A stretch of DNA of 64,000 bases from the NCBI GenBank assembly GCA_030998015.1, contig JARWMV010000025.1, positions 1 to 64,000 of the forward strand. The letters run 5' to 3'. The translations under genes were made by a program, and so were the position numbers. Of this stretch, positions 1-64,000 are shown one piece after another; position 1 is the first letter of the stretch, and each line of letters begins with the position of its first letter. Below the pieces are notes generated by a model. It saw only the letters and a program-made list of their open reading frames with translations, was not told the origin of the DNA and did not search any database. This stretch comes from Ceratorhiza oryzae-sativae. Taxonomy: Eukaryota > Basidiomycota > Agaricomycetes > Cantharellales > Ceratobasidiaceae.

Positions 1-127
1 TTGAGCTACCATAAGCTGAGGCAGACACTTCCGGTTTGCAACATTCCTAGCATATAGGTACACTTTCGTCGAATACAAGAGTAATCACATTGGCTATGGG
101 TAGGTTACAACATGACTATGCAAATTC

Positions 128-1693
128 TCATTGACTAAAGTTGGTAATTCCAGAATAATTGATGGAACCAGCGGCACCACCAGAAACCTTCAGTCCGGAC
201 CAGTTCCAAGTACCTATTTACGAATTGAGCAAAAATCCTTTACGGTTGGCTGAAATCCTTACCGGTGCAAGCTCCAGACCCACAGTTGACGGCAACCCGT
301 TTGGCACTGCTTGCAACTGAGACAGTGTTGGTACCTGAGAAAGTAACGCCCTATCGAAAAGTCATTAGCTACATCCCATATCAATAGAATATAACCTTAC
401 GGAGAGCTTGACGCCTGTTCCTGGGGTGCCGAGCGTATCGGGATAACTCTGGTCTATGAGTACACCGAACTTCTTGCAGCCTGTCACAGTGTTACCGGTA
501 TATGTGATACCAGAGACAGTCGATCTGAAAGCACATTCAACATCATGCCATGTATATGCGTTGTACGCGACCTACCCGGTTGCGGCCGCCTTCGTCTTAA
601 TACGAAGCCCCTGATCATTGTTGGTTACGACGTTGTTCAGGATCTGCACGTTGCTGACGGTCACACTCGAATCAATAGATCCTACGGAAATGCCGTGTCC
701 GCCAGTGCAGCTGTTACGCTGGAAAATGATGTTTGATCCCTTGTTAATGGCGAGGCAATCATCTTGATTGTGGACGGTAGAATCCTGGATAGTAAGGTCC
801 GAGACAGATACTGCATGTGGGAGTCAGTTCAGTCAAATGAATTGAATATTTCTTAGACTCACCGTCAAAACCATCCGTGTTATGGCCAGCGGCTGACCCA
901 TTGCTCTTACTGTTCGCTGCGTCTCCAGCGGCTTTGTCACACTTTTAGGTTAGAGTATTCGATACCGAGGTGTGTGCAACTTACAATTATCGACAGTCAC
1001 CTTCGATACAACGAGCGCAGCGGTGTTGCCAAAGCTGAAGCACTGCTGGGGGGAGTTCTTGACGATGACATTGGCAAAGGTACCGGAAGATTTGATCCTA
1101 AATAACGACTATTTAATATCGTATTTCAACCAGTTGAGGTCACACCACCTACTTCATCATCGGGTGTGGTTTGGTGCTGCCAGCACTTCCAAGTCCATCC
1201 CAGTACTGCTCGCCTTGCCCGTTAAATGTGTGTCCATTCCCGTTGACTATTGGATCAACGTAAATTACGTGGTAGACTAATTTGGGATTCGCAGCTACTC
1301 ACACGTAACGCTCGTTCCAGTCAACTGAAACAGAGGGCCGGCCCAAGCAGATACACCGAACTACGCACAATAAGTTATTAACCCCCTTACATTAATTCCT
1401 ATTACTTACTGTAACGTCGCCAAGCATGTTGATGGTCGCGCCGGTGGGAGCGTCAATCTGGAATGTCTGGCCTGCGGGGACAGTAAACGAATTGATGTTG
1501 ATCTATGGGTTTCAAACTGGGATAAGCAGTGGCAGCGCGACAAAGAAAAAATAAAGCGCTAACCGTCGTACACTTGATGGGCGGCAGCAACATCACTGAG
1601 AGATGAGATTGTTCCTGTGCAGCGCTCCACTGGAGAGGCAAGTAAGACAGGGGCAAGCGAAAGCAAGGAGAGAGCAATGGCGGTATTGAACAT
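128..1693 (-). CDS. Polygalacturonase (GH28), secreted pectinase; one-base frameshift in exon 1
   Basis: Hydrolyses alpha-1,4 bonds in polygalacturonan outside the cell. Ten exons can be read on the minus strand: 1693-1564, 1502-1410, 1360-1303, 1246-1153, 1097-985, 931-863, 810-576, 524-401, 350-263 and 213-128. All introns are GT...AG and phases agree. Exon 1 gives a signal peptide (MFNTAIALSLLSLAPVLLAS). Downstream are the GH28 motifs NQDDC (catalytic Asp pair), a GGHGISVGS loop with the catalytic His, and RIKT. The mature start resembles the family pattern IKCTTV...INSFTVPAGQ. The only defect is a run of three C at 1579-1581 (G on the plus strand). One base too many separates the signal-peptide frame from the IKCTTV frame. 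Without it the product would be about 362 aa, normal for GH28. Either a sequencing error or a very young null allele; everything else looks functional. Confidence 0.9.
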
Positions 1694-3477
1694 AGTGAGC
1701 AAGGGCAAAGAAAGTAATGAAGGTGGAACAAGACCATGCCACTTATATGCTGCTGGTTCGTATATTCCAGTGAATATGCTGTTGCGTTGCGGCCCGTCAG
1801 GCGCCGCATGGTCGTCGCGACGCAGCTTTCGAACCGGCGGCGGCCCGCAAACTAAATCAAAAAATTGCTCACAAGACTGTGAGGCATCGCTACAATAGGG
1901 AAGATTTTGCTCACCTGCTCACTGCTATCTTCCGTTAAAGTTTAAAAATAGGTCATTCGAAGCCTTCGAGATTCCGGTTATCAAACAAAGCGCGGCAATT
2001 GGATTAGCACGTGAGATAGGTACGCTTATTCCACAATGAGCAAATGAATTTCATCAAATTACAGACAACGACAAGGGCCAATACCACTGTGAGGATCGCT
2101 GACGAGTCCTACCAACACATGATTTACTGCTGTAACTGTCTTACATAGCCGCGGGCTGAGCGGACAGAATAAACTGGACTCCAAAAAAAAAAAACCACAT
2201 GATTTAGTAATGTTGTGGCGAAACGTCGGTAAAACCGTTTAGGCGGTTCGCGGTTCGCTTGACAGAACCATTTACAGGTCTCAGGTGCAGCGACTCACCG
2301 TTGGCATACCTCGGAGAAATACAAAAATACGCACCTTGACGGAGACTCTGAGATATAATAAGCACCTGTGACATGACGAACTACATGCGCACCATATTTA
2401 CAATATCCAGGAACGACCTTGCTGGCCAATGCCAACAGGTCATATTCAATTCCGGGCCGTTGCCGGCGCCGGTCCGTAAACTCACCATTTATAATGGTGC
2501 GCCTACGTAACGTGATGTATGAGAAAACAGTCGATATTCCGTTAGGTTAATGCAGCAGCAGTCGCAACTTGAAGTACCCGGAATCCACGAAAGTGGAGCC
2601 ACTCGGCAAAGAAGCCCTTGGCCTTAAAATGGCGATACCTTAAAGAAGATAAAAATAACCCAGAATCCACTTTCTCAAGTCGTCACTTTGAACTGGCCCA
2701 AGTGAATATAAACTTACTCCGATGCGTGGCAGTAATTGTTATAAATGATTTGTTGTAATTTGGGCCCTCTGGACAGGTTAAGTGCTTGCCCACTGGCGGT
2801 TTGTAGAGTTGTGTAAAGAGGACAGTTGCCCACAATTTGAGGGAAGCGATTCAGTATTCGGACCAACCGATGGGCCCTGACAGATGCCTTGTATGCTCAA
2901 AATTTAAGTTTTTCTCAAAGTGCAATTGATTTTTCCCGCCTCTAGAGTATAAATGCATGCCCTCAACTGTAAATGGAGAATATGTGATTTGACACTCTCC
3001 CGCCACCACTACCTTGCTCCCTGGTAGGCCACCCTCAAGCCAGCCATACGTTTATCTAACTGGTTGGTATCCCCACCTTTCTCATTCGACAAATTTTCTA
3101 GTCACCGTTCCTTCCCCCATCGCGACATGATACCAGGCTCTTCCCCATCCGCTCTATGGTTAATGCAATAGTAGCGCTTCCGGAGCCCGGCCGGCGTACC
3201 CGAGATGTACCGCAAAACCATAGGAGGCGAACCTACGAAGTCTATCGGTTTGCGTACATGATGGGAACCCACGGAGATTTGGCGCCAATGATTGCGACAT
3301 ATCTACCTTGTGTTAGCTAAGGAGGCGCTGTTTCGGACAGCACTTTGGGAGCGAGCAGTATTGGAAGATAAGGCATGGGGCTGGTGCCTCCAATGCAGTC
3401 ATAAATGATATCATACGGATGAAAAACAGTTGCTTTTGTTGCATCTACCCGTCAAATATAATCATGGGACTCACCTA
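1694..3477. other. Intergenic region, no gene recognised
   Basis: Upstream of the polygalacturonase on one side and the GH3 remnant on the other. Only short open frames without family resemblance. A TATA-like stretch (AGTATAAATG) sits near 2946, in front of a pyrimidine-rich tract, and might be the old promoter of the GH3 remnant. A short A-run lies near 2185. I see no RNA gene or repeat here. Confidence 0.5.
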
Positions 3478-5762
3478 CTTTCAGTGAATATCACGACCAG
3501 CATGGGCGCCTTGACCTCTTGCGGGGGTAGCACTAGAGCGGGGCTCACTTGAATATCCCTTCGCTTTGTCTGCAGAATGGCCCAGTAGAAGTAAGTCTTC
3601 TATTTAGCTCTGATCGAGGTCATATTCTGATATTCTGAACAGCGTCCTGCCACTTTCACCTTCGAATTCCCAGCAGAGGATAGAGTAGTGACAATATGGG
3701 ATGATGAGTTGTTTTGCAACCAAGATGCTTCATTGAGAGCCTAGTTTATGGGGAAAGGTATGCACATCGCTCTCACATCATCAGTGGTGGGTCGCTGGGT
3801 CGCCCTCCTCTTGGCGGTTGAGACTGGGAAAGCTTCGGTCCGGGCCTGTATCTTAGTGTCAAATGCCTCCAAGGCCGACTTGTTGCTACAGGCCAGAAAC
3901 CCAACATAATCCTGGATTACCCCCTCCCTTCAATAGCGATGCATCTAGCCCACTACCTACCTCTTCGCACATCAGTGATGTACCTCCTTTCACCAGTTCT
4001 TTCGAATATTGAACTGACTTGCCCGATCTCTCGGGCTGCCTTTCACAAGACTCACTTGCTATCATCTGTTCAGGCTACCCGTCCCAGAACCGGCTCGATC
4101 ATGTGCGCATATAACCCCGTCAACGACCCGTGCACACGAACGCTTAACATGTTCGGCAAAGTACTCAAGGGCGAGCTCAAATTTCAACATTACGTTATGT
4201 ACAACTGGCTGACACACCAGACCAATGACGGTGGTGTTGCTCTAGGCGGTATGGATCTGACGGTCAGGCTTCGGGGAGGGGGTCTCAATTGGCTACACGC
4301 GTGCAGAACGGGACGGCCCCAGTAGCTCGCCTGGCCGAATCGGTTCATTGTATCTTGACTACGTACTATGCGCTCGTCGACGCCAGCAAAATTTTCCCTT
4401 GGTAGTATAACATGACCGGAACCTTGAATGGAGTCTTGAACCAGATTTATATTGCCTTGAACCCCAGAAACACAAACGCAGGCGTCTCAGCGGGTTAACG
4501 AAAGGTCATTCGCAAAAACGGCGAAGAGAATACAGCGCTATTAAACAACAAACGTACCAAAGATGGGTGCCCTTCAGCGATCAATTCAAAGTTTCCCGCC
4601 GCGCTTGGCCAAGATGCTAGTGTAAATCCGGACGGTCTGTGGTATTGTGACAGCTCCAATAGTTGTCGCGCTGGCTATGCTAATCATTTGTGCGCATCTC
4701 TACCATGTTCCCTTGTATACTTTCCGGATGTGTTCCCAGGACGCCAATAGCGTCGGTGGAGGTTCTGGTGGTGCCTATCCCCCGTATATCATGACCCGAC
4801 TCAATGGTATCCACGCCAAGAACGAAGATAATACAACACAAGTCAACTTGACGCCTAACGACTCTAGCCTGACGACGGCAGCCACAAGCGCTACTATTAC
4901 TGATACTTCGGCTGTCTTGACATATGTGTATTGAATCAACAGTGTCTGTGCGCGGAGGTGACGTAACGCTTTGGAGCAATGGTGATACCTTGATCAGCGC
5001 TGTTGCAGCTCCATGCTGAAATACAATGGTCGGTATTCACTTGGGACAATGAGTAGCTATTGTATCGGTTGTATTGTTTGCAAGCTCATCAGTTCGGGCG
5101 GGATGGAGCACTAGATCAATCACGGGAGCATGACTTCGGTTGTCTTTGATTACTTCCTCGGTTAGGAACCGGCAACGCGATTGCGAATGTTCACGACGGA
5201 GACGCGAACTCCTCGACGAGGTCAGTTTCATGGTAGACGTCTCTTTCCTCCCAGTTGATTATAGAGCTCCTTTTAGGTTCCTTTTACTCTCACTAAATCT
5301 GTCCCCCTAATTTTCTCTAAGCGGGACCTTTGCTAGCCACGTTAAGGGCCCACGCGCGGTCTTTGAACAGGGAAACTTGACCGATCAACACCGGTACGCG
5401 GATGATTGTCTCTGGACGTAAGGCTAAATGAGTGAGCATGTTCGATGCAAAGAACATTAGGCCAGGCTTCGATTCTGGTTTTGACCCGGGGTATGTTAAC
5501 TACACGATGCGGTAGACTCATTCGACACCCTAGCTATACCATGTTCGAGTACAGCAACATCAACGTCAAGTCTACATTAGGAAGCCCAATCAACGCTAGG
5601 CCGGTGAAATCGAGTGTTCGTAGCGCAAGCCAAGGCGATCCTTGGGTGTCCCCTCACAAATGATTCATTCGACAGCAAAGCAGGTCTCTAAGATGTCGCC
5701 CATACGGTTAAGGCCATCGTCAAGAACACTGGTTCTGTTACTGGATGTGGGGTTGCTAAAAC
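3478..5762 (+). pseudogene. Decayed GH3 beta-glucosidase
   Basis: Pieces of a GH3 beta-glucosidase appear in correct order but in changing frames. VNITTSMG (about 3485) matches the N-terminal VNITTGxGW motif. LNIPSLCLQNGP (about 3550) matches the SLCLQDGP motif. GSLGRPPLGG and WESFGPGLYLS (about 3790-3860) match GPLGRxPxGG and WEGFGPDPYLS. Then follow SIMCAYNPVN (about 4113), LKGELKFQHYVMYNW (about 4166-4208), a C-terminal domain with GGGSGGAYPPY, VTSVVF-type remnants, MFEYSNINVKS (about 5541) and the fibronectin-III-like HTVKAIVKNTGSVTG (about 5710). The catalytic nucleophile motif SDW reads YNW. Stops and frameshifts are spread over the whole length. An old, dead copy of an enzyme that cleaves terminal glucose from cellodextrins; boundaries are approximate. 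Confidence 0.8.
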
Positions 5763-7246
5763 GGTTAGCCTTCATATTCTCAATCCTATTGAAGTGCTCA
5801 CGAGAGGGATGTTTAGCAGCTGTCTAAACCGCCAACACAGACATGCCAACCTGTTCACTTCCTGCATGGCTTTGACAATCTGTGCCTGGGCAAGGGCAGA
5901 GCAAAGACGACTACATTCAAGCTATGCCAAAAGGACCGTGCAGTGTGGGGTGTGTAGAGGCAGGCCTGGACGGTGCCAGAGTGGACGTTTGCTCTTCATG
6001 CGAGGTCAAGAAGCCAGTCTTTGCTGCCAAAAGCAAGATTCGCTGCCTAAAAAAATGAATTCGATCAAAAATCGGATACTTGAATTTCTATCCGGAACAA
6101 CGAGTCCTGTGCTTGCATAGTTCTGAATGAAATTATTTTTTAAAATCGATCATCTTGCGGCTATACCGTTCTAATGGCTGCGCAAGAAGATTAAAATTAT
6201 GGCATGTATATGCACTACATCAATTGACACGACGAGCTCCGGACGCTCAGGCCGTCTCATCTCGGGATGGAGTGTGCAATACATTAGCCCAAACTGATTT
6301 GTATTCATCACCTCGCCTCGACGGTCCGGAGCAAGGTTTGGGCGATAGTACGACTGCGGCGTAGCACGGATTGCGCCGGATGTTTGAGGCATATTCTTTC
6401 GGACATCTGAGTGCAATGAGGTTAACGCTGCATGACGTAACGCGGGCAGGTCGAAAAGAAAAAACCAGCCAATTCGGCTCGGTGATGCAGATTAGAGGCG
6501 CCTCGAGTCAATCAAACCTGGGCCAGTGCGCTAGGCACGTCGACGCCGAGTGTGACTGTCCTGCATCTTGGGTAGATGTCGGGTCCGGGCGCAAGAGACC
6601 AAGCTGAACCGCTCGGACGAGCTCGGCGGCCGCTGGAGCGGAAAGGGGAGACAGGCGCGCAAGGCTCGGACGGATGAGCGAGGGCGTGGAGAGTAATAGC
6701 CAGCGCGGCTACAGTTTGTGTTCTGCCGAGTAGGTACATGCGCGCTATTTCCTCACTGGGATGAATGGCGAATCTAATCTTATCTTCCGAGGACCTGCCG
6801 ATAAGATCCTTACCAGGGACGATGAAATAATGAGAAAATGGTACGAAACCAAAAACGTCATATCCGGCACAGACCGGCGACCGGCGGCATGCGTGGAAAA
6901 TAACCAGGGACGACGATTCCCGCCAAGACCAAGTGATAGGTCGTGTTTTGGGCGCATTTTCTGTGCAAGATGGATGAGCAAGACAGGCATGAGCGATTGA
7001 TATCTGGCCAACTCTATCGACCAGATTGTATCGCATGACTCGGGCGATGTCGTTGTGTGTCTTGATTTGTCACATCGCGAGTGGGGGAGCCGATGGTGTC
7101 ACGTGACTGCCCTGAACGCGAACTTGTCGTACGATTGGCCAAAAAATAGTGGTCAGCTCGAATTTTCCGCGTCGAGTGTTGAGCTTCTCGCCCAGGCCCT
7201 CTTAAACGTCGTGCGCGCGTCGGCTGCTCAGCATCCCCTCACCGCC
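5763..7246. other. Intergenic region upstream of erg3, no gene recognised
   Basis: Open frames of up to 174 codons exist (for example minus strand 7036-6512), but none resembles a family, and several overlap one another on both strands, as expected by chance in GC-richer sequence. The last 200 bases presumably hold the erg3 promoter and 5' leader. No TATA box is obvious. Confidence 0.45.
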
Positions 7247-8621
7247 ATGGACATCGTGCTCCACATCGCAGACGAGCTTATCCTCGACCGGCTCTATGCC
7301 GCGGCCCTTCCCCTGTCGGCCGTGCTCCCAAAAGCGGCAGCCAACATCACGGCGTCGGCCATCCCTGCCCCGGTCCCCTCGCTGTGGACGTCGGTCGTCA
7401 ACTCGCTCCCACACCCCCCGCCGTCGGTTGCTGCAGACGCTGCGCTAAAAATCGCCGCGTTGCCAACCAACCTGCCGCCGTGGTTGATGGAATGGGCCTC
7501 GCCAGCATTGACCCCGTCCGCTTGGCCGAGGGACTACATTCCTCGCCAGCTGGTGTCTCTCTTCGCTATCACGCTCGTCGGCATCCATGTTCTCTACTTT
7601 CTCTTTGCCGCGCTGTCCTACTATCTCATTTTCGACCACGACATGATGAAGCACCCCAGATTCTTGAAAGTGAGTCACATGTCTCGGCTGATTATCGCAT
7701 CAGCTCATGCGTCTCTTGCAGAACCAAGTAAAACTGGAGATAATATGCGCGCTGCAAGCCTTTCCTGGTATGACTCTGCTCACCTTGCCTTGGTTCCTGG
7801 TGCGTTTCAACCCGAGCATCGACGACGCCACGTCTGCTGACCTTTTTCCTCCAGGGCGAGGTCCGGGGCTTTTCACGGCTGTATGTGGATCCGGCGGAAT
7901 ACGGCTACGCCTATCTCTTCCTATCAATACCTTTGTAAGCTCCTGCACCCCCTTTTACAACTTGCCATTCATTTCGGTCCAGCTTCCTGGTCTTTACCGA
8001 TTATCTCGTCTACTGGATCCACCGAGGCTTGCACCACCCGCTCGTCTATAAGCGTCTCCACAAGCCTCACCACAAATGGCTCATCCCTACGCCATTTGCG
8101 AGCCATGCATTCCACCCGGTCGATGGGTATGCCCAGTCGCTCCCGTACCACATTTTCATCTTCCTTGTAAGTATTTCATTTCAGCACCTCGCACCAAAAA
8201 CTCACTCGAACCCAATACAGTTCCCGCTTCACCGATGGCTCTATCTTGGCCTTTTCGTCGCGGTCAACTTTTGGAGCATCTTCGTACGTCCAATCACACA
8301 CATGGCTGATTACCGACCCGCGTAACGCCCCTTCTGATTTCTAGATTCACGATTCTGATATGATCACTGGCAACACGTTCATCAACGTCATCAACGGCCC
8401 TGCCCACCATACGCTGCACCACTTGTACTTTACTTGCAACTATGGCCAGGTATGCACCACGAAATCACAACTCTGTTCGGTCGCTGATCAATTTCCTTTT
8501 CTAGTACTTTACCTGGGCTGACCGGTGGGGTGGCTCGTATAAGCACCCAAGCCCCGAATTCGATCCTATGAACGATATCAAACTTGTCGATTCGGTTGCT
8601 CACAAGTACAAGGAAGAGTAG
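7247..8621 (+). CDS. erg3: C-5 sterol desaturase (ERG3)
   Basis: Introduces the C5-C6 double bond of ergosterol precursors in the endoplasmic reticulum, using a di-iron centre held by histidine boxes. Seven exons: 7247-7669, 7722-7799, 7855-7934, 7983-8166, 8221-8283, 8345-8449 and 8505-8621. Introns are 48-61 nt with GT...AG ends and phases agree, giving 349 aa. The three histidine boxes of the fatty-acid hydroxylase superfamily are present: HRGLHH, HKPHH (both exon 4) and HHTLHH (exon 6). Hydrophobic stretches around [20 protein letters not shown] and in exons 3-5 fit the membrane topology. The C-terminus [15 protein letters not shown] is typical of ERG3. The start was chosen because ACCGCCATGG is a strong initiation context. 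No defect seen; it should be a working housekeeping gene. Confidence 0.96.
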
Positions 8622-9678
8622 ATGAAAAAAACAACGGCCCGGTGCTGATGATCTATTTTATGAGGAGTCGGGGCGTATGATGGGACTTTGTGCTAATTTG
8701 TTCGACATATATATTTTTGCATAACTCGGTCGAGTGTTTATTATACTCTTGTTAGATAACTTTTGTCATTTAGACTCTTTGATTGTACCGATGTCGAGTA
8801 ATGTTTCATTTAGGGGTTTCACATCCGGGTTCTGATGGAGGGGCTTTGAGGTCTCGGCGAAAGCATCACTTAAATCCGTTGTAGGTATTTGAAAATATGG
8901 AGACACTTCATCATTCGTCTGGGGCTGTGTGGTACACGGGCGAACCTACCGCTAGTCCCTTTTGAGGATGGGATGCCACACGAGGTCCGAGGTTGATGTC
9001 AATGCTGGTACAAGCTTGGAAGGTGCCAGGTCCAAGTCGATGAATTTGAAATCCGTCCGACATTGAACCAAGGTCGGCGCTTATTCAGAGATGTTGGGGC
9101 AAGTCAGGTACATACCGGCGATGCTCCCTACAGCCAAATGATTGTTGCGTCGATCCCGCGACGTGACAGATAATCAAATTTAGAAAGATGTATCTGCCGT
9201 GTGCATATCGGGTCCGAAATATAATATGGAATTCACTTCGCCGGTTGAGTGAGTTAGGCAATGGGTGTCATATCGGCATAGACGACAAACGTCTGGGTAG
9301 TCAACTGCGATAAGTTCTGGCTAGGGTTAACGTTGGAAAATAAGTGGGGTATAAATCGCCGCCCTTGTCGGGTTGGATGTTGGGACCGATAGGTTCTTCG
9401 GCTGAGCGACTGGGATAGGAAATATTGCTGGATGTTGACGGGTTTGCAGCTCACTACCGTATTATCAGCCACCTCGGGCTGCATTGTCTATCCGAAAAAG
9501 CCATTGGGTGGAGACATTTGCGACAGTGCAATGAACCAATTTGTCAAGCGGAAGAAAACCTGTTGCAACCGTTTGGCCGAGTCGACAATGTAAAAAGTCA
9601 GATCGACTGGTTCTCAAGCGTCGTTCTCACACCCTCAACTGCCTGTACTTTCCATTAACCATTTATTGCTACTGCTTC
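8622..9678. other. Intergenic region, no gene recognised
   Basis: Begins with the 3' end of erg3 and ends at the start of the transposase-like remnant. Only short frames on both strands, without recognisable similarity and without paired exon signals. No clear terminal inverted repeat of the following mobile element was found here. Confidence 0.45.
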
Positions 9679-12600
9679 ATGGCGCATATCCCAGACCGTG
9701 AGTACAATATTCCGTGACTTTAGTTGAAGGATATTGTATCTCATACATTTGTTAATCAGCGCATATAATCATCGCTGGGAGTCGGGCTATCTGTTCGATT
9801 TGCCTGGACCCATACGGGTGCCCAGTGCGATTTGAAAAGCGAAACATCAAGCGTCATATTGCTGGCTCGGCTCATCGGAGCTACGTCAATGGATTAACTA
9901 CCCCGCCAACGCCCACCTCACAGGTATTGTCTTTGTGTGCTAACTGGAGTCGGCCGCTAACATTCTGGTTCTCATTGATCCTACAGAATCGCCCGGGCGA
10001 TCATAGTTTGGAGGACTCTGAGATTGCTCAGCTCTTTGTCGATTTGTTTTATGACGGGTCTAGGGAGGCAACTCCATTGGCCAGTCCTCACTCGCTTGCA
10101 GGCTCCTTTGTAGACGATCGACTACAGGTTGATGCATTTAACGCCCCCCTAGCCATGTCCAATCTATGAATAGGGCATCACTGGGCGACGAAATGCCGGC
10201 ACTGGAGAGTGATAGTGATTGGGAGACAGAATTGGATGTTCAATCGGACATTGAGGATTCTTGCGAAGTTTCCGGTACGTAGATTAATTCCTTCTCTACT
10301 GTTCTACGCTCATCTCATACTTGAAGGCGCTCGAGTAACTCAGACACATTCTACCCCCACGCATGTTGGTATCTCAGAGCAGGACGAATGGTTCCCTTAC
10401 CCTTCAAAGGCGGTAAGTATTCCACTAAAGAGCATATATGCGTTATCTAAATATCAATCTTATAGATGGCTCTTGCAGACGCGTTATTCAGCTCGCCCCG
10501 CTTGAACTTTTCTCATCCGCAAATGAGAGCTGTGCTCAAGTTTGCACATGAATGTGGAGCGACCAATATCCCCCCGCTTTCCGCGCTCAAAAAGACCCAG
10601 GAACGTTTAAAGTCCCTTATTGTAAATTCTTCAATCCGCCATCAAGTTCCCAGTGGTACTATATACTACGTGAACAGTATCGCAGAGAGTATCAAACAGG
10701 TATGATAAATTAAGTTACTTTGCGTCAAACCATGGCCAACACACATCATACTCGCTAGGATATATCTAACCCTTACGTTCGACCAGAGATGTCGTTCTTT
10801 CCTCATATGGACAGCGACCGGATGACCCAGGCATGGAATGGGAATAAGTTGGTGCATAAGCTTGATGATGATTTCTTGACACCTTGCGTGTCAGTGAATG
10901 GTCGAATTTTTTATGTCAACGAACTTGCTCGTTGATCAGAGGGATGGTTCATTCCTCTTCGTTGGATCCTCTTTGGCCCCAAAAAAGACCTACGGGCTGT
11001 TGGTTTCATTGCTACTGATTCATTGGTAAGTGTTTTATCTAATTTTTATTTGATGTACACTAATGAACGCATAACAATAGGATGGTGTTCATGTCCATAC
11101 CGATAAACAAACTGTTGTTCGGGTAGGAACTTTTGTTGAGAGTTTTCCCAAACGCACAGCCAGACTTGGTTGTCCCGAATTTGACAGTATGTAACCCATT
11201 TTCTTTGCTTTTACTGTGCAACATAGCCCTGACTTTTGATCATATCAGATGTGTCTACTCGTTTCAAACTTGGGATGCCCCATCCGTTACGTGCGATTGC
11301 TGGCTCTCGTCTGATATATTCAGTTCCCTTGATCATTTTCATGGACAACGCATTGGGCAACACTTCAAAACAGTGGAATAAGCACTGGTTGTGCTATATG
11401 TCTAATGCTGCTCTCCGCCGCGAGGCAGTACGGTTGGAATACAATGTGCGTTTTGTCACAACATCACCCCATGCGACCCCCGCAGAGCTTATGCATGGTG
11501 TACGCGCATCAATCGAGTGAGTGATCATTCCCTGCTTAAAACTATTGCTTATATTTCATCTTAGGTCAGCATTTAATAACCCAGTGGTCGGTTTTGACTG
11601 TGTAACTGGCCAGGAAGTACTCATTTGGCCATTTGCATTGTTCTGGGCTGGCGATAACCCAATGCAAGCCGAGCATTGCAGTAGCAGTGGCTTGACTTCA
11701 AGTCACTTTTGCCGTACATGCACTGTAGGGGGGTCCAACAAATTCAAACGATCACCTGAGGGATACCCAACACTATTCAAGGTCAGTAACCCAACCGCCC
11801 TTTGACATTTTGTTTTTATCTTGTTCTGCGAAATTGCTCTTGCCTCTTGCTATTTTGGCACCTTCTATTCTCTCGACGTAGTCACATTGCAATGTAATAT
11901 TTCGTTTTAATATACCTGACTTTGCTTCATCCGCCAGAATGACTGCGAATAATATAAGTCTAAGTTACTGACTAATGGATCATAGCCAGGGCCAAAGCGT
12001 ACATCAGCAAGTACAATCCACATAATCAATGAACACTTGGAAATGTCAATTAAACCAAGAATGATCCAACAAATCAAGGATCATGCACAAGCATCCAGCA
12101 TCAAAGATTCAGTTGCACAACCACTGATCAAACAACTGAGCAATTTGAACAAAATCCTTTGTCTCCCTACTGCTGGTGGCTTATGCCGATCACAGGCTGA
12201 GATCAACTATCTGTTGCGATTGGAGCTGGAGGCTATCAGGTGCAAATCATACATGAATCCATTGCTCAATATGCCAGGTTTGGATTCAAGCTTACATTTC
12301 TGTGCAGAATGGCTCTCACCTGTCACAAACTGACACGCATACATCCACTCTACAATATTTTCTCGATTTACTACATTTTATGAGATCTTCTTCAAAACAG
12401 ACTTGCCTTTTATGGTATATCTGTGTCATGTGACTCAGGGAATGTTCCAGACCGGTAACCGAGATGTATTTCAACTCTGATATGAAATTCCGCAGTTCCG
12501 CAGTCGCTTCTACTGCTTCTATCTCTTATCTGTTGTGACTCACTGTACGGACTTGTTTGTTATGATGTGGCTTGTACTATGTATATAAACCAGGTCAAGT

Positions 12601-14310
12601 TCACAGAGGACTCCTCAAGAACTTGACCTCTCATCGAATACAAGTTCTTTTATTTTCTTACCATTTTCCTTGTCACCTGACTTGTCGTTGTCGACATCAC
12701 CCCATCTTCAGGTGTCCAGATCCATAACGATACACCAACGGAATTGTTACACACCATTCTCCTGGGTGTTGTCAAGTATTTCTGGGTGCAGTCAGTCTTT
12801 GTGATTGAAAAGGCAAAATTGCTTTGCATATCAGAGTGTCGATTAGCATCATTATCAGTTCAGGGACTGGGTGCATGCAGTATGCCAGCTTGATATATAT
12901 GCCAATATCAAGGTTCCCTCATTGGGAAGCACTTCAAAATACTTGTTCAGCTAATGCCATTTGCTGTGTTTGACTTACTCCTGGACAACCTTGATATTGT
13001 CCAGGCTTGGATCCTACTGGGCCACTTGACCTTGCTGCTATGGTACACTGAGATTGAAGATATCAAGGCATATACTGTAAGTTACACTTGACACAAAATT
13101 ATTGCAAAACCTACTTATGCTGCAATTCTACATGTAGAAAGAGCTTCAAGATTTAATAGACAATTTTTTGTTGATTACTGCTTGATGTAGTCCAAGTATT
13201 CTCATTCTCAAACCTAAGTTTCATTTTCTTGTACATATTGGTTCTTACATCAAGTGATTTGGACCTGCATTACTCTTTTCTACTGAACGTTTTGAGTCAT
13301 TCAACAGTGTCTTCCAAGCTGCATCCACATTTAGCAACTGCCAGGCTCCATCCTGAGATATTGCTCATTGTTTCATTCAGCTGGACCAGGCAAGGCATAT
13401 TTTTGCTGGTAAGTGTGATTCAGCCTTTTTGAGAGCTGGAAATTATCTTATTTGGTATTTATAGGGGGTTATTGGTGTCAGGGTGACCACTGGGTGCAAG
13501 CAGGTGAAACTTTGCTAAGGTTCACTTCAACTAACCCAACATTTGCACAAATCATTGGGATCCCAAGGCCAAAGTCTTGGATATCAGGTATGTACAAGGA
13601 AATCACCCCTTTGTGTCCTATTTATTATAATATTAATCAAATCAATTCACAAAACAGGCGCACCACATTGCCTTGCATCAGCGAAAACTCAGGAATGGCC
13701 TGTGTTTTCTGTGCAATTCAAGTTAGCCATTGAAGCTCCAGGGAGTTCATATGCACAGTATTACCCCCTAATCTCTACCATCTTGCAATGTGGAGATACC
13801 ATAGTGGTTGGATTGGATATTGTATTCAATGCTGATGATGCAACAAAGTTGGTTAGTGAATATGGCAGCTGCACATATATGCACTTCCTTACATGTATGC
13901 CATGTAGTTTGGTTGGGTTACACACTTATTTGGATGTGTAGAGCCAGACCAGAGCCACTGCTACTATGTAGCAATAGTGCCTTACCAGATCACAGGGAAG
14001 CATATATTGTGGGACATACCTCTTGCTACCTGCAGCTCCAATTGCATGTGTGTTGTGAGCAAGGTGAGACTTATATTCTATCACTCAAATGCACTAATGA
14101 CCTGGAGCCACTGCCCCCAGTTGGTAGAATGCCTTGTGAACATGCAACACAACTGTTATGGGCATGGTCCTTGTACTCTGACTCAAAGAGTATACGAAAC
14201 TCAAGAATGTGAAACAACCAGCCAAGTATCATTCAGAGTTGCACACACTGAACAGATACATTTTGTTATTAATATACATGGGTTACACAATGCACAGTGA
14301 ATATGGCAAG
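9679..14310 (+). pseudogene. Large transposase-like protein of Agaricomycete type, decayed and LTR-interrupted
   Basis: A many-exon gene of a transposase-like family multiplied in Agaricomycetes (KDZ/Plavaka or CACTA-like; clade not resolved). In order I read a zinc-finger-like segment ICSICLDPYGCPVRFEKR with RHIAGSAH (about 9800-9860), DEWFPYPSKAMALADALF (about 10385-10480), RWILFGPKKDLRAVGF (about 10960), IFMDNALGNTSKQWNKHW (about 11335), VTTSPHATPAELMHGV (about 11455), FALFWAGDNPMQAEHCSS followed by CRTCTVGG (about 11630-11730), TELLHTILLGVVKYFW (about 12735), KPKFHFLVHIGSYIKWFGP (about 13210), and a late cysteine/histidine-containing part (about 14130). Stops interrupt it, among them TGA where the family has arginine (about 10934 and 13355), as expected from CGA-to-TGA change. 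A solo LTR sits in an exon at 12321-12696. It cannot make a full product. Confidence 0.72.
12321..12696 (-). mobile_element. Solo LTR (376 bp) of the chromovirus family, TSD TCACC
   Basis: Starts TGTCACAAACTGACA and ends GTCGTTGTCGACA, flanked on both sides by TCACC (12316-12320 and 12697-12701), so it is a complete solo LTR with a 5-bp target duplication. It matches the LTRs at 36905-37280 and 46731-47106 and lies in the opposite chromosomal orientation; strand is given relative to those. TATATAA and the self-priming stretch TCAAGAACTTGACCT are kept. Removing it and one TSD joins two coding pieces of the transposase-like gene, so it inserted after that gene arrived. Confidence 0.92.
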
Positions 14311-14985
14311 CACTCTCCATTGAGATTTTTACTTGAGCCCCACTTCATATCGATTGCAAAGAGACCATACAAGAAGCTGTCAAGACAATGAAGGCTGGCA
14401 AGGGAGGTAAAGCGATCATTGCAACAGCAAGAAAGGATGCAAAGGCGATGGTCTCTGCAGTGGCAAAGGGAACAATTACTGGAGCCATGACTGAACCAGT
14501 GCTAAGGTCCAAGAGACCACAGACATTGTAGCTAGTGCATATACCCTTGGAATAGAATCCTCATATAATGTTATCCAACGATGCAGGGGCTCTTGCCTCA
14601 GCTCTCATTGTATATGCATATATGCACTTCAAAGTCTCTGCAATTGGTCATGGCATGGGGTTTATTTGATATGGTATTTTCACTTGTGAGCCCAAATGTG
14701 AAATTGTTTCAGTACTTGCTCCATCGCCTGTCACTCTATGCCAGTGGCTGAATGCTCAGGCAACTTTCCAACTGCAACCACCACTGAACTTTTTTCATTC
14801 AACATGAGTCCACTCAGTAGCAATGACAAGCTTGACCTTGACATTGAGCAGGAGGAAGAGCAGTTGTGTCCCCAAGAGAACACTTGCAATCCAAGTACAG
14901 CTACATCTAACCAATTTGATGGTCCCAACCAAGTTGGAAACCAACATACCATGCTTTGTACATTCCACTAACTTTACTTTTTCTC

Positions 14986-16690
14986 ATGGCTCAATCTTGT
15001 CCAATATTCTTAGCTGCAGATTTGGTTACTGTTGCAAATGGCATCTGCAAAGAATTTGGGTTGGCTGACGGACTTAAGGAGGATATGCTTTGGACTGCTA
15101 AGGTAAGTTTTACACTAGGTATTGCCATCTAAACTAATCTAATCTATGTCCAAAAGCTCCACCCCCAAGTCCAATTTCTTAGGCTGTATGGGCGTGTCCT
15201 AGCATTCGGGAAGAACATTCAGAACACCAAGGTCGATACATTCTTATCATCACAAGAGTTTAAGGAAACAATTACTCGGCGTCTTCAGGCTGGCCTTCTT
15301 GACACACATATATCACATTATGTTGAAGGGACGGCTGTTCGATTTGTAGTAAGTGATTTTCAAGCTTAAATAAGCACCCACACATAACATACAACCACCT
15401 CAGAGGCATATCATCGAAAATCCTGCATCATATGAGGTTCCAATGGAAGTGCAGGCTCAATTCATGCACAGCAAACAGTTCTCGAGCGCGATTGGAAAGG
15501 TACTGAGCACCTTTTGTGGAGAAATCCAGCGGAAGGTAATGTTCATTTCATTGGTGTTAGCATTACGCCTTGACATGGTTACAAAGATACAACACTCCGT
15601 TATCGATAAGGAAGACATCATGACTCTAGCCTCACATCTTGCTATTCGCGGATTTCAGATGGGGAAAGACCATATCCTCTGGATTTTGTTTTTGGTCAGT
15701 TTTCTCTTTATAATCACACAGGCCCCCGAATATTAACTCAATGATTTCCGCAATTGCTAGCACATGTATTATGTTGATTTTACAAGTAAACATAGTGTTA
15801 AAGCGAAAAATGATAAGAGCGACAAAGCGGAGACCAAGTTTTGGTCCTTTATCGACACGAAGCTAGAAAAGCTTCATCGGAAGTCGCCAAAAAATTGCAC
15901 CAGGTGCGTTCCAAGTGCATCGCTGGTGAATGACGAAATGACTCACCAGCGACATATTAGCTTACTGGAGCAAAACCTTGCTAAGGACAAATGCATGTTT
16001 CCGGTACCAAAAGCCAGTGCTCCTGCAATCCCATTGGGAAATATGCCCGAATGGCAAGCAAGTGTCGCACATGCAGTTTCGGCTATGGCTGGACATCAAG
16101 TCAGTACGACACCCATTGGAACCCAAGCCGATGAAGCAGACCCCTCGAACAGCCAAGCGCCGGTTGAGTGTGCCTCTGTTCCACCTCTGAGCGCCAACGC
16201 TAGTAGCCCTGTCGATGAGACTGAAATTGAACCCGAACTTCATGGCGAGATGTCAGGGGCAGGTATAAATTGTTTGCAGCCTGTAGTTGGCCAGGTTCCC
16301 TGTGAGTAGAATGTTGCTCATAAAAACAATCACCAATTCTGACCTTATTTAGACAACCATCACCCACTCACGATAAGTATGCCTAACCATTCGGAGGCCA
16401 CTTTGGTGCGTCGCGGAGCCTCGCAAGGGCTGGGTATTCGGGGTGATATTATATGGCACAACCCACTTGGGACACCTAGTCGTATGGCCTCACCAACTCC
16501 CCTGCCAAACCAATCTGGTAATCCGCGACCACAGCATCTCAGGGTGGCGACCAACGGGGTGGGGAGCACCTCTGTGCTTAGCCCGGTGCTCGGTGCGCCG
16601 TCAACGTATATGGGTTCGCCTCAAGTAGAAAATAGCCAGTATGAGCCATATCATTCAGAGACTGCAGGTGCAACGCTTGGCATTTTCTGA
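14986..16690 (+). CDS. Hypothetical protein, companion of the transposase-like gene; intact, six exons
   Basis: No function is known to me. Six exons splice without a stop: 14986-15102, 15157-15348, 15404-15535, 15587-15694, 15761-16301 and 16353-16690, giving 475 aa. Phases agree at every junction. The N-terminal two thirds is helical and charged: a segment LHPQVQFLRLYGRVLAFGKN, then TLASHLAIRGFQMGKDHILW, then a Lys-rich part ending KFWSFIDTKLEKLHRKSP. The last 230 residues are Pro/Ser/Asn-rich and probably disordered. The arrangement resembles proteins often found next to transposase-like genes in Agaricomycetes, so I infer an accessory protein of that element, but this is not proven. Unlike its neighbour it keeps an open frame. 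The start is the first ATG that opens exon 1; an earlier short frame (14738-14971) is separate. Confidence 0.7.
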
Positions 16691-19179
16691 AATTTATTTC
16701 CTCTATTTCATTGTGTGATCGCCGTTTTGTTTATTCAAGCGTCTCCAATATAATCTCCTTAGACCATCCCTATATTGATTCTGGATGTTTTCTATGTCTA
16801 GTGTGTTCCAATGAGGCCCACAAACAATACAACGAACCGCTCGGAATGCTGGGTTTCCGACCAAGATTAAGCATAAATCTAGATCGGAAAGAAAGAATCC
16901 CTAGCAGATTGTTCGAGCTTGTTGGTTGTTTGGTTATTTGCGCTATTTGAGGCTTGGGGGCAACCAAGGATGCGACTGGGCTCCGAGCTTGATTCTAACT
17001 CGCAATTCTTGCTTGCACTCCAGGATATCTGAAGGCAATTTTGCAGGATTAACCTCATCCCAATAGCGATTTCAATATATCAGCAGGAAAATACGGGCCG
17101 TTTAGACTGACATTCGAACTCGGCTGCACGACAAAATCGGGGTTCCCTTTGTGAATGCAAATGATATGGTTGAAAGAACCGTGTTCTAGGAGGCCCCCAA
17201 GCCATATTGGGGTTCTTTCAAGTCGCAAATTTTATTGACTCGCCAAAGGGCTTTCAACATCTGGGGCAAGCCATCTTTGTTTTCGGAATCCCTCAACCTT
17301 GTTTCTAGCCGAGGGAGGGTCGCCTGTGTATCTGGTCAAACTGAGGCGCTAACGCCGAGTGTCACCAACTAGACACAGCCCCTACATGACCATCACATAC
17401 AGATAAGTAAGACACGTCTTAAAACCGCACAAAAGCTTGGCACCTGTCTCACATGTTCGCGTTCCTAACCTCTTCATCCCGCGTTTATTTTCACCACATA
17501 CTTCAAATGGTTTGGACTAAAGGGGGTTCTTACACTGCCACCGGCTTTGCCAGCCGCCTGAGGAAGAGCAAGAAGCAGAACAAGCACCACAGAGCATAAA
17601 TAAGCGCGCCCGTCGCTTTTATCGGTCGCCACTCACAGGGAAAGGTATCACCCAGCTTATCCCAAACTCCACCACCGGCTGTGAGTAGGCGCTAATATTG
17701 ACGGGGCTCTGAAATAATCATAGGTTAAAATTTTTGATGTGAATCCAAAACTGGGACTAGGCAACTGTGACCGTGGAGCCCTCGGGTGTTTGGACCCCTT
17801 GTGAAATCCAACACGTCTATTCGGTCTGGCAGCGGACCGTGGAAAAGTAATTCGGCACACCTTCTCTTTTCCACGTTTCAAGTGTTGTTTCAAACGTTTG
17901 GTGGATGCTTGATGGTCCCTAGTCCGCAGTTGTGACATTTCACTGCCCGATATGACTAATCTCATATAATAGTATATCATATATCTGGATACGACAAGAA
18001 AGGTACTCAATAGTACTGCCAGATGAGAAGGTAGATTATTGTTCATAGTCGCTTCGTGCGAAAATACACTGTTCCAGTAAGAATATGGCATGATACTTGG
18101 TGGGATCTTGTATTCAAACGATCAAACATATTTGCAGTTGGCCCACATGATGGCTCGTGATGGAGCTTGGGCCGATTTGAAACCCCGAGACCCACAGGCA
18201 TCGGACTCGGCTCTTAGCCGATCATCAGCATTTGGTTAACCTTCCCACCAATTGATGGGCTTCCGTCCCAATAAATGATCGACCGATTGGTGTAGGCCGA
18301 ATCAACCCCAGTGTGCTACCACTTGAGTTCACATGCATTGTGATATTGTGAACAACACCGGCCCCAATGGCGTGCCAAAGTCCCACATTCCAGACACAGC
18401 TTGAAGGCGCATTGCATACGGGCTAGACGTAGTTTGCCGGTTCCTGATCGCTTTAGTCTTACGTCCCGAGAAGCACCGGTGGGTTTCACTTGATCTGATT
18501 CTGCTTGTGCCGATGAAATACCGGCTCTCGCATTTAGCCGAGGCGCATGGTGTGCAGCAATGAAGCAGCGTGACCGCAACCCTAGTCCAACTATTCATAT
18601 TAGTTGACGAAATAAAGAAATGGCGTGGTTTACTCCCGCGAAATTTTGAATAAGCGTGCCCAAGTAGCCTGATGGTTCATATCCTGGGAGACTGTTGGAG
18701 CCGCGGCAATTGGAGAGGTGCGGAGCTGTACACGCCTACTTGGGCTCGCTTGCCGTGTGAGGCCTTATTTCGCTATGCCTTTGAGCAGTCATGCCAAGCT
18801 GTCGCCCACTTCTGCTGAGTGCATCGCGTTTGTGAGGAGTTGTGTCGATAGGTTGAGTATTGAGCCGATTGGTGAATTGCCACTGATATTTAGGCTCGTC
18901 CCTCCTCGGATTCTCTCTGCCTCATGCTTGGGCAATGCCGCTCTTCTATATGCTGGCTAAGGGTTATTAGCGATTTTCTTCTAGTCGAAAGTACTCTTAA
19001 CTGCAATGATCTTCGTTTGTCGGCTGCAGATCATTTCGAGGCTGTGCTGTCCGCTTCCATATAGTTGAGCTGGTGTCTTGCAGTTGCCATATCGCCTCCA
19101 GCTCGTTAATCAAACTGGGTGCCTCTTGCGATAGGAATACCGCTCTGTCGGGGTACGCCTTCGGAACCAACTATGCTGA
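16691..19179. other. Intergenic region, no gene recognised
   Basis: Contains open frames up to 144 codons (minus 18091-17657), none with family resemblance or supporting exon signals. A basic 30-codon frame starts at about 17506 (MVWTKGGSYTATGFASRL then Lys/Arg-rich), not recognised. The upstream exon and promoter of the first F-box-like gene should lie in the last part, but I could not place them. Confidence 0.4.
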
Positions 19180-20308
19180 CCTGCTAAAGATATTTCGATC
19201 CATAGGCAACCCCAAAGCAAAACTCTACCATGGCTACCGCTGGAACTCATCGAGCTTATCGCCAAACATTTGTTCAATACCAGGCCACCATCTGCATCCA
19301 CAGGAGCTCAAGGTGACAACATTTGCTGTGTCAAACCGCCCTGGTCTAGCGTGCGAGGATTCATGTCTGCATCGGCCGATTTGCACAACATGGGCTTTCG
19401 CTACTGGGTAGTGGTATTGACTATTCGAGTACCTGTTGATTGGAGTCAAGCTTTGAAGCTTTCTCACTATATTCAGTGTGTATCATTAATCGAATTGGTT
19501 GATAAAATCCTAATGACTTTCGTCCTTGCAGTGAGATTCAATGCTTAGATGGCGCTTTCACGACCAAGCTGCAGGATGTTTTGTCTCAATTTCCTAGACT
19601 ATATGCCATCTCGGTCGACTTGCACGGCGACGTGAAATGCAATAGGAACAATCGGCTTGCTTATTGCAACGTCTTCACACAACTGCCGCGTTCATTACGT
19701 CGACTAGAGGTCAAATATGCTCATGGGCCGGACATAAACGTAATAGCAACCGTGAAACACTGCTGTCCAGATCTCGAGGAACTGCAATTTGGACGCTGCA
19801 CCATGTTCAATCAAACGCCAGCGTGTCGATTCTGGGAAAACTTTCCTTTTGATCACGACTCGTACGTATCTGATCAGGGAATAGAGCTTTACACAGTGAG
19901 GCGTTTGGGGTGTTTCCCATTTTCATGTTCACTCATAAAATTTTTCCGCGCAGCAATCATTGGGGCAAGAGTTGGCTCCGCTTCGCAAACTGAAGGCTCT
20001 TCGATTGGGGGTTTACCTCATGCCTTTGGGCGTTGTCTTAGGCCACCGAGCTTTTCATTCTCGAAACCTCGTGGCACCAAATGAAATCGCATGGCAAGAA
20101 TCTGTACAAATCATCGCGGAACATCAACCTGGGAATGCCGTGGGTCAACCTCCACAGGCCCGGGATCTCGTATCGCTCCTCCATCAACCATTCGAGGACG
20201 AGAGGAAATTTTCGGAGCGCACCTGTCAGTTCTGTTACGAACAGTGCTACGAATCTACCCGCCAAGCAGAGGCATCTGCGAATAAGATTTTGAAACAGCT
20301 CATACCAT
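19180..20308 (+). pseudogene. F-box-like/CxxC family gene, copy 1: 5' part, cut by hAT element
   Basis: Exons 19180-19475 (5' end unresolved), 19532-19895 (364 nt, the size seen in three other paralogues) and 19954-20308. The first holds an F-box-like helix LPLELIELIAKHLF and the GFMSASADLHNMGFRYW segment. The second holds PRSLRRLEV, HGPDIN, and FGRCTMFNQTPACRFW with FPFDHDSY. The third holds LGQELAPLRKL and a C-terminal CxxC pair, CQFC. F-box proteins usually recruit substrates to SCF ubiquitin ligases; whether this diverged family does so is unknown. The frame stops matching its paralogues exactly at the hAT insertion (after KQLIP). Transcripts would run into hAT sequence and stop at 20418. 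The missing 3' end is at 34292-34362 on the minus strand. Confidence 0.85.
20301..20308 (+). repeat. 8-bp target-site sequence CATACCAT, left flank of hAT copy 1
   Basis: Directly precedes CAGTGTTGTTAT. Its partner is not at the other end of this copy but at 34363-34370 (reverse complement), next to hAT copy 2. Confidence 0.9.
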
Positions 20309-23300
20309 CAGTGTTGTTATTGACTCCACCAACTCACGAACGTGTTCGGTCGGTCGGCCCCATTCGTTGGCTGACTCAGCCGTTCGTCCAGAGCGTTGGT
20401 CCGTTCGTGACCTTGTGATCCAGGTGAGTCATGTGACTGGATTTGTAAATTACCAAAACAAAAGTCGAGTAGAGCAACAGCAGAGTGTTCAATAAAAGGA
20501 GAAAAAATGACAAAAGGCTCAAAGACATGACAAAAGAGTGACAAATGTGCTCCCGAATGAGAAAACAGAGGGTAGAAAAGGGGGACTGGATCAGAACAAA
20601 AGCGCTACCCTCGATTCCCTACATCAATTACCTGTACTTGCCTGATTTAATCTTCTCAATTTGGCAACATGTCTCCAAGAAACTGGACTTGGTCCTTCTT
20701 CAATCAAGGCAAGAAGCGTTACTGGAGGAACAAGTCAAACTTCGAAGCCTACTGTTGAGGATGTGTTGCTTACTGGATGGCAAATTTGGAGGAAGCCGAC
20801 CAGCAAGATGTTGCTCAAGGAGGCAATATTGGATCTATGAGAAACAAGACTGAGCTCCATAGGGCGGGTGCGTAACTTTTTCAGGCCTGAGGTACACATA
20901 TATGCTGAATACAATTTAGTGTGCCAGATGGCAAAACCGTTGTGTGGGTGCCCTTCAACATTCTGTGCACATATTCAAGCATGTCCTCATGTTGCATTGG
21001 AGGCAAAGGAGTGCCTAGAGGCAGAGGATGCCACCAAGAATCAACATGCTGAACCAAACAGACCTGGCCCTGATTTTGGTCCCAATTTGGGTGGACTGCC
21101 ACTGCTGCCAGCAGTGGGATCATCTCAGCAGGCTACCACTGTTCCCTTGCCTGGCTTCAAAATTCATCCCCCATTTGACCTTACTCCCAATCAGCTGAAG
21201 GAGTTCCAATCTGATCTTCTCCATCTCTTCATTTCCAACAACTTTGCTCTTTATGCAGTCAAGTTGGTTCAGACTAACCTATTCTTTGATAAATGGCTCC
21301 CAGGTGCTCAGCTGCCAACTTGACAAGCGCTTGGGGGTTGTATTCTTAAGGAAGCAGTTCAGAAGTTGGAGGAGAATGTGGTTCAGGCAGTGCATGGAAA
21401 GACGGCTACAGGAATGAGCGATGTGTGGAAAGACAAGCAAAAGCATGCATTGTTGGCATATATGGCCAATGTAGAGGCTACAGTAGTTATTTTGATTTGA
21501 TTCAATAGTCTGCATTACCAAATAATTTCTGTCTAGGCTTATACTGTTGGGATCGAAGACATTTTAGCACTTCCCAAGACCACCAACAACCATCTCAAAA
21601 TTGTGAAAGAAGCAATCAAGCACTGCAAGGATGAGCTAGGAATGAAGATCATTGGATGGGTCTCTGATGCTGCAGGAGACTCACATGGTATGAGAATTTG
21701 CCTTGGTAAAGAATGCTGCAGTTACTTTTGTTTGACTGTTGGGCACACCCGGTAGGTTTTGGTTTATGGTTTCCAATTACAGGCTGAAGTTTGCAATCTG
21801 ACTCACTGATATTTTCAGATCCAACTTGTTGTTACCAACATTCTCAAACTCAAGAACAACCTGGTTGCTGCCAGCAACAATGTGCAGGAGATTGCCAAAT
21901 GGTTTATGATGCACAGCCAAGCACTTGCTCTTCTCCATGATGAGCAGGTGAAGACTCATGGTCGATCTTGCATGTATACCATTCCAAACATCACCTGTTG
22001 GACTAGCCATTATCTGACTGCACAAGGGCTCCTTGATGATTGTGGCCCCTTACAAGCAACTGTTGCCTTGCACTGTGATCAACTTCAGCAGATTGGATCA
22101 TGGGATCCAGAGTGTGCCAAGCGCATTCTTTCCACTGTTGAGGAACCAAGATTTTGGGAGCAGCTTGAAGAGTGAGTATTTGACTAGCATGAATTGCTAG
22201 CTTGCTACTTACTCTTTCATAAGACTTACCTCCTACCTTCAGCCTTTGGCCATTGCCTTGAATGTTGCTCAAGCTGCCAACACCTGTCTCCACCATATCC
22301 TCATCAGTCTTGGTTGCCTTTACCAGATTTTCAATGACCCAAATATTGATCCCAAGGTCCGAACTTGCGTCCTTTCAAGTCTTGAGCTTCAATGGTGAAA
22401 GGTGGACCAAGACGCATTCATATTGGCCATTTTTTTTAACCTGTACATCTGATGCTGCCTCTTCAGCCCAAACAGCCCTGATTTCTGTGCAAATGTGTTG
22501 TACACAGTAGTCCAGCATGTCTTTGAGCACATGTTCCAGAAACCACCAGAATCTGGCCTCTTCAAGGCATTTATGTCCTACTACACCTGGTCCAACAAGT
22601 TCTCTGCCAAGGCATAGCATCTGAAGGAGTATTCAGAGATGTATAAGAACAAGGTAGGTGCATTCAATAATATCTCATAGTCCCACTCTAAAATACAGAT
22701 ACAATCCCCATAGGGTAAGGACATCAATCTCAATGCTATTTGGTCAATGCTTCCCTGCCCCAGAACTGTGAACACAGGTTGCCATCAACTTGCTTGCCTC
22801 GCAAGGCTCATACTTTCGATTGTCACAAATTCTGCCAGCTGCAAGCAACTTTTTAGCTGCATAGGAAACATCCACACAAAGCTGCAAAATCAGCTTAACT
22901 TTGAGTGTGTGCACAACATTGCAACAGTTGCAATGGATCTCAAGGCTCAGCACCAGGCTGCTGGGCTTACTCAAAAGCAGACAAGGCAACATTTTGATGC
23001 ACCCCAGCCGCCTCCAGCTTTATGAGTGACTAATGAGACAGAGGCAGCAGATTCTGATTCTCTTCCTGATCCTCCTGCTGATTTAATTGATGGCAAACAT
23101 TTGTTCAACTTAACAGATGAGGAATCAGAAGACGGAGGGGAGTCAGGGGTGCAGAACTTGACAGCAGTTGCTACACAGCTCAATGAGGCACTCAATGATG
23201 ATGAGGATGGAGAAATCATAGAGGAGCTCCCCAAGCCTTCTGCAATAGCTTTTGATCAGCTGCACACACACCCTTGCTGGCTTTGGTTGTATTTCAGTAA

Positions 23301-23584
23301 GGCTCACATGATCCCACTCTCTGAAATGTTTAACTTCTCAGACACAGTTGAGGTTATTGAAGGGGGGCTTGGAGTGTTTTGGAACAATGGGATAGCTAAT
23401 TTGGCAAAGGAACATGATGTATGTAAGAGACTCACATCTATGTGCAAGTGAACAAGGCTGGTTTGTAGCAATTTGAATTTAATTTGAAATTAACTACCAA
23501 CCAACAAATGTTTTTGCCAACTGGTTGGCTCCACCAACTGACATCAGATAAACCTGGGGTCAGTGTGGGTCCATAACAACACTG
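20309..23584 (+). mobile_element. hAT DNA transposon, copy 1 (3276 bp)
   Basis: The left end CAGTGTTGTTATTGACTCC and the right end, read inward as CAGTGTTGTTATGGACCCA, form a short imperfect terminal inverted repeat of the hAT type. Inside is a decayed hAT transposase. The flanking octamers differ (CATACCAT and GGTGAGAC), unusual for a hAT element and explained by inversion with copy 2. Just inside the left end, TCACGAACG and CGTTCGTGA occur as inverted copies about 70 bp apart with further CGTTCGT/CGTTGG motifs between them, like subterminal transposase sites. Copy 2 (34371-47871) is nearly identical after removing its nested insertions. Confidence 0.9.
20669..23451 (+). pseudogene. hAT transposase, decayed (in hAT copy 1)
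   Basis: Segments in order: an N-terminal WSFFNQGKKRYWRNKSNF with Cys/His-rich context (BED-finger-like, about 20680-20800), a linker rich in Pro/Gly, FKIHPPFDLTPNQLKEFQ and FISNNFALYAVKLVQTN with FFDKWLPGAQLPT (about 21150-21322), GMSDVWKDKQKHALLAYM (about 21415), ILALPKTTNNHLKIVKEA and IGWVSDAAGDSHG (about 21560-21690), PNITCWTSHYLTAQGLLDD (about 21985), and the hAT C-terminal dimerisation motif LARLILSIVTNSASCKQLF followed by HTKLQNQLNFECVHNIATV (about 22800-22930). An acidic tail follows (23026-23451). In-frame stops at about 20755, 21320 and 22395 and others show it is not functional. A TGA after LPT stands where relatives have arginine. Confidence 0.85.
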
Positions 23585-23592
23585 GGTGAGAC
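23585..23592 (+). repeat. 8-bp target-site sequence GGTGAGAC, right flank of hAT copy 1
   Basis: Follows the right end of hAT copy 1. Its partner (reverse complement GTCTCACC) is at 47872-47879 beside copy 2. Confidence 0.9.
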
Positions 23593-23828
23593 AGAGCCCA
23601 TGGAGGAGCACAAGTGATACTGAAGCTGGATAAGTGCTGGCAGACTGAGGATACACATGTGACCCAAGTTTTTTTTAAATACATATTTAACAAGCTACAT
23701 GAGCACAAGGTCAAACTGCTTGGACTCCAGAAAGGGAAATGAGGCAAGAAGGGTCAGAGAAAAGGAGGAAAAAGGGTGGGGAGGTGACAAGCAAGAAAGA
23801 TCACAGCACCACAGCAACACAGGCAAGT

Positions 23829-25134
23829 TGTTATGGGTCACTAACATTTTTATATTATTTTAGTCTGCTCTGCCAACCTCAAGCAATGCCTCTGTAATTT
23901 TCTTGAAATTAAATGAACTTGAATGCATCTGAATTTGTACTATTTGTGTTCCATTAAATAGTACAAAATCTCCTTTTTCCAATGCATATTTTATTGTGAT
24001 TTTATCTTAAGAATTCAGAGAGATATAGAGGTTGCAATATTTCCTCTTATCAGGAGATATTGATTACAACATTGCACCACTCATATCTTAGCAACTGCTT
24101 ACACTATCAAAGCAGTCTTATGCTCCATTGATAGCTAATCTTCAGCAGTATCTGCTGCCCAAAGATTGTCACAATCCACCAGATCCTCATGCCAGAATAG
24201 CCCAAAGATCATTAGAATCTTACTGGACCATCAATCAAGATCTAATGACTCCAGTGAGTCAGGAGAGCCTTCCAAATTGATCCAGAAGCTTCTCTGACTC
24301 ACTTCATGACTCACTGAGATGTAGCCTCCATTCATTACATGTATATACTATGATAATATGATCTACAAGCCAATAGCAGGTCTCAGATGCATCAATGCCT
24401 TTGATCCACACCCTGTCTTTACTCTCTTATCCTATACTGGGCTAGGGTGTAACCCAAGTATAGCAGTACCCTCTTTTGATGATTGCACTGGCATGCATGT
24501 ATCTATTTGGCTCTGGAATCCCCTCCTCAGGGTATAAAAGAACCTCCTCTGAGGCCCTTCCAGACCACCTCCTCCTCTTACTCAACCCAGACTGGTTATT
24601 GGTTTCTGTTCTCTTTCTATTTCTCTTGTCTATGTGTGATTTCCTATATAACTAGTACTGAGGAATATAGTACCATATTAGTTACATACTGTCTGATTCA
24701 TTGTATCTTATATACTGAGATATATAAGGATACAATATTGCCTGATTGAGTGTGATATTAAGTACAAGCTATTAGAGGAAATCTAAGTACCTGTAGCTGA
24801 GGAAGTATACACATGAGGCAGCCCTCCATCTATCCAATAAGCTATTGCTTAAGTCTAGTATTAAGATTAGTATCAGTTAGTCCAAGCAACTAGGGCTGAA
24901 CTACATTTAAGATATCTAAGGGAACCTGACCATAGTAGTCTTGCTCTTTATACCTATAAATTAGTGAGTTTACACTGTGAAAGATTAAGACTACCTTGAG
25001 TGTTACTTGATTGCATTGCAACTACTTTGAGCCTTCTTACTCTAGTCTAAGAAGTACTGAGTACAATTAGTGTATACTAACATATCTACATTTGCTTAAG
25101 CTCTAGATATCCAAGTGTACCCTGACCTGTAACA
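23829..25134 (+). mobile_element. 1.3-kb LTR, copy 1 (TGTTA...TAACA), CpG-depleted
   Basis: Begins TGTTATGGGTCACTAACA and ends GACCTGTAACA, and aligns end to end with the copies at 26061-27362 and 41680-42983 in the opposite orientation. No open frame of note. No matching 5-bp duplication: CAAGT on the left and ATCAT on the right. CpG sites that are present in the other copies are nearly all TpG or CpA here. The right edge runs straight into an inverted fragment of the same LTR. Confidence 0.8.
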
Positions 25135-25213
25135 ATCATATTATCATAGTATATACATGTAATGAATGGAGGCTACATCTCAGTGAGTCATAAAGTGAGT
25201 CAGAGTGTCAGAG
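25135..25213 (-). repeat. Inverted fragment of the 1.3-kb LTR
   Basis: About 79 bp that read as the reverse complement of roughly 24282-24363 within the adjoining LTR (ATCATATTATCATAGTATAT onward). It abuts the end of LTR copy 1 without spacer, and shows that the right border is a rearrangement junction rather than a clean insertion site. Confidence 0.75.
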
Positions 25214-25689
25214 CTACAACCAGGAAGGATGACCCAAACATCTAAGAGGACAATGGGAGACCTATAGGTGACAATGCTGGAGGTCTAAGTCACAACATCA
25301 AGGGGGAGACATGCAACAAGGAGTAGGGGTGCAATAAGATGCAGGAATGTGGAAGTAGGTGCACTTGTCCTTAAGAGGACTGGGCAGAGACTATGGACTA
25401 TAAGTCACACAGGTAGTAGAAGGGATACAACAGGAGGTTGAGTTCTGAGGCTTAAGGCTCTCAGACTCTCCCTTTATATATTCATATGACAAGCTATATC
25501 AAATACACAAATGATACAAGATAACTATCATACAATGTAGAAATGGTGCCATGTAACAGAACATTCCAGAACATACAAATATGTCATAAACAACAGCAAG
25601 GTCACGTGATCATGTAAGTAATAATCTATGCATATATCTGATTAAACAGGACTTGTCCAAAAAGTAAGAAAATAGAAATATAAAATATA
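25214..25689. other. AT-rich spacer, possible old LTR-type sequence
   Basis: No open frame or known family seen. Contains a purine-rich tract AAGGGGGAGA near 25309, like a polypurine tract, and TTTATATATTC near 25472, like a TATA box. Both would fit the remains of another retroelement, but I found no second copy in the window. The N-terminal part of the RecQ-like gene that starts next is missing, so this stretch probably replaced it. Confidence 0.35.
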
Positions 25690-26060
25690 GAAAATTATAA
25701 TTAAATCTGCGTCATGGTCTAGGCCATGACAAAATGGCTCTACATCGTGAAGATGTGCACAAGACATTTGACAACAAGACCTTTTGAAAGGCCTTGATTG
25801 CCATCCGTATTGACAAGGCACATACAATCTCACTCTGGGGAGGTGACTTTTGGAAGGATTACCAAGGGCTAGGTTGGGTTCATGCTTGATTACCTAACAG
25901 GACACCAGTATCACTTTTCAGCACTACACTTTGGCCAAATGTCAAGCAGGATGCAATGTCTACACTTGGTTTCTCTTCAGACACATAAAAGTATATTGAC
26001 ATTAACATCAGGAATGGGCAAGGTAATGTTTTTATTGGGGCTTGTCCAATGCAGTATCTA

Positions 26061-27362
26061 TGTTACAGGTCAGGGTACACTTGAATATCTAGAGCTTAAG
26101 CAAATGTAGATATGTTAGTATACACTAATTGTACTCAATACTTCTTAGACTAGAGTAAGAAGGCTCAAAATAGTTGCAATGCAATCAAGTAACACTCAAG
26201 GTAGTCTTAATTGTTCACAGTGTAAACTGACTAATTTATAGGTATAAAGAGCAAGACTACTATGGTCAGGTTCCCTTAGATATCTTAAATGTAGTTCAGC
26301 CCTAGTTGCTTGGACTAACTGATACTAATCTTAATACTAGGCTTAAGCGATAGCTTTAGGATAGATGTGGGCTGCCTAATGCGTGTACTTCCTCAGCTAC
26401 AGGTACTTAGATTTCCTCTAATAGCTGGTACTTAATGTCATGCTTAATCAGGCAATATTGTATCCTTATATATCTCAGTATATAAGATACAATGTCTCAG
26501 ACAGTATATAACTAATATGATACTTTATTCCTCAGTACTAGTTATATAAGAAATCACACACAGACAAGAGAAATAGAAAGAGAAAAGAAACCAATAACCA
26601 GTCTGGGTTGAGTAGAGGGAGGTGGTCTGGAAGGGCCTCAGAGGAGGTCCTTTTATACCCTGAGGAGGGCATTCCAGAGCCAAATAGATACATGCATGCC
26701 AGTGCGATCATCAAAAGAGGGTACTGCTATACTTGGGGTACACCCTAGCCCAGTATAGGATAAAAGAGTAAAGACAGGGTGTGGATCGAAGGCATTGATG
26801 CATCTGGGACCTGCTATTGGCTTGTAGATCATATTATCATAGTATATACATGTAATGAATGGAGGCTACATCTCAGTGAGTCATAAAGTGAGTCAGAGAA
26901 GCTTCTGGATCAATTTGGGAAGCTCTCCTGACTCACTGGAGTCATTAGATCTTGATTGATGGTCCAGTAAGATTCTAATGATCTTCGGGCCATTCCGGCG
27001 CGAGGATCCGGTGGATCGCGACGATCTTCGGGCAGCAGATACCGCCGAAGATTGGCTATCGATAGAGCACAAGATCGCTCTGATAGCGTAAGCGGTTGCC
27101 GAGATATGAGCGGTGCGATGTTGTAATCAATATCTCCTGATAAAAGGAAATATCGCAACCTCTGTATCTCTCTGAGATCTTATTGTAAAAACTTAATAAA
27201 ATATGCGTTGGAGAGCGGGAAATTTGTACTATTTAATATAACGGAAAATAGTACAATTCAGAGCGCATACAAATTCGAGTATTTCACAATTTAATTACAG
27301 AGGCATCGCTTGAGGTTGGCAGAGCAGACTAAAATAATAGAAAATGTTAGTGATCCATAACA
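26061..27362 (-). mobile_element. Solo 1.3-kb LTR, copy 2, TSD ATCTA
   Basis: Reads TGTTACAGGTCAGGG...GATCCATAACA on the plus strand, reverse to copy 1. Flanked by ATCTA on both sides (26056-26060 and 27363-27367), so this is a clean single-LTR insertion left after LTR-LTR recombination. Removing it and one ATCTA rejoins the RecQ-like frame (MQYL then ALSFKDILQHF). A CpG-rich block is kept near 26994-27118. Confidence 0.92.
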
Positions 27363-27493
27363 ATCTAGCATTGTCCTTCAAAGACATCTTACAACATTTT
27401 GACCCCAATGCATCTGATCCTTATAAAATTCCCTCCACCATTATCTATATCAACAATGTAAACAATGTTACATTTGGTGTCATTCTCTGTATG

Positions 27494-27779
27494 CTGGGAA
27501 CATCCAAATTTTTTGGATGGACAAAATAGATGTTTTGACCATTTACTACAGTCTGTCTAGCTTGATTTTGTGAATATTCTCTCCCAATCACTCAAAAATT
27601 GGACAAAATGCATGTTTTCAATATGTCTACATCAAGGTCATAAAAATATAGAATACACTTGTTTGCATGCAGTACTGCATCTCTTAAGTATCTAGCAGCT
27701 GAAATATCATCACAGATGGTCAAAATGGACATAATGTGCATTTTTTTTTAACTTGTACAAAAAAATTGGATGTCTGGGG
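27494..27779. mobile_element. Putative MITE inside the RecQ-like pseudogene (about 286 bp)
   Basis: The left end CTGGGAACATCCAAATTTTTT and the right end, read inward as CCCCAGACATCCAATTTTTTT, form an imperfect terminal inverted repeat with core ACATCCAA-TTTTTT. There is no coding capacity and it is AT-rich. It lies between two neighbouring helicase segments (IPSTIIYINNV... and YGWLHPLL...) that should be close together. An ATG triplet borders both ends and could be a small target duplication. Family unknown. Confidence 0.55.
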
Positions 27780-28850
27780 CATGAAGAGATTGCCTTATAC
27801 GGCTGGCTTCACCCATTGCTCTGAGGCAAAGCATTGGTCATGCCAGTGCATGCGTGGATGACACCGAAGTGCCGCAGCGAGGCAATGGCAAAATTTGCGG
27901 CAGGGGAAGTTAGAGTAATATTTGCTACAGAGGCAGCAGGAATCGTGAGTTCCAGAGTACGTGTTTAAACCATCATGTCTTAACTAGGCATTTTGGGATG
28001 CGATATTTCCAACGTTAAGCGTGTGATCCAATTCGGGGTTTGTGGGTCGATAGGTGAATACCATTATCAATATGCATTATGTACATGATGACTAGAAGGA
28101 TGTTTTTTGGGGGGTGCATATATGCAGCGAATTGAGCGCGCTTAGCGCGGATCTGACGGTACAGGCGAAGGGTGGCTCATTTGCGAGAAGTGGGTGCCCA
28201 CTTGTAACCAGGACAACGTTGCAGACGGCGAGGAAAAAGCCTCAAACAGCAAGAAAGGGAAAACATCTGTAGGCGAAGGAAAACCCGAGACCCAGAACAG
28301 CGGTCACAACAGCAAAACCGAACTGAAATGCGATCGACTGGTGCAAAAGCTAGTTACCGAGACAAAATGTCGTCGAGAATTTCTCAACCGAGTGTATAAC
28401 AACCCAATCAGAGGTCAGCCAATCAAGTTGCGTGCGGGATTGATTCATTTATCCTATTGAATTCGTTGTACTACAGAAATACCGGCTCCTCCCCATGAAT
28501 GCTGCGATCTGTGGGACCCAAACTCTGCTGCTCGACTTGTGCACCACAAGTTTCCTCCTAAAGTGGGGTAGCCAAGGGCTGCTCGCGTCTCCGGCCAATC
28601 GAATCCTAGCATGCTCGCGTGCCTTCGTACTTGGCGAAAATCGGCTTTCCCTTCTGCTTTCGGTCGCTGTTCCCTGTTTGGCGCATCTGCTCTGATTACC
28701 GACGAGGAACTCGAAAGAATCTCTCGTTGCGCGCCACTTCGCTCCGTTTCTCACCTCCGAACCTATCTCGTCAAGTGGCGCCAAGTCGATTCGCAGCTTG
28801 AGCCTATGTGGGAAGCACTTAAACTTGCGGTTTTGCGCTTTCTATTGATT

Positions 28851-29978
28851 CTGTGGAAGAGAAAAAGCCTAGACCAGCCCCAAAAAATCGCACTGAGCCA
28901 ACTGCTCGGTCGTCCGCCGTTCAGATTAAGTCAAACTCAGCTAAGTCGACACTCGCCCATATAAGCGTCCACGTCTCGACCATCCGGGTGACCCTTTCCG
29001 ACTTCCAGCAGGACTGCCCCCAACACCTCACACAAATCCTGCGCCTCTGTTGATGTCTATTGACGCCCGATCCAACTTCCGAGCTCCTGCACGTCCGGTT
29101 GGACGAACGATCATGCCATCCCAACACCCGCACCTCCCTCCACCACCAGCTCCGTTGGCCTCATCTTCCGCCGTTCGTCAATCGCACCGAGCTCCAGTGG
29201 CTGTACGTATACACCACCCGTCTCCGACCAGGCTGCTCGATTTTACATACTTTGGCATCCCACGTGCGCCTACCTTCGCTCCTCGTATACCAGCACCGCA
29301 CCAGCCCCATAGCCAGCTGAAGCCTCCGCATACACGAACTCTTAACCAAAATACTCACTACCCGAGGGGCCCCCTCATCCATTCCTCAGTTAAGCCACCT
29401 TTTTTTGGTTCTTAACTTATGTATTACTATAAATCGTACTTTTGTATGACACGTGAATGTATTTTCTATTTATTACAATTTATGCGACGTGCGACCGAGC
29501 GATCGCAACGCGCTTTCATGGGTTTCCCATGGTTGGCGCCTACTCCTCCATGGTCGGCGCTTTGTCCATCTCCGCAAAACCTCTAAGTTGAGCCTGTGCT
29601 CGGAGTTTTCAATACAGACGGTTTGGGAGTAGTGAGGAAGGGGGGGTTTGACGTTGGGGGGGTGTGGGGCATATCAAATCCACGCGACCCGACCGAGCGG
29701 ATCTCAAGCCGGATGTGGAAGAGACTACGGTAGGGCATGATTTGGAAGGTCCAGGTCTAGATGTCAAGTTTTCTTTCATCAACCCGGGTTTCTTTGACAA
29801 GTGACTGGGTCGCTAGCCTAGCGTCCTAGGGCTTTATGGGAAAGCACCAATTGTATGGTTGGTAGCACCCTTCTCGGATAGACCACACCAGCACGTGTGT
29901 TTTTCTACGATTTGTGGAAATAAATACATAAACATGAGTCACCCTTTCACCAAGCATGAAAAGGGTAACAGCGAAGAT
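28851..29978. other. Spacer, no gene recognised
   Basis: Follows the RecQ-like remnant. Open frames on both strands in 29000-29420 are Pro/His-rich and overlap each other, which suggests base composition rather than coding. No repeat ends seen. Confidence 0.4.
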
Positions 29979-31270
29979 CTATTCGGGAACATGGAAAGGA
30001 GCTACAGACGCATAACGATGCACACTCACTCCAAGATGATTCGGAGTAAACCAACTCATCCATTCGGATCGCTCTAAAGAAGGTATCACTTGTTTCAGGA
30101 TATTATTCGCGCTTTCTTCGGCTCGTCTCGTGCGCTCGTATGATTGTTCATAACAAAGCGGACAGCTGTGGGCTGAGAACCCATCCTCAGACTCGAGTGG
30201 GCGGTGTAGTAGGCTGACTAGATCTTGGACTTGTGGGCTGTGTGGAACTTCTTCATCCTCGGATTGGGGGCCGGCTGCTAGCTGGAGTGCCTGCTGCCAC
30301 CCAATCCCGTCTGGGGCAACCTGGCCCCGCAAATGGAATATTCGATGACCAAGAACCAGGTCCGAAGGCATTAGATAGACGCCCAGCCGAATCGCAGTCA
30401 GCTTGCGAAGAGGTGCGAGCTCTTGCCCCAACGAGTGCTACACATACAATTTTTCGAGTTGACAACACGAATGGGGCAATCAGATCTACCCTCTTACCGT
30501 ATATTCATCCGTGCGTTCGTCTGATATGTACGAGTTGTGATCGAATGGAAACGTCTGCCAGAATTTGCACGCTGGGGTTCGATTGAACATTGTACACCGA
30601 CCGAGCCGTAGCTCTTGGAGATCTGGACAGTACATTTTGACGGTCGATATAATATTAATATCGGGCCCGTGCGAGTGCTGAATCTCTAATCGTCGCAAGG
30701 ATCTAGGCAAGTCTGTGAAAACATTGCGGTAGGCGAATCGACCGCGAGTGTCGGTTTTAACGTCCGAATGACAGTCGATCACCACAGCATAAAGCCGTGG
30801 AAACCGAGCTAAAACCGCTCGATGGTTGACTTTGAAAACGCCATCGGCGCATCGGAGCTCTCTGTAAAATAATTTATCTATTATGAAATATATGACTCGT
30901 TCAGCAGTTAATCTTACCGAACGAAGGTAGAGAATTTTAGGGCCTCGTCCCAGTCCTCTTGTTGGCGAATGTGCAGGACTTCCATCCAGTAGCGGTATCC
31001 CATGTGGTGTAATTCGGGTGACGCTGATAGGAAGCCTTGAACCTGACACCATGGGTGTTTAGTAGAACAAACATCTTGGCTAGAGTTGGACGTAGAACAG
31101 AAATCGAACAGCTTTTGTGCGATCAATTCAATGATTTCGGAGGGTAACGAAAGGGAGGTGGTCGAGAGGGGACACCCTTCAAATGAAAAAATTGGCTCAG
31201 CTGATTTAATCGAGTTAGGAGACAGTGCGTACGTTGAGAAACGTCCATATAAGTTTGAAATAGTATCCAA
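29979..31270 (-). CDS. F-box-like/CxxC family protein, copy 2, apparently intact
   Basis: Three exons: 31270-30918, 30861-30498 (364 nt) and 30437-29979, all GT...AG with matching phases; 391 aa. The N-terminus carries an F-box-like helix LPSEIIELIAQKLFDF, then VQGFLSASPELHHMGYRYW. The middle exon has PRSLRRLEI, HSHGPDINIISTVK, CPDLQELRLGRCTMFNRT and FPFDHNSYIS. The last exon has LGQELAPLRKL, RLGVYLMP, LGHRIFHLRG, a CPLC pair and the ending MSWFTPNHLGVSVHRY. It is the closest relative of copy 1 in the window. It lies in the inverted segment, so before the inversion it pointed the same way as copies 1, 3 and 4. Substrate and partners unknown; a role in ubiquitin ligases is inferred only from the F-box-like start. 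The ATG at 31270 is the first in frame; an upstream exon is possible. Confidence 0.8.
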
Positions 31271-34200
31271 GCGGAAAGTGCGTAGTAAAGTCTACTCAAC
31301 AGGTCGGTATGGGAATGATCAGTAATAGTCGGAACTGTACATTCCTTCACGAAAACTGGAACTCGGTACTACCTGCGAAAAGAATGATCTTAATGTTTCA
31401 TATCGTGCGGAGGCAAGACGCTTAAAGCCTTATGCTGACTTCAGCGCTTATCAAAATTTGAAATTACGAGAACCGGTGTACTCCAGCTGCCGGACCGCTG
31501 CAGCCCAGAGACGTCACAAATGCTGTTCTTTGTATAAGAACTCCCCTGTTCGAGTGCAGCGGGACATATATAACCCCGGATTTCACCTAAAGACCAGGGG
31601 GACTTGCTGACTATACCAGGTAGTTGGAGATGCATGTGTCAAACAGCGAGCCCCCCGAGAAGAGACACCCCACAGTCGAATGGTTCTAGATGCCAGGGAA
31701 TTATTCAAGGCCGAAGGCTGTTATCCAAAACATTGAAAGAATCCGAGTAATTTTCAAGCGAGGCCCAGAGGTCGGTAACTTTGGTGCGAATTGTAGAGGT
31801 GCACCAGCCGAAGAGTTTATACGACTGCTCAGGCAAGAGGAAAAGACCTGTCCGGGATTCGATTCGCTTGAAAATGGGGCTCCAATTCCAATAATTCCAA
31901 GCTTCAGAACAACTGGGTAAAGTACAACCCCTCCAAAACGAGGGATCGCCCGACCCAGCATCTGCCATGTTGGCATGTGAAAGTTGGTGACAGAACAGCT
32001 GTGTTGTGAAAATAGCTGCTTTTTGGTGTGGCGAGACATGCTGGGAGAGAAGTACCCATGATCCATACACGGTGGTCGTGCAAATGAGCGTTGCGCTGTG
32101 ACCAAATATGAGTGCCAGAGTGAGCCTGATTAGGAATATATCGTGCCGGTGAATGTCATACAAAGGAATGAACAAGGTGACATCGGACAGCGTGCGCACA
32201 AAACGTTCTCATAGGGTGATGTTTCACGTTCCTAAGACTGTCATACTGTAGCGTCTGCCGACGGCTGGCGCCTACAGCAGGCTGCCATCCCGCGGGAGAT
32301 GCCGAACCGACCCACACAGCTTGGGTGATCGGACAACCCGAGGATGAGAAGCGAGCAACTGCCGTGTGATGATTCGATGGAACCTCGCCGATCGAATTCC
32401 CTCGGCGAACTGCTTCAGCCGGCGCAGTCTAATCGCAGCTTGGTGTCGGTTCAGGTTTTGCACATAGCAAATGAACGCATCCTGATACTTGCGGTTCTCA
32501 CGCCAGAGAAACAAACCAGTGCGGTGCCTTACACTATGAGTTTGCGCTCAGCTCCGGACTTAATTTTTGTTTCACCGGAATATCACGCCAGGACTTGAAA
32601 CTCAATACAAACCTTCTAAACAAAACATTATTCGGCATTGGTATGGTCAAAAGATCTAAATGACATAAAGGTCCAACAACTGTATATATTATAAATATTC
32701 AATTCCGTTGCGTAAAGGTGTGTGTAGTCTTGTGATACTCTCAGCACCAGCCCTTTTCTGTTGGCTCATCGGTGTGATTGAGAGCAACCGGGCCGACCAG
32801 CTTGATAGGATTGAATTCAGCGCTTGGATACCTATACGGAGTACCCATCAGTCCGTCAATATCAAGTACTGGGGAAAGGGGTTGATTGGTGGCTTGAACG
32901 CCTTTTGGGAAGCGCTTGGCCCTGACAAAATCATATTTGCGAGTATGATACAAGTGGTTTAGCCTATAGCGCAGAGCCTTTAGTAAGTTACCGGTCGCCA
33001 TATTAAGGCCATGTATCTGAGAATCAAAGGGGGCATTGAGCGGCTTGACGAGCAATCCGTTGGTCGGACGTACAGAAATGCTCCAAAAGCTGACATAGAC
33101 AAAAAGGCCAAGAGAATCCCATTTTTGAAGCTGTATATGTCGAAATTCTAAGTTTCCTTTTTTCTGTACAGACTAGCGATCCCCGTTGGAAAGTGGTAGA
33201 GCCGCGTTTTTACCGGAGGGAATGTACACCGAGCTACGTCGATACGTTCGATTAAAGGAAGGTGTCTTCAACACATATCACGCAGTGGGTTGCTCTCGGG
33301 TTAGCCGCTTATTTCATAGCATGTTTGGTAATGAGGGAACCAATGTAAAAGGGGGAGCGGGATGGAGCTATGCTGGGAAAGACGCAATCACGTGAGTGGC
33401 TGACTCGTTTGTTCTCCTCCCTGGACTCGGTCTCGTGCGGTTTGACCTTGTGATCATGTAGCACGCTAAAATTGAATGCAAAAAAAAAAAAGACGCAATC
33501 ACGTGATATCTCACAGCAAGATGGCGTGGCGCTTACACTTTGATCAAATAAATACCTCCAGCTTTAGGCTCGTTCCACCTGGAGTTTTCATATTGTGGAC
33601 ACACGAGTCGTACCAAAATTCACGTACGGACCAGGAGAATCGAGCAACAGAACGAAATCGGGCCTAGATAGACACTTCAGACAAGGGTCAACATCCCAAA
33701 CTTGGAATTCCTAAACTTTCTCCTTGTTCCCCGATTCTCCTCCCCAGTCGGATCATGTTTATGTATTACAGAATATCTTAGACTCAATGCCCCATGTAGA
33801 GCAAGCTTAAAGTTGGAGGTATTTATTTGATTAACATGCAAGTGCTGTGTAATCTTAAATCTACCAGCCCACTCATTTTGCGTGTGCCCTTGCAGTGCTT
33901 ACATATCATGAAGGGTACACAGTATTCCTGCTGGGGAGATGATATAGGCAGTGATGCTCAACTAGACAGATGTGGCGCCCAACACACCACAAATCGATGT
34001 CTTGTATGCATTCAGCATAACACCAATATAGAGTGGTCATCTTCATACTCACCAAAAACATATCAACCTCATCTAGGATTCGAAGGACTATGTGACAAGA
34101 ATGGTACACTACTATTCCTGACTGTACAACCTGTGGTGGGGGTCTCCCAAGGGTTGTAGGGATGTGCTTCGGAGTAACGCCTGTATTCATAATCAGTTGA

Positions 34201-34291
34201 GTGCTGGACAGATTTGGCATGCACTAAAGAATATTACAATGCCATTAACAGGTATATATGAATATAATCATAGCTCCAGTAAACTCATAGG
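31271..34291. other. Spacer with weak remnants and an inverted repeat
   Basis: Minus strand 32199-31705 has a hydrophobic frame (IRLTLALIFGHSATLICTTT, VYGSWVLLSQ) that recalls multi-span membrane proteins common in Agaricomycetes (DUF6534-like), but neighbouring matches need frame changes, so at best a remnant. Minus 33055-32741 has a 104-codon frame without family resemblance. A 25-bp inverted repeat (GATCAAATAAATACCTCCAG near 33541 and its complement near 33807-33833) encloses about 245 bp, possibly a MITE. An A-run lies at 33480. Otherwise I see nothing. Confidence 0.4.
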
Positions 34292-34362
34292 TCAATAATG
34301 GTGAACACTTACCCCCCTGTGGCTGGCAGTGAACCAGCTCATCCATCCTACCTGCTCAAGCA
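34292..34362 (-). pseudogene. F-box-like copy 1: displaced 3' end
   Basis: Read on the minus strand directly after the CATACCAT flank of hAT copy 2, this 71-nt piece continues copy 1 in phase: LLEQVGWMSWFTASHRGV, then SVHHY and TGA at 34294-34292. The intact paralogue ends SLERSEWMSWFTPNHLGV then SVHRY. The exon part at 19954-20308 has 355 nt; adding 71 gives 426, a multiple of three. It is separated from its other part by 14 kb and a strand switch. Confidence 0.9.
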
Positions 34363-34370
34363 ATGGTATG
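34363..34370 (-). repeat. 8-bp target-site sequence ATGGTATG (= CATACCAT on minus), flank of hAT copy 2
   Basis: Reverse complement of the left flank of hAT copy 1 (20301-20308). It marks the other side of the original insertion in F-box-like copy 1. Confidence 0.9.
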
Positions 34371-34503
34371 CAGTGTTGTTATGGACCCACACTGACCCTG
34401 GGTTTATCTGATGTCAGTTGGTGGAGCCAACCAGTTGGCAAAAACATTTGTTGGTTGGTAGTTAATTTCAAATTAAATTCAAATCGCTACAAGCCAGCCT
34501 TGT

Positions 34504-36904
34504 TCACTTGTGCATAGATGTGAGTCTCTTATATACATCATGTTCCTTTGCCAAATTAGCTATCCTGTCATTCCAAAACACTCCAAGCCCTCCTTCAATA
34601 ACCTCAACTGTGTCTGAGAAGTTAAACATTTCAGAGAGTGGGATCATGTGAGCCTTACTGAAATACAACCAAAGCCAGCAAGGGTGTGTGTGCAGCTGAT
34701 CAAAAGCTATTGCAGAAGGCTTGGGGAGCTCCTCTATGATTTCTCCATCCTCATCATCATTGAGTGCCTCATTGAGCTGTGTAGCAACTGCTGTCAAGTT
34801 CTGCACCCCTGACTCCCCTCCGTCTTCTGATTCCTCATCTGTTAAGTTGAACAAATGTTTGCCATCAATTAAATCAGCAGGAGGATCAGGAAGAGAATCA
34901 GAATCTGCTGCCTCTGTCTCATTAGTCACTCATAAAGCTGGGGCGGCTGGGGTGCATCAAAATGTTGCCTTGTCTGCTTTTGAGTAAGCCCAGCAGCCTG
35001 GTGCTGAGCCTTGAGATCCATTGCAACTGTTGCAATGTTGTGCACACACTCAAAGTTAAGCTGATTTTGCAGCTTTGTGTGGATGTTTCCTATGCAGCTA
35101 AAAAGTTGCTTGCAGCTGGCAGAATTTGTGACAATCGAAAGTATGAGCCTTGCGAGGCAAGCAAGTTGATGGCAACCTGTGTTCACAGTTCTGGGGCAGG
35201 GAAGCATTGACCAAATAGCATTGAGATTGATGTCCTTACCCTATGGGGATTGTATCTGTATTTTAGAGTGGGACTATGAGATATTATTGAATGCACCTAC
35301 CTTGTTCTTATACATCTCTGAATACTCCTTCAGATGCTATGCCTTGGCAGAGAACTTGTTGGACCAGGTGTAGTAGGACATAAATGCCTTGAAGAGGCCA
35401 GATTCTGGTGGTTTCTGGAACATGTGCTCAAAGACATGCTGGACTACTGTGTACAACACATTTGCACAGAAATCAGGGCTGTTTGGGCTGAAGAGGCAGC
35501 ATCAGATGTACAGGTTAAAAAAAATGGCCAATATGAATGCGTCTTGGTCCCTTTCACCATTGAAGCTCAAGACTTGAAAGGACGCAAGTTCGGACCTTGG
35601 GATCAATATTTGGGTCATTGAAAATCTGGTAAAGGCAACCAAGACTGATGAGGATATGGTGGAGACAGGTGTTGGCAGCTTGAGCAACATTCAAGGCAAT
35701 GGCCAAAGGCTGAAGGTAGGAGGTAAGTCTTATGAAAGAGTAAGTAGCAAGCTAGCAATTCATGCTAGTCAAATACTCACTCTTCAAGCTGCTCCCAAAA
35801 TCTTGGTTCCTCAACAGTGGAAAGAATGCGCTTGGCACACTCTGGATCCCATGATCCAATCTGCTGAAGTTGATCACAGTGCAAGGCAACAGTTGCTTGT
35901 AAGGGGCCACAATCATCAAGGAGCCCTTGTGCAGTCAGATAATGGCTAGTCCAACAGGTGATGTTTGGAATGGTATACATGCAAGATCGACCATGAGTCT
36001 TCACCTGCTCATCATGGAGAAGAGCAAGTGCTTGGCTGTGCATCATAAACCATTTGGCAATCTCCTGCACATTGTTGCTGGCAGCAACCAGGTTGTTCTT
36101 GAGTTTGAGAATGTTGGTAACAACAAGTTGGATCTGAAAATATCAGTGAGTCAGATTGCAAACTTCAGCCTGTAATTGGAAACCATAAACCAAAACCTAC
36201 CGGGTGTGCCCAACAGTCAAACAAAAGTAACTGCAGCATTCTTTACCAAGGCAAATTCTCATACCATGTGAGTCTCCTGCAGCATCAGAGACCCATCCAA
36301 TGATCTTCATTCCTAGCTCATCCTTGCAGTGCTTGATTGCTTCTTTCACAATTTTGAGATGGTTGTTGGTGGTCTTGGGAAGTGCTAAAATGTCTTCGAT
36401 CCCAACAGTATAAGCCTAGACAGAAATTATTTGGTAATGCAGACTATTGAATCAAATCAAAATAACTACTGTAGCCTCTACATTGGCCATATATGCCAAC
36501 AATGCATGCTTTTGCTTGTCTTTCCACACATCGCTCATTCCTGTAGCCGTCTTTCCATGCACTGCCTGAACCACATTCTCCTCCAACTTCTGAACTGCTT
36601 CCTTAAGAATACAACCCCCAAGCGCTTGTCAAGTTGGCAGCTGAGCACCTGGGAGCCATTTATCAAAGAATAGGTTAGTCTGAACCAACTTGACTGCATA
36701 AAGAGCAAAGTTGTTGGAAATGAAGAGATGGAGAAGATCAGATTGGAACTCCTTCAGCTGATTGGGAGTAAGGTCAAATGGGGGATGAATTTTGAAGCCA
36801 GGCAAGGGAACAGTGGTAGCCTGCTGAGATGATCCCACTGCTGGCAGCAGTGGTGGTCCACCCAAATTGGGACCAAAATCAGGGCCAGGTCTGTTTGGTT
36901 TGGT
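34504..36904 (-). pseudogene. hAT transposase C-terminal part (copy 2)
   Basis: Same segments as copy 1 from NRPGPDFGPNLGG to the acidic tail, including the dimerisation motif SIVTNSASCKQLF and the shared stop after PGAQLPT. It is cut at its upstream end by the chromovirus; the N-terminal part continues at 47112. Two small differences (a missing base near 34945 and an ORF ending in PPQLYE) show independent decay. Confidence 0.85.
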
Positions 36905-37280
36905 TGTCAACAACAACAAGTCAGGTGACAAGAAAAATAGTGAGAAAGGAAAAGAACTTGTATTTGACGAGAGGTCAAGTTCTTGAGGAGCCCTCTGCAA
37001 ACTTGACCCAGTTTATATACATAGTACAAGCCACATCATAACAAACAAATCCATACAGTGAGTCACAACTGATAAGAGATAGAAGCAGAAGAAGCAACTG
37101 CAGAACTGTGGAATTTCACATTGGAGTTGAAATACATCTTGGTTATTGGCCTGGAACATCCCCTGAATCACATGACACAGATATACCATTAAAGGCAAGT
37201 ATGTTTTGAAGATGATCTCATAAAATGTAATAAATCAAGAAAATATTATAAAGTGGATATATGTGTGTCAGTTTGTGACA
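36905..37280 (-). repeat. Chromovirus 3' LTR
   Basis: TGTCAACAACAAC...GTTTGTGACA on the plus strand; 376 bp, same length as the 5' LTR. TATATAA (plus TTATATA near 37013) and the TCAAGAACTTGACCT complement are kept. Differences from the 5' LTR include several CG versus CA/TG sites. Confidence 0.93.
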
Positions 37281-37292
37281 CTTCCCCCCTTC
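37281..37292 (-). promoter_or_regulatory. Polypurine tract next to 3' LTR
   Basis: On the element strand GAAGGGGGGAAG directly precedes the LTR start TGTCACAAAC. This is the expected plus-strand priming site for reverse transcription. Confidence 0.85.
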
Positions 37293-37299
37293 AAGGCAT

Positions 37300-40200
37300 G
37301 GGGGTCATGGGGTGCCTTTGGATGTGACTTGACATAGTCAGCAATGAGTTCTGGTGCATTTACCAGGTTATTGTAAGTTAACCATTGTCGCTTGTCATAG
37401 CCAAGCCATTTGACATAGTATTTGAAGATGCTAGACCTTTTGTTGTATCATGACTTTATGATCTGTTCCACTTCAAATTCTTCTTCCCCTTCAGGAGTTA
37501 CCACAGGTGGTGGTGGGGGAACCTGACATCCATAGGGATCATCTTTATGTTTGGTCAGGAGCAAGACATGAAATACAGGGTGTATTTTCATGGTTACTGG
37601 CAGGTCCAGTTTGAAGGCATGGGTGCCATGTTGTGCTACCACTTTGAATGGTCCAACTCTCTTGTGGGCCAATTTCCTGGAGGCCTGTTGTGTGTGTATG
37701 TTCTTGGTGTCAAGCCAGACTTTGTCTCCCACCTTGATGGCTTCTGGGGTCCAATGCTTCTGATCATAGTATTCTTTGGTCCTCTGGTTTGATAATTCTA
37801 GAGCAGCCTTGAGTTTGTCATGGCCCTTTTGAAGCCATTCTGTGTGATTGTCTGCTAAGGGAAATTCTTGTCCCTCCTTGTCCCCAACTGCCAACCTTGG
37901 ATGGAAACCATAGTTTGCAAAAAATGGTGATTTGCCAGTTGAGGCATTGACACCATTGTTGTAGGCAAATTCAGCCAAGGGTAAGAGTGAGACCCAGTCG
38001 TCCTGCCAATCTGATATGTAGTGTCTCAGGTACCCTTCTACTACTTGGTTAGCCCTTTCTGACTGGCCATCTGTTTGGGGGTGATATGCTGTGGAGTAGG
38101 ACAGTTTTATATTCAGCCATTTGTACAAGTGCCTTAAGAATTTGGATGCAAAGTTGGGGCCTTGGTCTGAAATGGTTTTTCACAGTAACCCATGAAGTTT
38201 CCATACATAGGTTAGGAACAGGTTTGCACAATCCATGGCACTGGCCTCTGACTGACATGGGATAAAGTGGACCATTTTTGTCAGGCGGTCAACAACTGTA
38301 AATATAGCATCAAACCCTTCTGACAGGGGTAGCCCAGTGATCAGATCATAGGTGATTTCCTCCCAAGGTTTTTCCAGTGCTGGTATTGGGTTTAGGAGCC
38401 CTGGGGGAACCTGGTTGCTGTGCTTGTTCCTAATACAGGATTTGCAATGTGTGACGTATTTGTTGACCAATTTTTTCATTGATGACCATGTATATTTGCA
38501 GTTTAGCAATTCATATGTTCTGAACTGTCCTGGGTGTCCTGCAGCTGGGTTGTCATGACGGCTTTCAATGATCAGCTTGTGAAGTTCCTTGTTATTTGGG
38601 ACATAGATTCGGCCCTTGTATCATAAAAGTCCTTTGTCCCATTCCCAATTTTTGACCTTTTTGTTGTTGTCTAGGGCTTTTAGCACTTTTGAAAGGTGCT
38701 CGTCCCCTGGGATAGTGTCCCTAATGCGTTGTTCCAAGTCATGGTCTGGTGTGATTGCTTGTAGCCACAGTGATTTTAGTTCCAAAAATTGGTTTTGTGC
38801 AAGCAGAGCTTGGCTCTCACCCCCCTCTTTAGGGATGTGCCTTGACAGCTTAGAAAGTATGTCTGCCTGGCTGTTCTTTGCCCCTTTGATGTACAGAATC
38901 TTGAATTCAAATCTGGACAGGAACTTGTGCCATTGTGTGACTTGGCTGTTCAGTGGCTGATTTGTCTTCCAGTATTCCAGATTTGTGTGATTGCAAACAA
39001 CGTTTACTGGGTGTTCAGCCCCCTCTAGCAAATGATGCCAGTGTTTGAGGGCCTTTATAATTGCCAACATTTCTTTGTTGTAGATATCATAATTTCTTTC
39101 TGCTGGGACCATTGCCTTGGAATAGTAGGAGATTGGGTGAAGCATTCCATCTTCTCCATATTGCAATAATACAGCACCTGTGGCATAGCCTGAGGCATCT
39201 GTTTCCAAAATAAATGGTTTGCTGGGTTCTGGCTGAATTAGGAGGGGGGCTTCTTTCAATTTCTGCTTCAACAGGTTCCATGCCTGATCCCTTTCTTCTG
39301 TCCATTCCCACTTTACATCCTTCTTGACAAGTTCATAGAGACATTTTGTGATTTTCGAGAAGTCTTTTATGAAGTGCCTTAACCAGTTTGCAAACCCCAG
39401 CCCTTCCAGGACTTTGGTTGGGTTGGTAGGGGTTGGCCATTCAATGGCTTTTTCAACCTGGCTGGGTCCACTTTAATTGCCTGGGGAGTCATTACTATTC
39501 CCAGGTAATCAACTTCAGTGACATCAAAAACACATTTCTCCAGGGCACAGTATAGGCCAGCTTTTTGAAGATGGTGCAAGACTTCTTTGACATGTTCATC
39601 ATGTTCTTCTTGGTTCTTGGAGAACACTAAGATGTTGTCCATATAGATTACCACATAAATGCCCTCAATGTCTTGGAATTCTTCCTGGATCATGGCCATG
39701 AAGGTCCCTGGTGCGTTCTTTTGGCTGAATTGCATGACTAAGGGCTTGTACAGCCCATATTTGGTCTTAAAAGCAGCCTTCCATTTGTCTCCTTCCCAAA
39801 TTTGTATAAGGTTGAAACCCCACTTTAGATCAAACTTGGTGAATATTTTTGCCCCACACAGGGTTTCCACAATATCATTGATGAGTGGGAGTGGGTACAC
39901 ATTGGAGACAGTCATCTCATTTAGCCACTGGTAGTTGATGCACATGTGTAGCTTTCCATTCTTTTTCTTGACAAATATAACAGGGGATGCCATTGGTGAC
40001 CTGGAGGGTCTAATATGTCCTGCTTTCAATTGGCAATCCAAGGTCTTGCGCAACTCTGCATCTTCCTTGATATGCACACTATATATGGGGCCATGCCTTG
40101 GCTTTGCATCTGGTTTTAGGTCTATTTCCATGTCCCACTTCCTGTGGGGTGGTAGTGGCTGGACATTGTCCTCTTCAGCAAATATTTTCCGAAATTCCTT

Positions 40201-40773
40201 GTATTTTGCTGGAAGCAAGTCTAGGGACTCCAACTGAAGCTCCCTAGGTTCATTTGCCCATATGTATAGGGGCTTTGTAATGCAATGCTTCAGGCATATT
40301 GGCAAGTTGAATCTTGTGTCCTTTCCATCCCAATCAATGTCAGGATTATGGAATTTGAGCCAAGACATGCCCAGGACTAGATCATTCTTGCCAACATTCA
40401 CAACATAAGCACTGAGGATTTCTTGGTGCTCCTGAATGCACAACTCAAAGGTGCAATAGTGGGTCACAGACCCTGAGTTGATCTCCCTTCCATTGATTAC
40501 TTGTAGTTTTTTTGGTGTTTTTAGGGGGATGGTAGGAATATGATATTGTTTAACAAGGTCCTCATGTATAAATACTGATGTGGCCCCTGAATCAATCATG
40601 GCCCATCTGTTGAATTTTTTCATATTATATGCAGACTTGTGTTCAGGGGTTGTGCACAGTGGGAATGCATGAAAGAAAAACTGAAGTTGTGATTGGTTTC
40701 CTAGTGACATACATTCCATTTCCATATTTTTATTTTCATTCTGCACATTTTGTAACATAGCACCCAAGACCAC
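37300..40773 (-). pseudogene. Chromovirus pol: protease, RT, RNase H, integrase, chromodomain (broken)
   Basis: In order: aspartic protease WAMIDSGATSVF (40600s); RT with YSVHIKEDAELRKTLD, SPVIFVKKKNGKLHMCINY, FTKFDLKWGFN and YMDNILVFSK; a frameshift near 39380; RNase H FILETDASGYATGAVLL to ADILSKL (39271-38621); integrase with CKSCIRNK, YDLITGLPLSEGF and SDQGPNFA, and HPQTDGQSERANQ; GPFKVVAQHGTHAFKLDLP; and a chromodomain SSIFKYYVKWLGYDKRQW ending at about 37300. The RT catalytic box is YMDN instead of YxDD, and stops lie after KLHGLL (38180) and before the chromodomain (37445). It cannot move itself; chromodomains normally steer insertion to marked chromatin. Confidence 0.93.
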
Positions 40774-41331
40774 CCCCCTGGCATGGTTTGAGCTTATTCT
40801 TTTACCAACTCATTGTTGGTTGTTTCTAAGGTAGGGGCCAGGCAGATGCCGCAGGGCTTATCTAAGCGCCATCAAAACTGCATGACATGCATCACGTTTT
40901 CCTATGTAAAGCAATCGTAGAGAGCATATAAAAACAAGGTTAAACCTATTTTTTGTCAAAGCGCATATATAATGCATATATGTGGTGTACATGTGCCAGA
41001 AAACTAAGTGGTCAAGGACGAGAATCGACAATAACATGTAGGATCTTGTCACTTGGATGACTGATAAGATCACGTGCATTGGTCATGCGATTGTCAACCC
41101 TGTGATTTATGACCTGCTGCTTTCTTTGTACTGTTTTGACAACCTGCAGGAGATGCCTCATCTCAAGAATCACTGGCGTGTTTATAATCTTGGAATTTAT
41201 GCCCAGCCTCGCCACTCAGTAAGTACAACTCTGGTGTATTCCAAGCGCATATATCTAAGGTAATTTAGGTCGAAAATGCACAAGCAGCACGCCGCCACCA
41301 ATCTGCAACCCCAGCTTCCTCAGGCTCTGAC

Positions 41332-43157
41332 TTGGGAACGTCCACTCCATTTTTCAACCCCACTTTTACTCTTCCTGTACCACACTTTAGTCTATACCAG
41401 CCTCCGCTTCGGGCAATCATTGAACAAACCATACTGTTGCTGGAAGAACACATCAACCCCAAAAAGAAATCAGGGGGAACTCAGACCATGCTTCAGCTTG
41501 CACCTCATGCTCTTGAGGACCTGAAAAGCATCCTTGAGCTCTTCTGTACCTATGTCAAAAAACCCAATATATCCTGGACAGAAGCATTGGTCAACATTGC
41601 TCTGGCCAAAGATCAGGGTGAGCCACATGCCCAAACCTTACGCTCATGGGCTCGCGCAGTAATTATTGACCCGGATTTTTGTTACAGGTCAGGGTACACT
41701 TGAATATCTAGAGCTTAAGCAAATGTAGATATGTTAGTATACACTAATTGTACTCAATACTTCTTAGACTAGAGTAAGAAGGCTCAAAATAGTTGCAATG
41801 CAATCAAGTAACACTCAAGGTAGTCTTAATTGTTCACAGTGTAAACTGACTAATTTATAGGTATAAAGAGCAAGACTACTATGGTCAGGTTCCCTTAGAT
41901 ATCTTAAATGTAGTTCAGCCCTAGTTGCTTGGACTAACTGATACTAATCTTAATACTAGGCTTAAGCGATAGCTTTTAGGATAGATAGTGGGCTGCCTAA
42001 TGCGTGTACTTCCTCAGCTACAGGTACTTAGATTTCCTCTAATAGCTGGTACTTAATGTCACGCTTAATCAGGCAATATTGTATCCTTATATATCTCTGT
42101 ATATAAGATACAATGTCTCAGACAGTATATAACTAATATGGTACTTTATTCCTCAGTACTAGTTATATAAGAAATCACACACAGACAAGAGAAATAGAAA
42201 GAGAAAAGAAACCAATAACCAGTCTGGGTTGAGTAGAGGGAGGTGGTCTGGAAGGGCCTCAGAGGAGGTCCTTTTATACCCTGAGGAGGGCATTCCAGAG
42301 CCAAATAGATACATGCATGCCAGTGCAATCATCAAAAGAGGGTACTGCTATACTTGGGGTACACCCTAGCCCAGTATAGGATAAAAGAGTAAAGACAGGG
42401 TGTGGATCGAAGGCATTGATGCATCTGGGACCTGCTGTTGGCTTGTAGATCATATTATCATAGTATATACATGTAATGAATGGAGGCTACATCTCAGTGA
42501 GTCATAAAGTGAGTCAGAGAAGCTTCTGGATCAATTTGGGAAGCTCTCCTGACTCACTGGAGTCATTAGATCTTGATTGATGGTCCAGTAAGATTCTAAT
42601 GATCTTCGGGCCATTCCGGCGCGAGGATCCGGTGGATCGCGACGATCTTCGGGCAGCAGATACCGCTGAAGATTGGCTATCGATAGAGCACAAGATCGCT
42701 TTGATAGCGTAAGCGGTTGCCGAGATATGAGCGGTGCGATGTTGTAATCAATATCTCCTGATAAGAGGAAATATCGCAACCTCTGTATCTCTCTGAGATC
42801 TTATCGTAAAAACTTAATAAAATATGCGTTGGAGAGCGGGAAATTTGTACTATTTAATGAAACAGAAAATGGTACAATTCAGAGCGCATACAAATTCGAG
42901 TATTTCACAATTTAATTACAGAGGCATCGCTTGAGGTTGGCTGAGCAGACTAAAATAATAGAAAATGTTAGTGATCCATAACATTCGGTTTCCTTTTGCT
43001 GCCAAAATTCTTGCCCAAGCTCAATCCAATTGAACAATGTTGGGGCGCAGCGAAACAAGAGTTTTGTAACCTACCTCAATCGACAGGATCGAAACAACTC
43101 GAGAAGTTTGTGAAGGTGGCGCTGGACAGCATATCATTGGATGATATTAGAAAGTAA
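41332..43157 (+). pseudogene. Tc1-like (DDE) transposase, middle missing
   Basis: The N-terminal part (41332-41679) ends ALRSWARAVIIDPDF-type sequence: SWTEALVNIALAKDQGEPHA then LRSWARAVII, the pattern of DDE transposases in Agaricomycetes. The C-terminal end (42984-43157) has LPKFLPKLNPIEQCWGAAKQ, the last part of the DDE domain with the catalytic acidic residue, then DSISLDDIRK and TAA. The central part with the first two catalytic residues is absent; in its place lies a 1.3-kb LTR without a target duplication. Non-functional. Confidence 0.75.
41680..42983 (-). mobile_element. 1.3-kb LTR, copy 3, no matching TSD
   Basis: TGTTACAGGTCAGGG...GATCCATAACA, nearly identical to copy 2 (26061-27362) including the CpG-rich block. 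Flanks are ATTTT (left) and TTCGG (right), so no duplication. Part of the host transposase gene is missing at this point. The simplest reading is recombination between LTRs of two separate insertions, which deleted the stretch between them. Confidence 0.88.
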
Positions 43158-43704
43158 GCAACAAGGATAAGCTGAAAGGATGCATAATACTCACCAGAGA
43201 GTATGCGAGTAGATACTGCACTCGATCAAGGCAAGTTGTTGATGGCTATGCAAAGGGATTGGACAGCCAATTGTCAATTTGGGCCTTAAGGTTATACCAT
43301 GGACATTGTGCATATCTGCAGAATATAATGGAGGAGGTAGCAGCAGATATGAAAGCAAAAGGGTTGTTAGTTTAGATTCAATTATATTGAGTTTACTCAC
43401 TTCAAAGCCTTCAAGCTTGATTTAACTTAATCCAGGCAATTACATGTTTGGCACCAAAAATAATCACGTGAGTCACAGCTTCCCACGACATCATCACCTT
43501 GCTGTTGATACTTGTCTTTGCCCACTTCATTTTCCGGCACATAGACACAATGTATATTCATTATATATGTGCTTTGACAAAAAATAGGTTTAACCTCATT
43601 TTTATACGCTCTCTACGATTGTTTTACATAGGAAAACATGATGCATGTCACGCAGTTTTGATGGCGCTTAGATAAGCCCTGCGGCATCTGCCTGGCCCCT
43701 ACCT

Positions 43705-44907
43705 TACATCCTCCACAACTGCTTTGTAGCCTGACATCTTGGCTGAAGGGCACTTGGCAGCAATATGATCATGTCCTCCACAGCTATAGCAGGTGTTTGT
43801 CCCTTTCCCTTTTCCTGCACTATCCAGATCCATTGCATCTGAATCCTTTGCTTCGGGGGCCACTGGTGGATGATTGTCCTTCTTTATGTCCTTGAAGGAT
43901 TCTTGTACATTGGAATTGCTACTGTTGTAGCAAACAGTAGGGACAGTGAAGCCCTTGGCATTGGGCCCAATGGCCACAATCTGGCCCTTGACTGCCCTGC
44001 CATCCTTGATCTTGTATATCTGCTCCCCACTCTTGAATTTCTCCTTTTGGGGGTTGCTTTGGGGAGTAGCTGTTGGCCTACTGGACAAGGCATTGTTGCT
44101 GCTGGACTTGTTACCCCCATGAGATGTCCTTTTGCTACCAAAAAATATGAGGTGGCAGTTGATTTCTAAGGCTTGCTGAGTGAGCTGGGCAAAGGTTTTG
44201 GTGTGGGGGTCATAGTTTTGGGCCACCATGCTGTCTGTTACATCCGAAGACAGACCATCATAAAACTGGTCCCACATGGCCACATTGTTGTAGTTGAGTC
44301 CTGTGGAATATAAATTGAACAGGGTGAGGTAATCTTGGACTGTCTTGGTTTGTTTCAGTTTCCACCACTTGTCATGGTTATTCTCAGTGTGGTTCAAATC
44401 CCCATAATGGGTAGTAAATTCTGGCCAAAAGAGGTTGGCATTGTGAAGCCATGGGATCGCAGTTCTGGGGTTTAAGATTTTGAATTCTTCATATGAGTTA
44501 ACCCATTTGGCAGCAGACCCTTCAAGGTAGGATGTAATAAAGGCAACCACCTGGTCAGCAGAGTGCCCACTCATGTTTGTATTGATATAGCACGCACATG
44601 CAATTCTGAACAAAATGGTGTCTTCATGCTTTGTGCCATCAAATTTTTGTGGAGCAGCCATCTTAACTTTTGCTGTTGACCCACTGGAAGGAGCCATAGC
44701 TGCTGGTTGCAGCAGGGCCATGCTGGAGGAAGGTTGTACTGGGGTGATTCCAGTGCCCCCCAAGGAGGTGTTGATTTGTGTCTCAATGTGCATAATGGTT
44801 GTTTGGAGTATTGCTAGCATGCCAACCAGATTGTTTACATTGGTGGCCAGTCCTCCCATGTCAGCATCTATCTTTGCTTGGTTTGTTGTAAGCTTTGCTT
44901 TGAGCAA
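43705..44907 (-). CDS. Chromovirus gag with CCHC zinc knuckle
   Basis: About 400 codons open. The N-terminal helical part ends in a Met/Pro-rich linker. The capsid-like core contains VKMAAPQKFDGTKHEDTILF, VVAFITSYLEGSAAKWVNSY, and FWPEFTTHYGDLNHTENN with KWWKLKQTKTVQDYLTLF, typical of retrotransposon gag. The C-terminal zinc knuckle is CYSCGGHDHIAAKC (CX2CX4HX4C). Frames upstream of 44907 (ANMSDEDKVIYMLWSMDEL) look like gag N-terminus cut by stops near 44965, so the first ATG may not be the original. The 3' end is displaced by the Tc1-like element at 43704. Confidence 0.85.
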
Positions 44908-45058
44908 GTCTGTGTAGGTTTTATTGTTGTGTTCAACATCTCCAATATCATTTTGGAGATTGTTGGTTCACTCTCATAATTCATCCATGGACCAGAGCAT
45001 ATAGATTACTTTGTCTTCATCAGACATATTTGCCCAAGCAGGGGCAGGGGCTGGTGAT

Positions 45059-45432
45059 TGTTGATGACAACAAGTCAGGCAACAAGGAAAAGAGTAAGAA
45101 AAAGAGAAGAACTTGTATTTGACAAGAGGTCAAGTTCTTGAGGAGCCCTCTGCAAACTTGACCTGGTTTATATACATAGTACAAGCCACATCATAACAAA
45201 CAAGTCCATACAGTGAGTCATGACTGACAAGAGATAGAAGCAGTAGAAGCAACTGCGGAACTGTGGAATTTCACATCAGAGTTGAAATACATCTTGGTTG
45301 TCGGTCCGGAACATCCCCTGAATCACATGACACAGATATACCATAAAAGGCAAGTATGTTTGAAGCTGGTCTCATAAAATGTAGTAAATCAAGAAAATAT
45401 TAGAGTGGATATATGCATGTCAGTTTGTGACA
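45059..45432 (-). mobile_element. Solo LTR of the chromovirus family inside the element's leader, TSD GTGAT
   Basis: 374 bp, TGTTGATGACAACAAG...GTTTGTGACA, flanked by GTGAT at 45054-45058 and 45433-45437. Its own duplication shows that it is a separate later insertion and not the 5' LTR of the surrounding element. Confidence 0.92.
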
Positions 45433-45437
45433 GTGAT

Positions 45438-46713
45438 GCCATTTTTCAGGAAGGATTCAGGTAAATTCTAAAGGCAATGGAGACAATACGGAAGTACAGG
45501 GAATTGAGAATTATTTTGGTAATAGAGGATTTTGGTTCCCTGCACAAGTCTATAAATTTTGAAGTTTCCAATTCCCTCAAACCTTAACCACATGTTGTCC
45601 AAGTCCCAACTTTTGGTGTCTTGGCAGCAATATGGACACTCCACCCTCTTCAATTTAGTTTGATCCTGAAGGAGTGCTTCCTTGGGGAGGAGCAATTTGG
45701 GCTGCTGGAAGGGGTGCTTCTTCCTGAATTGGCAAGCTTGTGCCACTTAGAAAGGTAGGGTGAGGAAGGTCTGACAGCATTGAGAAGACAGGGAAGGTGT
45801 ACTTGTGGGGTGCAATTGTTTCTCAGATTATAGCTTCTAGTCTGAGATGGTCTTGGAGGAGGGATAGGTAGTCCTCCTGGTGTTCACACAAATGCTCAGT
45901 TAAGTATGTGCAGCAGGCCTTGGCTTTGTGAAGTTTTTCACAAGTTTCTTTGTACTTATTTTGGTAGTAACAATACCTGTCTTGGAAGTTTTCAATGGTA
46001 TTTAACAGGTGACAAAGGAGTTGTTGGCCAAGGTTCTCCAGCTTATAGCTGGTTGTGGGGGATGGTGTAGTAGTAGAGGAATTTGTCCTTCTTAGGACAA
46101 TAAGGGCAGTGTGCTGGGAAGGTGGCTCTGTTTGCCTGATGGCAGATTTTGCACTCAGGGGCACCTGGCTCAGTAACAAAGGCTTGTTGGGCACGTCCAA
46201 CTCTCTGGGGGCAGACTTTGACAATTACTACTCAGTTAAAATCAATGTGCCCAGCCTCTTCAAGGATACTTTCAACCAAATTGAGGGTGAAGCAGTGGAT
46301 AGACAGGTGTCCAAACCACCCACACAAATGGCAGCACTGGTCTTCCATAAAAGGTTGTGCCACTTGAGGGCTGTGTGTTCTGTCAGAGATGTATTTGAGC
46401 AAGAGCAAGATAAAAGGAAAAAATAGACCCTTTCCCAAGTCTATTGGAATAGGAAGGTGACCTCTGTTGCTCAACTACTTAAGGGCAATGAGTGACCCCA
46501 CCTCTTGTCAACGAAAGAGATTAGAGAACCAAAGCTTGTTACAATGTGTGAGGGACCTGGCTATGCAAGGTTTCACAGAGGCACGTATAGGGCAACAATG
46601 TCTTGTGGCTGTGGATAGGTGGAGTGGGATTGGGGAAGGCAATGGGAAGTTATCTTGAGACAATGCCAACGGTGTTCCAGATGTATCCCAGGCGACACTG
46701 AGACTTACAATTG
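45438..46713 (-). other. Chromovirus leader with zinc-finger-like frames
   Basis: Between primer-binding site and gag, on the element strand. A frame at 46474-46232 contains CHLCGWFGHLSIHC (CX2CX4HX4C). Next comes a frame at 46224-45823 with a coiled helical stretch, and in a shifted frame ECKICHQANRATFPAHCPYC. A frame at 45746-45468 contains VECPYCCQDTKSWDLDNMW. Two or three cysteine clusters in one 1.3-kb leader suggest an additional gene or an extended gag that has lost its frame. I do not recognise the family. Confidence 0.55.
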
Positions 46714-46728
46714 TCAAGAACTTGACCT
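46714..46728 (-). promoter_or_regulatory. Primer-binding site, complementary to the element's own LTR (self-priming type)
   Basis: On the element strand AGGTCAAGTTCTTGA starts 2 nt after the 5' LTR. It is the exact reverse complement of TCAAGAACTTGACCT inside the LTR (46812-46798). In Tf1-like elements the 5' end of the RNA folds back on such a site and is cleaved to prime reverse transcription. I see no need for a tRNA match. Confidence 0.8.
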
Positions 46729-46730
46729 GA

Positions 46731-47106
46731 TGTCAACGACAACAAGTCAGGCAACAAGAAAAATAGTGAGAAAGGAAAAGAACTTGTATTCAATGAGAGG
46801 TCAAGTTCTTGAGGAGCCCTCTGCAAACTTGACCCAGTTTATATACATAGTACAAGCCACATCATAACAAACAAATCTGTACAGTGAGTCATGACTGATA
46901 AGAGATAGAAGCAGAAGAAGTGACTGTGGAACTGCAGAATTTCACATTGGAGTTGAAATACATCTTGGTTATTGGCCTGGAACATCCCCTGAATCACATG
47001 ACACAGATATACCATAAAAGGCAAGTATGTTTTGAAGATGATCTCATAAAATGTAATAAATCAAGAAAATATTATAAAGTGGATATATGCATGTCAGTTC
47101 GTGACA
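46731..47106 (-). repeat. Chromovirus 5' LTR with TATA box and self-priming sequence
   Basis: 376 bp. On the element strand TATATAAA lies 33 nt upstream of TCAAGAACTTGACCT, so transcription should start at about that sequence, as self-priming requires. Confidence 0.93.
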
Positions 47107-47111
47107 TTGGT

Positions 47112-47490
47112 GTGTTGATTCTTGGTGGCATCCTCTGCCTCTAGGCACTCCTTTGCCTCCAATGCAACATGAGGACATGCCCAAATATGTGCATGGAATG
47201 TTGAAGGGTGCCCACACAACGGTTTTGCCATCTGGCATGCTAAATTGTATTCAGCATATATGCATACCTCAGGCCCAAAAAAGTTATGCACCCACCCTAT
47301 GGAGCTCAGTCTTGTTTCTCATAGATCCAATATCGCCTCCTTGAGCAACATCTTGCTGGTCGGCTTCCTCCAAATTTGCCATCCAGTAAGCAACACATCC
47401 TTGACAGTAGGCTTTGAAGTTTGACTTGTTCCTCTGGTAACACTTCTTGCCTTGATTGAAGAAGGACCAAGTCCAGTTTCTTGGAGACAT
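47112..47490 (-). pseudogene. hAT transposase N-terminal part (copy 2)
   Basis: Starts MSPRNWTWSFFNQGKKCYQR and continues with CQGCVAYWMANLEEADQQDV and then, in another frame, VCIYAEYNLACQMAKPLCG to EDATKNQH. It keeps a glutamine codon where copy 1 has a stop (YCQGC against YC*GC), so copy 1 is more damaged here. It ends at the chromovirus target site. Confidence 0.85.
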
Positions 47491-47871
47491 GTTGCCAAAT
47501 TGAGAAGATTAAATCAGGCAAGTACAGGTAATCGATGTAGGGAATCGAGGGTAGCACTTTCGTACTGATCCAGTCCCCCTTTTCTACCCTCTGTTTTCTC
47601 ATTCAGGAGCACATTCGTCACTCTTTCGTCATATTTTTCAGGCGTTTCGTCATGTCTTTGAGCCTTTTGTCATTTTTTCTCCTTTTATTGAACACTCTGC
47701 TGTTGCTCTACTCGACTTTTGTTTTGGTAATTTACAAATCCAGTCACATGACTCACCTGGATCACAAGGTCACGAACGGACCAACGCTCTGGACGAACGG
47801 CTGAGTCAGCCAACGAATGGGGCCGACCGACCGAACACGTTCGTGAGTTGCTGGAGTCAATAACAACACTG

Positions 47872-47879
47872 GTCTCACC
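47872..47879 (-). repeat. 8-bp target-site sequence GTCTCACC (= GGTGAGAC on minus), flank of hAT copy 2
   Basis: Partner of 23585-23592 beside hAT copy 1. It marks the second original insertion, in a non-coding site. Confidence 0.9.
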
Positions 47880-48452
47880 AGCCCACTGACTGTCTGATAA
47901 CCCTAACTTTGGTGGACAAATTGATTTTTCGGTTCCATCGATTCATTACTTCGGCTTCATAGTTCAACCATCATCGGTTTGGGTTCACCGGAACCTGGTG
48001 GAGTCAAACATAGCTATTGTGGAGAAGTTGTGATAGAAAATTTCTTTGGAATACCTTTACCCTAATTAGATTCAGTGGTGCCATGGATTATTCCACTTTA
48101 CAGTGATATGAATAGGAATCCGTGCGGACTTAAGAGTGGGGCCGGAAGGCTCCAACCAATGGCTGACGTCATATAGTATCGCTTTGAACTGACGGCCCCA
48201 CGCGTACGAGTACCCACTCTCGCTGTGGAGCGACGATTTCTTTTTCTATTATATAGCTTCCGGTGTAAAGTCTAGTTAGGGATTATACATATGACCTTCT
48301 CCTCCAATTGATCTCATCATACAATCTCAGTTTTCTGACCATATATTTCAAGCTGGGTATCTTACTGTCTAGCCATTTGAAAGGACCGCGTTCGAGGTAC
48401 ATTATTATGACGCCGCGTTGAGATCACTAAGGAGACTAAAACCATCCGTTTA
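47880..48452. other. Upstream region of F-box-like copy 3
   Basis: No open frame with family resemblance. Before the hAT insertion and inversion it was continuous with 23593 onward (minus strand joined across GGTGAGAC). A TATA-like CTATTATATAGC lies near 48246. A first exon of copy 3 may be hidden near the end. Confidence 0.45.
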
Positions 48453-49609
48453 GATGCGGAATCGTGTTTAGCAATGAGCTATATGAGCATATAGCCGACT
48501 TTTTATTCGAAATGTTGCCTCCAAACCATTTCAACACTGTTGGAACTCGAACCGTACGCTGTGCAAAGCCAAAGTGGATCGACGTGCAAGGGTTTGCAAT
48601 GGCTAGCCGTGATCTTCGAAGGATTGGAATAGCTCGATGGATGCGAATTTTGACTATTCGCGCCCCAGCGGACTGGGATTTGGCTCTCAGGTACTCCAAC
48701 ATAGTTCGGTGAATAAAATCGAATAGGTATTTGACTACTAACAGCTAAACTCGCGCATTACTTCCTCAGAGAGATATATTGCCTTGACGGCGCTATTTCC
48801 TCACAACAACGCGCGGTTCTATCGCACTTTTCTCGCCTGATTGTTGCCTCTGTTGATGTTCACAGCGACGTGGTTTGTGACGACACAGGCCGCTTGTCTT
48901 ACCAGGATGTTTTCACATCGTTGCCTAGCTCGCTTCGTATACTTGAGGTTTTGAATGCACATGGTCCGGATGTCAAAATTATACACCTGGCCAAGCTGTG
49001 CTCCCCTTTGTTGGAGGACTTGCGGCTAGGTCGTTGCACCATCTTCAACCGCCATCCCGCTTGTCCGTTCTGGAAGCAGTTTCCGTTTGACCATGATTCA
49101 TACATGTCGATAGAGGGAGCCGAAGAGTATGCGGTAAGTTTAGCAGTTCAGCCTAGAGTCCAATCGTATGACACCACATACTATAGAGTTCGCTGGGAAA
49201 GGAGCTCGCGCCATTAAAACGCCTCACATGCATTCACCTGGGCATATATTTGATTCCTTCTACACTCGTTCTTGTTCATAGGCTGTACCACACACGTAAC
49301 CAAGTGAACCCAGCCCCCTTCACCTGGCAGGAGGCTATAGAGGTCCTCCGGACCTTTTACCCCGAGCCAAACGATCCAGCTGTTCAATTGTCATGGCTGA
49401 CTTCAATACTCCATTTGCCACCGGAAGAGGCGTTGAGCGAAAATGCCTGCGATCAGTGCCGAGCGATCGCCTTTCAAGCAAGTCTTGATGCCGGGCAAAA
49501 GGCCAATGCCATCCTTTGGGATAATGTTTTGTCTTTGAGGCATATCAGCTGGATGAACTGGTTCACGAATGGTCACATGGGTACGAGTTGTGAAAAGCGT
49601 ATTGATTGA
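48453..49609 (+). CDS. F-box-like/CxxC family protein, copy 3 (5' exon unresolved)
   Basis: Exons: 48453-48708 (start not found; an in-frame stop lies just upstream and TTTAG before 48453 could be an acceptor), 48770-49133 (364 nt) and 49187-49609. Segments: the F-box-like helix NELYEHIADFLFEMLPP is weaker than in other copies. Then come VQGFAMASRDLRRIGIARWM, PSSLRILEVLNAHGPDVKII, LRLGRCTIFNRHPACPFW, FPFDHDSYMS, LGKELAPLKRLTC, CDQC, and the ending ISWMNWFTNGHMGTS. No internal stop or frameshift. The orientation and exon pattern match copies 1 and 4, so these are tandem duplicates. Confidence 0.75.
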
Positions 49610-50068
49610 CGACTGGGGCCATTATCTCGCGTGTACGGTTGTTGACTGTAACCGTTGCCACACGGATATTTGATCCTCATGTACTCTCGATGTAAACAGT
49701 TGCATTGTGCCACCCTATTTAAAAAAAAATAGCCTCACCAACGGCACAATGGCTACGGTCTCCAGCTTTGTTGTCTGTTGCTGGCTTCCATGCTCATCGA
49801 ACGACTAGATTGAGCTGGCACACTCGAGCAACAGACGTTGTAGCCATTAGTTGGCAATAATGTCAGTGCTACTTTTCGAATAAATGCGGGCCATGTCGGT
49901 CGACCACTGAGCTGTCAACTTCCGAATGCTGAGTCAGCCAGGCTGGTTCATCGGTGGACCTCTACCACGCTCATTCCCAGATGTCTGACTATGCCGGTGC
50001 TGGATTATCGCGCAGAACCGTATGTGCTCGTTCTGATTGGCTTTGATGGAACCCGCTAAGTGATCTAC
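49610..50068. other. Spacer between F-box-like copies 3 and 4
   Basis: No gene recognised. Presumably the terminator of copy 3 and the promoter and first exon of copy 4. Short open frames only, and an A-run near 49722. Confidence 0.45.
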
Positions 50069-51309
50069 AGACTGCCTCGTGTTCGCCACATTCCTTTCCA
50101 ACCGAAGCCGGGCTTCCCAAACTCCCACTCGAGACAATCGAGCACATTGCCCGTTTTCTCTTCGCCCTCGATCCTCCAAAAGATCCCAGCGATGCGACAC
50201 TCTCGTCAAAACTGCCCTGGGCGGCGGTCTGCGGGTTTATGAGCGCCTCCCCCACTCTGCACACCATCGGCTTTGTTCTATGGGTCCAGCGACTCAAGAT
50301 CATCCAACCCGAAGACTGGGATTGGGATCCTCGACTGCCCGGGTTGGTGCTGTGAGTGTGGAACATGCACTTGTTTGTCCGGTGTTGATCATGTTGCGAC
50401 GGGACGAGAAGAGAGCTCGATTGTCGAGATGGTGCCTTTTCGACTCATACCTCGAAAGATATTCTGGTGCGGTTCAAGTTGCTTCGTGCTGTTCGTATCG
50501 ACTGCCACGCGGACGTCGTTCGCCGCCAAGGTGACCAGTTTGCGTATCGCAATCTCTTCACATCCCTCCCTCGATCCCTGTTGCGTCTCGAGATTGCCAA
50601 CGCTCACGGTCCGGACCTCAAGATTATTCAGACTGTCCGGTTCCACTGTCCGGGCCTGGTTGTATTGAGGCTTGGACGCTGCACAATGTTCAATCGTGTC
50701 CCGGCGTGCGAATTCTGGAGCGTGTTTCCCTTGGACCATGATGCGTATATCGCTGCGATCGGGACCGACGACTTTGCGGTATGTGGTTTCGCCGTCATAC
50801 CATCAGGGAACTACTCGTGTACTAAAGAAATTATATTTGTTCGTTTCACCTGGTTGTAGCACTCGGTTGCTCAAGAACTCGTATCTCTTACTCGGCTCAA
50901 AACCTTGAGGATAGCAGTCTACTTTATGCATTCTACTGCCGTCTTGGCGCACCGTGTCTATCACATGCGTGGATCGGCCGCGCCCGAGCCGGTCACCTGG
51001 CAACAAGCAATCTCGGATCTGCACAATATCCCAATCCCTCCGCCTCCCGAAAGGCCCAACCGGACGCCGTTGGTGGAGTTATATCACCAAGACGCGGAGC
51101 CTGTATTCGGCCCCGGCTCGTGCAAATTCTGTGACCAGTCGCTTGAGCCATCGAGAGCTGCCGAAGATAGGGCAAACGTGGTTATAAAGAGACTGCTGCC
51201 CAACTTGGATACGGTTGAATGGATGGATTGGTTTTCTAACTCTCACCTCGGCGTTCACCAACACTCGATCAAAAACCTGGCCATACCGGAATCGACTGTA
51301 CCGCCCTAG
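50069..51309 (+). CDS. F-box-like/CxxC family protein, copy 4 (5' exon unresolved)
   Basis: Exons: 50069-50351 (preceded by CTACAG, a possible acceptor; no ATG in frame before it), 50412-50778 (367 nt, one codon more than in the paralogues) and 50860-51309. Segments: LPKLPLETIEHIARFLFALD is the best F-box-like helix of the family. Then come WAAVCGFMSASPTLHTIGF, PRSLLRLEIANAHGPDLKII, LRLGRCTMFNRVPACEFW, FPLDHDAYI, AQELVSLTRLKTLRIAVY, CKFC, and WMDWFSNSHLGVHQHS. Clearly richer in G+C than copies 1-3. No stop or frameshift. Confidence 0.77.
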
Positions 51310-51755
51310 CAACGATCCGCTCTACTGTCGTTTTCCAATCCGGCTTTCGTTCAATATTTCATCAATTCCTACTGCTTTCCTTCGACTACCAACACCATTC
51401 AACTGGTGACAAAATAGCGGCCTTCCTAGAGGTAGAGCTATTGGTTGCTAGCAGCGATGGCCTATACCCTTTCGACCTTCAACGGAATCTTTCAGCACCC
51501 AGGATAAAACCCATAAAAACAAAAACCTAGCCCTCTGCTCGCAGACTATTTTATCCCTTTTTGTAATGGGACCACTCTCACTGTATTCCGAAAGAAAAGT
51601 ACTCCACTCCCTACTCTAAGTTCTATTTATCACTCCATAATTTATCAAAATCGATACCTCGCATTTATTTCGTTCTCTATTCACTTACTCATGTTCGTAC
51701 CCTCGATTCATGCTCATAAAATGTATAGCCTGGAGAATTATACAAATTCCAGGTT
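51310..51755. other. Spacer, convergent 3' ends
   Basis: Lies between the 3' ends of F-box-like copy 4 (+) and the ankyrin-type gene (-). AT-rich, no open frame of interest. Confidence 0.5.
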
Positions 51756-52697
51756 CTACATATGCTGCATGATGTGCATCGTAGCCATGTCTGGGACCAC
51801 TCCTTTCTCGTGGATCAACCAATGAGCAAGGTCTGTGTGCTTGCCTTTGACAGCTGCACACAACACCTTGCTCGTAGGATGCACTCTATCCTCAACCCGC
51901 CGCCGTTTGCCTCCTTTAGCCCTTCTTGCCATGTCTTCCATCCTTTCAAGTTCCCCATCCGAGGGCTCAACCAAGATCTTCATCGTGTCGATATCCCCAA
52001 GCGTCGCAGCGACCTGCAACGCAAGACAACCCGACGCTCCCGGATCCGCTCCAGCCCGGAGCAAAAACCGAAGCAGCGGATGCTGAACCGAACCTGAGCG
52101 CACACACATCGCCAGCGCAAACGCCGATTCACGTTCTGAAAACGCGAGGGTGTATCGGGAGCCGAGATGGGTGAGAAATGCCAATGGATCCGAACGGGCG
52201 AGTGGTGTGGCGGTGGTGCTGGTGGTGCTGGCGGTGCTGGTGCTAGCTAGGGGTCCGGGTTTACGTCGTTTGGGTTTCACGGCGTTTGGTAGGTTTCGGA
52301 AGAGCCATCGTCCGGGCGAGACATGGATTCGTTGGCGATCGGCGGAGGAGAGCGCGGTCAGAGGTGGAAAGATGCGCTCGAGTGTGTGTATCATGGGCAT
52401 CGTGCACATCGGGTAGGACAAAGCGGCGTGCATGACAGATTGTGCGGTTGGCCGTGCGTGTGATTCACGGTGTCGGCGGAGGATATAGTCCGCACGGACG
52501 AATGGCGAGGCATGTTTAAGAGTGTAAAAGATGTACTTGCTGACGAGTGGCAGTTGATGTGAGAAAGAGTAGACCAGGATGTCAAACAGAAGCTAATTTG
52601 GTGACAGAAGTGTAAATTGTGTTTGAGGAGTAGACATGGAGATACATACCTCTGCAGGGAGATGGAGTAGGCCAGTTGGTCGGCAGTCCGGATGCAT
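51756..52697 (-). CDS. Ankyrin-repeat protein with F-box-like N-terminus
   Basis: Two exons, 52697-52650 and 52592-51756, give 294 aa. The splice join creates LPAELLFDILVYSFSHQLPL, an F-box-like start. Then follow KYIFYTLKHASPFVRADYIL, a low-complexity Ser/Thr stretch (ASTSTASTTSTTATPLA), and ankyrin-like helices PLLRFLLRAGADPGASGCLA with LQVAATLGDIDTMKILV. A last pair is VLCAAVKGKHTDLAHWLIHE. Ankyrin repeats bind proteins, so a substrate-receptor role in ubiquitination is possible but inferred. The start was chosen because exon 1 is short and restores the F-box-like pattern; the next in-frame ATG (52433) would lose it. It is not related to the CxxC family next to it. Confidence 0.75.
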
Positions 52698-53005
52698 CGA
52701 GGTTGCCGAGATTTTAATAGTACAGAATATATACAGCTCGAGTAGCAACTGCCTAGTACTAGCACATTATGACCAGTGAGCTTGGTGAAAGTCGATGGCA
52801 AACATGACCAGGGCGAGCCGACTGGAAAATTCGAGGCATTGGCAATAGAATATGACTAATCAAACAGTGGCACAAACGTATGGTATTCCAGGCAAATAAG
52901 AAAGCACAAAAAGAGCGATGGGCTGTCAAGCCACAAACACAAAGCGCATTCCAAAACAAACCTACATCCAGGGAGGAATAATTACACAAGGAGAGGAAGG
53001 TCACG

Positions 53006-53719
53006 CTATGATGCGGCGGGAACGGATGCAGACGCAGCTGATAGGTTGAATCCAGAGGGCTCGCGGGCAAGAGGTGCACCAGGGGCATTGCTGGATGACG
53101 ACTCGTAGGAGGGGATAGCAGGCGCTGCCACTGCCGACGGGGTTTCGGCGTCCCTATAAACACAACGTCAGGGTACGCCACGTCCAGACCAGGAAACACA
53201 TACCACTTGATGCTGAACCTAGTCACACGCGGCTTGTCAGATAGCTCCCTCTTCAGCCGAGAGTAATCGATTTCCGCCGGTGGGTTTTCGTTGAGCTCGT
53301 CAGAGTCGTATTCCGTATTTTGATAATACCCGACTCGAACAAACTCTTGATCCTTGTACAAGCCGGTCAGAATGACAGCAGCTACGCCCAAAACATCGTC
53401 TTTGGGTATGCTCGCAGGATTCGGCGGGTTGGCCTCAAAGTCAAAGACGTTGACTCCAGGGGGGACTGGGCCGACCATACAGTCGTCCAGTTCTTGATCC
53501 AACTCTTCCCGGTCTGGAGAGGCGACATAAATCACTCTCCATTCAAGATCTGGCCGACACGTGGGTTAGTTACAACCCATTATTTGAGTATAACGAACAA
53601 GAATACTCACCTTCTTTGAGTGGTGCTATACATTCAAACGTAACTTTGAAGAAGTACGGATCGCCAAACTTGGCAGGATTGTTGAGAAAAGTAACATTGC
53701 GAATCGTTACAATCGACAT
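53006..53719 (-). CDS. asf1: Histone chaperone ASF1
   Basis: Binds histone H3-H4 dimers and hands them to CAF-1 or HIRA during replication-coupled and other chromatin assembly, in the nucleus. Three exons: 53719-53611, 53549-53204 and 53153-53006; 200 aa. The N-terminus [18 protein letters not shown] and the core [60 protein letters not shown] and [17 protein letters not shown] are almost identical to ASF1 of other fungi. The C-terminal tail after FSIKW is short, Ser/Ala-rich and variable, as usual. Introns are 50-61 nt. It shares a 199-bp intergenic region with mL54 on the other strand. Confidence 0.97.
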
Positions 53720-53918
53720 TAGAGCACCCGAGTTATAAGATCCTTGTGAGCGGCTGGTAAGAGGCTAGGGGGACAGACGGCTTGGGGGACAACGCTTAAA
53801 CACTAGGTGAAAGGTTGTCGCGTCGTGGAGGTTGGATAACAAAACAAGCGCCAAAGACGCGAACGATACTGCACGTGACTCGGGATACAATTTGGAAGTG
53901 ATCCTTACCCATCAGAGA
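53720..53918. promoter_or_regulatory. Bidirectional promoter region of asf1 and mL54
   Basis: Only 199 bp separate the two divergent start codons. No TATA box is seen, which fits housekeeping genes. Any shared elements have not been identified. Confidence 0.6.
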
Positions 53919-54322
53919 ATGTCGAGCGCAGTACTCGTAAACACTGCCCGATCCCTGTGTGCTAGTCGATATCCAAGGCTTACGTGGAGATATGCATCTA
54001 GCTCTGCTGGTTCGCCACCCTCAGCACCTCCTACCGTAGGCACTAAAACCCCTAGTGAGATCCTACCGTTACCACCCTAACCAGGTAACTCATGTTATAC
54101 TTTTCCACCACAGTATCATCATGTCCCGCAAGCACTGTGCTTACAGGCCTTAATTGGAGAAAGGGACAGCCACCTGTACTAGCACTTGAGGACTCAGAGT
54201 ACCCGGAATGGCTCTGGACTCTACTCGATGAGAAAAAACCTGGTGATGGCACCTCGAAGCCAGAGATGCGAAAGAAAAACAGGGAAAGCATCAGGATGCA
54301 AAATTTTATGAAGAAGCAGTGA
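53919..54322 (+). CDS. MRPL37: Mitochondrial large-subunit ribosomal protein mL54
   Basis: Structural protein of the mitochondrial 54S subunit. Two exons, 53919-54054 and 54114-54322, give 114 aa. The N-terminus (MSSAVLVNTARSLCASRYPR) is rich in Ser/Arg and lacks acidic residues, like a mitochondrial presequence. The family core follows the splice: STVLTGLNWRKGQPPVLALE then EYPEWLWTLLDEK, and a basic C-terminus with MRKKNRESIRMQNFMKKQ. An upstream in-frame ATG at 53832 would give a longer start, but the one used fits the presequence better. Confidence 0.92.
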
Positions 54323-56760
54323 CCGTAGGTATGATGTCCCCTCTGGATCTAGAGCTCGAGATTAATCCTTGAGATGAGCAGACTCCATCGTTTATCTACA
54401 CCAGGGCGGGGTTCGCGCACGGCAATTCACCCTTTGTCGACCATGTTGGATCGAGGGCTAGACTTATTTACCTCGGTCGTAGATATCGGCGTGTGTATAG
54501 CCATAGTACAGTTTAGCATGTGACTCAGAATGGTCCTCGTTGGTTTGTCTAGGCGAGTATCTCACCCACCATTCCGTCTGTGTACAACATATCTTCCACT
54601 CAACAGAAGCCGGGTATGTACCCACGCCAACTCCTCACCGATACACCTCTGTCCCGGCAGCGACTTCCACGGTTTCCCCGATCTTGACCGAAACCTGACC
54701 TAGAACCAACATCATCTAACATCCCATTTGATACATTTGACCGTTCCCCTGTTGTGTTCGTGCCAAAATTCCGTGATCGTCAACGGTTTCGGAAGATTCC
54801 TTTCTTCGCGAAGACACCATGTGCAATACCAGCTGAGTGCAGGGACAAACGACCGATATGAAGCTGTCTAAACGCAAACGATAAAACGGCTCGTTTTAGT
54901 ATGAGAGTTGTTGATTTCGAGGTGTGTCGCCTACGGTATTAGTATGCACCACTCGAGAACAATAAGTCATTCATGATGGTCGCGAGCTTTCCCGATATAT
55001 GCTAGTCACGCTTTGTCCACTCTCCCGGTAGCGCAGCCAGCAACCTTTTGGTCCTGAAGTTACCCTCCTCATACTGCGCCGCACGCCACTCATCGTCCCT
55101 TTCATCTCAAGAACATGCCCATGATAGCATATAAAGCTAGAGTAGCTAATATGCATCCTGAGTAAGGATCATGTTTGGGACTATTATGCTAAAGAACTTT
55201 GGAAGCCCAAGGTTCCGGCTTAGAAAAGGGAGGTTCGAGTATACTAGTTGGCAATGTTGCAACATGTTACTCCCGTAAATTACAACACGCTAGGCATGAT
55301 GCCCTATATAATACAGGCGTTGAGCATTGATTAGTTGGTCGGCCGACTCCAGCCAGTTTCATATCCAAATTTTCTCGCATCTAGATTTTGCGTTCGGTAC
55401 TTCTCAACAAGTTGGACTAGGATATGCCAGCGGTCACAGCACGAAATGAGCCTCGATTACTATGACCAATTGAACTCCAGTGAAACCTTCTATACAAATC
55501 GAAGATCGGCTCGTTCGCCTTCGTACGTTTACACTAGTATTAACTTCACGGATCTTCCGAGTAGCGCCATATGCATAGGAACTTCGAACATAAACTAGTG
55601 CCAACGGCGTTGCTCTGGCAAGGGATCTGCCCCTACGTCCCTTTCCACTGCGCGCGAGAACCTACCGCCATCGCCATAAGCTGCCGTGCATTTAGACCAG
55701 GCGTGCGCTTGTTGTTTGTTAGAGGTAATTCATGACGGGGAGCCCAGGATACACCGTAAACATATCTTTCGACTTGGACTTTCGCTTCAAACACCTGACA
55801 GCAGAGCATCTGCAATTAGCCGGGCACGTGGTGCGCCAAGACCAGCCTCCCGATTTACCCTACATCAGTGGCTTTCAGTTCACTAGAAATGGAGACGAAT
55901 TTAGCTCCACCTAGATCCGTGAAAGCCGATTCAAGTACTTATAGGGCCCGAACCCGGGGACATGCGATCACCAGTCGCGGGCCGCGCTCGGTTTGTGTTC
56001 TTCCAAGGCCGCATACACTCTCTTTCCTTTTCAGTTGGGCACAAGTGCTCAAGAACGCGTCCCAGAGCCTTGGTAAAGGTATGGAGTAAAGTTATTTCAT
56101 TGTGGATGTCGAGGTGCACATCCAGACCCATCACGAAGTAAACGCACTAACCATGACGAAGCTGGAAACGCTTGGTTCTTCCGTTCGGGCCAGTTCATGG
56201 CAGATCGTTGCTGCAGCATCAAGTTTATCCAGGCAGATCTCTTATTATCGAACTGGCTACAGTACAGTCCTCCCTGCTCAAAGGAGGAACGCCCACTAAC
56301 GATTGAACAGCAAAGCAGCTCGTGTCAAGCTTCTGGGTGAACCGGACCTGTTTCAATCCGGTTAGAGAACCGGTCATGTGCATGCTTCCTGACGTCCGAA
56401 CCGGGGAACAGGAATCCAACCGCAGTCGTAACACAACTATGTGCGGTAGCGATGGCCTGTTCGGCGGTCTTTAGGCTATGGAAAATGTATAGGATGTCCT
56501 TTCTGTGAGACTCGGTCGGTGGCCACACACATTTCTGTCTGGTTTCGGCAAATTGTGTTCGCAGTCAAAACGACTAAGTCAGGGTCTCTATAAGGAAGTT
56601 TGATGTTTGCAAAGGCACATGTGATCATAAGAGACCCTGTGGGCTTGTTGGGGTCCCCACATTCCACCTCAAGACTCGTCTATAAGGTCGACTCTTCTCC
56701 TCCATCTCTCGTCTGTCCACGACGTCCTGTCTTTTCTGCAACCCCTAATATTTCTCCATC
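54323..56760. other. Spacer with weak coding-like stretches, no gene resolved
   Basis: Plus 55732-55914 reads YTVNISFDLDFRFKHLTAEH and LPYISGFQFTRNGDEFSST, which looks coding-like, but the frame stops and I cannot name a family. Minus 56667-56476 (TGSLMITCAFANIKLPYRDP) and minus 56134-55931 have similar character. No consistent exon chain could be built, so these may be remnants. The 3' 60 bases are pyrimidine-rich and probably the 5' leader of the next gene. Confidence 0.35.
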
Positions 56761-59265
56761 ATGCTTGATTTTGCTGGTCGTCGTTTAACCGTCCGACTCG
56801 GTAGGAGCAACAAGTCCGGACTGGCGAGCGGAGAACTCGTCAGTAAACGAGCGAGCGTCGTCGGGCGTAAAACCAGTGCTCGTCGCGTCCCCGTTCGCAA
56901 CTCAACTGCCCTTCGACGTGCTCCAAGCGGAGCGGCAGGAGGTCTTCATCGAGGAGCAAGCGTCCGTCGGACTCCATCCGGAGTTCGCCCAGGAGCTAAC
57001 GTGCGGCGAGCTCCTAGCTCCACTCGACAAAACAGCAAGCGGACGAGTGTTCATGTTGACGGGTATGTATCATTGCCCGCCGGTTGATTGCTCACCACTA
57101 ATGTTCCAACCCCACAAGTATTCCTCCTACCAGCTCTGCCCCAGCTCTAGACGTAGAGGACAGCGCGACCACCATGCGGAATGCTTCTGATCTTGGCGCA
57201 TCTTCTACCCAGCCGGCTACTGCTCCAGTACCCTCCAAATCCTTCTTCAGCAAGCTTACAAGCCGCTTCCGGGGTCGCTCGAAGAAGTCCCAGTCTGGTT
57301 CCGGCTCACTTACTTCACCTACGACGTTCTCTGCCGCCAACCTTTCTCCTGCGGGGGTCGCAGCTCGTTCTCCATCCTTGCGTTCCCCCTCGCCAGGGTC
57401 TCGTGTGACTTTTATCGACACAACCCAGGCGAATAAAGTTCCAGGTGCTCAGGGCGGAGTACAGCCAACAGCCGACTCGCAAGGAGCTGTGGCAACTCTG
57501 GACGAATCGCTGCAGAAGCCGGAGTTTGATGAGCCAGAGGAGATTGTCGACGAAATTGATGGAGCGGGGGACGAATGGGTTGATGCGGACGACGACATTC
57601 CCGATCCGGAGCCCCGCACTCGGAATATCATCAGCACAGATGCAGACATCGATTCCGCGCACGCGGCCAACGTGATTGCTCAGTCGGTGGTTCCTGAGCG
57701 CGCTTCCGCAGAGACTGGGGTTCCCCTTGTTTGCCCAGGCTTCCAGTCCCGAAAATCTTGCGAAGGACCAGCCGGAGGTCGTGCGACTTCAGGCGGACGT
57801 GTTGAGCGATCTTGCTTACGAGTCCGTTGGGCTCGATGTGCGAGTTAGCCGATGGTTGGCAATCACTCCGCCTCTCAGTGTTGGCGAGGGATCCAGTTTG
57901 GACGGAAGTGGTCGTCTGACCCCGGAGCACGGTTCCGATAGTGCCAAGACCAAAGTCGAGGCCAAGCGGCGACCACCTCATATTGTCGTCCCTGGCTCTT
58001 CCTCGACCCTAGCAAGTAGCAATCCATTACGAGTACCATTGCCTCCATCGCCGTCACCTTCGACCCTTCTGGAGACCAATCCGTTCGGTGCTTTATCACC
58101 AGAGCAATTCGGCTTGAAAGCAGAAGCGTCCTCTCCTGAAGGACTAGTTCCCCCGTCTCCTTCCATCTTCCTGACCCCTGCCACCCACCAAGATGCATTT
58201 TCGGATGCCTCACGTCAAAGCGAGGAGCTCTTGGCTGTGGATTCCACCCAGGTCCCACTTCCTCCGTCGCCTAGCCCGTCGCACGTTTCTCTTCCGCAAA
58301 ATGACGACGTTTCCGCATGTGCCTCTCCGCAGGCGACTCGAGCAACTGTAACTCGAAACGGATCCGTCTCCACATCGGGTGGTCGAAGTCTCTCAACTGC
58401 ACCCTCCACTCGTGGCCCGACCACTCCCACCTCAGCTCGGATCCCTGGGCACCCGGCGTTCTCCCATTTCTCGTTCGGAGGCCCCCGTAGCCCTAGTCTG
58501 AAGATTGAAGACTGGGAGGACGGTGAAGAGGAGCGTCGAGGGAGGTCCTTGGAAGTTAGTGGGAGCAAGCGCCGTATGAGGAGCACCTCCCCAGGGTTAG
58601 ATGCAGTAATCGAAGGAGATGAAAGTCGGCGGAGCTCCAGGGCATCGGTAGAGGACCTGCAGCGCAAGGCTAGCCCGGATGTAATACAGTCTTCAAGTAC
58701 GCTCCCCATAGTCGAGGAAGTAACGACGTTTGGCAGAAAGTCGGGCGATGGTACAGACACCAACCATGAGGATGAAGACGGATTCTTCGCGTTTGCCGAA
58801 CAGCAGCTGGAGAGGCAGCGACGCGAGGTCGAGGCACGCCAGTCGGAAGCTCCTAAGCGAAGCAAGACCATTTCGTTCCTCAGCTTTGGTAAGCGCAAAA
58901 ATGCGATGGGTGATTCGGCGGCGGTGGTGAGTGGCCTTTTTCTACTCCTTGTTTATTTTCGGCTCAGTCGCACCTCCTATGTTTAGCCTATGCCGCCACT
59001 CCCTCGCAGCACGACGCCATCGGGGTTGCTCAGTCCTCTGCTGCCGACTCCGAAGCGATCATCGACACTAGCAGCCCCTCCTGAATCTTCCACTCGTATC
59101 TCACGCCTAATGCCAGGCCAACGCTCGTCCACATTGTTGACGCCGGTCGAGCCCCGAGTGGCGGTAAGCCCAACAATTTATAGCGTGGGGGAGATTCACG
59201 CGGAGACCGGCAAAATCGAGGACGAGGAGAGCAGGAGGCTGAGCGAGGCGGTGTTTATGTTCTGA
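56761..59265 (+). CDS. Hypothetical Ser/Pro-rich, largely disordered protein
   Basis: Not recognised. Four exons give 782 aa: 56761-57062, 57119-57671, 57712-58926 and 58987-59265. The 40-nt intron at 57672-57711 (GTGATT...CCGCAG) is needed to join two frames and gives HAANRLGFPLFAQASSPE; this is the weakest point. The N-terminal 100 residues are strongly basic (Arg/Ser repeats such as RRAPSGA, RRTPSGV, RRAPSST). Then come a FFSKLTSRFRGRSKKS patch, an acidic stretch EPEEIVDEIDGAGDEWVDAD, several PLPPSPSPS repeats, and a late helical EQQLERQRREVEARQSE followed by SKTISFLSFGKRK. Many SP sites would suit phosphorylation. It may be a scaffold or signalling protein; no enzyme motif seen. Confidence 0.75.
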
Positions 59266-60550
59266 GTGTTCTGAGTGTGAGCACTGCTCATGCCAACTTC
59301 GAACCCCGCTTGGGTCTGTTATTTGAATGGTTTCGTGTCAGGTTGCAAACAGTTTAATGATTTTGCTGTCAACATACCCAGTTGTTTTCCGTGCTTATTC
59401 CTTGTCTGTATTCCTTCCTTTTAACGCATCCGTCCTTTCGTTATGCGCTCATTTGCACAAGCTATAACACTCTCCTGGGTTTCTTGTTGGTCAAACATTT
59501 GTACTTTTTCGGATGGAAAGTGGTTGTATCTGGAGAGGGGGACGAGAGTAATGAGACTACCGAACTAGGTCTTTATCTTGCATGAGTTCAACAATCCTAA
59601 TGTTGGCTTCGATTTATGGTGGCAAGGCGGACCGAGAGATAAGGAGATAAGGCCGAGCGAGCATGTGATTTACTCAGAATTCTTGTCCTTGAGTTGCATG
59701 AGTGAGGTTGTCGCGGTGGGGTGGCATTGAGTGCGCGTGTTGTTGGTGCGGTTTTCGACCCTCGTGGTCGTGGTCGTGCGATGTGGTGGTGGTGGGAAGA
59801 GCAAGGCGCTCGCGTGCTGCAACAAGTTGATTTTCGCTCACAGGCACAAGATTTGAATGGCACCGGTATTATCTGTTGACATGTTCAGATAAAACGAGCG
59901 CCAAGGACATTTCGTGGAGGCTGTGATCACCGAGAGCGCCGTAATGGGCGCTCCGGATCGGGACGGCCCCAGCCCCGAGTAAAATGGTGGATAGGCATTC
60001 GCTCGTTCTAAAGCGCATGCATCTCGGTGATTTTAACGCAGCTTACGCGGGGCCTCCTCGCGCATCATGTCACCAGAGACTGCGTGCTCTTCAGAATATA
60101 GTCGGACTTGCTTAATCCGGCTGCACTCCGCATTCCGGGCCCATGCATTGCCCAGTGAGTTCTCAGATTGAGTTGTGTCCCCTGTTTGACCGAAAGGCGA
60201 TCGGTGATTCATGGGGAATCTCGATCTTGGTCAACTCAGATCAGTTTCGTCTGGGTATACATACTCAATCATTGATTTCATATATACAATGCGAGAATAA
60301 ATAATATGATAAATGACAGGGATGCGGCTACTATATACATGCGAAGTTACTATAAATGACAATCGTACACTAGGTCCGAAAGATTACGAATCAACCTAAT
60401 AACTTGTCCGATCGAGGTGCGCAGCATCTAGTCGCTATCAAAACAGAAGAAGGCGTTGTTCGCACATAGAGTCACGAACATACCCCGCTACAATATTTAA
60501 TAACTTAAATACCTCGCAATGTCCGGTAGGTAAGATTTGCGCGCTGGCGA
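59266..60550. other. Spacer, no gene recognised
   Basis: 3' ends of the disordered-protein gene (+) and of F-box-like copy 5 (-). An 88-codon His/Arg-rich frame on minus (59863-59597) looks compositional. Nothing else seen. Confidence 0.45.
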
Positions 60551-61915
60551 TCAAAACTCGTAGGAGCTCAAACCCAAGTGTCCAGGTGAGAACCAGCTCA
60601 TCCAATGAATATTCCGCAGAGTTTTCACGCCTTCTCTAAGAGATGTGTTCGCAAGAGCTTCAGCGGCTCGGTTTGCGGCTGAGAACTCAGAAACGCAGAG
60701 TTCACACGTTGATTGAGAGACATTAAATTCAGCATCTCGTTGGTAAAGCAGGTCTGTCAAGGTACTAGCCGCCGCAGGTTCTACTTGAGGATTATCTGGC
60801 GGCGTGTCGGGTGGCAGCTGGGCGAGAGGTATGGCGAGTTGCCAATCCATGATTGGTGGTGCAGCAAGCCCTCTTTTGTGATACAATCGATGCGCCAGCA
60901 CGACGGAAGAAGGAATGAGATATACACCCATATAAAGTACTTTGAGGTGTTTCAAAGGTGACAGCTCTTGACTTAAGGATATCTAGAACTTGTGATTTAG
61001 CGCCTGGTTGGGATGCATGGGTCGAAGACGTACCGCATAGTCATCTATCCCACTATCTGATATGTACGAATTATGCTCGAGTGGAAATGCTCGCCAAAAA
61101 TCACAAGGTGAGCTTCTGTTGAACATTGTGCAGCGACCGAGTCTGAGCTCTTCCAACTCTGGGCAGTAGTTCTTCACTACCGAGATTACATTGGCATCTG
61201 GGCTGTGGGCATGAAGAATTTCCAACCGGACAATCGAGCGAGGTAGCTCTGAGAACGCCCTACGATACGCAAATCTGTCTTGATTGCGTTTAACATCCTC
61301 GTGAGAGTTGATGGACAGCGCATATAGCTTTGTAAAACGAGCTAAAATACGCTTGTCAGGGTAGTTTACCAGGACACCCTCGGAACACTTGATCTCTCTG
61401 GACAGCGTTTAACTACCCATCGCGTTTGTCTTGCTCCCGTTAACGCACCTAACCCATTCTGAGTAGTGGATAGCGGTGTCCCAATCATTCGATCGGTTTA
61501 TTTTTAGAACCCGGAACCACCGCGGCATACCCATGCTATGAAAGGCCATGGAGACCGACAAAAATCCGGCTACATCAGTCCAGTTAGGCTTACCGCTACA
61601 AACAGAGGAAAAGTTGCTATCAGACGATATCGCTGCTGGTAGTTGTAGTTCGAAAAGAAAGTCGGCAACTAGTTCAAGCAGTTCAGCAGGAAGTCGGGCC
61701 CGTGGCGGCGCCAACACAGCATTTTCGGAACTGATGAAATCATCTGGAAACTGTGGTGGATAGGATGGCGACCGCCTGAAGACCCTCTGCCCAATCTCGA
61801 GTACTAGATATATCGCAGTCTGCACGTGATGGTGTAAACCGAGTAAGGAGGAATATAAATACTGCAAGATAGAGCAGGCTATCGACACCACAGCTTCGAA
61901 GTAAAAAATCATCAT
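60551..61915 (-). CDS. F-box-like/CxxC family protein, copy 5
   Basis: Three exons: 61915-61449, 61397-61034 (364 nt) and 60982-60551; 420 aa, no defects. The N-terminus is hydrophobic (VVSIACSILQYLYSSLLGL), possibly a membrane anchor not seen in the other copies. Then come the F-box-like helix LPAELLELVADFLFELQLP, VAGFLSVSMAFHSMGMPRWF, PRSIVRLEILHAHSPDANVI, LRLGRCTMFNRSSPCDFW, FPLEHNSYIS, LSQELSPLKHLKVLYMGVYL, a CELC pair, and HWMSWFSPGHLGLSS. It is separated from the tandem copies by four unrelated genes and lies on the other strand. It is the only family member with a complete, self-evident start in one exon. Confidence 0.85.
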
Positions 61916-64000
61916 TAAACAAGTATAGAAGAGGGCTTAGAATAATTTCATAATGTTGCTTTTCCTGGATTACACCTTTTTAACCTGCACGATTCATTCA
62001 TATACAATTATGTAATATGTATGATATTTGGCACCCCTATCCCCATCTGCCGCAAATATGGTCGAAAATTGAAACCATCGCGGTCCGCACCGCGAGCCGC
62101 AATGTCAATGCGTTAAGGGCACGATTTGAGCGGTGGTCAAACTCGAACGACTCGAGGCGTCTGATGGGCGGACCTGTCAAACCAGGATGTGCAAGGCCGG
62201 TGATCTACGGAGGTGATTAGGCGGTTGTCTCGATTCCGTTTAGGCGTCCCGTTGAAATTCGAGAGCGCTGCGAGGAGCGTAAGAATCCGTTTCGTCTTTC
62301 GCTCAGCCACCGATTGCAATGTGGATCCCCGATTTCACGGACACAACTCAAGCGCTTGCTCTTCGTGCGAAGCGCCTGTACGCGGGTTACGTTCGATAGG
62401 AAGGATTTTGCAGGCAAGTGGGACTATGGACCAAGGGTTAGTTATTTTACTTGATGAGCATTCGCCACTCGCTGAAGGCTATATAACAAAGCAGGCTCAA
62501 CCAAGGAGAACATCTCACAAATCACTTGTACTTTGATCTCATTCCCACTATTTTATACATATTATGTCTACGAGGGGATCCTTGAGGCTTGCTCCTGGCC
62601 ATGAGCTCGAAGAGCTAGAAAGCTGGAGCCAGAAAACAGGGAACCGGTACGCCTGGCGTGATACAATGGTGGGGGCGCAGTGGGAAACAAACCTCATACG
62701 TAAGAGTGATGAAACATTGGCCCCGATGTTTCAGTTTCTGACCGTCGCCTCTCAGTCAATGGTCAGGTTATTGAAAGTATACTGGGGAAGGGAAGGGATA
62801 AACGGGCTGCTCGTATCGATACCCTGACGAAGATTAATATTGCTAAGCCTCCAATCCTGGTAAGTATGTCCCCTAATTTTCTGATTTAAGTTATTAACGG
62901 ACCATGTAGTAGGTATAGGGGGACAGAAAGGAATCTCAGGTCACCACAATCCACCACCGAGAGATACCCGCACTGCCCCTGCTATCCCCCCTTGCTCTAA
63001 TTTACTGTACAGCCGAATAGAATTTAATTGATAATTTTTATGAACGAAAGTGTTCAACGAGTGAATGGTCATATCAAATTGAACAGACCTTCCAGGAGTT
63101 CTCCTCGGACCTAGACCTAAAAGCAGAGGAGGGAGAAGCCTACAATATGCTGGTTAGAAATTGAATTGTGACGCCTATTTGACACCACAATATGCATCGC
63201 GCACGCATATAGCCATAAGGCTTTATCTAATCTCAGGATTTAGCATCGCGTCGCGGGTACTTGACGCGGCACTGAGATGAGGGCGGGCTGGCGCAACAGC
63301 GTCGCCAAACTCAGTTGATACCTTGGATTGTAGTCTATTTGGCCAGTTTGGTACATACACATACAACCCTCGCCATATCCAACGTCGTGTTCTCGATTAC
63401 ATTATTAGCGAAACATCGGTCCCAAAGTAAGCCGGTGAGCGCCGACCCCCCAGGCCTTGTCATTTAGCGCAGAATCTTCAGCCACGATATCTCGTTTTCT
63501 GAGGATTTCAAAAACAGACGCCCCCGAATATTGTGAATGGTGAACGGGATGGAGGGTCACAGAGACGCCTACCAGTTATATGAGCATAAAGCGTGTCACG
63601 AGGTGATCGCGTGCTTGCACATGATTATAAAGCTAAAGCTAAAGCTAGCTTGAATCAAGCACCTCTCCTTGTTCTCTATAGGCTATATCTCCATGAGTAA
63701 ACAACAGGTGGATGTTGTCTAGCTGTGATGACCCACATGGAGGAACTGCTTGGGAAGCTCACTTTCGGTAATTCAGACCCGAAAACGCGATGCGCTGGAA
63801 CCAACCCATGTAAAGCTCATCAAAGATGCCCACCTAAAACCAACGTTTTGATCCGTTCATTAGCCCCACATTGTTTCTGTATCGTCGAGGATCAATTATT
63901 CCTTACTGAAGGGATACTCTAACGATTTCATCGCTCGTCCAACGCGTTCAAACACTTATGCCTTTGATCAAGTTCTTGTCATAATAAAATTTGTTGTCTG
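61916..64000. other. Region without a recognised gene
   Basis: Open frames of 87-107 codons on plus (62213-62536 and 62564-62827) and 65 codons (63725-63922) show no family resemblance. A small tandem repeat (AAAGCT, about four units) lies at 63631-63650. The upstream region of F-box-like copy 5 should hold its promoter just right of 61916. Confidence 0.4.

Follow-up and report, generated by a model that had tools for sequence, protein, structure and literature searches.

The gene order in the window, as the analysed stretch of 64,000 nucleotides of Ceratorhiza oryzae-sativae is called here, very probably results from a 10.8-kb inversion which arose by crossing-over between two inverted copies of a hAT transposon and involved conversion of about 2.3 kb of these elements. 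The window forms the start of contig C25 (203,009 bp) within a genome of 48.8 Mb in 253 contigs. The inverted segment (23593–34362, 10,770 bp) is flanked on both sides by target-site octamers, and its left end is found in the opposite orientation on contig C23, where the region is present in another version. A preliminary description of the window had placed the segment at 23585–34370; these limits hold if the octamers are counted as part of it.

The two hAT copies of the window are homologous, oppositely oriented, and situated one at each breakpoint. All four octamers directly abut the ends of copy 1 (20309–23584, forward strand, 3276 bp) and copy 2 (34371–47871, reverse strand). The octamer CATACCAT occurs at 20301–20308 (forward strand) as the left target-site copy of a first insertion site, A, and in reverse complement at 34363–34370 (reverse strand), where it would represent the other target-site copy of A, displaced by the inversion. 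Likewise, GGTGAGAC, the target of a second site, B, is present at 23585–23592 (forward strand) as the putatively displaced copy, and in reverse complement at 47872–47879 (reverse strand), presumably in its original place. The octamer pairs are thus split between the hAT copies exactly as had been described, and a chance match of both octamers at the given termini has a probability of about 2e-10. The statement that each octamer occurs exactly twice is correct for the termini, but not for the whole window, which on both strands contains CATACCAT six times and GGTGAGAC three times, with about two occurrences of each expected by chance. To regard the inversion as proven by the octamers alone was an overstatement, because transposition of a hybrid element or a misjoined assembly could yield the same octamer pattern. 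A composite transposon was rejected, since the outer octamers are unlike each other. In all three family members examined outside C25 (on contigs C23, C243 and C95), the 8-bp duplications are intact.

Copy 2 had been described as a single block. It is in fact split by a Ty3-type LTR retrotransposon of 10.2 kb (36905–47106, reverse strand; LTRs at 36905–37280 and 46731–47106), which was absent from that account. Domain matches of the retrotransposon comprise gag, protease, reverse transcriptase, RNase H, and integrase zinc-binding domains. Its target duplication of 5 bp, TTGGT, is located at 36900–36904, within the 3' part of copy 2 (34371–36904, reverse strand), and at 47107–47111, at the start of the 5' part (47107–47871, reverse strand). 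Copy 1 contains no trace of the retrotransposon, and the target is present there once, not twice.

Positions 129175–200172 of C23 parallel positions 1–81743 of C25, with about 96–99% identity in colinear blocks, in the manner of overlapping contig ends. Because ASF1 was found on C23 and C25 only, and ARPC2, used as a yardstick, at one genomic place on one contig only, the two contigs probably represent two retained haplotypes rather than a duplicated segment; the single contig of ARPC2 nevertheless tempers the allelic reading of C23. A genome search with copy 1 retrieved the same element on C23, split at the same place by an LTR retrotransposon, and this shared insertion indicates that the retrotransposon would have resided in the B element before the two haplotypes separated. 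The hAT element at the B site of C23 has GTCTCACC on both sides, i.e., an unbroken GGTGAGAC pair. Its left neighbour corresponds to the reverse complement of window positions 23595–25556 (98.2% identity over 1,962 bp), and its right neighbour to the window from 47872 onward. Judging from these flanks and the unbroken octamers, C23 retains the uninverted state at B, which makes the order in the window the derived one. Thirty matches were listed for the 236 bp adjoining copy 1; of these, full or almost full length was reached by C25 itself and by C23 at the B element, and by no other.

C23 lacks window positions 17798–20308, copy 1 and, at high identity, 29732–34362 (40 of 889 candidates were scored); the missing stretches 17798–20308 and 29732–34362 form one block in the restored order only. 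For the part of the window at 25732–29731, diverged matches in reverse orientation are present on C23, interrupted by a 1.3-kb repeat (C23 147738–149052). Position and placement of this repeat are unlike those of the window's copies, and it is taken as a separate insertion. The preliminary description had suggested a search for the uninverted order with unbroken octamer pairs. Such an arrangement exists at site B in C23, but an intact insertion at site A was not found: site A with its octamer pair unbroken turned up nowhere, and C23 is without that region. Site A is covered by no match outside C25, the three matches obtained being C25 itself, 198 bp on C23, and a paralogue with 68% identity.

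The hAT insertion at site A appears to interrupt a gene. The 5' part of this gene (19363–20308, forward strand) matches residues 1–281 of a Ceratobasidium sp. AG-Ba protein (P0001) in three pieces, the last of which ends at 20313, 5 bases inside the element. Its 3' end (34295–34362, reverse strand) lies within a match of 34378–34295 to residues 275–302. When the order is restored by joining 20308 to 34362, residues 160–302 of P0001 align unbroken over the junction; in the window as it is, the same residues are matched by separate pieces at 19954–20313 (forward strand) and 34378–34295 (reverse strand). A paralogue within the window (approximately 30.0–31.1 kb) aligns to the restored order over 1,143 bp with 61% identity, through the 20308|34362 junction and 68 bp beyond, whereas its alignment to the present order stops one base into the element. 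From the continuity of both the paralogue and P0001 over the restored junction we infer that the A insertion split the gene near its 3' end, and that the inversion displaced that end. Of the five proteins found as homologues of a gene at site A, the two named ones are from Ceratobasidium. Ten open frames, drawn from copy 1, the flank to its left and the inverted segment, were scanned against Pfam without any match, so that the split gene has no known domain in that part; nor has its homologue P0001.

Crossing-over between the elements would exchange their outer arms. Markers were compared in a three-way alignment of copy 1, copy 2 and the C23 copy, the latter taken as the B allele; with three sequences, the reading of the branch pattern depends on a rough clock. 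Gapped columns and the columns of the retrotransposon target (element positions 739–743) were omitted from substitution counts, and the target columns also from event-wise counts. At element positions 1–790, the state of C23 is shared by copy 2 at 23 sites and by copy 1 at 9, and at positions 3056–3276 the proportion is reversed, with 10 sites shared by copy 1 and 2 sites by copy 2; by site, Fisher's test gives p = 0.0017. The exchange of markers is weaker when adjacent changes are pooled as events (17:8 versus 2:6, p = 0.047). Both hAT copies thus appear to be chimeric, with outer arms that fit the prediction of crossing-over; copy 1 would consist of an A-type 5' arm, a converted tract, and a B-type 3' arm.

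The tract between the arms extends over element positions 791–3055 (21099–23363 on the forward strand in copy 1, and 34592–36853 on the reverse strand in copy 2, the latter window coordinates having been worked out by hand). In its 2,259 ungapped columns, copies 1 and 2 show no substitution, and C23 differs at 121 columns; the 44 sites at which the copies differ are all located in the outer arms. When the 180 variable sites were permuted 20,000 times, the longest run without copy difference was 41, so that the observed 121 consecutive sites were never reached. Two small indels between the copies are retained in the tract, both of them losses in copy 2. The tract lies within the longest uninterrupted homology (element positions 744–3276), and the last B-type marker is at most 50 bp from the retrotransposon. 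Since the arms are chimeric and the tract between them is free of substitutions, the crossover probably came with, or after, a gene conversion of about 2.3 kb. The preliminary description had located the exchange point somewhere inside the elements and had recommended alignment of the copies by shared variants; the alignment agrees with this and narrows the region of exchange to positions 791–3055 of the element, with the exchange point inside the tract or at its edge.

The distance of the tract to C23 (5.4%) is in better agreement with the arm distance between A and B23 (4.8%, p = 0.55) than with that between B25 and B23 (2.6%, p = 0.0003), in tests which assume even rates along the element. 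As it is nearer to the former, A was probably the donor of the conversion and B the recipient. At the B25-to-B23 rate, copies that had evolved separately from the haplotype split onward should differ by about 58 substitutions in the tract. With none observed, homogenisation looks recent, albeit with a bound loosened by CpG loss: only 14 CpG sites are left in the 2,265 bp of the copy 1 tract, and such loss would slow new changes.

A misassembly, which is the rival to be taken seriously, would place the wrong arms together within the near-identical hAT middles of a chromosome that is in fact uninverted. It would produce precisely the swapped octamers, and a tract of 2,259 columns in which the copies are distinguished by two small indels only would offer room for it. 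We nevertheless consider it very unlikely. Contigs of up to 3.2 Mb, and 185 kb of inspected sequence from C25 and C23 without a single N, suggest an assembly from long reads, by the measure of which a tract of 2.3 kb is short. If A and B25 had been collapsed into a mixture, its distance to C23 should be about 3.7%, significantly below that of the tract (p = 7e-5, even rates assumed), and a collapsed-repeat consensus was rejected because the tract is too distant from C23. Moreover, a homogenised tract would still need explaining. Even less credit can be given to aberrant transposition, in which the transposase joins the ends of two copies, as a hybrid element or as reversed ends, and inserts them at a new site with inversion of the DNA between. 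For maize, rearrangements due to alternative transposition are announced in titles and opening lines of abstracts, of which one mentions Ac, and in PMC2775673 the octamers left by hybrid-element insertion are like those of ectopic exchange. The same source, however, gives identical copies as the prediction for a hybrid element, which is at odds with the 44 differing sites in the outer arms and with a retrotransposon that is present in copy 2 only and common to C23, its target being single in copy 1; hybrid-element transposition was rejected on these grounds. Reversed-ends transposition, by our own derivation, would leave the new target alone shared, not both, and a mosaic tract is unexpected for either type. 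The confinement of the retrotransposon to copy 2, together with the chimeric copies, argues against an inversion made by transposase.

The course of events put forward in the preliminary description, two insertions followed by crossing-over, is supported by the B site of C23, the marker exchange, and the continuity of the gene at the restored A junction. A variant compatible with crossing-over between the copies comprises two steps, namely, an older conversion without exchange and a later, separate crossover. The signatures of conversion and crossover are separable, and the alignment data give no order. However, one repair event requires fewer steps, and the tract is situated wholly inside the longest uninterrupted homology, as one event predicts; the two-step course appears less probable, and we infer a single event rather than two.

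According to the model of ectopic crossing-over, two copies of one hAT element would have inserted with opposite orientations at a distance of 10.8 kb. One of them would have hit a gene at A (target CATACCAT) in its 3' end and the other would have landed at B (GGTGAGAC), and the B copy would have acquired the 10.2-kb LTR retrotransposon. Ectopic homologous recombination within a single chromosome, with a crossover in a 2.3-kb stretch of the 3' part of the copies, would have turned positions 23593–34362 round and split both octamer pairs. In the same repair, or before, gene conversion, with A as the probable donor and B as the recipient, would have rendered the stretch identical in the two copies. 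The event would be recent relative to the haplotype split. That the segment is a still-invertible cassette, flipping between nuclei or cells and displacing the end of the site-A gene each time, is improbable; it is just as doubtful that, as part of such a cassette, recurrent conversion keeps the hAT middles near-identical, with tracts ending near the retrotransposon.

The mechanism is already known from the transposon Galileo of Drosophila, for which an inversion with oppositely oriented copies, exchanged target duplications and chimeric copies is described in PMC2775673, and the region analysed here is a new and unusually complete fungal case which extends this mechanism without changing it. 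In both systems the breakpoints are occupied by DNA-transposon copies of opposite orientation, the target-site duplications are exchanged, and both copies are chimeric. The uninverted breakpoints are known for Galileo, according to the same text; here, the uninverted order is preserved for B in C23, and suggested for A by the continuity of paralogue and protein. Galileo belongs to the P superfamily, has 7-bp targets, and its exchange was placed within 141 bp, in contrast to a hAT element with 8-bp targets and a tract of about 2.3 kb. The fungal host, the 10.8-kb segment, and an uninverted site which still carries the element in the same genome are further differences from what that text reports.

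Ac is a member of the hAT superfamily. Inversions by alternative transposition in maize are bounded by element ends, and in these two respects, superfamily and element ends, they resemble the present case. The maize inversions (PMC8225341 and PMC3744419, judged by titles and abstract openings) differ in that a transposase generates them using a new target, and by our reasoning chimeric copies with a conversion tract are not predicted for that route. Inversions and ectopic recombination have been described for fungal mating-type loci, with the present pattern absent from the portion of text examined (PMC12510652), and a search of titles and abstract openings in a limited collection of papers, with a limited set of terms, did not retrieve a fungal hAT inversion of this kind. 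One assembly combines the split gene and an uninverted homologue with the octamers and the mosaic elements, which provides a clean record of a transposon-mediated inversion. It supplies the length of a conversion tract apparently associated with ectopic crossing-over in a fungus, and it illustrates how a transposon may split a gene and a subsequent inversion carry the gene end 14 kb off to the other strand.

The terminal inverted repeats of the hAT family are recognizable from the first 12 bases, which agree between both ends of copy 1. The identical 12 bases occur at both ends of the element on C243, and at least 8 of them at the ends of the element on C95. The hAT C-terminal dimerisation domain (PF05699) was detected in relatives, above the cut-off in C243 and with an E value of 2.1e-4 in the C23 copy. 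The two copies of the window are not among the 26 PF05699 matches, a Pfam scan that covered three open frames, all of them from copy 1, was negative, and the window copies look decayed. A length difference of 21 bp between the copies corresponds to a loss in copy 1, as the stretch is present in the C243 and C95 relatives; taken alone, the difference is therefore no reason to place copy 2 together with C23.

A gene family related to Ceratobasidium sp. AG-Ba protein P0001, the homologue of the gene split by the hAT insertion at the first site, is represented by an array of five members (19363-20313, 31030-29988, 48623-49588, 50239-51264, and 61561-60554). When the inverted segment (23593-34362) is turned back to the order preceding the probable hAT-hAT crossing-over, four of the five share one direction. 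P0001 had no significant match in positions 145001-156000 of C23, the overlapping contig presumed to represent the other haplotype (best E value, 0.32), and the copy number of the family therefore seems to differ between haplotypes.

Among the variable sites of three hATs, including those at 20309-23584 and C23 154689-166249, 148 of 180 lie in CG/TG/CA contexts, against a background of 1,268 of 3,297 columns; this excess is the pattern expected from decay of methylated CpG.

A 1.3-kb repeat occurs at 23829-25134, 26061-27362, and 41680-42984, and the inverted segment holds two of these three window copies. At the edge of the repeat, a piece of 71 bp recurs. Another repeat, of 304 bp (27485-27788), has at least 30 further copies in the genome, with about 83–97% identity among the matches listed.

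The third 1.3-kb copy is nested in an insert of about 2.9 kb (40827-43706; inverted ends of 204 bp, 90% identical) within the Ty3-type retrotransposon (36905-47106) of hAT copy 2. The C23 retrotransposon lacks this insert and carries a 1.3-kb copy elsewhere (approximately C23 159900-161211); an additional LTR copy in the C25 element (45060-45432) is likewise missing at the corresponding place in C23. A solo LTR of the same family is located at 12321-12696 in C25, its counterpart in C23 being an empty site (approximately 141501-141505).
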